Below are positions 1-64,000 of a stretch of 64,000 nt of DNA, piece by piece. The translations under genes and the position numbers were made by a program. Below the pieces are notes generated by a model. It did no database searches and had not been told where the DNA came from. It saw nothing but the letters and a program-made list of their open reading frames with translations. Numbering within the stretch: the stretch's first letter is position 1; the number at the start of each line of letters is the position of its first letter. The stretch comes from Congeria kusceri. Taxonomy: Eukaryota > Mollusca > Bivalvia > Myida > Dreissenidae. The DNA is taken from the NCBI GenBank assembly GCA_027627225.1, contig CM051028.1:18247701-18311700 (forward strand), in the 5' to 3' direction.

Positions 1-900
1 AGAAAGCTTGTTAAAATTATGCCCCTGGGGTCAAAACTGGCCACGCCCCGGGGTTTAATTGGTTTATTAAAACTTAAATAGCAAAATGTCTTAAAAATTC
101 TTCTGCTCTGAAACCACAAGGCGCAGAAGTTTCATATTTGGTATGTATCATCCTAAAGTGTTCCTCTACAAATATTGTTCAATTTATGCCCCTGGGGTCA
201 AAACTGGCCACGTCCCGAGGATCACATGGTTTATATAAACTTAAATAGCAAAATGACTTAAAAATTCTCCTCCTCACAAACCGCAAGGCCCAAAGGTTTT
301 TTATTTGGTATGTAACATCATATAATGATCTTCTACAAAGATTGTTCAAATTATGCCCAAGGGGTCAAAACTGGCCAGGGGGTCACATGGTTTATATAAA
401 CATAAATATCAAATTGCCTTTTAAAATCTTCTCTGCTGAAACCGCACGGCTCAGAGGTTTATTATGTAACATCCTATAGTGGTCCTCTACAAAGAGTGTT
501 CAAATTATTCCACTGGGGTCAAAACTGACCACATCCCAGGGGTCGCATGGTTTATTTAGACTTAAATAGCCAAATGTCTTTAAAATTATTCTCCTCTGAA
601 ACGGCAAGGTCCACAGCTTTCCTATATTTGGTACATAACATTGCATAGTGGTCCTCTCCAAAGATTGTTCAAATTATGGCCCCGAGGTCAGATCTTGCCA
701 CACCCCGAGGGCTAACATGGTTTATATATACTTAGATAGCAAATGACTTAACAAATCTTTACCTGAAACCGCAAGGCCCAGAGGTTTGTTCAAGATTGTT
801 CAAATTATGCCCCTGGGATAAAAATAAGCCAGGCCTCGGGGATGCAAACTCTGTCTCAGGTGAGCGTCCTAGGGCCCTCAGGGCCCTCTTCTCATTATGT
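1..900 (+). repeat. Tandem-core repeat, about 160-bp units
   Basis: About five degenerate copies of a unit built around 'tgcccctggggtcaaaactgg', followed by 'ggtttatataaacttaaatagcaa' style text, recur every 135-168 bases. The array ends near 845-895 with 'caggtgagcg' and a 'gggccctcagggccc' palindrome, then CTCTTC. That terminus resembles the 3' ends of other elements here (for example 3465-3502). It is probably a non-autonomous Helitron/Helentron-type element lying in an intron or upstream of the first visible exon. The same family recurs inverted at 48960-49640. Confidence 0.7.
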
Positions 901-1411
901 GGATGTGTTGAAATTTTTTAAAAAGCTCGTGAACACTCTAGAGGCCACATTTGTATCCCAATCATCATGAAACTTTCTCAGAACATTTGTTGCAATGATA
1001 TCTCGGACAAATTAGAACCCAGGTCGCATGTGGAAAAATACTAGTTAACCAGGCCTTATTGAAAAAGAAAAAGCTTGCAAACAATCTAGAGGCCACATTT
1101 TTAGCAGAATCTTTGTGTAACTTGCTCAGAACAGTTTAATTACTTAGCCCCTCAGGTGAGCGACCTAGGGCCTTATGGAAATAGAGAAGACATTCGCTGA
1201 TTATACAATATAAAAGTACAATTTTCCTTTTGAAAATAATTTGTATGCATATTGACAAAGTTGTGCATGTAAGAAATACTGTGAAGGTGGGGGCATCCGT
1301 GTCATTTAGACACATTTCTAGTTTTAATTAAACATTGTGTTCGAAGTTAGAGAACATGCTTTTTACATAATAATTATATTCACATTATAATAAGAACTAC
1401 ATGTATTTCAG
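900..1411. other. Intron sequence with repeat remnants
   Basis: No exon seen. Positions 1150-1180 hold another 'caggtgagcgacctagggcc' repeat end. The stretch ends in a pyrimidine-rich acceptor 'atgtatttcag' just before the exon at 1412. Confidence 0.5.
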
Positions 1412-4400
1412 ATCAACTTTAAAGGAGACTGTATTCTGTATTCAGACACAAAATTGGATAGTCTGTTGAAAATATATCCAAGCAATGCAGGCAACTGTGA
1501 CTTCCCCATCTACTTCAGCGTCTTTGGTCTTATATTCTACGGCCTTGGCCTTGGATTGTACAACATGTACGCAGTGATTCGCTCACGAACAGATCCAGAG
1601 ATTGGGTGAGTGTGTTAAGTATAATACTGGGTGGCCACCATTTCTGTACAACAGGGAAAGGGTGAAACAAATTCCTTACTGGGAAAAAAACAGGGAATTT
1701 GGAAAGTTTTAAAAATTCGGAAAACATCCGGAAATTTATCAAAAGTGAAACAAGAAATTAAAAGTGAAAAAATGATATAATATAGTATCTTATAAATAAT
1801 TAGACTGTTTTGACAAAATACAATAAAAATTTTATTTTTTGTACAATTAAACGTATACTCGGTACTGTAGTAAACATGGCTAGTAGAGGAGAATGGTGGC
1901 CATATATTTATAAACATTTGTACAAATTCCTAACTGTATCTGTAACTGGAGAATACATTTCTGGAAAAATCACATTTGGGTAGGTCAAAATCATGAAAAT
2001 ATAAGTGAACTTTACTTGAAAAGTTCAAAGTTTCATTATCCATAAATGACTGAGAACTCTCTACAACTGTTATCGGATTTAGACTAGTTTCTTTATCCAA
2101 ATGTGAAAAATGAGAAGCCCGTGGCGAAATAGCCATATATAGCAGAGTGGGAACGAATTAAATGTTGATCTCAGAGCAGATAAGCCTTTTGCCAGAACTG
2201 AGTATTACCCCATCATTTTTAGCTCACGGAAGCACGAAGTCCTCGGTGAGCTATTGGTATAGGGGACCTCTCCGGCGTCGGCAATCGTCCTGCGTCCGTA
2301 TGCCGTCAACAATTTGGACCGTTATCGCGATAAAGACTACATTATTTATTCAATCTTAACCTAACTTGCACAGTTTGTGTATGACCATACAATCTCGGAT
2401 GGGATTGTTATTGGGTCAAATCACACCAGTAACACCAGAGTTATTGCCCTCTTTTCATGCAAAAAAGTGCAAAAATGCCCTTTTCCAACGTATAGACTTT
2501 ATTTTCCATCCAGTCTTTAGCAAACTTTCACAGTTTGTGTATGACCATCAGATCTCAGCAGATGCCAGAAATGGACCAGATCGTTTTCAAGCACCAGAGT
2601 TATTGCCCTTTGTTTATTAAAAAAATATACAAAAATGGACATTATTCCAGATAGAGACTTCATTTTTCATCCAATCTTCACCAATCTTGCACAGTTTGTC
2701 TATTATCATGAGATTACAGTTGAAGTCAAATAAAAGCAAGATCGGACCAGAAACACCAGAGTTGTTGCCCTATGTTTGTGAAAAAATGTTCAAAAATGGA
2801 CATTATTTAGGATAGAGACTTGATTTTTCATCCAATCTTCACCAATCTTGCACAGTTTGATCAGGCCAGAAAAACAAGAGTTATTGCCCCTTGTGTTTGG
2901 AAAAAAACATCAAAAAGTTATCAATGATTGGCTTGCACACACGATTTTTGATTCAATGTTGACCAAACTTACACAGTTTGTGCATGACCATACAAATTGA
3001 TTGATAAAATTTGATTTCCAACAGTTGCAAGACTTGCATGCAGTTATTTGTACATGCAACATTGATGTCTTCAGAGCCTGCATTAACATCATTTATTATA
3101 ATTGGACAGAAAATTATCAAAGAAAAAGCAAAACTTTACCTTATAGCACAGCCATTACAATTATCGTGTTGCAACTAGTTCTCCAAAACTGTTTGCGCAA
3201 AAGACATCAAAATATACTGTTTCTGCTTTTTCCAAAATTGTCAATGACTAAATGAAAAAGGGTCAGAAAGGAGTATCGAGAAAAATGATTTGAGAACCAT
3301 CAGCAAAAAAACCGCAAATCCACTACCCAACTCGTATTTTAGTTAGCCCATTGCACTGACCAATGTTTTAAATCAAAATTGTCCTATCCCCCTATGCGTA
3401 TTGTTCAGATACCTTAATTTTCAAACCTGTCACAACAGTATGGTCTTCATCTGTACCAGTTCTCAGGTGAGCGCATTGGGCCATCATGGCCCTCTTGTTT
3501 AAGATTTCTCTTAACTGACTAACTTATTGTCTATGGTTTATTATAGTACATAGAAAGTATGACCTTTGACAATAGCTATTCTTCTGAATATAAGGTTCTG
3601 CTACATTGTGTAGACACAGACTACTTGGAATAGAGAACTATCTGTTTTGAGTTGTGATTTTCATTCCAACATGCGACTGCTTAACTAATCACTGGTTTCC
3701 TTGAAATGGTTATAGTGCGAGAGAAGTTGAAATGGAACCAATGGCTGATCAGTTTAGCCGGTAAATTGTTTAACCTCAGCTTTCCAAACATACCATAAAC
3801 CATGTGGCTTCATTCAGCTTGCTTCCCTTTCAACTTCCTGTGCACAAAATAATCTGCCTTTGTAAAACCAGCAATGCCATGTACATGTTTGTGTTTCTTT
3901 GTATCCTTTTAGGGTACCTTATTTTACTGGACAGTTTATTTGAAAAACTGCATTTTATCTTACTTTTTCATAATTATTTGCATTTCTTCATAAGTACTTC
4001 CAAATATACTGGAGTACACTGCCATCGATAGCTGATCTGTTTTAGTTGGGCTCCTGACTTCTACAGTCAGGGACCTGAGCCCAGTTATGTATCTGGGCGT
4101 GTTCCTGGTGTCGCCCCAAGGTCAGAATCATGACCCAAGTGTACCCTCCATATCTAGGCCATCACACCGACTGCAAATATGTATTCACATGCCAAACACC
4201 ATATATCCTATTTATGTATCATCTTATGCGATGTATGCGATTGTTATGGTAGCAGTCACCTGAGTGTCATCACAAAATGAGAACTTTACCCATTTAATCC
4301 TCACTGCCATTTATGTATTACTGTATAAGAAAATAATTACTGAACCTGCCACATTTATCATGCCACCTGGCTAGAACCTTTCCCTTATAAAATAATATAC

Positions 4401-7400
4401 TATGGCAAATAGCTTATCTATATTTGGAATCACTTGGCAAGTCCTTGTCTCATATAAAACAAAAACTCACAAATAGCTTTCCTATGTGTGAAATTACTTG
4501 GAAGGTAGTTGTGCATTAAATTACATCACTATTATTACATCAGCTGGCATAAAACTGCCCTATATATGACATCACCTAGTAAATACCTTTATGACATATG
4601 ACGTCACCTGCAAGTTCCTCTTTAAAAATGACATCACTATTACTATATTACCTGGCATATAACTGCCCCATATATGGCATCACCTAGTAAATACATTTAT
4701 GACATGAGACATCACCTGGCAAGTTCCTCTGTACAAATGGCATCACCGTAATGACATCACCTGGCATATACCTGTCCCATATATGACATTGCCTAGTAAG
4801 TACCTGTATTGTGTGTGACATCACCTGGCAGGTTCCTTTTTAAAAATGGCTTCTCTTTCAATGACACAATCCATTTATGCGCCATTATTTCAACTGCTAG
4901 TCAGTTATCCACAGTACCTATTTCAACTTGATTTACTAGGCTTTTAAGATCACTATTTTTAAATGCTATGCCATAAATTCTTCCATTATTACTGGATATT
5001 GAATTGTGTTAAAACTGTACAATTTCACACTTAATTCTACAAGTTTGTAGCAAAGGTAATATTTGCATGTTCATTTAAATATCAATATTTCTTGCTTTCT
5101 CATCGTTACTTCAAAATAATATTAGATATAGTCCAATACCAAAACACTTTCTTTGCAAAATGGTGCATTTCCTTACAAGTTCAATACAATATGATTAAAT
5201 AACATAATGCCTTGGTATTCTCATATGTTTTTTGTTCTATATTTAGTTAATTTCTTTGCACATGTTGATAGATTTGTTTTCAGCTATAATACAAATTGTA
5301 ACCTTCAGTAATGGTAAAACAATCCAAGATTTCTTATTTGTAATTCCCTCAGTCTGAGTATTGGTTCTATACTTCTCTATATTCTAATTCTGATGTTGGT
5401 GCTTGATAATCATTAAGTGAATTCTTGTGTAGATATCTTAATTTTTATTAGTCTGTAGATATTTTATTACAACTAAATGCAATTTTCTGTTGTATGTGCC
5501 TTCTGGCATTATACTTAAAACTGTGTGTTTCTTCAACTGAATTTAAACTTAGCATGTGTTACCCAAAATATGTTCTTTGAAAAAAATAGAAGGCATCTTA
5601 AAGGGTTACCAGAGCATTTTCTCATTGTTTGAATTTTACAGATTTTGTTGATAGTGCAAATGTGTACAGTTTTGTTGCATTTCTTTAGATTAGTTAGGCT
5701 TTACAGTTATATGTGACATATTCACAGTGTCTGATTGGAAAGTTTATAAGCAAGATAGCAAGTAATGGTTGTTTGTATGGTTTATACCATAAATGTAAAA
5801 AAGATATCCTATTAGACATTATAGAGGTATGAATTCAATTTTATGCATACATTACTCAAATGTAGCCTGTATTCATTATAAGCAACATCTTTACATCTTT
5901 TTTCTAGATGTACATGAAGATTGTATAGATGCAATATTGGCTTTACAAATGTTGTAAAAGATGCATGGGATACAAACCAGTGAGAGGTTTTCATAAAGTA
6001 AAGGCTCTTTTTGTGTCGCCAGAAAAGGGGACTTTTAAAAGGGGATACTTTAGCAGCGGTGGCGTGTCCCCTTAAGTTTGTGCAGACAATAACTTGAGAA
6101 GTATTTATGCAATCTTAATGAAACTTTAGGAAAGGGTTAGTATGCATTAAAGGAAGGTTAAGTTCAGTTTTCGGCATAATTGCTCTTATCGTACTTATGC
6201 GCGGTCATGTGACACTTCTGAGTTCTAGTCATTATTCTAATACTACTAATGATCCATCTATTTTAAGTTTCCAATTGCAATTCAAAAACTTTTGCAGTTG
6301 TCATCACAAATCGGTGCATTGATATCTCTGTAACTGCATCTATTTAAGTTATGATACCACTGTTTTTGTGCTAAGAAATCAGTAATATGACTTTCTATCA
6401 CTTCAATGCCATTGGGAAATTTGCATTATTTGCCCAAGAATGTATACAGATGTCTCAAAGTTTCGCAAAGCCCAAGTGGATATAGACTTGTTGTGTAGTA
6501 AGATGCCATCAACATCATCAACATGCGCTTGAAGCAAATATAACACAGTTTGGTCTGAACATACATCCCAAGTTGAAAGATGTTAGCTGAACATACATCG
6601 CAAGTTGAAAGATGTTAGCTGAACATACATCCCAAGTTGAAAGATGTTTGCTACATGCATGTCCGATCCTTAGGGTGAGAAATGATGGATAAAATGGCTT
6701 AACTCAGTGTTAAACTATTGCCATGTTTCTTTTCTTTTATCTTAATGCTATTTGTGTTTCTTTTCAGCATGAAAAGAGCAAGCTCCTTGTCAGTGCTCAA
6801 CATAAACAGTAAGGAGGACAAACTGCATGTAAGTGGGCTATGAATACATGTGTATACGTAATTATTTATGTGTATGTATGACCGTTATTAATTAGCTGGA
6901 CTATTCAAAGAATAGGTGAGCTTTCCCACTACCCCCGGCGTCTGCGTCCGCGTCTGAATTTGGTTAAACTTTTGATTAAAAAGTCTTTTAACTTCAAAAC
7001 TATGCAAGTTATTCACTTGAAACTTTGAATATACCTTTTTCATCAACTCCAGTATCAAGGGCAACATTCCCCATAATTCAGATTTGTATTGTGACAGAGT
7101 TATGCCCCTATTTCACATAGATTTTCTGGTTAAAGTTTATATTCTAAAGTTTTGTAACTTCAATAGTTATTCACTTGAAACTTGGAATAAACCTTGTCAT
7201 CAACTCCAGTGTCATGGGCAACATTCCCTATAACTCTGTTTTGTATTTTAACAGAGTTATGCCCCTTTTCACATAGATTTTCTGGTTAAAGTTTATATTC
7301 AACAGTTTTATAACTTCAGAACTACTTAAGCTATTCACTTGAAAATTGGAATATACCTTTGCCATCAATATCAGGGGCAACATTCCATGTAACTCTGTTT

Positions 7401-10400
7401 TGTATTTTGACAGCGTTATGCCCCTTTTTCACTTAGATTTTCTGGTTAAAGTTTATATTCAAAAGTTTTGTTACCGCAAAACTACGTAAGTTATTCACTT
7501 GAAAATTGGAATATACCCTTGTCATCAACTCCAGTGTCAGGGGCAACATTCCATATAGCTCTGTTTTGTATTTTGTCAGAGTTATGCCCCCCTTTGATTT
7601 TCTGGTTATGACCCCCCCTTTGAAGAAGTGGGGGTATATTGCTTTGCACCTGTTCGTCGGTCGGTCGGTCAGATTGTCGGTCTGTCCGTAGACCATTTCG
7701 TTTCAGCACGATATATAGAGAACGCTTTGACCTACTATCTTTTAAGTTGGTATGCTGGTTACTTTGGAGGAAAGGAAGACGCCTATTCATTTTGAGGTCA
7801 ACAGGTCAAACGTCAAGGTCACCGTTGCTAAAAATAGAAAACGGTTTCCGCTCAATAACTTGAGAATGCATCGAGTTATTTTAATGAAACTTTATACATA
7901 GATACCTTATATCGAGACCTCGCTTGGGATTGCATATGGGGGTGGGTGGGGTCAAGGTCAAGGTCGCCGTTACTAAAAATAGAAAAACGGTTTCCGATCA
8001 ATAACTTGAGAACGCATTGAGATATTTTAATGAAACTTCATACATATATCCCTTATATCAAGACCTCGCTTGGGATTCATATGGGGTGGGCAGGGTCAAG
8101 GTCTCAGTCAGTAACAATAGGAAAATGGTTTCCGCTCAATAACTTAAGAATCCATAAAGATATTTGAATGAAACTTCATACGTAGATACCATATATCGAG
8201 ACCTCGCTTGGGATTGCATATGGGGTGAGTGGGGTCAAGATCAAGGTCACCATAACTAAAAATAGAAAAATAGTTTCTGCTCAATGACTTGAGAACGCAT
8301 CGAGATATTATAATGAAACTTCATACATATATACCTTATATCGAAGCCTTTGCTTGAGATTGCATATGGGTTGGGTGTGGTCAAGGTCAAGGTGACAGTT
8401 ACTAAAAATTGAAAAACGGTTTTCGATCAATAACTTGAGAACGCATCTAGAGATTTTAATGAAACTTCATACATAGATACCTTATATTGAGACCTCGCTT
8501 GGGATTGCATATGGGGTGGATGGGGTCATGGTCAAGGTCACCTTTACTTAAAATAGAAAAACGGTCTCCGCTCAATAACTTAAAAACGCATTGAGGTATT
8601 TTAATGAAACTTCATACATATATACCTTATATCAAGACTTCGCTTGGGATTGCATATGGGGTGGGCGGGGTCAAGGTCTCAGTCAGTAACAATAGAAAAA
8701 CTGTTTCCGCTCAATAACTTAAGAATCCATAAAGATATTTGAATGAAACTTCATACGTAGATACCATATATCGAGACCTCGCTTGGGATTGCATATGGGG
8801 TGAGTGGTTTCAAGATCAAGGTCACCATAACTAAAAATAGAGAAATGGTTTCTGCTCAATAACTTGAGAACGCATCGAGATATTATAATGAAACTTCATA
8901 CATATATACCTTATATCGAAACCTTTGCTTGAGATTGCATATGGGTTGGGGGTGGTCAAGGTCAAGGTGACAGTTACTAAAAATAGAAAAACGGTTTTCG
9001 CTCAATAACTTGACAAGCATTGAGATATTTTAATGAAACTTCATACATAGATACCTTATATCGAGACCTCTCTTGGGATTGCATATGGGGTGGGTGGGGT
9101 CAAGGTCACCATTGCTAAAAATAGGAAAACGGTTTCCGCTCAATACCTTGAGAACGCATCGATATATTTTAATGAAACTTCATACATAGATACCTTATAT
9201 TGAGACCTCTCTTGGGATGTCATATGGGGTGGTCGGGGTCAAGATCAAGGTCACCATAACTAAAAATAGAAAAATAGTTTCCGCTCAATAACTTGAGAAT
9301 GCATCAAGATATTTTAATGAAACTTCATACATAGATACCCTATACCAAGACCTCGCATGGGATTACATATAAAAACAAATTCTTAACAATTGCACATACT
9401 CACAACTTGGCTGCAAGTCGGGGGGTATACATGTTTTACAAACATCTCTTGTTAAAGTTTATATTTAAAACTCGTATAATTTCAAAACTACATAAGTTAT
9501 TAACTACATAAGGTTGAAACTTGGAATAATTTGATGAAATAATTGCCATTACTCAGTTTTGTATTTCAACAACTGTATGCCCCTTCCACTTTCCAAAATA
9601 TGTACCAACTGAAATACTTTGAATAGTTGAAATTGTTGAAATTGAATCTACATAATGTGTGTAAAAATATTCGGATGTATGTTTAAGTCACTGATAAAAA
9701 CTGATTCAGAAAATATAATATAAAAATAATACTTTGTAGTACTTTTTTTACATTTATTAGCTCACCTGAGCACGAAGTGGTCGGTGAGCTATTGGTATAG
9801 GGGACCTCTCCGGCGTCATCCGGTGTCCGTATGCCGTCAACAATGTGGTCTGTTATCGCTATAAAGACTACATTTTTTTTATACAATCTTGACCTAACTT
9901 GCGCAGTTTGTGTATGACCATAAAATCTTGGTTGATATTGATAATGGGCCAAATTGGCCCAGAAACCTTAGAGCTATAACTTGAAAACTTGAAACATGTT
10001 TATTTGCTTAAACGCCTATTTCTACATATAAAATACATATTCAACGGCGTTGTACAATAATAAATAAATGTAAAATAAAACATCATCTACACTCATACAT
10101 CAATAAAGTGACAATCATGAATAATCAGTTATCATAACTCATCAGAATACAAATACCTTATTTACAGAAAGATATAGAAATGAAAATTACACAATAAATA
10201 TTCACTAAAAACACCAACATACATCAAATCACTAGCTGAAGGATTCTTTTTAATGTTATGTGACTACACATTTCAAAACAATGTAAAATAATCTCTAAAG
10301 AAATGACTTTTCAAATGTTTCTTGAAAGTGTTCACTGACTCGCTTTGTCTTAAGTTCAAAGGCAGTTCATTCCTAAGCCTAGGTCCAACAGTACTGAAAC

Positions 10401-13400
10401 TTCTGTCACTGAAAGTCTTCATCTTATCGAAAGGAACAACATAACAATTAAAGGATGATTCTGAGGATCTAAGTGTGCGTTTTGAGACTTTACTAGACAA
10501 AATTTTTATTAGATATTGTGGGGCGTTCCCAACAGAACAGTTGTACATGTAAGTAAGAATTTTTAAATTAATTCTCGCCATAATGGGTAACCAGTGCAGA
10601 TCATATAGTGCCTGTTTGGAACTGTCATACATATTTCTGTTTGTGGGAAACAATGCAAAAATTGCCTTTTTCATTCATAGAGACTTCAATTTTCTACCAA
10701 TCTTTACCAAACTTCCATGGTTTGTGTATTATCAACAGATCACAGTAGAAGTCAACATTGGGCCGGATTGGGCCACAAACACCAGAGTTATGTCCCCTAT
10801 TTTGTTGAAAAATAGGCAAATAATCCCATTTTACCTTGATTAAGACTTCATATTTCTTCCAATGTTGAACAAACTTCCAGTGTGTGACCAAAAGATTTCT
10901 GCAAGAGCCAAAAATGGGTAGGCTTAGACCACAGACTCTGGAGTTATGGCCCCTTGTATGTGGAAAAAAATGCAAAAATTTCCTTTTTTGTTCATAGAGA
11001 CTTTATTTTTCTTCCAATCTTGACTAAACTTCCACAGTTTGTATGTGATCATACAACTGCAGCAGAAGCTAAAAATGGGTCAGATAGGGCAACAAACATC
11101 AGAGTTATAGCCCCTTTGTTGGTGAAAAAAAAAATCCAAAATTGCCTTTTTCGTGCATCGAGATTTCATTTTTCATTCAATCTTGATAAAGCTTCCACAT
11201 GTTTTGTATGGCCATTAGATCTCAACACAAACAGCAAATGAGACAGGCCACATCAGTTAATTGTAAAAATGAATGCAAAAATGAATTTGTTGCAAGACGG
11301 GGACTTCATTTTCAAACAGTTTGGACCAAACTTGCACAATATGTCTATGACCATAAATCTAAAGTGAATGTTAATATAGGACAGGTAAATAGCAATACAC
11401 TCTACTCTTTGAAACAAGCTTGCAAGCATGACATGACCTTTGCACAGCAGTTGCCATTATCTATCAGAACTGCAGCATTAACACTATTCCTCCGAAATTG
11501 CCTGCGAAAACTTGGATATCAGGTTAGAGAAAATATATCCAGGAGTACTTGTATTATGTATGAGAGTAAATCAGCTAGACAAATTATTTAAGGACATTAT
11601 GGCGTACATTCCCACAAGCCTTTCACAACAGTAAGGCTTTCATCTATGCCAGTACTCAGGTGATTCTAATAACATGTAAAATTTAATTTAGAGATCTAAT
11701 CAAATTTACATAAATAGTTTCCATGCTTAATGAAAATATTTTATTTCTTTAAACTCTTTATCTGTCTGTTCTGTGCCATTTTATGTGTTGCATTTGCCAT
11801 ATGATCTCTTTTGCAACTTTGTTGTCAACATATTTATAGGTAGGTGATTTAGAGGCATGCACATGCCTTAGTCCTTACACACTCTAGATGAGTTCATTTA
11901 GTACTTGAGTGACATTGTTCTTGAGGTTTTTAATGGGCCATATTTTAGATATTCACAAACGCTATCAAAAATACACATTAGAATACATAATAATCATAAA
12001 ATCCTTGTACAGATTGCCTATTGCTGATGTGTATAATGATGAGCATTTACCTATTCACGTGTTGTTTTATCAAAGGATCTGTTTAGCAACTTAATGGTCA
12101 GATTCTTAGGCATACACATTAAATAAAAGAATTCCTTTAATTCAAAGCTCAGTTCTTAAACATGGGCATATTTTAGTCATTCACAAGCACTATCAATAAT
12201 AAATATCACGTTACATTGTGGTTGTGAATTAATGGCTGAGTTGCCAATTCTTGTTCTGTACATTTTTGTAACTTTTGGCTATTAGAATTATCCCAAGGGC
12301 CATATTTTACTCATTCACCATCAACACCAGTACACCTCGGTATCCATTTTGGTTGATAACTCCATGTCCTGATGCTCCCTGGTGTGTATCAGGATGCCCC
12401 GCCCTATGGGGAGCTGGTGCGAGTGTCCTCCTGGGGCGACTGGGAGGTCGTGCACTGCTCCCGCCAGTATAAATTGGGCCCCGCCAAGGGGGCCACGCCT
12501 CTTGACTCCTCCAGGCCCCCACCCACGGGCAGGTAGGATACGTTCTAGATCCACCCCCCATACTGCTCACCTGGTTGGGCTGGGCCCTGAGCCTGCGCTT
12601 ATCAAGCCTCCCTGGTTGGTGGTGGGCCTGGTTTAAAGGGGTGCATTGGTATCAAGGGCTCTCTCTTCTTAATTGGGGACTGGGTCTGGGTTTCGATAGG
12701 GGAACATGTTTCTGCATTTGTAGACAATGAAAGAATAACATTCACATAAACTTGTAAATACAAGTAATTTCCATGCTCTTCAGTTTGTCATAAATAATAA
12801 GACATATGGTCAGGTTTTGATTTTTAGTGCTTTTTAAAAGCGATCAAACTTGCAACTTGTTTGACTTCTAATTTGGGGATTGCTTGCAAATAAATAGGGG
12901 AAAAAAGCGTAACTCTCCATCAGAGGGAATGGGGCCTGTATTTGGCCTAATAATGAAATGAGAGCCCTGGTATCTCTGGCTCAGATAGTATTGTCTGTCA
13001 TGTAGTCCCGACCTGCTACGTTGTACTGGAAGGTAATAATGCGATTGTCTCCCATCGTGGACAGCAGTGTTAAATTCAAATTATCTCCCTTGGTTAACAT
13101 CTTTGTTGTGCAAATTATCTCCCTTGGTGGGCATTATTATTATCATACAAATTATCTCCCTTGGTGGACAGTATACTCAATTTTCTCCCTTGGTGGACAG
13201 GAAAATTATTCATATGGCAGTTATTATCATGTATTGTAACATTTACGCTTTTCATATAAAGCTAAGGTTTCTTTTACGAAATTTTGTTTCAGGAAATATT
13301 ATTTGGTTATCTTGCTGTACATTTATACGTACCTTACTTTGCACACATTTTTCATGAAGTGTTTTTCTTTTGGTGAGTCATGGTCAGACATTCAACCATA

Positions 13401-13732
13401 TTATAGTTTGTTGTGATATTTATTTATAGTTATGTTATTAATATATAAAATAAAAATAATAAAAGAGAAAATATTGTATTACTTAGGAAGATGCAATTGG
13501 GAGCGTACAGGATTTTAGTGTCAAAACTTATTATTGTTTTTGTGCAATGTTGTACAATAAAATTAGAAGCCTAAGAAGTATTTTTAGATCGGCAAATGTA
13601 TGTTCTGTCTCTATAATATTAACATATGGTGAAACTATTGTTTCTTTCCAGGAAAGCCGAAGATCCATTGGTGATTTAAGTGTTCGAGGGCGGACAGCCA
13701 GCTCAGACCAGCTGGCGCATCGACCGTTTTGA
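1412..13732 (+). CDS. C-terminal part of a multi-exon membrane protein, TMEM179-like
   Basis: Exons read by eye: 1412-1605, 3716-3760, 4067-4120, 6768-6828, optional 12393-12532, and terminal 13652-13732 with the stop at 13730-13732. The first exon encodes a short loop starting INFKGDCILYSD, then GNCDFPIYFSVFGLIFYGLG, a clear membrane helix running on to LYNMYAVI, then basic RSRTDPEIG. The FKGxCxLY...CDF pattern recalls the first loop and second helix of TMEM179-family proteins. That family normally has two more helices, which I do not see, so the assignment is weak. The tail is serine-rich and basic (KRASSLSVLNI, RRSIGDLSVRG), as expected for a cytosolic phosphorylated tail. All small exons are phase-compatible. 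The 5' exons lie outside the window. Confidence 0.6.
1620..2200. other. Intron, no feature seen
   Basis: AT-rich intron. The open frames on the minus strand here are short, without codon bias or domain similarity. Confidence 0.4.
2213..3505 (+). mobile_element. Helentron-like non-autonomous element with tandem core
   Basis: Left end 'agctcacggaagcacgaagtcctcggtgagctatt', a hairpin-forming CTCAC/GTGAG end also found at 9759. The core has about 130-bp units with 'cttgcacagtttgtgtatgacca' and 'accagagttattgccc'. The right end is 'tctcaggtgagcgcattgggccatcatggccctcttg'. Subterminal inverted CTCAC/GTGAG and a GGGCC..GGCCC hairpin just before CTCTTG fit Helitron/Helentron-type elements. No TIR or obvious target duplication was seen. 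Confidence 0.55.
3716..3760 (+). CDS. 45-nt tail exon, probable cassette
   Basis: 'ttatag' acceptor and 'CCG|gtaaat' donor. It enters in the phase left by the 1412-1605 exon and leaves in the same phase, giving AREVEMEPMADQFSR. Since 45 is divisible by three, inclusion or skipping both keep frame. No transcript evidence is available. Confidence 0.5.
4067..4120 (+). CDS. 54-nt tail exon, probable cassette
   Basis: A pyrimidine-rich acceptor 'cctgacttctacag' and an 'AAG|gtcaga' donor bound 54 bases, again phase-neutral, encoding approximately QGPEPSYVSGRVPGVAP. It can follow either the 1412 exon or the 3716 exon and join the 6768 exon. Confidence 0.45.
4370..4860 (+). repeat. Degenerate tandem repeat 'gacatcacctggcaagttcct'
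   Basis: Variants of 'tgacatcacctggca(agttcct/tatacctg)' alternate about every 55-60 bases, making a roughly 115-bp higher-order period. It lies in the intron after the 4067 exon. Confidence 0.6.
4900..6500. other. AT-rich intron
   Basis: No coding, RNA or repeat signal that I can support. Confidence 0.4.
6556..6651 (+). repeat. 32-bp tandem repeat, three copies
   Basis: 'tgaacatacatcccaagttg' followed by 'aaagatgttagc' is repeated three times, nearly perfectly, about 110 bases upstream of the 6768 exon acceptor. Confidence 0.8.
6930..7610 (+). repeat. Tandem-core repeat interrupted by another element
   Basis: About four units of 150-180 bp with 'ttattcacttgaaacttgga', 'catcaactccagtgtcaggg' and 'cagagttatgcccc'. 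The array stops at 'tctggtta' and resumes at about 9446 with 'ttaaagtttatattt', so a later insertion splits it. Confidence 0.7.
7611..9446 (+). mobile_element. Tandem-core element, about 11 units of 143 bp
   Basis: Left end has a hairpin ('ccccccctttgaagaagtgggggt'). The core repeats 'ggtttccgctcaataacttg', 'atgaaacttcatacatagat' and 'cgagacctcgcttgggattg' about every 143 bases, with long runs of 'tcaaggtcaaggtcacc'. The right end is 'gggggtatacatgttttacaaacatctcttg'. A small hairpin directly before CTCTTG resembles the other Helentron-like ends here. It sits inside the 6930-9600 repeat. The same family recurs at 26150-28380. Confidence 0.65.
9759..11660 (+). mobile_element. Helentron-like tandem-core element carrying a LINE insertion
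   Basis: Same family as 2213-3505: left end 'agctcacctgagcacgaagtggtcggtgagctatt', about 130-bp units, right side ending near 'gccagtactcaggtga' without the usual terminal hairpin. A CR1-like LINE tail (about 9970-10640) interrupts it. The open frames at 10583-11591 are translations of the repeat and are not genes. Confidence 0.6.
9970..10640 (-). pseudogene. 5'-truncated CR1/L2-type LINE, RT C-terminal part
   Basis: Minus-strand frame down to 10273 reads ALYDLHWLPIMARINLKILT, then RTLRSS, SFSTVGPRLRNELPLNLR and TFKKHLKSHFF. This is the conserved C terminus of CR1/L2/Jockey-like reverse transcriptases. The 5' side is truncated near 10640. The 3' end at about 9970 carries a short direct repeat (read on plus, 'aacttgaaaacttgaa'), like the short terminal repeats of CR1-type elements. 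The N-terminal residues of the longest open frame belong to the host repeat. Confidence 0.75.
11660..12270. other. AT-rich intron
   Basis: Two similar segments carry 'tactttagtcattcacaa(a/g)cgctatcaa'-like text (about 11935-11970 and 12165-12200), suggesting an old duplication. No coding signal. Confidence 0.35.
12393..12532 (+). CDS. GC-rich alternative exon of the membrane-protein gene
   Basis: A 'gtgtatcag' acceptor and a 'GGGCAG|gtagga' donor bound 140 bases that are strikingly GC-rich in an AT-rich region. One frame is fully open with G/C-rich third positions (begins DAPPYGELVRVSSWGDWEVV). It enters in phase 0, matching the end of the 6768-6828 exon. It leaves in phase 2, so joining it to the last exon shifts frame and ends in RKAEDPLVI then stop. 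It could be a C-terminus switch, could need one more unseen exon, or could be a GC-rich repeat that mimics an exon. Confidence 0.4.
13075..13205 (+). repeat. Short tandem repeat 'aaattatctcccttggtgga'
   Basis: Four to five spaced copies of a 20-22 base unit built on 'attatctcccttggtgga'. It lies about 450 bases upstream of the terminal exon. The small open frames here are translations of the repeat. Confidence 0.7.
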
Positions 13733-14462
13733 CAATAACCAACTTATCTTGACTGCTTTCATTCATATCTTGGTTGACATGGTAAAATCATGTCATTACC
13801 ACTAGAAATGGCTGTGAATTTGAGGAATCGGAAGAAAGAACAAGGACTTACCCCATTACCAAGAACACTACCTGGGATACTGCTGTGGCATTTTATGGCG
13901 AAACATGTACACTTTTAAATGGAAGCCTTCATGGATGTTACTGTGATTTATTTCCCTTTGATGTGAGATTTATGTGAATTGTATATCCAAGTTTTATTAA
14001 GTGCCTTGAATACAAGGTCATAAGCAATATAAAACAAACCATAGCTGCTAAAATAGTCTTTATATGATTCAAAAGAAGAGGAACAAACTATATTAATTAA
14101 GATTCATACAAATATGGTGTAAACTTTGCTTTTTTATGCATGTATATGATTACAGGGTATGTGTATTCTATATTGTTCTTGGTAATGGGCTAAACAACAC
14201 TGATTGTTATTTTCTATAAATCCAGCCCATACTTATTTCATATACTCATGTTATATTCATTATATTTATGGGTGGTTATTTGTAACCATGATCATCAATT
14301 GTTGAGCTTTTGGTCATCCCACATTGTGCAACATTCCCTGTTCATGCTTTTGTTTGTGACTTATGTACGTACCTGACACACAAGATTCTCTGTAAAATGG
14401 TTGAACATTAAATAGATTGCATTTATATTTAATGTAATTATGAATGTGATAATGGTAATAAA
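13733..14462 (+). other. 3' untranslated region with polyA signal
   Basis: AT-rich non-coding sequence follows the stop of the plus-strand gene. An AATAAA at 14457-14462 is a plausible polyadenylation signal. Further A/T-rich sequence to about 17.6 kb could hold longer 3' ends. Confidence 0.4.
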
Positions 14463-14488
14463 AATAATCTTATTTAACCAAAAGTATA

Positions 14489-14697
14489 TATGAGGCGTGT
14501 TGTCGGAAAATCAGGCTTAATGCAAGTGCGTAAAGTGTCATTCCTGATCGGCCTATGCAGTCTGGACCCGTGACGGCACTTTCCGCCTACAGTGGATTTA
14601 TGTTTAGAAGAGACTTCCTTGAAACCGAAAATACCATAAAAGCGAAAAGTGGCATTCGGGGGACATGTATGACAGGTTTTCCCACGACACGCTAAAT
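14489..14697. mobile_element. Short MITE with imperfect terminal inverted repeats
   Basis: Left end 'ggcgtgttgtcggaaaatca' pairs with right end 'ggttttcccacgacacgct' when reversed and complemented. Interior text such as 'gcgtaaagtgtcattcctgatc' is a shortened version of a MITE I associate with dreissenid mussel genomes. No clear target duplication was determined. Confidence 0.55.
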
Positions 14698-14699
14698 AT

Positions 14700-17600
14700 T
14701 AATATTAAATAAGAACTGATGCATATCAACAGTACAATATACGGGCATTGGATGTGCATGAACTAAATTTCTAGCTGTGATTATCCTTCATTCTGGTACT
14801 AAAATGGTATTGTCCTGGTCCAGTTACTGTATGTAGAAGTTTGAGTTGTGAGATCCGAAGTGCTGGTCACACATCGTGGGTCTTCCTTTGAATTTCCAAC
14901 AAATTTTAACAATATCTATGAAACCATTTTAGAATTGCAGGTGGCCGTGGTGGTCTTTATGTGCGCTTGAAATAAATGTTGAGGCCTTTATACAGTACGA
15001 AGATAATGCAAAACATTGTTCGTGTGGAGGTTGTTTCTGATATCAGAAAACATAGCAGTTTTATTTTGTATGGACACAAACTAATATATATGTATTGAAC
15101 AATATTATCCTAGGATTGTGAAAAAATATTTGTATCATTTGATTAATTTATTAATAATTAATCAGATGATGTACTTACAATTTTATGAGCACAATCCAGT
15201 TTGGGATGCTGATTCATAGGTTCAAGGTCAGGATCTCTTATGTTATCCGTTACTGCACTGTTAAACTATTTTCGTACACCAACACCAGCAGTAATGATCC
15301 AACTTGGCAAATGGCTTACCCAGTATATTCTTTTAAACGGGTATAGTGCAAATGGATTGTTAAGATATATCAATATTAAAAATACCTCAGTCATAAACAT
15401 TTGCACTCGTGTGGTCACTGACCAGTTATAGTTTGGTTTGTTCTTGGTCTCCGTGATTACATAGTTAATTTTGTGGAACATAAAAAGATTTACCTCTAGC
15501 TTCAAAACAAATGTTTGACTGTTAACAGATAAGTATATGTTAAATTATTATTGTCTTGTATGTAAACTTATTTTCATTGAGTGCTTTGGAATTGTCATGG
15601 ACCAAATTAGTTAGGTTTGTAAGTCTTTCATCTGTTAAATCAAGACTTGCCTAACTTTGGTGTTGAATTCCATGAATCCATTTGCACTGCCATTAACATT
15701 ATTTGATCATACAGAGTTTAAAGGTTCGTAATGAACATTTATGTTCAAATAATTATATGTATTTGTGCATTGTGATTTAGCCAAGTTATATTGTTAGCCT
15801 ATTTGAAAGTTTCTAGATTTGGTTACGAGTTACCTCGAGTCTACCTGGAGAAATTCGGTGTAAAATGAGAAACTTCAATGTTAAGTAGATTGTCTGGAGA
15901 ACTTGTGTGTCATGGTGTATACTGTAGGACACATTGTGAGAAAGCGTTGTCATAACAATGGTTGATCATTACTTTTGTAGTTTTGAACCTTTGAAAAAGG
16001 GTTTTACTCATAGTCTCATTTTTGCTGTATAATGGTCTCAGATTTTATGTTTGAAAGTCATTCGTACATCAGTTACATTACTCAGTAGGTGTTCTTATGC
16101 TGCTTTGTCATCAAATATGCTGTCAACATCATGTACTTCGTATGTTTTGTCTGTTTGAATGATGAGATTAAAAAAAAATATTAAAAACGAATTAAATTGG
16201 TACCATGGTTTTCATTGGCTGCGTTAAATTATATGTTTAAATTAATTTTGTTTTCACTGGATAAATGTATCACTCTATGCAACATACCTTAATTTATCAG
16301 GAAAGATACTGAACTGTTGCCATTTCTGGTTGATTCAATGTACTTTAAAGGAATTATTTGTTCACTGGATAACACATACATACATGTAGGTGTTTGAGAA
16401 AACATCATGCTTTTGTGATAATATTGCCTTATTGGTTTGTCTTGTTGCATGTTTGTCCATTTGTGAAAAAAAAATGAAACTATAAAATAAATATGGTTGG
16501 TTTTGCAGTTCAAAATTGTTAAGTTTTGTAATCAATACAATAAGTTGAAACGAGTCTGTGACTCCATTTACTAAGTCTGGAATTAATGTTAAGTTGTAAG
16601 AAAACTGAAATATTTTGGTCAAATTATAATTCTTCCATATAACTTAATTATTATGATCTTCAGTATTTATAACAAGTTTGTTGTTTTCATTCAAATGCAT
16701 CAAATTTATTAGTTATCAGTTTATATCTGCATGTTAAACTTGCTTTGAAATATTAAATTAATTGAATTGTTAACCATATAAAATCTATCAAATGTATCCA
16801 TTATTTATATTAAATTTTTAATACACCAACCGCATACTTCTTTCACATATGGACACACATTTTACTGTGCTTGCCAGTTTGCCATGTTCTCTATGTTTTT
16901 AATACGCATCATGGCTTGGTTATAATACGTATATTAAATGTATTTGTAAATATTGTACATTGCAATATGCTGGGTACTCTGTACGTTTTACAGTTTTGTC
17001 TACATCATTTGAACAAGGATATGGTCATGTGTGAGAGTAGATGTGTGGCGCATCTGTATGCTTATTACTTGTGCAATGTATTAATTTAATACTTTTACAG
17101 ACTGTTTTCAGAGATTCATTGATACTTGTAATTGAATTTAATTGTCTGCATAGGTTATAAGTGTTTACATAGTTATATGTTCACAAGTTATGCAGACTTG
17201 AAAAAATCATCTGAACACATATTGTATTGCAATTTTGTAGTGATGTGATTACAAATTGTACATATGATTTAATTATACTGAATCTGATATTATAAAAAAC
17301 ATGACTTCACAAACTTGTAATGTTTTGTACTAAATTACACCCTGTGCACAATATTATAGTGTTGGTTGTTAGCCATGTACTGACTGCAAACTGTTTATTA
17401 TATTAAAATTGTGATTCTATTCTTTAAATGTTGAATAATAATTGCTGTAGGCATTGGTAAGATATTTCGAAAATAATGTTTAAATAATTAATGGATAAAA
17501 GTTCTTTATACATGTGTTGGTGATTTTTGTTAGAAAATACATTTATTATGTAACTAAGTGCTATTTCAAAGATGAAAAAAAAAAGCAAGTGCTTATTTAT

Positions 17601-18380
17601 ATTTTTAATTTATGTCAGAAAATACCATAAGTAGGAGATTAGAAATCGTATGTGCATGTAAGTTATATTTATTTATATGTATTTGCATAATTATTTTAAA
17701 TATTTATGTTAAGTTGCCTATCTCAACTGAATAATGGAAGTTCATTGTTGAAATACCAACCTGCCAGTCATTCCAGGATTGCTGAACTTAATGACATCAG
17801 CCTTGGTTGAGGCTTTGTGGAAGATTTGCAAGATTTGTTTTTCTACGAATACTACTGATTTAATGCTGTTTGTGTCAAAATGCTGAGTGATTATTTTTGT
17901 TGTGCCTATGTTTATTTATTAAAATATCCAATTACAACATTATTAAAACAAACAAGTCGTTCTGTTAATTACTCTGTGATTATTATTATGATGACACCAA
18001 ACACACAAATACAGAAACTGCAACAAAAACAACTACAACAAAATTCAACATGGACCAAAATACTACAGCTTATTTTATCAAATATTATATTTGTGTTTGA
18101 ACACTACCCACTTATTTCGAAAACTGATACAACAATCAGGACCTCAGTATTCGACGAGGAGTTCCTTACACAGCATGAATACCGTGAATTATAATTAATT
18201 GAATCAACTCATTTGTATTGTTACTTTGCATTTTGAATTAGTTAATCTTACCGAAACAAATCAGATTATTGACGCACATGTTCTACTGCAAGTTGGCTCG
18301 ATATGTTACTGATGCACATGTGACAAATCAACGGCAATTTGCAGTAGACGATTTGGCCTACATTTTACTACATAAGATGA
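14700..18380. other. AT-rich intergenic DNA or long 3' UTR
   Basis: No convincing coding, RNA or repeat element. Open frames here are short and have no recognisable domain. An inverted pair (TCTACTGCAA / TTGCAGTAGA) around 18281-18350 could form a stem with a loop of about 50 bases. Confidence 0.35.
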
Positions 18381-18399
18381 TGAACTTGATCTAAGTAAT

Positions 18400-18800
18400 A
18401 TTATACCGGTTGATATTGGGGAACAAAGTACGTCGGTTTTTTAACAGCGTCGTGAAAAATACCAAGTGTCTTAATGAATTTTTTTTCAGTGGAATAATTG
18501 TAGCAAGACAATGAATTTTTGTTTTGATACACGCACGACAAATCACGGTACCTAAAGGGTTTTATGGAACTAAAAAATGCATGAAATACTATGAGAGACA
18601 TGATGCTAGTTCAGAGGTCTGGGTGTAAAAACTGTCTTCGTCATACGGACAGTACACGTACCGATGTCATCAACTTTTTTTCTAGTTTCATTTGCACAGG
18701 TTTCCACTGTCAATTGCTTAAATTTTATCAATAAATCGACAAAATGGCGTTTGATTCTTTCGGTTAATCTCGACGATTTACTTTTTAGTGAGTACAATAT
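18400..18800 (-). other. Unrecognised open stretch on minus strand
   Basis: Two adjacent minus-strand frames (18401-18601 and 18606-18797) have protein-like composition, for example SRLTERIKRHFVDLLIKFKQ. I recognise no family, and the two are in different frames. It may be a decayed gene fragment or chance. Confidence 0.2.
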
Positions 18801-19164
18801 AGTTTAAACATCCGAGGGAGAGCAAAAGGGCATCGAGTATTCTGCAGTGGTAATTCAACAACAGATTATAGATTCAACTGAAGCGTTCGTTCACAACTTA
18901 TGAAAGTTAATCGAAGGAAAGAGTTGTTGTTGCGTATGTTTAAAAACACGAGACGAACCGTTCCCGTTTCCACTTGAAATTAATAATTAGACATTTGAAG
19001 ATTGAATGGCATAGCATGGTGTATATTGAAACAGTAAGACTACAGCCATGGTTATGCAAATTAAAAAAAACAACACAACCAGCCAGTCATATCGAGCACT
19101 GATAACAACTGTTAACAGTTCAAATACATTATCAACACTTACCTCTAAGACATATCATCGCATA

Positions 19165-21557
19165 ATATACCAGACAATGCAACTTTTGTCCCGTCACTTA
19201 TCATTTAATTTGCGTACGTTCATATTTTCAAACTGTAAAATCAACACATACAAATTGGATACTACAATTTTAAAAAGGAAATACCATCCTGATTTTGTTA
19301 AAGCTGGACAGTTTACAATTTAAATAAAGTCTATAAGGCAACATTGGTACCAATACAAAGATATTGTAACTAGAATTGTCACATGAGTGACGGATATACC
19401 CCCACAATATGGCCTTGTCACAAAACTATGGCATTAATTCGAAAGAAATGTACAGAGAGAATGCTTTAATTTGTGAATGGTCAACAGTGTATTTGGAAAA
19501 AATAAATTTCAATAGGAGCCATAACTCTGTCAACATTTTAGTGGTTTGTAACCAAAGTTGAACTTGATATGTATTTTATGATGTTACACCTATGTACCAA
19601 AAATAAGTTAAATATGTGAAGCCTTTCATGAGTTATTGTCCATGTTTTTCGGGAATTTAAGTCAAATAGGGGTCCATAACTCGAGTAACCCCAGTCGAAC
19701 GTGACCTGTATTGTATGATGCTACACATGTGTACCAAGAATTATTTAAATATGTCAAGCCATTCTTGAGTTATCGTCCGAAAATCATGTTTTTATGGAAT
19801 TTTAAGTCGAAAAGGGGCCACAACTCTGTCAACATTTAGTGGTTTGTAACCAAAATCGAACTTGACCAGTATTCTATGATGTTACACATGCGTACCAACA
19901 ATTATTTGAATAAGTCAAGCCTTTCTTGAGTTATCATCCAGAAACCATGTTTTGGGGGAATTTTAAGTCGAGAAGGGGCCATAACTCTGTCAAAATTTAG
20001 TGGTTTGTTACCAACATTGAACTTTACCTGTATTCTATGATGTCATGTCTACCAAAAATTATTTGAATATGTCAAGCCTTTCTTGAGTTATCATCCGAAA
20101 ACCAAAAACCAACAGACAGACAGACAGACAGACAGACAACAAGCTCACTCCGATATACCCGCCCCCCCCCCAAACTTCGTTTTTGGGGGTATAATAAACC
20201 GAGCGTCTGATACAATTTAACTTTTTTTTTTAAATATTTGATATGTATTTAAAATAAAGATATGCTAAACTTAGGCAAAGATCTGGAATATGGTTAGCGA
20301 CACACACCTGGTTTATTTTTTACATGCTTTCGTAAGTTAGAGGCAGAGCAGTAATCTTTGTGAGCATTTGTACACAGTTACATATACATGTATACTTAAA
20401 TCGCTTTATGTACACGAATAAAAACTGTAGTGAGATCGGACACACTAGAGCTAAATAAAATACAAAACACAAGCGATTTAATAATGGTGTATGCATTTCT
20501 AACTCAGGATCACATACAAATCATTAAAATATCTTTTTAAAATTGCATAATTTTGTAGCTACTGTTCCATTCAAAACAAATTCAATACAATATTAATACA
20601 ATGTAAATTGATAAAAAGTTAACCGTGAAGTATCAATGCGTCAAATAATAAAATCATGTAGTTAAAACACAAATTGTGAAGGATCATTCAAAAACAAATT
20701 GTGAAGGTTTATTTATATATAAACCACTAGAAATATCAGCATGTAAACACATATACATAATTCAAGAACAAAGTCATAGCCATGCGAGTGTAAATTACAT
20801 ACCAGGCAATGCAACTTTTGTCGCCATCACTTATTATTAAACGTGTATACTTTCATAATTTCTAACGGTTAAATCAACACATATAAATTGGATGCTACAC
20901 TTTTAAAAAGGAAATCCCACTATGGTTTTGTTAGAGCTGGCCAGTTTACACTTTAAATTAAGTGTAGAAGGCAATAAAGATACCAATACACATTTATTGC
21001 AATAAACTGAGAGTCAGATTTTAACGGAATTGAGGAATTCTGTACGAAAGATATGCTAAAACTTATGCAAAGATCTGCTGTAATATGACTAGCGACACAC
21101 AGCTGGTCTATTTGTTCATACTTTCGTAAGTTAGAGGGCAAAACAGTAGGCTTTTGTGAGCATTTGTACCAAATTACATAAACATGTATATTAAAATCGC
21201 TATATGTACACGAATAAAAAATGTGTAGTGAGACAAAATAAACACAAAATAAAAACGATTGTATAATAGTATATGCATTGCTAACTCGTGATCACATTAA
21301 ATTCAATAAATATATCATTTTAAAATTGCAAAAATATTAAGTAAATGTTGCATATAAATTAATTGAAAATGAAATTAATGCAATGTAATTTGATAAAAAG
21401 TTATCCATGAAGTATCAATTCATCAAAGAATAAAATCCTGTAATTAAAAAACCAATTGTGAAGGATAATTTATTTATAAACCATTGAAAATATTAGCATG
21501 TAAACACATATACATATTTCAAGAACAAAGTCATAGCAATGGTAATGTAAATTACAT
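19165..21557. repeat. Diverged tandem duplication, about 750-bp unit
   Basis: Copy A (19165-20800) and copy B (20801-21557) share order and text throughout: 'caatgcaacttttgtc', 'tttaaaaaggaaat', 'cgacacac..ctggt', 'ctttcgtaagttagag', 'tgtacacgaataaaaa', 'caagaacaaagtcatag'. Copy A is longer because a repeat element at about 19364-20195 interrupts it; copy B shows the uninterrupted junction. It lies just downstream of the minus-strand helicase gene. Confidence 0.7.
19364..20195 (+). mobile_element. Tandem-core element, about 155-bp units
   Basis: Four units with 'ggccataactctgtcaaca', 'gtggtttgtaaccaa', 'tattctatgatgttacac' and 'caagcctttcttgagttatc'. The right side has an (acag)n run and 'ccccccccccaaacttcgtttttgggggt', a G/C hairpin. 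The empty site is visible in the duplicated copy at about 20990-21015. Confidence 0.65.
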
Positions 21558-21582
21558 AGTTTTGGGTCTAGACTAACCACAT

Positions 21583-21588
21583 TTTATT
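21583..21588 (-). terminator. Candidate polyA signal of the helicase gene
   Basis: AATAAA on the minus strand about 410 bases downstream of the stop at 21996. Other A-rich candidates exist nearby, so the choice is uncertain. Confidence 0.3.
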
Positions 21589-21995
21589 AAGACATCTACA
21601 CTGTTCAGAATACTTATATAAACGCAATATATTCAGGTTGAGATAGTAGGTGAAATACATAAAACAAAACTAAAACACTCTTAACATGATATGTAACAAA
21701 ACATAACATAATAGAAAATTTGAGACAAGTACGAATAATAGAAAATTTGAGACAAATACGATACAATAAAATATATATGTAAACATTTAAATTTTTGTAA
21801 AGACTTTAAAATCTGTTAAAAATCTTTGAAAATGTATGAACAAAACGAATATATTTTTGCATGAAAATCATTAATCGACAGCGTCAATGTTTCTGAATTT
21901 AAAGTCCAATCATAAACCCTCTAATAATTCGATAGGAGACGTATGAACAGTTTTAACTGTATCATAAAGCTACAAAAGTGTTCTGTAATTTGACC

Positions 21996-24900
21996 TCATC
22001 TTAGATTTCCGGGTTTAGGAAAGAATGCGCCGAGTGTAACAATTTGCCTTTTGTGGAAAAGTTTACCGTGTGTATATTTAGGTTTTGGTTTTCCTGCTGA
22101 AGGCGCGTTTGCTGTTGCTTCGTTCTGTACGACTTTAGCAAACGTTGGTTTAGAAGTCTTTGGTGAGGCGGCTTTCAACATGTCTTGAGTCTCCGACATA
22201 TATGGAGACATCGGGACGAAACGAGCTTGTTTCTGTCCACCAGGAGAATATTGCTGAAAGTTCAAACAAACTTTACGCACTGTACCATAGTGTGTACTAT
22301 GTTAACTAATTATTAGTTTAGTAATTAGTTGTTAATTAATGGTGGCTCTTTTAATGCACGTTGTCTCGCCTGACAGTGAATTGTCTCGCCTTCAAACATT
22401 GATGTATATAATGCACATTATTACACAGGAAAATTACTTGCTATTAAGAAAAAAGACACCTGCAAATTCCTACATGAAATGCTTCAAACCGTTTATACCA
22501 TTATATATTTGGCAAACTTAAATAGTAAAATATTCAATAATATAGTAAATTGTCAGTGCATTATCAAAACAATCACAATTTAACAATTTGGCGAGTTGAC
22601 ATTTTCGGAAATCGGTCGCTCGACCAGCTCAATATAAAATACCTATCATTAAGAAGGTAGTTGGAAAGTTTTTAAAAGGGAGTTTTTAAAGACTGTAGAG
22701 AAATGCATAGTTAAGAGCTTGTTTGATAAGAACGCGAAGAACGAACAGTGCATATAGTTAAAAAATAAATTGTTGAACACGGTCTTAGTTTGATTATGAA
22801 TTTGTGGTAACGTTACAGCATATCGTCCACTTGGCGCAAAAATACCGTAAGTGACATGTGTATTTTTTACAGGAGAAGTAAAAAATTATTTAATAATGTT
22901 CAATGTGAATTTGATCTTTTACATAATATGTTTACAATACATTAAAAAGCCAGTTAAAGTGCAGTCTTAATTTATCTACAATTCAATTAGCGTACAAACA
23001 TATAAAATTATATCATAGTCCACTTACACATGCGCTGAATTTTGTACGCGCAAAATGCACAGAACAGCGATTTTGCTTCGACAAGTATAGCATTTACAAA
23101 TATTAACAAGGTACAATATTATTAATATCAGTATTATTATTATTATGTACTCATATCATCAATTAACTTTAATTAAATTTATTGTTTAGTGCGTTTCCTC
23201 AGCACAACTCTTGTGCAAGAATCTGGTAGCTACGTGCACTTACCATAATTTTAGCACCAACAATTTCGTCAATATTTGATTGTTGCAGAATTATGATTTC
23301 CGGGTGGAATTTAACCCTAACATTAAAATAGGTTATGAGAACTGGTATTGTTATAAACATTCTAAAGGTGTACACCGTAACCTTGCAATAAAATAGTTTA
23401 ACTATTAATATAACTAAGCGGTCTAACGAACTAATATAACTAACTATCCACTCACCATTCTAAAGGGCGGCAATCTCAGATTTCTCTTGGTTGGCCGATT
23501 ACATGCCCAGGTATCGTGTTCATCATCGCCCTCCGACCACGGCATAGTCTAGAAAAGATAAACAATTTAGTTCTGTGTGTGTTTATAATGAAATAAATCT
23601 CCAGTTTATATTTATATTATATTTAGAATAATTATATGTTAATTGTAGTATCTAATGTACATGTAAAAACGTGGATGTTAGAAAATACCTTCTGTGTTTC
23701 ATTCGATTCAGTGGTCCATACTTTTCGTTTAAAGTCATCGTCTCGTTTTTGTGGCAGCAAATTTAACGTGCGTCTATGTTTTGCAGGTTTCAATGCAAAT
23801 TCCGCCTTTACGGACTGAAAATACACCGAAATTCCCCCAAACTATTATACTGCATATCCCGTTATGCCTAAGTTGGGCATTTTCATTTCTGAAATGTTTA
23901 CTCGCATGGTGAGAATTTATGGTATATTGGTTTAAAAATTAACGTATACAGTTCTCTTTGTTTTACCCTGCAATATTTCTTTACATAGCATCATGTCTGG
24001 TAGATAATAAATAATTTTCTGCTATTTTATGATGTGCACATGTGTCCAATAACCACGAAATCCAGTATATATGATTCAAAAATACGTAACGTACCTTATT
24101 CGGTTTTGCTGTGCTGTTGTCAACGTTTTCTTTTAAACTTGGACTGACCTAGAAATGTAAATCTAGTACTTAAAAAGGATATGATATATACCTCTATAAT
24201 TCCTGTTTATCCTGTAATAAGTCACATTTAAACGTTATATTGCATTAACATATTCACTACGTATTCACGTTAAAGACATTATGCGTATGTTTTGGAAATC
24301 CTATGAGCAGAATACAAAACTCAGCATTGATATTAATATCGGTAGAGGCATTACGGAGTTCAATAATATTTCACAAAAATGCTGTCTCTATTATTACCCA
24401 GCAGAAAACGTGTTTGTAGCAGTCGTGTGACACTATAGGTCTAAACAGCGCTGACCTTTTATATTATATCGAATGTGACATGCATTCGTCTATTAACATT
24501 TTGTACCCGGATGTTTGATTATGTCTGTTTGTTTTTAAACAGTTGATTTCTTTAATGTGTTAGCTTCAAGAAATGCACATATTATTCACATATTATTCTT
24601 ACCAAACACTTATCGAATAAAAATATTTAAGGTATGCGATTTGCTGTTTTTTTTCCGTATTATTCTAAGCAAACCTTCGAGGGGCTTTTGGGTTTCACAG
24701 GACTCGTTTGAATTGCCTCCGAATACGATTTGATATGTCCAGGTTCAACATTGGTTTCTTTCTCATCATGTTTTTCTTCCTTGGGGTCATCGTTAACGTT
24801 CTTATTACATTCTTCAGATTTAGGTGACATCTGTAAAATATTCCAAATACGTTTATAAAATTATTTTAAGGCAGTGATGGGTGTACGTTTAAGTGATATT

Positions 24901-27900
24901 TAATTTAATAAAATATAATATCTACTTTACAATATTCTAATATACAGTTATGTAATGTTATGTAACCGAGACGTGTGTTAAAAAAAATACGTGCATCTTT
25001 GACAGTTTTTTGTTTGGTTTGGAATCTCATTTCTTCATTAAGCTTAAGCAGTTTTGGCGTTTCTATCGTTGTTTCCTTCCGTGTGCCTTCAAGTACCGGC
25101 GTCGTATCTTCTTTGTCTTCTGTGCGCTTTTGTGTGAGCGTCTCCTGCAAAAATACAATTTTGTAATACTTTCGATTGCAATAAAGTAGCCAACATAAAA
25201 TGTGTGGCTCGTAGCTAACGGCTGTGACTTTATAATAATTTTATATTGTAACATTCCGACTTTCTTACGTCCATACATTATTGTCAGTTAAATTACAATT
25301 ATCAGTTTAAATTATCAAAATTCAGTTACCAATTTTAGGGTGCTAACTGATGTCCTTAGTTACTTCTCTCAGTTGTACTACTTACATTGTTGGTTGTATT
25401 TTTGTTAGAACATTCCAGAGATCCTAAAGTAAATTCTTGTACTTGTGAAGTATTTGCCATGCGTTTCTCTTGTATATCAGCTGCCCCTTTTGCTTCTGCA
25501 ATGTCTTTATTTGCAACCACACTTTTTTCATTACTCTGTTTTAGCGATTCGGGTTTAGTTCTTTCAGCATGTGTCCGTGATAATCCCAAACTAATATTCT
25601 GTATAATAAAAATACAGCGTATATTAGGATTCTTTTATAAGTAAATAAATATAAATAAATAATATCATTCATTGTATTTATGATATAACACTGACGAGAA
25701 TGAACTGTTTTCAATGCAATAAATGTTTGTATAACTAACCTTAAATTTACGAACAGAATACTTAATAATAAATTGATAATACACCAAATAGTAATAATTT
25801 TATTAAGTATTCTGCTTCATAATTTTAAACTGCTTAACACTATCACTATTTACTTATAAGATAAAAATACTCAAACATATTGTAGGCAAATAATGATGAA
25901 AATAATAAGAATAATTACTAGGTCTTCTTTAAGGGTTAAACCTTCTGTTGCAGTTATGGCCACCGTTTGCAAGGATTTCGTCGAAGTTGGTGGTAAAGAG
26001 TTTACCTGAAAGTAATACAAGTATATTCCACTATTAAAGGCGTAGTTTCTTTTTTATAACGCAAATGACTCTTAATTTTGGAAATTAAACATGTACATTA
26101 TTTCTTAAATGTTAAATCTTAATCCTTATGTACGAGGAATGATCCAAAACGTAGAAATGTTTAACCAAATTTTTCGAAGAAAAATTTCGGTAGATTGGGG
26201 TATGTCATTGGGCGGTCGGGCGGGCATATCGGTTATTAGCTTGGAGTATGTCGTTGGGCGGGCGGGCGTCGTGGCGGCGTCAACTTTTCGTTTCCGCTCT
26301 CTAACTCGAGAACGGATTGAGCTATTGTAATGAAACATCATACATAGATACCTCATATCAAGACCTCGCCTGGGATTGCATATGGGGTGGGTGGGGTCAA
26401 GGTCAAGGTCACTATTACAAAAAATAGAAAAACGGTTTCCGCTCAATAACTTGAGAATGCATCGAGATATTTTAATGAAACTTCATACATACATACCTTA
26501 TATCGAGACCTTACGTGGGATTTAGGGCTCCAACGGGTCGAAAAATTTCTTCGGGTCGGGTCGGCGGGTCAAAATTTCAAAGTTCGGGTAATTTCGGGTC
26601 GGGTCGGGTATTAAAAAGATTAATTCTAAAATATGGTAAACTACATTAAAACATTTATTTTCTTTAAAGTTGAACATGGCAGATATGTCAAAAATAATTA
26701 GACTAATTACTGCACAAAAATGAGTCCTTTATGTAGAATTACCACATTCTTGATAGTAATAAATGAATTTATGATAAAATGGTGCTTCCTAAAACATCAA
26801 TTACTGGATATATAGAGACAAAATTCAGTAAAAAAATAAAAACTAACCTTCAAACAAAAAACAAAGCTAAGCTAGGATATGCTTCCTATAGTAGAATGTA
26901 GGTGCATCTATAAGATTCAAAATGACTAGAGCTAATAGAGAACATCAGAGATCATGGGAATATAGGTGTATCTATATGTAATACCCGAAGCTAACATATT
27001 ATTTGCTTTAAATTAGGCACCCACATTAACAGGCTAAAATGCACAATATAGACTGTTTTAGAACAAATCTTTCATAACTCCGTTTACAATAAACGTGGAA
27101 GAATGTAACTGCATGTATCATACTGTAAACAAAATCTCATCTCACCATATCAAGACTTATTCAAGACGTCTATAAGATGGGAAATACTCCCATACTGGCG
27201 ATTTTAATGCCTTCGGTGCGTCTATTATCTTCATTTGCCTTGATTCAGTTGATTATCAATAAAGAAAACTTACAATTACTCAGAAACACGAGTTTGGTTG
27301 AACTAATGCAACCGCGAAATCATATAATATTTATTCCGGAAGTGTGATTGAAGGTCAGGATGGCACAGGTCAAAACGGCCCGAACAAAACGGCCCAGTTG
27401 ATTTTACGGCGTTCTTTTGAAAAATATTTACCCGACCCGGTACCGTTTGCGAAAACTTTGACCCGGAATCGCGGGTATTTTTTGGACCCGCGGATTCGGG
27501 TTTTTTCGGGTACCCGTTTGAGCCCTAGTGGGATTGCATATGGGGTGGGTGCGGTCAAGGTCAAGGTCACCCTTACTAAAATAGAAAAACGGTTTCCGCT
27601 CAACAACTTGAGAACGCATTGAGATATTTTAATAAAACTTCATATATAGATACCTTATATCGAGACCTCGCTTGGGATTGCATATGGGGTTGTTGGGGTC
27701 AAGGTCACCGTTATTAACAATAGAAAAACGGTTTCGGCTCAATAACTTAAGAATGCATGGATATATTGTAATGAAACTTCATACATATATATCTTATATT
27801 GAGACCTTGCTTGGGATTGCATATGGGCTGGGTGGTGTCCAGGTCACCGTTACTAAAAATACAAAAACCGTCTCCGCTAAATAACTTGAGAATGCATTGA

Positions 27901-30900
27901 GATATTTTAATGAAACTTCATACCTAAATACCTTATATCGAGATCTCGCTTGGGATTGCATATGGGATGGGTGGGGTCAGGGTCAAGGTCACCGTTACTA
28001 AAAAAGAAAAATGGTTTGCTCAATAAATTGAGAACACATTGAGATATTTTAATGAAACTTTATATGTAGATACCTTATATCTAGACCTCGCTTGTGATTG
28101 CATATGGGGTGGGTGGGTCAAGGTCACCATTACTAAAATTAGACAAACAGTTTGCGCTCAATACCTAAAGAACGAATTGAGATATTTTAATGCACATTTA
28201 TATGTAGATACCTTATATCTATACCTCGCTTGCAATTGCATATAGGGTGAGTGGGGTCAAGGTCACCATTACCATAAATAAAAAAACGGTTTCCACTCAG
28301 TAACTTGAGAAGGAATTTATATTTTTAATGAAACTTTATATGTAGATATTGAGACCTCGCTTTGGATTGCAAGAGCAAAGTCACCATTTCCTAGCCAAAG
28401 GTGTACGACCTTCACCTTGCACCCATAAATTTCTTTAATTATTGTGCTGACTTTTATGCATTTCGATTGAAAAATTTGATTTTCGTGCAATGTCCACGTA
28501 TCTTGTTATATTTCGGACCAGAAACAATTTGGGCAGATGTATTATTAAAGACCATGCAAGGAACATGTGTGTAAAGTTTTATCAAGATTGCCTTCAAACT
28601 GTTGAAAATATGACAGTAACTTGATCGCTACATTCTCTTTTTAGCTCTCGTGGTTATTTTGTGCAATGGTCGGAGGCATTTAAATTATTTTGGTAGAGGA
28701 CCACCAAACAAACATTTGTGAGAAAATAATAAGAAGAACATGGCGTTTAAACATGTTTCCATTTTAAGTTATGACGGACATCTTGTAAATGTACGCGGAA
28801 TCATCTGCGCAATTTTGTAAGAGCACCATCCAGGAAACATTGACTAAGTACTGTTGAGAATACCTCATGAATAAAAACTTTAACGCAAAATTCAATTTAA
28901 GCTCTAACGAACATTCAATGCAGTGGACCGAAACCATTTGAATACCTGACGTGAAATTATTTGAAAATATCGCCACATGTTTAGAGGAAAATGGCATTTA
29001 GATATATTTTTCTATTTTTAGCTCGGTTGCCCATCTTGTGCAGTGAAGCGGAACCATCTGAGCAGGTTTGGTAGAGGACCATCCATGGGACATTGATGTA
29101 AAATTTGACCAAGAACTTTTGAAAATATGACCGGTATACGAAACTTTAACGCAAATTGTTAACGACATCCGACTACCCGGTTTTCGCCAATCTATTTGCC
29201 GAAATTTTTCGTTGAAAAATCCGCATAAAATAGAGCTAGTATGCATTAGATTTAACAAATGCTCCGCTGGTTAACTGTTATGTAAAATGAAACTTTCGAT
29301 GCTGCACCTCTCAACTTTACTAATACCATATCGACTGATATAAGTTCTTAGAACACCAGCATATCATGATATTCTATATTTACACGCTCCAAAATCACAA
29401 GCAATTAATCTCACCTTTTCATTCATCACCCGACTGCTCGACGTCTGCCTTAGCTGGTTTTCTTGGCTCACACTTCCAGTCCAAGTCTTTGCGCTTAAAG
29501 CTGTTCCTTTACTTAATTTCATTGGCTGTAAATGCGGTTGCACTTTCGCAGTTTGCTGTGGTTTTGGTCCCTAATACAAATACAACTATTATGACAAAAT
29601 TATGTTTTATCTAAATTTCTCAATAATAACTTCAATAACGACATATTTCAATGTTAATGAATGTAGATTGCATATAAATTGACTTTGCATGAGTAAATTA
29701 AAGCGGCAGTCCAGAAATTAATATGTTAATAAAATAAAACTTTGCAGAAATTGTTTCTAGTGGACAGCTTACCGATCAAAATAAAAAAATGAGGTTCTGT
29801 GTTTGATAAAGACACATGTCCACGGTTAGTGCTGGGTAGCACATTTCTAAGTCCTAATTAGGTCAATGTCAAGGTCAAAGTGAGGTTGGATGATATGGGT
29901 GGATTGGGAATGGTCATAAGTAAAAACTGTGTAAATATCTAAGTGTTGTTGTAAGCGGTGTTGATGCTAGACGAAACGGTAAAATCTAGTTAACCAAGAA
30001 ATGGCCTTTTTTGAATTATTAAGTAAGGTTGGGTGATATGGGTGGTTAAGGAATGGTCATAAGCAACAACTGTGTAAGTATCAAAGTGATGTAGTAAGCG
30101 GTGTCGGTGCTAGACGAAACGGTAAAATCTACTTACGGTCGGAAGGACGGAGGGACGGACAGTACGATCACCATATGCCTCCTCCATCAAGATACCGGAG
30201 GCATAAAAACGCAATTAAATTGGTAAAATAAAAACTTATTGGTAACTTTTTATCGTAAAATTATATGTACGGGATAGCTGGTGATGCCTCTGGAGTAAAT
30301 CAGCATGTTTATAACTGTATATTCTGTTCGTACCAAGCGTTTTCGAACATAGATATTATAAAATGCCTTTCGTAAATAAGAAACAGTTTTCAGTCGAATA
30401 AACGTCATTAACGTTCATGAGAACAAAGGCCTGTTTAAGATCAATTTAATTATATTCTGTGGACTGCGGCTTTAAATTGTATAACAATAGTTTCAAAACT
30501 TTACATTATTTGCAATTGGTGGAACGGGAATGGTCAGAGGAATGAAGGTACTAGGCGCGTGAAATGCTGTACTCGCCGCTCTAGAAGAGTTATTTCTGGT
30601 TAAATCAGGCATCGGACTGTAGTTCTAAAAAAAACAGACACATTTTTCAATGCAAATGCAATGGAATTGTATCCATTGTAAAATTGTCATAAAAATCGCA
30701 AAATAAATTATTTATTGATCTTAAATTAACTGCGCTAAATATAGGCAGCGGATATCTTAGGAAATGTCGTTATCAATTTTAAGCACGTCTCCACTAATTA
30801 AATAATAATTATGCTATTTTCTGCAAACTACTTCTAAAATAAATTTACAATAGATTAATCGAAAATAATTCTTGAACAATAAAAATACACAACATTAGGT

Positions 30901-32856
30901 GGTGTTTTGGTATACAGTTTATAAGCGTGCAACAAGTGAACATATCTTGGAAGAGAAACGAAATGACAATATAGTGAAACTCGTGCTGAATCTGCAGCAG
31001 AGAAATTTAGGTTAACAATTTTATACCGTGTTATGTTAAACAGTATTCAATATTCAACACAGAAAACACAAACACGTTATTTTAGATTTAACTTGATACA
31101 ATCAACAATGTGTTTCTGAGTAGAACTATATTGCACACCTTTGATAAGAATATATCTAATAGATTAATATAGATCTATATTAAGTACACGTTAAGCATCA
31201 AGTTTGGCACAATAAATGTATCATAACATTTAATTATGTCATTTCAAAATGATAGCTGGAGTATTCTATTGTTCAATCAACCCTTTAAGATATATATTAT
31301 CTAAACTAAAATGTAATATTTAAATACATAATTACATAATTAAGCAATATTTTTACTTAAATAATGTTATAACAACACTATTTTTATAATACTTTATCAT
31401 GGAATACATTATTAATAACGTCTTATTAACTTTGCACAAAAGTCCACCCTAATTTCATAACCATAAACAAGTAAACTAAGTATATTGAAAAAATAAAATC
31501 ATTTACCAAGCCGGTGCCATCAAAAGGTGGAGCATAATGAACGTTTGGATATGATTGATTGTTGGCAGGGTACATATATCTTTGTTGGTTATCTTGAGGA
31601 ATGTTGCTGTAGGGCCACCAGCTATTTGTTTGCTGTGGTAGAGAATCGTAGGGTCCAATCCCATAGTCACGCGCTGGCATTGTTGTTGGTGAATCCCACA
31701 TGTTGGCATGCACATTCTTTAAAGTAGTTATGTATGTAAACTTAGTTTATGTTACAGTTCCTCGTTTAATAGTATGTTGTATTGTACTGCGAATATTTAC
31801 AAATACATTTTAGTTTATTGCAAATTTATTAACGTTGACATACCTGAGGGTAACACTTGTTTGCATACGGTGCTTGTGTCCAGTTGGAGGTCATATTGGT
31901 TTGATACGAGGAATTTAACACGTCGGAATACACTGGCGTATGGTTTTGTGTATAATCGATTACACTATTGTCCTGGTTACTGAAACGTGTAGAGTTATTC
32001 GGTAGCTGTAGTAATTCTTGGAAGATATTGAGAAAACGGTCATAGTTATCCACAACTATCTGATTTGTCTGGCTATCAAAAGTTGGAACGGTGTTATGTT
32101 CATGAACAAAACTTTGTTGAGACGGTTGCGGAAAGTCATAACATATGTCACGCTGGCTAAGGCCAGGCAATGTTGACTGCTGGTAGTTATATCCCGATGC
32201 CGTGCTCTGTGTATGGTTGAAACCCGGTATTGTAGTATGTTGCTGATCGAAACCCGACATAGAGCTGTTATGATGGTTACAGTCCTGCAACGATGACTGT
32301 CCATGTTTGGAACTTGTCATGGAAGTATGTTGGTTGCTTAAACCATTCAATACGTTCTGTTGATAGTTTAAACTTGTCAAGAGATGCTGCTGATTGTTTA
32401 AACCCGACAGGGAGGTTTGTTGATGGTTTACGCCTGATATGACATTGCTCTGCTGACAAGCATCTTCCACGTTTTGTAACAGCTGATATGATTCCTGTAA
32501 AACACGGATGAAGCAGGATTAGGGAGATTTTGTGTTTCGTGTGCGGACATACATAAACAACGATAACATTCGAATATATTAATTGCTGCATTATTTGTTT
32601 CAACATACACACTCCGTGACTTGCACACATATATATACACCGGTCTGAGATCTAAAGCCCAATGATATGTTATTAAATCATCCACAATTTGATGATGGGC
32701 ATTTATATACTAATTTGGTACCCATACTTGTGATTGGGCGGGACCAAATACTGTTTTGTCTTCAGCCTTGACTTTGGGGTGTTCAACGGCTTTTGCATCA
32801 GATACAGGTTTCTCTGAGTCGACAATAGTCCCTCTGTTATCAGTATATGCATTTCT
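21996..32856 (-). CDS. Exons 32-44: long polar C-terminal tail
   Basis: Exons 32728-32856, 31844-32494, 31507-31716, 30505-30624, 29415-29570, 25919-26005, 25386-25598, optional about 25010-25144, 24675-24830, 24095-24148, 23689-23814, 23456-23548 and 21996-22253. Nearly all are phase 0 to phase 0, so single exons can be skipped freely. The sequence is disordered: Q/N/S/H-rich, then P/S-rich ([13 protein letters not shown]), then charged ([12 protein letters not shown]). HELZ proteins also have a long disordered tail that recruits mRNA-decay factors; I did not find a clear PAM2 motif. The last exon ends in [12 protein letters not shown]. Confidence 0.65.
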
Positions 32857-35800
32857 CTATAAAAATATCAAAAGCGAGAGTATTGTAAAATAATAAAGGT
32901 CTATTCATATAATGTGTAATTTCACTGTATTCATGTTATCCCATGTCACGAATACGATTTAAAAACTATAAATTTTACAATAGGAAATATACAGTATTTA
33001 CTATAGAAAAGCTTGCAAAGACTTACCTGTTTGGAATGGAAGGGAAACGCGGTGGATAAACTCTTAGAACGAGGGTCTATTTCACACTTGAATTGAAAGC
33101 GTTTCCATTCAATCCCAAAGAAAGAAGCTGAATTGTTACTTTCCTCAATGTAACATTGCCAGAAGTTCCTATAACAAAAATTAGTAAAACAAGTGTGACA
33201 AATATGCCCGTTCTACATATTTGTACGTGTAGCCTGTATTGGTAGGAAGCAGCGTATCTTACACCCGAATAGTTTTATCAGGAAAGTTACCCGGATGTGA
33301 GAGTGTTTTTTGCTGGTCTGCTGCAGTCGTCGACGAATATGCAACAGTACTGCTAAATTATTAGGTGATATATATTTTAAATAATTTTCGTATGGTGGTG
33401 GGGACTTTGACGGTTATTGGGACTGGCAATTCCTTTGCACCGTTGTCTCGGGACGCTAGCGGTATTATAATAATATGGTATGTAGTGTTGAACACCTTAC
33501 GAGTGGAGGAGACCTACAGCTCGATATGATTGCAGCTTGACGCATGATTGCTGGGGAAGTATACAGAGTCAAAAACAATTGCTGGGTACTGAGAATAGTA
33601 ACAGTTGTAGTATCATGCCATAGTCAGGCTAAAGTTCTGTACCTGGTCTACGAGGGTCAAAGTATAGGTTACGGTACACGCTTGTATACCGTGTCAATTT
33701 GATGGCTTCAATCAAATAGTTTATCGTAACATTATGATTATAGTCATCTAAGCAACAACCCTTAGTAAATTAAAAGCCAGTAAGCGTAAGAAAATAGTAT
33801 ATTGTTGTTTGCGTTGTAGTACATGTTTTTGTTAAAATGTATAACCCGAAGCTCGGTGAAACGTTACAATAGCAGATAAATTCATTTGAAATAACTTGAG
33901 GTCTGTTTGACATTTTACCTGTAGGAATTTCAATGAATCGAAAATAAGATATTTCATGAATGAAAACATGACTTGGGACTAGCAGATGGTTTGTTTTATG
34001 CTGTTACAATACCTGCACTGTCCGAACCCACATATGGCAAACGGGTCTCCAATTGTAATGACCAGTGACTGTGCACGTGTTATGGCTGTGTTACACAGCC
34101 GGATATTGGACAGGAACCCGAGATCAAGCTCGTCGTCTTCATCTTCTGGCGCCTTTGTACGAACGGTGCTGACGATCATCACCCTAAACTCTTTTCCTGT
34201 ATGTTGAAATTAAAAGATATTGAAACTCCATTTGTGTTACAAGAAGAGAGACTCAAATTAAAACATATACATTGACTTTATCAATATCAAGAACATTTAC
34301 TAAATACTAACTTCAATGATAACATTATATAATAACATACTATATTAGGAGGAGTAGGTTTATAATAATACTACTAATAATAATACTAATAATAATAATA
34401 ACAATAATAATAATAATATCTTTGCTTTCAAAAGTTTACTTACATAAAACAACAACAGTATAAAATCATCACTTTACAGATGTTATATCGGGACAACGTG
34501 GGAAATGCGAGATGCAGGTCCAGATTTAAAATTCTGACAATATATATTAATTTTCATTTACACTCTTTCTTTACTGAATCGGAATATTTAACTGATGCTT
34601 ATAACAGAATCTTCATAATGTTTAAACATATATGACTCACCTTGCACATTTTCTATTTTCTCAACGCAAACAGACGAAAGCTGATGTTTACGAAGTTCTT
34701 GTCTGATGTACACAATCTGGAATATGAAAGTTAGTTTCGTTATATGAAAAAGCAAACAGTATCAAGTGTGACATTTTTCAGTTAGCATTGAGCATTTTAT
34801 AGCTAAAACATTTGTCAAATCACTTAATACATGACCCAAACATAAAAAGTAATAATTAGGAAATTAATTAAATAGAGCAGTTAGATTGAAACTGAAACAC
34901 ACAATAACACATTATTAAAGAAATTATTCAAAAAAGTCTAAGATATGCAAAATAAAAAACCCGCATAGTAAGGTGCGAATACAGTGCACATACATAAATT
35001 TACTTACTTGTAAGTGATATGGAGCCACGACGCAAATGTTTTGCTCTGAAAACTCATTCCATTCTTTTGGCCAACGATGTTTCAAATATTGGACTTGCTC
35101 GACCACTTCTCGAACCTAGGTTATATTAACGTAAATATAAGTATTATTACAATTATAAAAATAATACAGTTTTAAAGAATATTTATAATATAAATTTAAA
35201 ATTACTAATTTTAATATTAAACACGAATGTGTTAGAGGTATCATTTGCATCCCAACTGAAAACAGAAAATGTGCGTTTTGTAATCCAGAAGAATTCATTA
35301 ATTATCCAGACCTGAATGCACCAAGTTTATCTACCTCCCCTGTTCAAGGGATTCAGAAATCTAAATAAGACGGAACTAGGTTCAATCATGCTTGGTCTTT
35401 AAAATAAATAAATACAAGAACTGATTATGGATACGAAATTTAATTGTAAAATTTTGATAAGCGAAAATAATCGCTAATTTTGCAAATCTTACAGGGGCTG
35501 ACGATATACAAAGTCAGATACACTTTTATGTATGCAACTTTAATACAAAGCCCATGATTTTGTCTTTTCCGTTGAATAATTAACTGCGTCATTTACGTAT
35601 GCTTGGCATACACATTAATACCACTAATTTATATATTTGCATACTACCGTAAGTAACATTTCGTACCAAATAGTAACCAGTATTGTTAATATTCTATTTA
35701 ATTTTGGACAAAGCTTTAAACGATGGATATCGATATTTCTAATATATACCCAGACATCGGTTCAGTTAAACGGATTTTGTCTGATATCTTCACAGTAGGC

Positions 35801-38800
35801 CGCGGCTGTAAGCAATGTGAACCGATTTCACCTTATATCTTCATTTTATGTGCGGACATTTTAGCAATTAAGATTAAGCATTGTAAAAATATAACAGGCA
35901 TATATATATTAAGGATAAAGAAAACAAAATATCTCAGCTTGCAGATGACAGCTTGTTGTTGTTCGATTGTTCCGAAAACTCTAGTGATTGGAATCAGTCC
36001 TAAAAATATTCGTTGAATAATCAGAGCCAATAGTGACTGATTAATCAATTAATCATGACTAAATATGTTGAGTTTATTGTTCAGTACAAATACTTTAACC
36101 ACTCATTTTTGATCAATTTATATTGTTAAACTTGGTCGTAATTTTAACAAAAATGGTTTGAATTTGCATATTTGCTTTTGTTACTACAACAAAAGGAATT
36201 TTTACTGCCTGATTTGATTAGTCTAAAAACTTATTAGTATTAACATGTATCTACAAAGGCACTTATTAAAGGAAATGTAGTGTAGAACAATCACCACCAC
36301 TTCTCCCTTGACATTGTACATAGTCAGTTGTCGGTTGTCATGTACAGGTAATTTACAAGTTTTTATAAGGAAATACATGTACATACGAGTAATATACGTT
36401 TTGCGATTTTAAAACCACGGGCAAGTATTTACTTGTATATTACATCAATGATCTATAATAACTCAATAACCAATCCATGCTATAATGCATATAAAATCAT
36501 GAAAATCCTTTAGTGGACACAATGACAACATATCAAGGAATGTTTTCTAGCATTGTGTATTATATTAGATGTACAATGTATTTTATTTATAATATATTTA
36601 ACAGTTTAGACCTACAAAACATTAATTATTTTTGACTATAATATATAGTTTTGGCCAAAAAGTAGTACCAGTGACATGTACAAATTTCGTCAATTAATTT
36701 TTCACTTCGTCATCGTCATGTCATGACTCTGTTCGTCATGATTATTTGACTAAATGATTAATCAGTCCATCATTAGAAAACTCTTTAAATTCTGCTCTAG
36801 CCCTTCTCCAAGATTTTGCATATTTTTCTGGCTTAAAAGTAAATTTTGATAAAACTAATTTAAATTGGATCGGATCCTCGAAGTACAGCACCCGCTCGAT
36901 CAAAACAAAATAAAAACTAACATGGGAAACAACCAGATTTAAACTATTGGGAATATTTATTATGTTGAACTAATTGTTATGGTTTGATTTTTTCTAATAA
37001 ATTTATTCAAACAATTAATATAATGAATCAATGGAAAAAACGAAAACTTATACGAATTGGTAGAAACACCGTTATAAAATCACTCACTTTACCTCTGTTA
37101 ACTCATTGTTTTGTTTTTTGCAATACCCACACCAAAGACAGATATTCTTCTTGACAAACTGAGTACATTATTGTTTGACCTTGTTTGGGATAATAAACCT
37201 TATAAAAAGATCAACCCTAACACAAAAGCTATGAGAAAGGTAGATCCCAAATGATATATATTTATGGATACTGTAAAGAAATTAACCTCTCTTGAATAAG
37301 AAAATTATATGTATGTCATGATAGTAAATTTGTAATTCTTATAATATCCATTTTTTATGTATTTAAACTTTTGTAAACGTTTGTAAACGTAACCATAGTT
37401 TAGAAATGTTTTAGATATGGTGTTTGGTTTGAAGTATTTTCGTGTTACGAACAACTTCTGGATATGTTAGAAATTGCTGATGTTAATAGTGTTCTTAACA
37501 TGCCCTTGTTTTTCAATGATAATTTAAAAATTAGCAACGAACCCTTGTTTTTGAAAGTATGACAGATGTATTAGACTTGTGAGAGATTCCGTTATTGATT
37601 CAAACACCTTCTTAACGAAATATCACATGGAAAATATTATGGGAAAATCATTGAACTTTCTTTATTATAAAGGGCTTACAAAATCAATATAAATCTTTTT
37701 TAAGAAATGTAATGTACAGTTTAATACAAATGACGTTCAAATATACGGCCCGTCTCTGTCATGATATGCAAAATATGTTATAAGAAATGAAAGCAAAGAT
37801 AATTTATAATTGTACTATTCAAAATGACATTGAACATATATGTAAAAACAAATGGAACAATTTTGTCGTTACTGATGAGGAATGGAAATGTATTTTAAAA
37901 CAGTATTCGACGTAGCAAGAGATAGCTGCATACAATGGTTCCAAATTATAATTATGTACACTTTACTAGGTACAAACTCCATTATGAACAAAATGAAATT
38001 TTTAAATAATAACCTGTGTATATTTTGTCACCAATCTGAAGAAACAAGTATTCATCTTTTTGGTCTTATGAAAATGTAAAATGCTTGATTTAGAAAGTAA
38101 ACAAAACTTTGTTAGATAATAGGAACATAAATTTTAGAATATAAATAGATTATATAACATTTAAGCTAGGTAGCAGTAACAAAGATAAACAAAATCTTAC
38201 AAACATGCTGTGTCTCGAAGTTAAAAGATACATTTTTACTTGTAGAAAAGGTAATATAATACCAATTTACATTGATCTTGTAAATAGTTTAACTTTAGCC
38301 TACATCATATACAAGTCACTTATAATTTAAGAAAAAGAAACAAATTATTGGTCACTGATAAGAGTTATATGCTAACCAAATATCTCTGTGCAATACGAAC
38401 ATATTATTAAATGAAAATATTTATATATATACATTATTCAAAAATATGAACAAGTGATGCTTTGATGTAACTTTGGCAACAGAATGTACGCTATGCATTT
38501 TCATGTTCATGTGTTCAATGCATCTTTTCTATGCAAGAATGTAACCTACCTAATACGGAAAAACATACACGGTAAAATATAAGAATATTGGCCTTTTCGT
38601 GTATATGACTATATTACTTGTTATTTGTTAGTCTATGCAAAACAATACATTGAACATGTTATCGTATAATTTTCCTAGTCCATTGTCTGCGTATATTGTT
38701 TGTATTTATGACGGTATGTTTACTTGTAAATGCACATACACATGTATATGATGAAAATAAAGCAAGTTTAAAAATATATATTGTAGATACATTCCTTGAA

Positions 38801-41800
38801 GTAATTTCCATCAAGCAATACATGTCCGTCTAGTAGTTTATTACACAGTATCACGCGTTAGAATATTTTATAATAGTATGGACACGACTTATGAAACAGT
38901 CACATATCTAAACGAGATTAACACCAGCTCCTTAAATTCGCTTACATTACGAAGATCGTTCACTTTAGACAATTATCACTACATTTATATAACATAAAGT
39001 TAATTACCTCGTCTTCATTGTAATATCCTGATTTAACGTTGTGCTTATAAAGCATTTCTTCACCCCTCACTGAGAAAAAGGCCAATGGATAAAGTTCATC
39101 ATGTGGTGGTGGATTTGTTACAGCTTTAAGTGGGTGGTCGTAAAACGCCGACGTAAAGTCAACTATCACAGCATTTGACCGATAGTTCTCACATAAAATT
39201 ATCTTGTAGAAGCTGTCCTTTGGGTAGCATTTGTTAAGTCGTTCGATTAGAGACGTATGGAATGCGTATCGACGACAAGCTTTGGAGTATATAACCGGGC
39301 TCATCTAAAAAGGAACAAAACAACTTTACTTGTCCTTTACACGATTTAATGACTTTGTAGTTAAGAACACTCACAATGTAATAAACAAACCTGCATGTAG
39401 TCTCCAGCCAAAATCACACGTGTATGTGGCCCAGCAATGGACAAAGGTACAATCAGTTCCGTCTCTAGAACCTGTGCCGCCTCATCCAGAAATATGTGCG
39501 TGAAATATCCTGAAAACCAACCAAATGAACCTATTAGCACAATTAGTAGGATATCATATCACAAATTATGCACATGTAATTGAATGAAATTGAAAAATTC
39601 AACCATTTTAAAGCAACTGAGTTTATTTAACAGTTTTTTAAGTGTTTTTATTATGTTAGTGTACATTTCAAGATAGCATGATGATCAATGTTCATTGGTC
39701 AGGAAAACAAGTTTAATGATTTGTAGTCCATAATTGCAACACTGAATGCTCATTTCTCCGAATGACAAACAGTTCATTTACATGCAGGGTGCGAAAGGTA
39801 CGTTTGCAAGCAAGTGCATTCACATATGATATTGGTCACAATAAACGTTATTTACGAAATTTTCCATTTCGGCGAGACTTTAAAAAAACATTAGAATATG
39901 TAATCAATATCCAAAGTACGCAGACTGTCGTTTGGTACTTACTTTTTGTTAAATTATGATATCAATACAAAATCGATGTTTTATTCATTAATTCTATCGA
40001 ATAACATCGATGCGTAATTGTGCAATATATAATGGTATAGAACATATACCACATACAACAGTACCTTTAGGTACCACCTGTGTCAATACTTCTGCAGTAC
40101 CCATCGTTGTCACAACAATCCTGTGTTTCTTTATGTCGCCCATTGTAGGTTCCCTTATATTTATTAATAATATATACATATAACGACCAACACCATATAA
40201 GAAAGATATCCAACTAATAACAATTAGTTATATTCTACTTTTCTAATATCCTGTAACAAATGAATGTAAATAATGTTTAAAAGAATACAAAACCAAATGT
40301 ATATATTTTATTCAACATATTTTGATTCGTTATTATGTTTTCTAAGTTTACCTGAAGTACGGGTACGGGACATCGTCCTTTAATAAACAATATGGCTTGA
40401 CATCTTCGGGAACAGTATTTAACCACCGACGATGGTATACCACACGCAGCGTCCGTGCTTCTTCGTGGCCCGTTTTAACGTACGGATGAAAATATTCCTT
40501 GATATATATATCAGCTTCGCTATAATTGTATCGATAAAAAAAGAAACATAACTATTAGTTTCAAAACCTGACTTCTGAGCATATAAAATTAGAATTTACC
40601 TCGAACGATAAACATAAATCAACTATTAAAATTCATAAAATCAAAGCAAACGAATGATAGTGTACTATGTGTACATAGTACAGTAAGGTGTTACTAAAGG
40701 GAAATATCTTCGTACAAATGACCTCCACCACCAATGTAATGTATATGCTTTAAAGGGAATTTGTAGCACAAATGCGTCTAAATAAACTAGAGTATAAATA
40801 GTATACGACATACTGAGAATATCAATAAAAACATTTTAACAAACTTGCATTGAAATTGAAAAACCAAGTGGGTTTTGAACTTGCGACGTAGGAGCCGAAG
40901 AACAATTGAAACCATTGGCTATGAACTGCCTTGCCAAAATATGTGAGCAAACTACGGTTAAACAATATAATCATAATTTTTACGTCAAAATGTTAACATG
41001 TAAAGAAATAAGACCTAAATTATATACTTTTTATGCCCCCGGCATCTTGATGCGGGAGGCATATAGTGATTGTCCTTTCCGTCCATCCGTCCGTCCGTCC
41101 TTCCAACCTTCCGTCCGTGACAAGGTTAAGTAGATTTTACCGTTTAGTCTAACACCGCTTACTACAACACTTGGAAACTTACACAGTTGTTGCTTATGAC
41201 TATTCCCTATCCACACATATCACCCAACCTCAACTGACTTTGAGCTTGACCTAATTTGCGCTTAGAATAATTCAAATGGGCTATTTCTTGGTTAACTAGA
41301 TTTTACCGTTTCGTCTAGCACCAACACCGCTTGCTACAACACTTGGATACTTACACAGTTGTTGCTTATGACTATTCGCAATCCACTCATATCACCCAAC
41401 CTCACTTTGACCTAATTTGGAATAAGAAATGGGCTATCCAGCACCAACCGGGGGCTTATGTGTTTATCAAGCACAGAATCTTGTTTAGTATATGTGAATA
41501 TTATATTAACCAATTATGTTTACATTGATTATAAGGCAATATCGATACCACAATTTTTAAAGTATATGTGATAAGCCCATTGAGACTAATTCGGTAGACA
41601 AATTCCCTTGAACAGTTTGTCAAAGAAGCCTTTCTTGCCCGGTTTTACATCATAATATCTATCAAAAATTCGTTCAGTGTCATTGTCATGGTTTGGTTAA
41701 GTCATGTCTGCATTTGTATTGTTTTCTTATTGCGTTGTACCTGTTTGAATGAGTGCATATCAGGACTCTCGTTGAGGTATCTTTATGAATGATAAACTTG

Positions 41801-44800
41801 GTGGCCTGTGCAATGGTAAACGTTTTTCCTGTGCCAAAGGGTCCAACTATCAATAATGGCGGTGCTTCCATTACCCCTGTCACAGCAGCCTTGAGAATCG
41901 CATCTCGCTGGTTTTGGTTACATTTAGCTAAATCCTCATCTATAGGGGACCTCAAGAAAAAGAATGTCAAAGAGTACATGTATATGTATTGTACAAAATC
42001 AACGTACGTTTTATCAACTAATATATGCATGGTACAACTTCAAATGAAAATTAACTAAAATCTTTATCTTTTAAAGTTGATAAACGCTGTAAATATAGTG
42101 GTCATATTATGCTATATTATACACGCTTTACTTATAAAACAATGATTTAATCTACAGAGGGTCCTTTTCAAAACAAAATGAATTGTGTGGGTGCCTATTT
42201 TGAATATATCTAACCAGTGTTTGCCTTATATAATTTAGTATCATTTTATAAGAGACTTGCATAATACAATGTGCTACTTTCTGCAAGTTATATATCGTTG
42301 GTTAATTGATGTAATACTTTATATAATAAATTATAATTTCATCGTTAAGTTCAGTAATAAAAATTGTTATTGATAGAAAGCTTGCATTAAAGTTTGAGCT
42401 GAAATCTAGAGGACAATACTTTATGTTATTTAACATCATTGGTTCTTAATACACAACATAGCCAGCAGCAAACGTTACATTGGCTCTGCTGCAAGATCTA
42501 ACTGTGGAAAATTCTCAGGCAAAACCAAATGAAGTTCATTCATGGTGTCTATTGCTTTGTGCATTTTGCACAGGTTTGATCGATTCAGCTGCATCTGAAC
42601 CTAAAAATAACACAAAATCTGAAAACAATTGTATTTACATAATTTAATGCATCAATCAAATAATAATTAATGATATAACATACACAATCGCTTAAATGAA
42701 ACGAACTATAAAGACATGTGTTATGAATAATCTTTAATATGACAAGTGTTTTACCTCTATTGGTAACTCGTTTTTATTAGAAAAGTCCACATCGTTCACA
42801 AATGTGTCTGTTAATTGTACAACGATCGAATCGTGCTGTCTTTTCAAAATTAAGGCCTCATAAACCTGAAAATAAATGGAAGGCATGTTAACAAATGCTA
42901 TAAATAATATAATAGTTAACTAACTGATTCAAGTTCAAACACGTTAAAATACCTTTGATTGCGTGTCATCTATCACTGGTCGTATTAAAACGCAATTTGT
43001 ATCTCGAACAATCAGCTGCGCAGTCGGCGTGTCTGTCTTAAACTCGTCGTTAAGTTTGATATTTGCATACAGCTCATCTTGACCTCCAACCACCATTTCG
43101 AAATTTGTTATAGGAAAGTTATCTGATGTATGGGTCAAGCATGTCTTCATATTGAACCTAACCAATAATACAACAAACGTATTTCGTACAGGTATTCCAT
43201 GTCATTTCACAAATCATTCATATTTTCACACACTAAAAATCAATGAAGACAAACATTTATATTACTGTTATGATACATTATAATTAGATAAGCTTTACTC
43301 GGCTATCCTCTGTTTCCGATCATATTCCTCTGCAAACAGCATTTTGTGCATCGCAAGCTTGTAGTTCTCACGGTTAAGTTCTCCCGATACCTCTGTTGCA
43401 TATTCATCCGTACTGACGCTTATCAGTGGATACTTGTCCAGAAGATCTTTGTCGCCACTAATCGAACTGATGCTTTAAAGTAATATAATGATGAGTTATT
43501 AAAACAATGCTTGCTTCAAGTATTTATAAATGAAGAGTTATAAAATAAATCCAATCCTAAATAAAATACAAGAGGCTCAGAAGGACCAGACGCTTTACTT
43601 GCCCATGGCTACTTTTAAGACCAAAAGCATCACTTAAAGAATGTTAAGCTGGACAATAAAGCATGGTTACAAACCAACTATAAAAAACTGTTAGGTAGTT
43701 TAAGACAAGAAATTTCAAATATTGTTTTCTACGTAAAGTCTATATAACAAGTTTCGAGCTCCGTATAGGCATTTATCTAGCCAAGGGGCACTATTTTGAC
43801 AATTTTGGTAACGACGCAGACGACGCAGTATTATTCGCCCACACCCCACAAGCGCTCATGTCCTTACTCAAAGATCTTTAGAATTATTGTAAAAATTGGA
43901 ATCTTACAGTCAATACAAAAGAAAAAATAATTTGAAAATGGAGGACACACAACCCACTTATTTTAGTTGTTACTTCATGCACATACTAGTGCACGTCTTA
44001 TAAAATGGCAATTAGAATACAACGGAGAAGTGTATCGCACAAGATTCGCAATCAGCGCTCCATAACCTGTTTATGGTTTTTAATCAAATAGGACTTAACA
44101 CAAAAGAAAAGGGCAATCTTTTTAACAGTCTAGTTGGATCTAAATTAAATTACTCAGCTAAATTATGGGGGAATAAAGAAAGCAATGAACTAGTACATCG
44201 TAAATTTCCGAGGAAAATTCTTCGAGTTAGATAATCTACAAATTTAGATGGTCTATATGGAGAGCTAGGACGTTACCTAATTATAATTAGACGGAAGATA
44301 ATAGTGCTAAATTACTGGTTAACAAGAGAAAAATGCGGAAACCGCATTAAAGCCGGATTTTTTTATTTTGCCGATGGGGGTACATGTACAAGTCAATGTC
44401 GGTGAAGAAGTATGGAAGAAAATACAAAACTTTAACGCAAATTCTATTTTTAGCTCTAATGGCCATTTTGTGCAGTGAGGCGGAACCATTTAAATAAATT
44501 TTTTAGAGTGTAAACATTGATCAAGATTGATCAAGAACTTTAGAAAATATGACAGGAATACCAAACATTAACGCAAATTCTATTTTTAGCTCTAGTGGCC
44601 ATTGTGTGCAGTGAGGCGGAACCATTTGAATAAGTTTGGTAGAGGAACACTAAACAAACATTTGTAAAAATTATTTGAAAATCTAGCCATAGTTTTAGAA
44701 GAAAATGGCGTTGAGACATAATTCTATATTTATCTCTTGTGCAGTGAAACGGAACCATTATCACAGGTTTGGTAGAGGGACCATCCAAGGAAATTTCTGT

Positions 44801-47800
44801 AAAGTTTCATGAAGATTGACCAAGAACTTATGCAAATATGACAGGAATACAAAACTTTAACGTAAATTCTATTTTTAGCTCTAGTGGTCATTTTATGCAG
44901 TCAGGCGGAACCATTTGAATAAGTTTGGTAGAAGAACACTACACAAACATTTGTGTAGTTATTTGAGAATCTAGCCATATATTTAGAAGAAAATGGCGTT
45001 TAGACAAAAAATTTTAGCTCTGGCGGCCATTTTGTGCAGTGAAGCGGAATCATTTCACAGGTTTGGTAGAGGACCATCCAAGGAACATTTCTGTAAAGTT
45101 TCACCAAGATTGACCAAGAACTTTTGAAAATATGACAGGAATACGAAACTTTAACGCAAATTGTTAACGACATCGCAACGCCCGCCCGCCAGCCCGCCCA
45201 ACCGACCGGTTTTTGCTAATCTATAAGCCGAGATTTTTCGTTGCAACACCATGCAACAAATTGTTAACAGAGAATATTTACAACATGTTAAAGTCTGATG
45301 CCGATGAAGATATTACATACGGGGGTAATAATTGGGCTTACCAAATCAAATCGTTATTAGAACAAATCGGTTTAGCAAATATTTGAATCAGAATAGATTG
45401 TACCAAGTGAATATGAACTTTATATTTCTAATCGAATACTTAACAAACAATTCTGTTACTCAAATATAAACAACTTAAATCGTCTAGCCACATCTTCAAA
45501 CACGATTTTAAATTTGAAAAGTACCTAAATTGTATTAACTTAGATACATATAGAATTGTACTAACACAATTTAGAATATCCTCGCATAATCATGGGATTG
45601 AAAAAGGACGGCATGAAAATAGTCCAAAAGAAAATAGAGCATGCAATTATTGTAATATGAAAGTAATTGAAAGCGAATACCACTTTCTGCTCGTATGCAT
45701 AGTTTATACTTCATTTCGAAAACAATATATGAAGCCATATTACTGTATTACTGTCATTGGCCAACAATAAACAAGTTTCGGTCACTTATGTCATCCAAGT
45801 CATTAAAATTGATAAATAATTTATCAAAATATCTATATCTCGTATTTTGCAGCAAAATTAAGATCATCTATTAGTTTTGTTTAATGTATCCTGAAAGATA
45901 GGCAGAAAACTCTATTTCGCATCCACTTCATTAATATATTTTACCTTATTCTATATCATATATTTAAGAATTAAGAATATCGGCATAAAGTTGTATTTTG
46001 TATATTGAAATACAATCTTTAAGTTTAAGAATTTCTGTATAAAGGTGTATTTCTATATTTTAAAATAAGTCAAAGAATTATATTTTTCATTCAATTGTAT
46101 TTTGTATGTTTAAATACAATCTATGAATTCAAGAATATCTGTATAATGATGTATTATGTATTTTAAAATACAATTCTTCATTTACAACATTTGCATTTTT
46201 GTATTGTTTCGTGTATTATTCATTGCCAAACATAAACAACATAGATCAAAGGTTTATTCTCGCGAATCATTTATAACTTAACTTCTGTACATTTTTAGTA
46301 CTTTTAGTATTTGTGTAGGCTGTTTTGCAAATGTATAAATTTTGAGCTCCGATCACAAATAATCATTTATATAACGCATGGCTACATTAGATCTACAGTA
46401 TAATAACAAGATTTGAAGGTTTGCATTAATGGTCTTAGTATGAAAGTTTGAATAAGTTTTGCATTGAAACGTCTTATAAGCAGAATTTAATACAACTCTT
46501 ACATTGAACATAAATACTAAATGTATTTATAGATCTTATTTCACACTTTTATTAAATTATAAAATACATGTAATTGCTGTTTGCACTACCGTGTATACAT
46601 TGTACATTTAATTTGTAAATCCTTCTCAGATAAGTCCATGGTTTCCATACTTTTCACACCAAATTTGTATAATAGGCTATAAGTATGCATTGTCCTATTT
46701 TATGCAAAATAAAAATTATGTTAGCTATGAATAAACGACAATGCTACAGACCAAATATCAAAGGCCTAGCATTGTAGTTTCAAACAAAAGGATTTGAGTG
46801 GTTGTTTTCCTATTGAATTCTATATATAAAACCATGAACGTGGCGGTGCCATTTGTTAGCCCAGGGGTAACGTCTGAACAATATTGGTAGAGGAACATTC
46901 GGTGATGCTACATACCAATTTTAAAGTTGTAGGCCTTGTAGTATCAGACAAGAAGCATTTTGAAGGTTTGAAGGTTAAGCCAATATAGATTTATATTTGA
47001 AACAAGAAGTTTAAAAAGAAAAAAAATCCATTAAAGCATATGAAAATAAAACTTGAGCCCCGCGGCGGAGTCATTGTTTTAGCCCAGGGGAATAATTTTA
47101 ATAAATTTTAGTAAAGGACCATAAGGCGATGCTACATACAAAATATCAAAAGCACAGGCCTTGTGTTTCAGACGAGACGCGTTTTAAAGTTTTTCCTATG
47201 GAAGTACATGAAAAATGAAAAAACCCTGGCGCGGGGCCATTTTTTTGCCCGGGATCATCATTTAACAGGTTTGGTAAATGACCATAACGCAATGCTAAAT
47301 ACGAAATATTAAAGACCCAAGGCTTGTAGTTCCAGACAAGATTTTAAATGTTTTCCCCATGAAAGTCCATTTAAATAATTTTTACCCAGAGGCGGGGTAA
47401 TGTTTTAACCCGGTCGCATCATTTAAAGTTTTTTGGTAAAGAACCGTAAGGCTAAGCTACATACTAAATATCAAGCGCCTAGTTCTTGTAGTGTCAAATA
47501 AGAACATATTTTTTCTATCATAGTGCATGTAAATTTTAGAATATTAAATCCTGGGGCGGAGCCATTTTTTAGCCCAGGGTCATCATTTTGACAATCTTAT
47601 TACCAAATAATCAAGCGATTTTTAGGCCTTGTAGTTTCAGAAAAAATATTTGTGTTTTGTTAGCAACAAAAAAAAATATTTTAGCTCCTGCCATCTTATC
47701 ATGCAATGGACCAGAACCATATGAACAAACTCAAGTCTCTGTCATCGTTGGATCAGTTTTGTTTTATTTGGTTGAATTCTGCCAAGTAGAGTATGAGGAG

Positions 47801-50149
47801 ATGTTAAATGTTAACGGACGCAATGACGCTTTGACGCACGCATACACGACGGACGAAACGCCATCGCATATTAACAACTTTCACATAAAGTAAACCATCA
47901 AATCATCTGTCAATATGTAAATCATTTTGAATACTTACTTAGGAGTAAATGGAATTATATTATAATATCCTGAATCCCATTGTTTTCCGTGGAAAGTCAT
48001 ATATTCTTCTTTAATTGTTTCAATGTCGTCTATAGGTTTCATCGTAACGCACAGTGTCTTGTGTACAGGTGCACATCCGAAATCAAATTTTACCCTTTGT
48101 CGAAAAATGCCATAACAGCCAGAATTAAAATGTACCTGGATATAAATTAATGATATGTATAAACTTTTCTTATCGAATAATGTCTTCGAATATGTAAAAT
48201 GTAAAATATATGGTGTCCATCAACGTTCAAAAGAGTAAAACAGAGTAAAAAATAATTTGTTATTAAACAGTTTGAACGTTTTGATTACATGAACTAATAT
48301 TGCCGTTGCGAACACCAAAATAATAACGAACACATAGTACATGTATACAAATATGATTTACTACTATATATGACATACGGTTGTTTGTCGGAGTAAGCCA
48401 ATGACCACATAAATAAAGATACCACAGCTTTCTGTGCATGTATAATTAACGTCAGAAGGGATTATTGGATACCTTTATTGTATACTTGAAATTTCCAGCT
48501 CCAAGCCTTTCATTTGTCCATTTCTGGCACATACTTTCGATACCAGGTACAGCTTTACCACCTTCGGTAATTTCGGAAATGTTGAAATTTTCCGCATTAA
48601 CTCTATCCAGCAATGCTACTTCTTTCAAAGGAATCTAAAATATATGGAGATTCATTGTTATGATTGAATGCAACAGTAGTAAATGTTGGTATTAGAATGC
48701 CCAAACGAAACCAAAACTACAACTTTAAGGAAATGCAGCAAAGAAAATCTCACCAAGCTGTTAATCTGAAAGGTCCATGTTTCGTCATATTTCTTACTAC
48801 TTGTAATAAGCAACAGTTCTCGTTCTTCGGTTACATGGAAACAATCAATATTCTGCTGAAGTATAAAGGTTATCAAATCGTTTCAAAATTGCTGTTAGAA
48901 ATTAAACCAACTGTTTGATTAATGTCTATTTCTTATTGCAATTTAAATAAAACAAGATGACAACATGAGCTTAAAGCGCTCACCTGATTATCAATATCTG
49001 GGCCTTGCGGTTTCAGTGAAGAACATATTTTAAGTCATTTTGCTATTTAAGTCTATATAAACCGTGTGACGCTTTGGGCGTGGCCAGTTTCCCCCAGGAC
49101 AATTTTAACAATCTTTGTAGAGGAACACTATACAATGTTAAACACCAAATACGAAACCTCTGGACATTCGGTTCAAGAGGGGAAGATTTTTACACCAGGG
49201 GCATAATTTGAACAATATTTGTAGAGGACCACTATACAATGTTGAACACCAAATACGAAACATCTGGCCATTTCGGTTTAAGAGGAGATGATTTTTAAAG
49301 TTCACTTGCCATGTAAGTGTATAGAAACCGTGTGATCCCCGGGGCGTAGCTTATTTTTACCCCAGGGCAATAATTTGAACAATTTTTTTAGAGGACCACT
49401 CTACAATGTTACATGCCAAATACGAAGCCTCTGTGTTAAAATTTTAATTTTGATTCTAGAAAGAAAAACAAATTGAACAAAATAATGCATCATGTTAATA
49501 AAAAGTTCAGCAAATCGACGATTGATTAGATTTAGTTACAGCATGGTCATCATTTCTAGTCACAAGTACATTTTACTCCAGGGGCTTCATTTTAACTTTC
49601 TTTGTAGAGGACCATTATACAATGTTACATACCAAATACGAAGCCTCTGTGTTAAAATTTTAATTTTGATTCTAGAAAGAAAAACAAATTGAACAAAATA
49701 ATGCATCATGTTAATAAAAAGTTCAGCAAATCGACGATTGATTAGATTTAGTTACAGCATGGTCATCATTTCTAGTCACAAGTATCAAATCAATTTACAA
49801 ATAGGAACCATAAATGCAATTACTTCAGGAAATCCATTGAACTCATCGGTCAGCGTCTTAGCACATTTTGTTTCATCACATTGCTCTTTGTGTATTAAAG
49901 GCCTGGAATAGAAAGAGAAACACGTAACAAGAATTATGTATAAGTTTAGAAGCGTGCTAAATCCACATGGTCTGTTTCTTCTTTGTTAAATGGACATTTT
50001 ATATATATATGAACATGCATAATAAAATACAGTAATAAAACTACTACTACTACCACCACCCCCACTACAACAACAACAACAACTACTTCTACTACTACTA
50101 CTACTTCTACTACTTCTACTACTACTACTACTACTCCTACTACTTCTAT

Positions 50150-50184
<35 letters not shown>

Positions 50185-53100
50185 GTGTCATTACAATAAC
50201 TTCTACTTCTAGAAGGCCTTGATTTTGCAGCTACAGAACAGGTTCTTGTGACAATACATAATGCCTTATGATCATTACATCACAGGCCTGGTTCGTAAGT
50301 GGGACACATAACACTTCCTATCATGATGGTAAGCACTTTGTGACATCTTATAGCAGAATCCGTCTTTGCTTGTAGAATATATGACCCGCACACAAACATT
50401 CATTCTTATAGCTAGTTTTTGACATTTAGCTACAGGACTGGGTCTTGTGCGCAGCATGTCATCACGTGTTGATACATATTTAAACAAACCTATTTTTAAT
50501 TCCTTCCAAGTCCGATTATAGTATTATACGGACAAATATTTGATGTTTGACCATGAAAAGTGGCATTGACTTTTCAGCTACACACCTGGTTCTTACGCGC
50601 GGCAAGCCGTCTCATATTTTAATCACTTTTGCCAAGTTATTCGAAAATCATTCCATTCGGGACAAAATTATGCTCCGGACTACTTGTTTGGCTTTATCCT
50701 AATATCTGACATTTGAATTTTAAATGTGACCTTGACCGGACACCTAGAAACCTGGTTCCTGCATGCGACACATCCGCTCGTGATGATGGTCACTTTGTGC
50801 TAATTTATAGCAAAATCCCTCTTTGCATGTAAACTACCCTGCCAAGTGGTAAAATTCATTATTATATGCTCCAGGCAAATATTTCACCTTCGGCCTATAC
50901 TTCTGACCTTGACCTTTGATATACAATAATAATAACTGTACAGTCAACAAAATACAAACCTTTTCCAGCCAAGATGATTTTCCTCTTCAATCAAATCTGA
51001 GTAGTCTGTTCTGTCAACAATTACTTTTGGATCTACAAGTTCTAGAGACAAACGGAATAAATCAATAGTAGATCAACTGAATGAACTAATATATACCTGA
51101 AATACATGTAAACTTCTTTTGTAAAGTAATACTTAATTATATGTTAAAACTCTGTGCAGATCTGTGCCGATCACACATGATAATAATTTGAGGACAATTT
51201 TGTTCTTTCAACATTGACAAATGACGTATTAAGGTTTTCAGCACAATCTAACTCGAAAGTCTTCCTTAAAATGGTATATTTTCAAAAAAAGATTGAAATT
51301 GTATTACCTGCATCATCGTCGAATATAGCGGTTGTGGAATTCGCTCCGTTTGTATCAGAATCAAAATTAATTCCTTTCTCTTCTATTTCAACTACTACTT
51401 CTTCTGCTGAAACGTTTTCTGCTTCTTCTTCTTCTTCTTCTTCTTCTTCTCCTCCTTCCTGAATATCAGCGGCATGAATACCATTAGCAGCATGAATATC
51501 CCACAGTTTAGTTTCTGGATCTGTATTACATGACGTTACATTATTTGAATAATGATCGTTATTTTGATGCAGACCAGATGAATCTAGAGATATGTTTATT
51601 TCGTCGTCATGTAATTCGTCAATGATTCCAGTTACCATTGGATCATCTGATTTCTCGTCAATGGCAGCATCTCTGTGCAGCTTACCGAACATTTCACACT
51701 TTTGGTCTGATGAGCAACATGAAGTATCGTCTCTATCAATTGTTCTTTGATTGTCCAATGCATTTGAAATGTTAGCATGACCTTGATGTCCTCCGTCGCT
51801 TCGATCAAACTGTCTGATGATCATGGTTTCTCTAACGTCATCCGCTGCGTCGTCAATTTGAGACGTGTTTTTATTTTCTGTGTGTGCTGCCAAGCGTTCA
51901 AGTTTTAATTCATTACCATCATTAGTCGAACAATATACAGTTTCCTCCTGTACAGCAGAGGCATCATCTATATTGACCGTACGCCTTGTCTGTTGTTCTA
52001 CTTTTGTCACTTACTTTGGCTGTTCTTCCACTGTCAAATATAATTATACACTAGATTGAAAATAAAATGCAATTAATAACCAGAAATGATATTTATTTGA
52101 TTAACATTTGTTTAATTAAAGTACAAAAGCAATGTTGAAAGTATGTAAGCAAGGTATTAGCATAGAATAACCCGGCGTTATATGATCTTTAATCCATTTA
52201 TTAATTTCTGTCGTGATACAAACGTCAACACAATAATCCTTAACTTCGCTACAAATACCTTTATTCAGAGATGCTTGCTTTGTAAATGTATTGTCATCTA
52301 TTGCCAAGCTTTCATTTGGTATTAAGCCATCGTCCAGCAATTTACACGGGTCGAATGAAGGTTTGCATATTACATTAGTTTCTATACTGTGTTCATTTCC
52401 TCGAACTATGTCCATGTCGAAAGTTAGGTGTACAGAACTACCAGTCAATTCGTGTGTCACAGTACTTAATTCGCTCCTTTCTGCAACTTCACACATATTA
52501 TCTACACATTTATGACCAGAGCACTGGGTTGCAAGGTCAACTTTCGCCTCATTTCGAATATAAAGAATATTATCTTCATTTTCCTCAAATTCTTCTTGTT
52601 CTTGTTGTCCACAATGCATTTCTGGCACGTCACATTCTGCAATAAAGCATTTTAGTATGTAAGAAAATCTATGTGCTATAATGAAGTTTAGTTTAGCTTA
52701 ATATAAAAAAATATCTTACCGTCTTCAAAAAATAGTCCTTTCTTCCGTGCATCCGTATTTAACAATTTTCTTTCCGTGCATATTTCTAAACCGTCTTTTT
52801 CTTCCGTTTCTGTAAGATAGGAATTTCATGCAGAAAATGTATACATGCGTTTGACCTTTGTTGTTACACGCATACATGTATATCTAAATTTGACTATGAA
52901 GAACTTACCAACGTTATCGTCTCCAGATCTGAATTCGCCTGATGAGTCGCTTGCATCGCTTATCTGTGATTCAGCACCTAATAGAAAATATAATTATCTT
53001 TTTATTAATTATTTTACTAACTATTATTTTACGGGACATCAATTCCTGTCACAAACACTCTCGCACGCGCACACATTTGCAACAAAAGCGCGTGGCCAAA

Positions 53101-56100
53101 CTTGTTAAACTTACTTATGATAACTTACATTCACAATCGTCGTCCGATATCGGGTCGTACGTGAATTCGGAAAGAGCTGTCTGTTCCTCTAAAATATTAA
53201 ATTGCCTTGAACAGATTTATTATTTATATTTTTGAACAATATAAACATGATCTACCAATTCGTAAAGATAGTTATTTCATTTGCTATAAATTACGCATTG
53301 CAATAGTTTTTACATGGAGTAGTATAATTCATATTTGCAATGGAACAGCATTAACTAAGACATTAAACAACTTTATATATAGTCAAGCCGGGAATAATAT
53401 TGATTTACCATACCCACCCGCAATATTCATTTCTGTGTTTTGATCTGCATTGAAAGAGTCCACACTGGCAAAATGTAGCACGGCGGATTTGATAGCATCG
53501 TATGTGATTTGTCCTATGCGCCGTTTCACCTTTAGAACTGCAATACGAGATTTTGACATGTAAGCTGCCCACAATAACAATTATTATTGATACGCACTCA
53601 AGGTAGATTTATAGTATTGTACTAGCGGATTGTAATGTTTTTGGACTGTATGAAAATACCTTTATATTGGGAAAGCAAACCGTAAAATACATGTGTAAAC
53701 ACAAAATGAAATGGTTGTCTTACGGAATTTATCCAGACATTTGACAAAATCCTTTTCGAAAATGACAACTACTAAGTCAACGTTTTCGTATCCTGGCCGT
53801 TTCTGAAGTTCCAACACAAAGGGATGGAAATGGGCATCCAGTTCGCCCGACATGTATTCGTTAATCAAGCCCACGAGAGATTGTAAGGAATAACACTGGA
53901 TATATATTGCTATGCATTCATGTTTTACGTCTTCAATATCTCTGGAATCACCTGAAAATTAAAACAAAGTTAATGAAAACGTTTTCGAAATTAAAAGTCC
54001 TATCAGCGTGATCATCAAAGTCTGAACGGCAATAGTGTTAGTAAGTGTATATTGAAATCCTGCAGTATTTGTAAGAGGCAATATGTACTTCCAACTTTAA
54101 GCCGCTAAAAGTCTGGCATAATTTGGTCCAGAAACATTAAAAACGATCAGCTCTATGTTGAATAAGTTGATTAGGTATAATATGTGTGACAATGTAAATT
54201 GAAATAACTGCTTAGCTTACGAGTGCTCATCTGACAGACTACTTCGTATTCTGACAAGACGCATGGTAGACTTTTATTAATGAAATAAAAGAATTACTGA
54301 AAATGGACAATGACCAACGATCAGTTTAAGATTACTTGTTATTCCTTGCATAGAATGTGTAAGTGCAGCAACTACAGATGTAGGTATGTCATTATTGTAG
54401 CCACAGTCTTCGCCATTTAAAAATTTCCGCACTTCTATAAAATAGTTGAATATCGTCTCTTCTTGCTTTTCACCCACGTTCTTCAATTGTATAACTAGAC
54501 GAATATCTGAGAAAAACAGTTATAATTAATATGGATGCGTATTAAGAAATTCATAAACGGGTAATTTAACACGAAAATTGGTTTGGTGCAAGAAATAACT
54601 CTCGTATGTACCGCTTTTAGGTTTTAAAAAGTTTCGATACACAAATATGTTCATGTTATTTTTGAAGTTATCCCAAGGCCTTTCCGTTTTCGTGTTTTCA
54701 TTATTAACCACTAAACTGACAGGATCGTCAGAAACATATAACAGCATTCTTCCTTATACAGTTCTGTCTGTCTGATTGTAAGTTTCATACCTGGAATGGG
54801 AATTTTATTCAGATCAACGTGGTCCCTGTTTAGTACCTTCTCTTGATTGAGAACTTCAGACACTTCTGGAAGGTAAAATACAATACCGATGAAAAAAGAC
54901 AATTATAATGCACATCGTGGAATAAGACCGCGTCATAAAGAGCCCTCTTTGAAGCTCTCACAATACTAGTACTTCTTACTGTATGAACTATTTACAATGT
55001 ACGTGTAATTCCGTAAGAGGTTACAGGCAACACTAATTTGATTGAATGTATCGCTGTTCAAGTTTGATCACATTTATAGAACACAAACCATGCTACCACG
55101 ATTTTTAATTGTCGGTTAGAAGTGTTGTTCCGAGTATTCAGTCGATCAACAGTAATAGTAACCTGTATTACCTTGTTCTATGTCTTTCAGTGTTTTTCCA
55201 TGCTCGTCTAATGTCTGAAAATATTGATCAAACCTGTTTCATTAAGAATATATGAAGTGTTTCATTGATTTGTACCACTTTTACATTTTATAAGCATTTG
55301 CACTGATACACAGACATCCTTTTTTTCATTTAATAGGTACATAATATGTTTAGAATTTTCTTCATATGGATTGTTATTTATAGATCTGTGTTCCACACTG
55401 TCCTGATTTGCAACACACAAACTAATGCACACATATTTTATGCTCATTTATCACATGCCATACCTTGTTTTCCGCGTAATACAACCATTACGAATATTTT
55501 TATTTTACACGTGTGTAAAATAACATTTTGAGCGTTTTCACTGGCTACATATTCTTTGACTGACTGATGTTTTACTCGTCATTTTAAATGCAGTGACAAT
55601 TCACTGATCATCAAATGATGTGTCAAAAATAGCACACAGTTGTTTTCCTTGTTATTCAAGTACATTGTGCATAAACAGTTTGTAGTTTTGAAAAAAAAAG
55701 GCTTGTCACAGGATGTGAAGTATGCCCCGGAAGAATATGCTTGTCAGAGGAAGGCAACACAATGTCAGTTACAATGACGCTTCCAACAAAAAAGAGTTAT
55801 GGTCCTTGCTCTCTGCACTTCCTCTCAGCAACTATCATCCTCTATCATTATATAAAGTTTCATTTGAATCCCTTCAATACTAATGGAGTTATGCTCCGCA
55901 CAAGAAAATAAAAGAAAGGGCAATAGCTCTTAAAATATTGAAGAAAGAATTATGGTCGTTGTGCTCTGCACTTCCTCTCATTGTCCTCTATCATTACTTG
56001 AGGTTTCAATTGCATCCCTTCAATACTATTTGAGTTATGCTCCGCGTAAGAAAAGTAATGCTTCACATAAGGAAATAAAACAAAGGGCAATAACTCCGTA

Positions 56101-59100
56101 AATATTAAAGAAAAAGTTGCGATCCTTGTGCTTTTCACTTCCTCCATTGTCATCTATCATCATATGAAGTTCCATCTGAATCCCTTCAATTCTAATGGAG
56201 TCATGCTCCGCACGAGACAATTAAAGAAAGGGCAATAACTCTGTAAATACTGAAGAAATAGTTATGGTCCTTGTGCTCTGCACTTCCCCTCATTGTCCTC
56301 TATCATTATGTGAAGTTTCATTTGAATCCCCTCAATACTAATGGAGTTATGCTCCGCACAAGAAAATTAAACAAAGGACAATAACTCTGTAAATACTGAA
56401 TTTAACAAATAAATTGTCATAAAACTCCATATAAGAATCGTTTTATTGCAAATGCTGTTTCTTGTAATTCAAAACAAATCTTAATTTATCTCGCTGCTGG
56501 ACTGAGTGCTATACGAAATCATATAATTAAATATAGCAATAAGGTTTATGAAAATAGTAATGTTAACTTATTTTGGTCAATAAAAAATTCATCTGAAGTT
56601 ATTTCGAAAATTGAGAAGAGTAATTATACAACATTGCACTTCAGTACATATGATTTCTCATCTTTATACACCACGCTACCGCACAATCTTATTAAAGATA
56701 AACTTTTAACGCTCAGTTAAAAAACTTTTGCAACTTAGCTGTAAATAACAAAATAGCATTGTTCACTAATGAAGTATTAGATAAATGTGTTATTTTGATT
56801 TGTCTAGATTTATGTTCTGCTCTCAATTTTCTTTTAGACAATTTATTTGTTAAATTCAATGGTAAAATATTTAAGCAAATTATAGGGGTTCCTATGGGCA
56901 GTAATTGTGCACCACTTATACCAGATCTATTTTTATTATGTTATGAAAGAGATTTTTTGCTTAGTTTGTCTAAAGAAAGACAGTTAAGTTTAATTCAAAG
57001 CTTTAACAACACTAGAAGATATATTGATGACGTGTTAAATATAGATAACCCTCATTTTGAAAAATATGTCCAAATGATATACCCCAAAGAACTAACAATA
57101 AATAAATCCAGTTCTTCGAGTACTGATTCTGCATTTCTAGATTTACGTCTAACGAATAGTAACAACAAAGTGCAAACTAGTCTGTATGACAAACGTGATG
57201 ATTTTAATTTTGATATTGTTTATTTCCCTTTCGTATGGCAGTTATATTTCCAAGTTAGTTCGTTATGCAAGAGCCTGTTCATGAGTACATGATTTCAACA
57301 AACGTAACTTTTCTCTAACTAAGAAATTATTCAAACAAGGATGTTTGTTTCATGAACTACGCAAAAAGTTTACTACGTTTTTTTACAAATACTTAAGTTT
57401 GGTTTCTAGATATGATGTTTCCTTAAAATCTTTATTGGTTAATGGAATGTCTCACCCATCATTTAATAGCGATGTTTTAAAACGGTTACGTAAGTGTAAA
57501 TATGCAAAATTGGATGCTAAAAATGTTATTTATAAACTGATACAGTCTTATCAATCAAACGGGTATGATTTGTCGATACTCAGTAACACCTGCCTGTTAG
57601 TTGTTTTTTAGAGAGAATTTCTTTTAACTGTAAATAATTATCTATTCTCGTTGGGTAAACAGCTTTAATATATATCGATTTAATTTAAACAGTAACAGCT
57701 TTAAAACCTTTCCCCAAACGCGTTATAACAGATTAACAAGTATGTGTCAACGGCACATGGACACCAAAATATGAAATTTGGTATTTTATTCACGTTTTGT
57801 AGAATTAACAATTTTTCATTTTCTGTTTGCATAAGTACATGCAGTAATGATCGTTTTAGTTTAATATTTAACTTCTATTTCAATTTTATTAATTATAAAT
57901 ATTAAACATATACAACCAAGCTACGTAATTTGTCCTTTTACACCAACGGCTTCTTCCTGAGATGCACGTCGATGATCTGGGATTTGTACTATATGATGCT
58001 AGGTCTTGAAATCTTGTCAACAAGAAGGGATTTAGTTAATAATTGTATTTACTTCATTCCATCGTGCCTCAAAAAGTTGCGATTCTGTTGCTATGGTGAA
58101 CATGCAACCATTGAGTAATTTCATTGTAATTCAATTCTCGTTTATTACTATTTAATTTGAATTGCAATGCTATGAGGTTAAAGTTTATTTACAAGTGCGT
58201 GTGTTGTGATTAATTATGGGCGAAGTGTGAGGTTCGGCATGCCTTTAAACCGGTTAAAGCCCCCAATGTGTTATTGCATTGACCGTTCCAAGGCGGTGAC
58301 CCCAGCTTTAATCATTTTTGGTGCATGTGTGTCTGTTGTGTGATTTCTATGTTGTCAATTGTGTATTTTCCCTTTTAAGTGATTATTTCTGGGCTAAGTG
58401 TGAGGTTTGCATGCCTTTAAACAGGTTTAAACCCCCAATGCTTTGCATTGACCGTTCCAAGGCGGTGACCCCAGTTTTAATCATTTTTATGCTGTGTGTT
58501 GTGTTGTATGTAATGTCCTGTATTGTAAAGGACCAACGGGTGGTAATCCTGATGATGTCTCTGGAGTTTCATTATTCCTATATTTAAAAATAGAGACAAT
58601 CGATCCAATAAATGTGTATATTGTAGACTGCAAAAAGATATTTACCTTGACAACTGTTTCAAGTAGTGCATGGGTTGTTTTCGTCCGACCTTTCAGAATT
58701 TCCAGGTCCTGTCTATGGCCTTTTAAATCTTCCTCCATCTGTTTGATGTAGGCTTCAAGAGAACCATAATGTTTGTCCTGTACCACCTTTAAATCAGCAA
58801 GCTCTTTGTGCAGGTAAAAGTCTTTGTTGAAATCAGCACTATCTTCCGAATCCGGTGTATTAGTATCTTCGCTACCCTCTAGATCTTTTAGCTCTTCGTC
58901 GATTTCTTCTTTCCTTTCTGCTATGGCGTTTAATGCCAATTTCCTAACGGCAGCATTGTGCTCAGATGTAAGTAATAGCTTGTCATTTCGCAGCTTCGTG
59001 TGTGAGGAAAAACAAGGTGACATAAAACACAACGTATATGTTATACTCAAAAACTATAATATTTGTCGAAGCATATCATTGTTCGTTTCCATTTATATCA

Positions 59101-60412
59101 ATACTTCTACTTGAGATACTTTTTGCATGATACACAAATAAGAAAACGTTTTATATATCTTAAATATACAAAAGTAGATTACACTATGTTTATAACTGAA
59201 ACGTTTTTAAATATATATTACGCATAAAATTAAATTGGTATCGTGTTACGATTATAGAAAAAAAAAGCGCAATCCATATTTTATTGAAACGATTATGTAA
59301 TTGATTAATGACTGAGGCATCTTACCAACAGTACTAGATAGCAAACGCAACAACATACAAAAATATTGTCCACTCATATGATCATATGGTATTTAAACTA
59401 AAGTAAGTGCCGCAAACGGCTTGACATAAAATTGTTCGACAAACATACATCAGCTGTAAGATAGCAGTTTGTTTGCAATGCATTTCAAATATTATGTTTT
59501 ATTAACATTAATAACTATCAGTGCAGAAAGATTAAATACAGTAACTATTTACTTTTTCGATCTCTTCCAGAGATCTTATCATACGCCAAAATAGGGTCAC
59601 TTAAAATGGCCTTTATTAAATTAAACACATCGTCGACCTCTTTATCACCAACTTCCAGTTTACTGGAGTGCAGAAGCCTATTTCGTGTTTTTATCATCTG
59701 AAATGAAACGTCAAACAATAGCAGTATTTTGCGATATGTTTAACTTTCAACATTAAGCACTTACAGCTACATTAAGGTACGTAGCTTGGTTAATAATACC
59801 ATTTTCGACCAAACAGAACAGGGTATAGAAAAACGACTAAACCAATAGCAACATATACACATGTACCTCTTCTAAGGAATGTGCTGACGAAAACTGTTGC
59901 CTTATCTCTGTATTGCTAAGGCATACGCTAATCAACCCGGATGCATCCGTTGAGCTTGTTGTCCCATTTCCAAAGAGCCCTGTGCCGTTGGCGAAACACT
60001 TGCCGAATTCACAATGGTTTTGGCACCATTGTCGCAAGTCACAATTTTTTAAGTTTGGTTGATTCGAGACATGTCTGACGATTGTAAACTCTAACAATTG
60101 TCCACATGCACCATTTTGTGGACATTTTCGTTTGCCATCAGGTTTTAAACAATTGCACCCTTGTTTGGACTTTTTCTGTAGACATCTAGTTTTGTCGTGA
60201 TTTGGAAGCAGATTGTCAATGCTACATTCACAACAATTATATTTGTGTTTCAGTTTGCATTTATGCTCCACCATCAAAAGGAGTGACTTATGCTGATCTT
60301 TGATTTTTTCGTCCACAAAGACGTTTAAACCATCGTGGAGATAGCGCAGACACATACAGCACTTAACCCAATTTTTAAAATACCCGTTCTGGTATACCAA
60401 GCAGTCTGACAT
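21996..60412 (-). CDS. HEPN / TRADD-N-like / HELZ-like SF1 RNA helicase, about 44 exons
   Basis: Forty-three exons plus one 8-nt microexon can be chained on the minus strand from the ATG at 60410-60412 to the stop at 21996-21998. Every junction uses GT..AG and keeps phase. The model is 7,971 nt (about 2,656 residues), ignoring one in-frame TAA at 52011-52013 and leaving out an optional exon near 25010-25144. Domain order: Cys/His-rich region, HEPN, coiled coil, TRADD-N-like, acidic linker, HELZ-type helicase, polar repeat-rich tail. The start follows an acceptor 'tttttcag' with 8 bases of leader (60413-60420), so an upstream non-coding exon is likely. The helicase family call is firm from its motifs. 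The fusion itself rests on splice phases and needs transcript support. Confidence 0.72.
22260..23455. other. Intron between the last two exons
   Basis: AT-rich, no element recognised. Confidence 0.35.
25010..25144 (-). CDS. Optional or terminal exon of the tail
   Basis: An acceptor 'tttttgcag' opens a frame [20 protein letters not shown] that continues with [20 protein letters not shown]. Neighbouring exons need a phase-0 donor, but the only in-phase GT is a poor one (ACT|gtcaaa). Skipping the exon keeps frame. Reading on gives a stop at 24905-24907, so this could be an alternative last exon. Confidence 0.4.
26150..28380 (+). mobile_element. Tandem-core element split by a hAT-type insertion
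   Basis: Same family as 7611-9446: units with 'ggtttccgctcaataacttg', 'atgaaacttcatacatagat' and 'gacctcgcttgggattgcat' about every 140 bases, preceded by GC-rich 'gggcgggcgggcg' text. The array is interrupted exactly at 26523-27527 by a TIR element. It lies in the intron between 26005 and 29415 of the helicase gene. Confidence 0.7.
26523..27527. mobile_element. Non-autonomous hAT-type element, 1,005 bp
   Basis: Left end TAGGGCTCCAACGGGTC, right end ACCCGTTTGAGCCCTA; the two are imperfect inverted repeats. Both sides are flanked by a perfect 8-bp duplication GTGGGATT (26515-26522 and 27528-27535), and removing the element plus one copy restores the host repeat text 'gtgggattgcatatgggg'. Eight-bp duplications and TAGGG ends are hAT hallmarks. 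Subterminal 'gggtcgggtcgg' repeats may be transposase binding sites. No transposase gene. Confidence 0.88.
28390..29260 (+). repeat. Tandem-core repeat, units of about 150 bp
   Basis: Units contain 'tttttagctc...ggccattttgtgcagtg', 'cggaaccat', 'ggtagaggaccatcca' and 'gaaaatatgac'. The end reads 'cggttttcgccaatctattt' and 'gccgaaatttttcgttg'. A second member of the family, same orientation, is at 44330-45250. Confidence 0.65.
29820..30212 (-). mobile_element. Repeat element with terminal hairpin, copy 1
   Basis: Contains 'gctagacgaaacggtaaaat' twice, 'ggttgg(a/g)tgatatgggtgg' twice, a GGAC/GGAC-rich stretch, and the end hairpin 'tatgcctcctccatcaagat' then 'accggaggcata'. An inverted copy lies at 41026-41450. 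Confidence 0.65.
31844..32494 (-). CDS. Exon with about nine ten-residue repeats
   Basis: A 217-codon exon. Residues after VISG fall into ten-residue units such as [40 protein letters not shown] and [10 protein letters not shown]. The consensus is a hydrophobic residue, N, x, Q, Q, then a Ser/Thr-rich half ending in G or S. At DNA level this is a degenerate 30-bp tandem repeat. Such Q/N-rich arrays can promote self-assembly or condensates; that role is inference. Confidence 0.75.
33027..41950 (-). CDS. Exons 23-31: SF1 UPF1-like helicase core, HELZ type
   Basis: Exons 41741-41950, 40352-40519, 40065-40153, 39391-39509, 39008-39304, 35008-35115, 34641-34716, 34013-34196 and 33027-33168. Motifs in order: Q-motif-like NQNQRDAI, Walker A GPFGTGKT (about residues 1478-1485), motif Ia [15 protein letters not shown], motif II FLDEAAQ (about 1606-1610), motif [13 protein letters not shown], motif [22 protein letters not shown], motif [17 protein letters not shown], motif [10 protein letters not shown] (about 1833-1840), and closing [18 protein letters not shown]. 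All catalytic residues are present, so ATP-dependent RNA helicase or translocase activity is expected. The order and spacing are those of HELZ/HELZ2. Confidence 0.9.
34340..34420. repeat. (AAT)n microsatellite
   Basis: An imperfect run of 'aataataata' with 'actaat' interruptions, intronic. Confidence 0.8.
35700..38340 (+). pseudogene. Decayed LINE (L1/Tx1-like) with RT and C-terminal zinc-finger remnant
   Basis: RT text in shifting frames: [32 protein letters not shown], then a break, then [20 protein letters not shown] and [13 protein letters not shown]. Farther on come W-N-N-F-V...DEEWKCIL and a Cys/His cluster [16 protein letters not shown]. This is an RT followed by a C-terminal zinc-finger-like segment. 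Several frameshifts and stops make it dead. A hAT-type element (35982-36775) splits the RT. It lies in the intron between 35115 and 39008, opposite to the host gene. Confidence 0.75.
35982..36775. mobile_element. Non-autonomous hAT-type element, 794 bp, inside the LINE RT
   Basis: Left end TAGTGATTGGA, right end TCCATCATTA, imperfect inverted repeats, plus a subterminal pair ACTGATTAATCA / TGATTAATCAGT. Flanked by a perfect 8-bp duplication GAAAACTC (35974-35981 and 36776-36783). Excision with one duplication copy rejoins the RT as ...ENS|LNSAL. No transposase frame. Confidence 0.85.
38341..39000. other. AT-rich intron
   Basis: No supported feature. Confidence 0.35.
41026..41450 (+). mobile_element. 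Repeat element with terminal hairpin, copy 2 (inverted relative to copy 1)
   Basis: Begins 'tatgcccccggcatcttgat' then 'gcgggaggcata', followed by a 'ccgtccgtccgtccttcc' run, 'agattttaccgtttagtcta' and 'tatcacccaacctca' twice. This is the reverse complement of the 29820-30212 layout. Confidence 0.65.
42479..49902 (-). CDS. Exons 15-22: N-terminal half of the helicase region (pre-core and 1B-like)
   Basis: Exons 49824-49902, 48754-48855, 48473-48634, 47939-48135, 43299-43472, 42953-43157, 42755-42865 and 42479-42600, all in phase. Recognisable text is [21 protein letters not shown] followed by [15 protein letters not shown], which matches the 'LTPENYKxKMHxLLxxEE...RFN' signature just before the helicase core of HELZ and HELZ2. 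The segments with [17 protein letters not shown] and [20 protein letters not shown] fit the beta-barrel insert of UPF1-like helicases. The 43.5-47.9 kb intron holds a broken LINE and repeats. Confidence 0.75.
43560..45900 (+). pseudogene. Decayed LINE (RT fragment and C-terminal region), split by a repeat element
   Basis: Fragments on the plus strand: [20 protein letters not shown] and [14 protein letters not shown] (RT box with ADD), [37 protein letters not shown]. After a 0.9-kb interruption follow [40 protein letters not shown] and a Cys/His cluster [19 protein letters not shown]. Many stops and frameshifts. Intronic, antisense to the helicase gene. Confidence 0.7.
44330..45250 (+). repeat. 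Tandem-core repeat inserted in a LINE
   Basis: About five units of 'aactttaacgcaaattctat', 'agctctagtggccattttgt' and 'gcagtgaggcggaaccattt', ending in a C-rich 'cgcccgcccgccagcccgcc' stretch and 'gagatttttcgttgcaac'. Same family as 28390-29260. 'gttaaca(a)gagaa' occurs at both LINE junctions and might be a target duplication. Confidence 0.65.
45960..46190. repeat. Degenerate AT-rich tandem repeat
   Basis: 'aatacaatct(a/t)t(g/a)a' and 'tgtataa(a/t)g(g/a)tgtat' recur at about 115-base spacing. Confidence 0.4.
46850..47890 (-). repeat. Tandem-core repeat, about 165-bp units
   Basis: About five units with 'gaccataaggcgatgctaca', 'aggccttgta(t)gttt(c)aga' and 'ccctggcgcggggccatttt', then an end rich in 'gacgcacgcatacacgacgg'. 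The open frame at 47588-47893 is repeat translation. It is intronic, next to the 47939 donor. Confidence 0.6.
48960..49640 (-). repeat. Inverted member of the window-start repeat family
   Basis: Begins 'agcgctcacctgattatcaa', the reverse of the 'caggtgagcg' end, then units with 'aagtctatataaaccgtgtg', 'gtagaggaccactatacaat' and 'accaaatacgaaacctctgg'. These are reverse complements of the units at 1-900. Confidence 0.65.
49417..49786. repeat. Perfect direct duplication, two copies about 154 bp long, 216 bp apart
   Basis: 'ccaaatacgaagcctctgtg' through 'cagcatggtcatcatttcta' then 'gtcacaagta' occurs twice (about 49417-49570 and 49633-49786) without a mismatch that I can see. The second copy ends about 40 bases from the donor of the exon at 49824. 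It could be a recent duplication or an assembly artefact. Confidence 0.75.
50040..50186. repeat. (ACT)n / (CTT) microsatellite
   Basis: A long imperfect 'actactact' run with 'acttct' and 'ccacca' variants, intronic. The poly-Val frame on the minus strand is an artefact of it. Confidence 0.9.
50205..50935. repeat. Degenerate tandem repeat, about 180-bp units
   Basis: Recurring 'gctaca(g/c)(a/g)..tggttcttg(t/c)gcg', 'gaca(c/t)at...tcatgatggt' and 'ctttgtg'. A molluscan-style tandem-core repeat, intronic. Confidence 0.5.
50960..53188 (-). CDS. Exons 9-14: acidic disordered linker, contains an in-frame TAA
   Basis: Exons 53129-53188, 52909-52977, 52720-52809, 52172-52636, 51308-52030 and 50960-51041. 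Composition is strongly acidic and Ser/Asp-rich ([16 protein letters not shown]; a run of Glu coded by a GAA repeat at about 51419-51451). The large exon 51308-52030 is 723 nt, enters in phase 1 after CCG|G and leaves in phase 1, exactly as required, yet contains TAA at 52011-52013 (codon about 796). Its upstream codons read VEEQPK, and after the TAA comes [10 protein letters not shown]. The last exon is [19 protein letters not shown], then joins the helicase. No known fold is recognised in the linker. Confidence 0.55.
53418..54506 (-). CDS. Exons 6-8: TRADD-N-like domain
   Basis: Exons 54336-54506, 53724-53951 and 53418-53537, all phase 1 to phase 1. The middle exon reads [31 protein letters not shown], then [20 protein letters not shown] 'C-xS/T-L-x-L...Y-SGxLxxxF' segment, then alternating hydrophobics and a D/E-x-x-x-C motif, resembles the TRADD N-terminal domain family common in molluscan and cnidarian immune proteins. 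The similarity is from memory. The domain likely serves as a protein-protein adaptor. Confidence 0.5.
54791..58993 (-). CDS. Exons 3-5: coiled-coil linker
   Basis: Exons 58646-58993 (116 codons), 55172-55214 and 54791-54865. The first encodes long charged helices ([56 protein letters not shown]) with heptad-like spacing, continuing through [14 protein letters not shown]. It probably mediates self-association between the HEPN and TRADD-N-like parts. The intron between 55214 and 58646 holds a tandem repeat and a Penelope-like element. Confidence 0.6.
55700..56400. repeat. Tandem repeat, about 150-bp units
   Basis: Four to five units of 'cttgtgctctgcacttcctc', 'attgtcctctatcattat', 'gaagtttcatttgaatccct' and 'ggagttatgctccgcacaag'. 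Intronic; the minus-strand frames at 55950-56220 are repeat translations. Confidence 0.75.
56410..58490 (+). pseudogene. Penelope-like retroelement, RT remnant
   Basis: Plus-strand frames read [20 protein letters not shown], then [80 protein letters not shown] and [15 protein letters not shown]. After a frameshift come [20 protein letters not shown] and [15 protein letters not shown]. The G(V/I)PMGxNCAPL and YIDD boxes place it near Penelope-like or related RTs. Stops and frameshifts mean it is dead. Two 3' blocks at 58215-58488 may belong to it. Confidence 0.7.
58215..58488 (+). repeat. Two direct copies of a 3' block, about 177 bp apart
   Basis: 'gggcgaagtgtgaggttcgg' / 'gggctaagtgtgaggtttgc' is followed in both by 'catgcctttaaac(c/a)ggtt', 'cccccaatg' and 'gcattgaccgttccaaggcg' then 'gtgaccccag(c/t)tttaatc'. 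This is the probable tail of the preceding retroelement, duplicated. Confidence 0.7.
59000..59550. other. Intron holding the microexon
   Basis: AT-rich, nothing else supported besides the 8-nt candidate at 59326-59333. Confidence 0.35.
59326..59333 (-). CDS. Candidate 8-nt microexon
   Basis: Exon 2 ends in phase 1, whereas exon 3 must start in phase 0. A perfect fix is the octamer TACTGTTG between 'gctatctag' and 'gtaagatg' on the minus strand: 1 + 8 bases restore the frame and add Ile-Leu-Leu. Inferred from phase only. Confidence 0.45.
59553..60412 (-). CDS. Exons 1-2: Cys-rich N terminus and DZIP3-like HEPN domain
   Basis: Exon 1 is 59867-60412 (182 codons) and exon 2 is 59553-59697. The N-terminal text [19 protein letters not shown] is followed by many Cys/His pairs ([30 protein letters not shown]), which may bind metal. 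The second exon gives [20 protein letters not shown] then [18 protein letters not shown] at about residues 187-192 fits the R-x4-H motif of HEPN domains, and the following pattern is that of the DZIP3-like HEPN proteins expanded in invertebrates. HEPN domains with this motif often cleave RNA; activity here is inference. Confidence 0.65.
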
Positions 60413-60420
60413 GATTAAAG

Positions 60421-61300
60421 CTGAAAAAGTAAAATACAGCAATAGTTTACCGTAAGTGCGAACAATACGCGTATGAAAATTGTATTGGTGTTACACATGA
60501 AATTAATGACCATAAGTAGTTCAATGGGAGTTGCGTAATTAATGATAACGGTAACGAGTTGCAATCGAATTTTCATCTTATAACAGACTGACGCTTAATT
60601 TCCTTCTAGCGTAATTGAAAGCCACATTATTTCACGCCTCGATATAATTTAGTTGCAACATATATTCTTTTGATCGTTATAAAAGCTTAGTATACGGAAG
60701 CATTTAAATGATACAAATGTAAAAAGTTGTTGTTCGCTGTTTTAAAGATACATTTCTCTTCCAAATCATAAGAAAAATATATAATGATTGTACAATTATA
60801 CTTCATAACTTGGATATAGCAGAAACAATTGGTACTCATAACGTGCAAAGTATAAACAAACTTTATAAAGTAGGGTTGCTTTTTTAAGTGTGTTTATATT
60901 TTGTATAATAAATAGAGGATATTTGTTGGTTCGGTAGAATATCGATTTTAATTCACGAGTGATCATAAATTTATATTTTCAAGAGTAAAAAAAATACATT
61001 TTATATATATAGATTTATAGATTTTATATAGATTTTATTTACAACATTTCCAGAAGGCCAATGGCCCATGTGGACAAATTTTAATACATATTTTTTGATA
61101 ACAACATTAATAGACATATATACATAATTATAACAAGTACTTAATTTATGAGTAAGCAAGTGGTTACTAAACATTTTAAATAATAAATACATAAAAAAAA
61201 TATCAATAAATTACTAACAGTAGTTAATACATATTTACCATACTAGTAATTAAGAGAAATAGTCATATCTATCAATACATTGATGCATTAGTGAATACAT
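60421..61300. other. AT-rich intron upstream of the start codon
   Basis: Begins with the acceptor of the first coding exon. No coding or RNA signal. Confidence 0.35.
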
Positions 61301-61302
61301 AC

Positions 61303-61414
61303 CTTTATTCGTCACAACAAAACTTAACGTAGCGAAAACAAGAAATAACGCAAAAAATACAGATTATACAGGAGATGCTGAGTAATATAAATCCCATAAT
61401 GCAATTGTAGTTCC
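61303..61414 (-). other. Candidate upstream exon with a short hydrophobic reading frame
   Basis: Minus-strand 'aatttttag' acceptor and 'AAAG|gtatgt' donor bound 112 bases. One frame reads IMGFILLSISCIICIFCVIS then CFRYVKFCCDE and a TAA, a membrane-helix-like segment. It could be a 5' UTR exon of the helicase gene carrying a 27-codon upstream frame from its ATG, or the last coding exon of another transcript. Confidence 0.35.
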
Positions 61415-61826
61415 CTAAAAATTAACATTTATATGAAATACAATAGATGAGATTTCGGTTGAAATGTGTTTGATTTTAATCACGAAAATTACTTGTTTAT
61501 AATAGGTGTTATAAGGGTATACATTACATGTATGTTCGTTATTTGACAGGTGTGAGTAAAAACAATTTAAGCGTTAGAAACTATATACCTATGTATATTT
61601 ATGTCTTATGTAACTATACAAGAAAGTGTCTTATAATATATTCCCTAAAGTACTTAGTAACTTAAGTACTTTATACTTAAACAGTTGATCAGATATGAAA
61701 TATACGTACAATTCATTCACCCACAAAAACAGCAGCAATTTATATATTTGAAGCTAATACATATAGTTGACAATATAACTAGATAGACAACATGCATGTA
61801 GTACGTTTTATTGGTAAAGATACATC

Positions 61827-62095
61827 AAATGGACACATACGTATTAGTTGATCTGACTAGAAAAGTGGCATGGACAAAGGCACTAAGTTTTCTTAACACA
61901 GATTCACTATCGGATGACATTAGTTCTATAAATTTTTGCATATTTGGTCTGTTTCTATAATATAAAGGTATATATTTACATCTTAAATCTGTATATAAGT
62001 TACATTCAAGCACAAAATGGTATTCGTCTTCTAGACGATTACAGAGACTGCATGTCCTTTGCTCAACAGGTGTAGGGTTGGGCTTAAACCATCTG
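61827..62095 (-). pseudogene. LINE C-terminal fragment
   Basis: Minus strand: TCSLCNRLEDEYHFVLECNL, then YRNRPNMQKFIELMSSDSES and VLRKLSAFVHATFLVRSTN. The C-x2-C...E-D-E-YHF-x3-C pattern is the zinc-binding C terminus of LINE reverse transcriptases. Only this end is present. Confidence 0.7.
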
Positions 62096-62332
62096 CCACT
62101 TTCTATTCGAATTTATATGATCACGAGTGAATCAAAAATCGATATTCAACCAAAACCTACATATTTTATTTTTATTGTATGCTTTTTACGCTGCTTGTTA
62201 CATTGTATGTGCTATCTAAATGCGTTTGATTTGAAAAAAATAGCGGGTATTATAAAGTCCTGACGTCACAATTTAAAACCCGGCATCGTTGACGGTCTGT
62301 TTTATTTACTGTATTTAATCGGGAACCAGTGT

Positions 62333-62387
62333 GAAACAGTGAAATTTCCGGAAGGAAAATTACCGGAGTGATAATTTTCACTGTTTC
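62333..62387. repeat. Palindrome / hairpin
   Basis: GAAACAGTGAAAT pairs with ATTTTCACTGTTTC (one mismatch), with about 28 bases between. Further AACAGTGAA and TTCACTG copies follow to about 62425. It could be a MITE remnant or a cruciform. Confidence 0.55.
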
Positions 62388-62389
62388 AA

Positions 62390-62880
62390 ACAGTGAATTA
62401 CCAATTTTATTTCACTGACATTTCCCAATAAACGACCGGAAAGCATAAAATAAATGCGATTTGTTCTCACTATATCTAATTTGTATTTATTATTTTACCA
62501 TTATATACATAATAATAATAATAATACTTTTCAACAATATAAGCTAACTTACTATCATACATTTATTTCGTTATAATGATTTCTAAAGGTGACGTACTTT
62601 TTAAGTGTTAAAACAAATTAACAGTTGCATTTACAAATAAAGTCTACAGTCTCAAACTTAAAATCAAACATTTTATTTTTAATAACTTATATGATAAGAG
62701 TAAACATGTTGATAAGAATAAAGAACGACTTTATAAAACCAATAAAGCGTTTTTATTAATGCGTGTATATATTTCCTTACTCCCACAATAGCAAGCATGT
62801 CTACTTATCACCATTATGATACAGATAATTATCTAAGCAACAAAAACAACAAGGAAGACGACACTAAGCTTAATTCCAAT
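62390..62880. other. AT-rich, (AAT)n run
   Basis: A short 'ataataataataata' microsatellite near 62509-62525; otherwise nothing. Confidence 0.4.
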
Positions 62881-62898
62881 ATCCGAAAAGGGAGTATC

Positions 62899-63154
62899 CA
62901 GGGCCCGTATTAAAGAACCCATTCTTAGACTTAAGAATAAAGAATACACTTAGACTCAAGAAAAAATCCTTGTGTTTTCGCAAATATGCTGATACAAATG
63001 TCGCTTGTGTCATTAACAAATTGTTGTAATAATGAGAATGTATGAATACCAAGTATGATTAAAACTAACGGCATTTTTTCAACAGAAAAGTTTAATGAAT
63101 GTTCTTTATTTTTAAGTCTTAAGTCTAAGATTGGGTTGGTGAATACGAGCCCTG
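62899..63154. mobile_element. MITE, 256 bp, long terminal inverted repeats
   Basis: Left CAGGGCCCGTATTAAAGAAC continuing CCATTCTTAGACTTAAGA, and right TCTTAAGTCTAAGATTGGGT continuing TGGTGAATACGAGCCCTG. They match as inverted repeats over about 38 bases with a few mismatches. Flanked by the 3-bp direct repeat ATC on both sides. No coding capacity. Confidence 0.85.
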
Positions 63155-63159
63155 ATCTA

Positions 63160-64000
63160 ATGATACGACTCGGTTTTTTTCCGTATCGTATTTGTTTTTA
63201 GTTTTATATATAATTATATAATGTATATCGAAAATAAAACAGTTTTGTCTTCGTCTCATGACATCTTCGTTAATGTATGCAAAATGTGTTGCTGTTTTGA
63301 AGTAAGAAACATTAAATCTGTTAAACATAAATAATAAACATGAAACATAAAATTAAGAACAAAATGGAAAACAAATAACCCTATCACCCAACATGTTTGT
63401 TTTGTGTTGATCTATTTATCTTGTTTTTAATTAATGCACATAGCCATCAATGATGAAAACGGAAAAAGTGCTTTTTCCGCAACTGTTGCTGGCCATGTTT
63501 ATAAATGTACATTATATGTACTTGACATAATTAAGCAAAATCTTTAAATACAGTCATCATGCGTTTCAATATAGGAAAGCGAAAGCAGACCATTTTCTGT
63601 CACTGTTGCAGGTAATGTTTCAAAACATACTACTAATATTCCTTTCTTTATTACGAGAAAGTTTAGACAGAGCCACGAATGAGTGAATAAATTGTGTTTC
63701 TCACCTGTATAATCTTATTTTTTATTACATATGTTTACAATAAAATGCAAAGTTTCCATTCCGTTTACAGCCATTTAAAGAATTGGGTCACGAGATAATT
63801 TAGAAGCCGCAATTGGCCAATGAATACATAATTATTGATATTTAAAGACACGACATAGCGCGAATGCATACGTAATTACATTGATTGGTTTTTCATGCCC
63901 TGTAGTGGCGTGATCGACTCGAAAAGGGAGCAATGTAATTATTTTGAAACGTTAAATCCGACATATTTATAGACTTAGAAAACAGTGAACACAATTTCTA
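63160..64000. other. Possible promoter-proximal region of the helicase gene
   Basis: No coding frame. It contains an ISRE-like element at 63575-63584 and an A-rich 'gaaaacggaaaaagtgc' near 63455. The transcription start is unknown. Confidence 0.25.
63575..63584 (+). promoter_or_regulatory. ISRE-like site GAAAGCGAAA
   Basis: Matches the GAAANNGAAA core bound by IRF transcription factors, about 3.2 kb upstream of the helicase ATG. A ten-base AT-rich motif occurs often by chance. Confidence 0.25.

What the first reader, a model, noticed from the sequence alone, without database searches (positions are those of the whole stretch)
21996..60412. One gene joins a HEPN domain, a TRADD-N-like adaptor domain and a HELZ-type RNA helicase
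Forty-plus minus-strand exons chain without a phase break from a Cys-rich/HEPN N terminus (RNRLLH), through coiled coil and a TRADD-N-like segment, into a full SF1 helicase ([26 protein letters not shown]) and a 750-residue disordered tail. I know no vertebrate protein with this order. HEPN (RNA cleavage), TRADD-N (death/immune signalling) and HELZ/HELZ2 (RNA decay, antiviral response) all point to RNA-based defence, so this may be a mollusc-specific RNA sensor-effector. The function is inference.
Basis: partly seen in the sequence, partly recalled or inferred. Interest (0 to 1): 0.9.

Follow-up and report, generated by a model that had tools for sequence, protein, structure and literature searches.

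The report
Bivalve HELZ helicase with HEPN head
A bivalve gene joins a predicted RNA-cutting (HEPN) domain to an mRNA-decay helicase of the HELZ type; related clam and mussel genes share the fusion, but the copy in this window carries a small deletion that breaks its reading frame.

Summary
The minus-strand gene at 60412-21996 is real. It encodes a CXorf38-type (Pfam DUF4559) HEPN domain with RNRLLH, a coiled-coil stretch, a conserved ~150-residue domain, an acidic linker, a complete HELZ-type SF1 helicase and a low-complexity tail. One-protein architecture is supported by annotated proteins of the same order in Dreissena polymorpha (one locus) and Mya arenaria (three loci), and by three further distinct loci in this genome. 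Fusion helicases form one clade, and so do their HEPN exons, so one ancestral fusion is simplest. Two paralogues diverged under purifying selection in every module tested (omega 0.21 overall). A canonical HELZ lies elsewhere in the genome. Corrections: the HEPN is not DZIP3-type. TRADD-N is not established (one sub-threshold hit among eight members; none in the window). There is a phase break: window exon 2 lacks 11 bp that a 97-99% identical copy 274 kb away, a paralogue and the Dreissena protein have, and the normal splice form stops at codon 234. Differences between the two copies look neutral, so this copy is probably decaying or a null allele. RNA cleavage and an immune role are inferred, not shown.

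The parts
21996..60412 (-). Whole gene, start codon to stop codon
   Evidence: Two spliced models and controls
59867..60412 (-). Exon 1: first part of the CXorf38-type HEPN domain with the Cys-rich insert
   Evidence: PF15112 1.4e-5 on this exon alone, 6.1e-13 spliced with exons 2-3
59553..59697 (-). Exon 2: HEPN motif RNRLLH; lacks 11 bp relative to the second copy, so the normal donor leaves phase
58646..58993 (-). Exon 3: last part of the DUF4559 match, coiled-coil-like
54791..55214 (-). Two short exons (55214-55172, 54865-54791) linking coiled coil and next domain
   Evidence: Identical in both models
53409..54506 (-). TRADD-N-like conserved domain (exons 54506-54336, 53951-53724, 53537-53409); TRADD-N identity inconclusive
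   Evidence: 75, 33 and 38% identity to P0001, P0003, P0105; PF20694 hit only in P0001, below cut-off
50960..53188 (-). Acidic low-complexity linker; several exon borders uncertain
   Evidence: Models differ here
42479..49902 (-). Region flanking the helicase on its N side, shared with HELZ (eight exons)
   Evidence: Part of the region aligned to HELZ proteins at 92-100% query coverage; 70, 32 and 32% identity to P0001, P0003, P0105
34013..41950 (-). SF1 helicase core: [26 protein letters not shown]
   Evidence: AAA_11 and AAA_12; exons identical in both models
33027..33168 (-). Exon after the helicase; PAM2 place reads LSTAFPF, not a PAM2 match
   Evidence: Pattern search
21996..32856 (-). 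Low-complexity S/T/N-rich tail; several borders uncertain

Best explanation
The locus is one member, probably a decaying or null copy, of a heterodont-bivalve family of HELZ paralogues whose N terminus carries a CXorf38-type HEPN domain, a coiled coil and a TRADD-N-like domain. Working hypothesis for intact members: the HELZ helicase and tail dock on RNA and on the decay machinery (PABP through PAM2 where kept, CCR4-NOT through the tail); the coiled coil and N-terminal domain bring molecules together; paired HEPN domains then cut the bound RNA. A regulator that ordinarily recruits decay enzymes thus carries its own nuclease, most likely for intracellular defence against viral or transposon RNA. 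Shown: domain order, conserved motifs, shared ancestry, past selection, lesions in this copy (about 0.95 for the architecture). Inferred: RNase activity, pairing, substrate and immune role (about 0.4).
For: Same order in P0001 and three Mya loci and at gene 2, C16 and C3 here. Fusion helicases one clade 100/98 (23 rows) and HEPN exons one clade 100/100 (14 rows). RNxxxH in 8 of 8 members. Omega gene 1 to gene 2 0.21; HEPN 0.13, helicase 0.17. Canonical HELZ present separately at C8. HELZ binds CCR4-NOT and PABP and causes decay of bound mRNA (PMC6769256, abstract and introduction). CXorf38-type HEPN predicted active and tied to defence (PMC3710099, passages). For decay of this copy: 11-bp deletion; N 39, S 10 between copies.
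Against: No activity, expression or transcript data. TRADD-N unproven. The window, P0001 and gene 2 lack a strict PAM2 and the window and P0001 lack the CCCH finger. P0025, an annotation that matches the P0003 locus, lacks the TRADD-like segment, so that part may be optional or mis-annotated. The deletion could be bypassed by a weaker donor.
Confidence: 0.55

Rival explanations
1. Gene-model artefact: a HEPN gene and a HELZ gene lie side by side and were chained by eye.
For: No transcripts were available; two introns are long (47939-43472 and 39008-35115) and linker borders are uncertain.
Against: The same order occurs in four annotated proteins of two other species and at three other loci here, with both parts monophyletic; a chance neighbourhood would not be kept.
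Confidence: 0.04
2. The family acts in ordinary host mRNA decay, with the HEPN domain as an RNA-binding or pairing module rather than a defence nuclease.
For: HELZ itself regulates host mRNA decay (PMC6769256, introduction). Purifying selection in all modules tested.
Against: RNxxxH kept in 8 of 8 members. Several paralogues with tandem duplication and decay are more usual for conflict genes than for core decay factors (inference).
Confidence: 0.3
3. The window copy is functional: the 11-bp deletion is an assembly error or is bypassed by splicing.
For: In-phase weaker donors exist in exon 2; the two copies may be unmerged haplotypes from a difficult region.
Against: An 11-bp gap is not a typical single-base error (inference); 39 N and 10 S differences between copies reject omega 0.21 (p 5e-7) and fit 1.0.
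Confidence: 0.2

Closest known systems
HELZ (helicase with zinc finger)
   Same: Same helicase core and N-side flank; 5 of 8 fusion members keep a PAM2-like motif by pattern
   Different: N terminus is HEPN, coiled coil and TRADD-like; strict CCCH pattern only in P0003 and P0121, none in window, P0001, P0105 or the fetched C16 and C3 stretches
CXorf38 family HEPN proteins (DUF4559)
   Same: Same HEPN family with RNxxxH and Cys-rich insert
   Different: Published partners are dsRBD, NACHT, ankyrin, CARD and DEATH (PMC3710099, passages), not a HELZ helicase
Invertebrate TRADD-N fusions with HEPN or with Mov10
   Same: Mosaic of HEPN, a possible adaptor and RNA helicases in marine animals (PMC8195603, section 11)
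   Different: HELZ is not named in its main text; its source-data tables of architectures were not available to me
RNase L (recalled)
   Same: HEPN-type RNase activated by pairing
   Different: No helicase; ankyrin-based 2-5A sensor
HELZ2 (recalled)
   Same: HELZ-like SF1 helicase linked to antiviral response
   Different: Two helicase cores and an RNB domain; neither seen here

Membership tests
CXorf38/DUF4559 HEPN | PF15112 profile match | tested here: met
   6.1e-13 on spliced exons 1-3
CXorf38/DUF4559 HEPN | R-x4-6-H motif | tested here: met
   RNRLLH in window; RNxxxH in 8 of 8 members
CXorf38/DUF4559 HEPN | Cys-rich Zn-ribbon insert | tested here: met
   Cysteines of the insert invariant in P0001, P0003, P0105 and shared by the window; metal binding not tested
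CXorf38/DUF4559 HEPN | RNase activity | not testable with these tools
   Needs protein
DZIP3-type HEPN | PF18738 profile match | tested here: not met
   Not listed at E <= 10
TRADD-N superfamily | Profile match (PF20694 or related) | tested here: inconclusive
   P0001 149-aa segment 0.0042, below cut-off, and not its 75-aa piece; none in the other 7 members; positive control exon on C7 8.8e-7
TRADD-N superfamily | RRM-like fold | tested here: inconclusive
   Model mean pLDDT 48.5
HELZ | UPF1-like SF1 helicase with DEAA box | tested here: met
HELZ | CCCH zinc finger before the helicase | tested here: not met
   No strict pattern in window model or P0001; present by pattern in P0003 and P0121, by Pfam only below cut-off (P0121 0.0014; P0003 0.071)
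HELZ | PAM2 motif after the helicase | tested here: not met
   None in window; pattern present in P0003, P0105, P0121, C16, C3
HELZ2 | Two helicase cores and an RNB nuclease domain (recalled) | tested here: not met
   One core by exon order; no RNB family listed for P0121, P0105 or P0003; the window tail was not scanned with Pfam

The most novel reading that the evidence does not exclude
A HELZ-type decay regulator has acquired its own HEPN nuclease and an oligomerising immune adaptor, making a single-chain, helicase-guided RNA-cutting defence protein that arose once in heterodont bivalves and then diversified by duplication and loss.
Probability: 0.3. Interest if true: 0.8.

Novelty: new variant of a known kind. 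Interest (0 to 1): 0.56.

Why it matters
HEPN domains are common in animal immune proteins, but what brings them to RNA is often unknown. Here the partner is a helicase whose human relative binds PABP and CCR4-NOT (PMC6769256), so a specific mechanism can be tested, and relatives without the window's lesion are annotated in Mya and Dreissena. The family is also a case of one fusion followed by duplication and decay. I found no paper describing it. Searches: HELZ with HEPN, DUF4559, CXorf38 (the latter listing 10 of 26), TRADD-N with HEPN, HELZ2 with bivalve, helicase with zinc finger with oyster, HEPN with helicase with bivalve (listing 5 of 6), and the four locus names (no paper). Most listed papers were seen only as listings, and the architecture tables of PMC8195603 could not be read.

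Tried and rejected
TRADD-N by profile: eight members scanned, one sub-threshold hit. In the reverse test an eight-sequence profile gave the genome's own PF20694 exon on C7 3.3 bits; 18 of 2000 shuffles scored higher. Structures of the TRADD-like and HEPN segments (three sequences each) had mean pLDDT 48.5 and 49.7, so no fold search was run. No solved structure matched either convincingly by sequence. Protein search with exon 1 alone found nothing. The profile search did not return two of its own three rows (P0001, P0003), so its short list says little about distribution; one search listed 120 of 584 hits, so other fusion proteins may be hidden. The PADLOC scan of P0001 and P0121 hit only within the helicase regions. 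Two-gene artefact, DZIP3-type HEPN and HELZ2: rejected as described. One search ended with an error after its results were printed; its exon list was typed by hand into (63 of 78).

Full report
What is there. The minus strand from 60412 to 21996 holds a long many-exon gene. A spliced-gene search with a coding model not trained on it scores 411 on this strand, against 78 on the opposite strand, 145 reversed, 92 complemented, 91 and 89 on the two strands of 0.2-20.5 kb, and a mean of 49 (maximum 74) for 20 second-order Markov sequences. A second model, guided by the Dreissena polymorpha protein P0001, gives the same start and main exons and runs to the last codon before the same stop: 22 of 26 domain-bearing exons are identical. 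Borders in the acidic linker (52636-50960) and in much of the tail are uncertain, and both models put doubtful tiny exons there.

Domains. Exons 1-3 match Pfam DUF4559 (PF15112) at 6.1e-13, the CXorf38 family (exon 2 was ended at 59629 in that translation). That DUF4559 is the CXorf38 family is recalled; the HEPN survey PMC3710099 (passages) describes CXorf38 as a HEPN domain with an inserted Zn ribbon, classed as active. The motif reads RNRLLH here, and RNxxxH is kept in eight of eight family members. The helicase is complete: AAA_11 1.6e-22, AAA_12 1.4e-33, motifs [26 protein letters not shown].

TRADD-N. The domain at 54506-53409 is well conserved (75, 33 and 38% identity to P0001, P0003, P0105), but its identity is open. 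PF20694 is hit once, below cut-off (E 0.0042, 17.3 bits against 23.7), in the 149-aa segment of P0001. It is not hit by the 75-aa piece of P0001, nor by the window, gene 2, P0003, P0105, P0121, C16 or C3. The reverse test gave 3.3 bits, with 18 of 2000 shuffles higher, and the structure model was poor. I call it TRADD-N-like and no more. One annotation that matches the P0003 locus, P0025, lacks this segment altogether.

One protein, one fusion. P0001 (Dreissena LOC127875362, 2632 aa, 73% identical over the 800 aa searched) has the same order, as do Mya arenaria LOC128221916 (P0003), LOC128222086 (P0105) and LOC128222124 (P0121). In one search, 4 of the 120 listed hits (of 584) carry DUF4559: P0001, P0003, P0025 and P0105; the other 116 list no DUF4559. 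In this genome the same exon order occurs at a paralogue on the same contig (gene 2), on C16 (39204581-39221926) and on C3 (87476984-87457052). The helicases of the eight members form one clade (100/98, 23 rows), and so do their HEPN exons against six other DUF4559 exons of this genome (100/100, 14 rows; six of 129 places, no other species); an earlier tree with six members agrees (100/100, 34 rows). Trees are drawn with a midpoint root, and the member branches are long. The nearest outside row is P0002, which carries the HELZ CCCH and PAM2 patterns. A canonical HELZ, 71-90% identical to P0002 outside the tail and 55% in it, lies at C8:68403134-68447474. The fusion is therefore an extra HELZ paralogue. 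Both species with annotated members are Myida.

Selection. Between gene 1 (window) and gene 2 copy B, dS is 0.54 and dN 0.11 (omega 0.21): HEPN 0.13, coiled coil 0.17, TRADD-like 0.30, N-side flank 0.26, helicase 0.17; with copy A omega is 0.20 (linker, tail, one short exon and three exon ends left out, and codons with stops or gaps). The modules were kept together by selection for most of their history.

The window copy is damaged. A region 274 kb away on the same contig is 97-99% identical over the gene. Relative to it, window exon 2 lacks 11 bp; gene 2 and P0001 also have the longer form. Through the normal donor the frame stops at codon 234; weaker donors would keep phase but shorten the HEPN domain. 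The other copy has a 1-bp and a 5-bp deletion in two other exons. Of 25 gene 2 exons compared, copy A has frame-breaking indels in four and a further stop in one, copy B in three; two of the indels are shared, one of them close to an exon end. Between the two gene 1 copies, 43 exons were compared and four with indels dropped; the other 39 show no stop and 39 non-synonymous against 10 synonymous differences. That rejects omega 0.21 (p 5e-7) and fits 1.0; domain exons alone give 16 and 4 (p 0.001). Some of the 39 exons lie in the uncertain linker and tail. The copies may be unmerged haplotypes or a recent duplication; I could not tell which. Assembly error is possible for the 1-bp change, less likely for 5 and 11 bp (inference).

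How it may work. HELZ carries a CCCH finger, an SF1 core and a PAM2 tail, binds PABP and CCR4-NOT and causes decay of bound mRNA (PMC6769256, abstract and introduction). PAM2 is kept by pattern in five of eight members (P0003, P0105, P0121, C16, C3), while the window and P0001 lack it and the CCCH finger. The simplest reading is a HELZ platform that carries its own HEPN nuclease, with the coiled coil and TRADD-like domain pairing molecules. The immune setting is inferred from published bivalve expansions of HEPN and TRADD-N proteins (PMC8195603, passages and section 11; PMC9646362, passages), from DUF4559 in 45 of 99 Corbicula NLRP proteins (PMC8298618, passage), and from 129 DUF4559 places in this genome, some with stops.

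Comparison and novelty. TRADD-N with HEPN, and TRADD-N with Mov10, are published combinations (PMC8195603, section 11), so the principle is known. The CXorf38-HEPN plus HELZ combination is not described in the listings and passages I saw, though it sits in databases under uninformative names. I rate it a new variant of a known kind.

Noticed in passing
G000 C5:17973000-18037000 against the window; C5:18215771 against 18490075: A stretch including this gene and gene 2 is present twice, about 274 kb apart on one contig, 97-99% identical where compared: unmerged haplotypes or recent tandem duplication.
   Followed up: partly
C5:18203743-18228753 and 18480188-18502957 (L024-L028, L030, L031, L033, L034): Paralogue gene 2 with the same exon order and its own frame-breaking indels.
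   Followed up: yes
G000, clusters on C3, C15, C17 and others: 129 places match DUF4559 at E <= 0.001, a large lineage-specific expansion; 0 of 14 prokaryote control genomes match.
   Followed up: no
C3:86429551-86431300, C3:86717141-86717797, C7:541716-543465, C8:39702380-39708573: Further HELZ-like helicase matches that may be more family members; whether a HEPN exon precedes them was not tested.
   Followed up: no
56406-57608 (+) and 45168-45767 (+): Open frames inside introns that read like reverse-transcriptase remnants of transposons (own reading, no profile run).
   Followed up: no
7795-9371 and 27520-28348: Repeat blocks with units about 145 bp apart, one of them in an intron of the gene's tail (alignments).
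   Followed up: no
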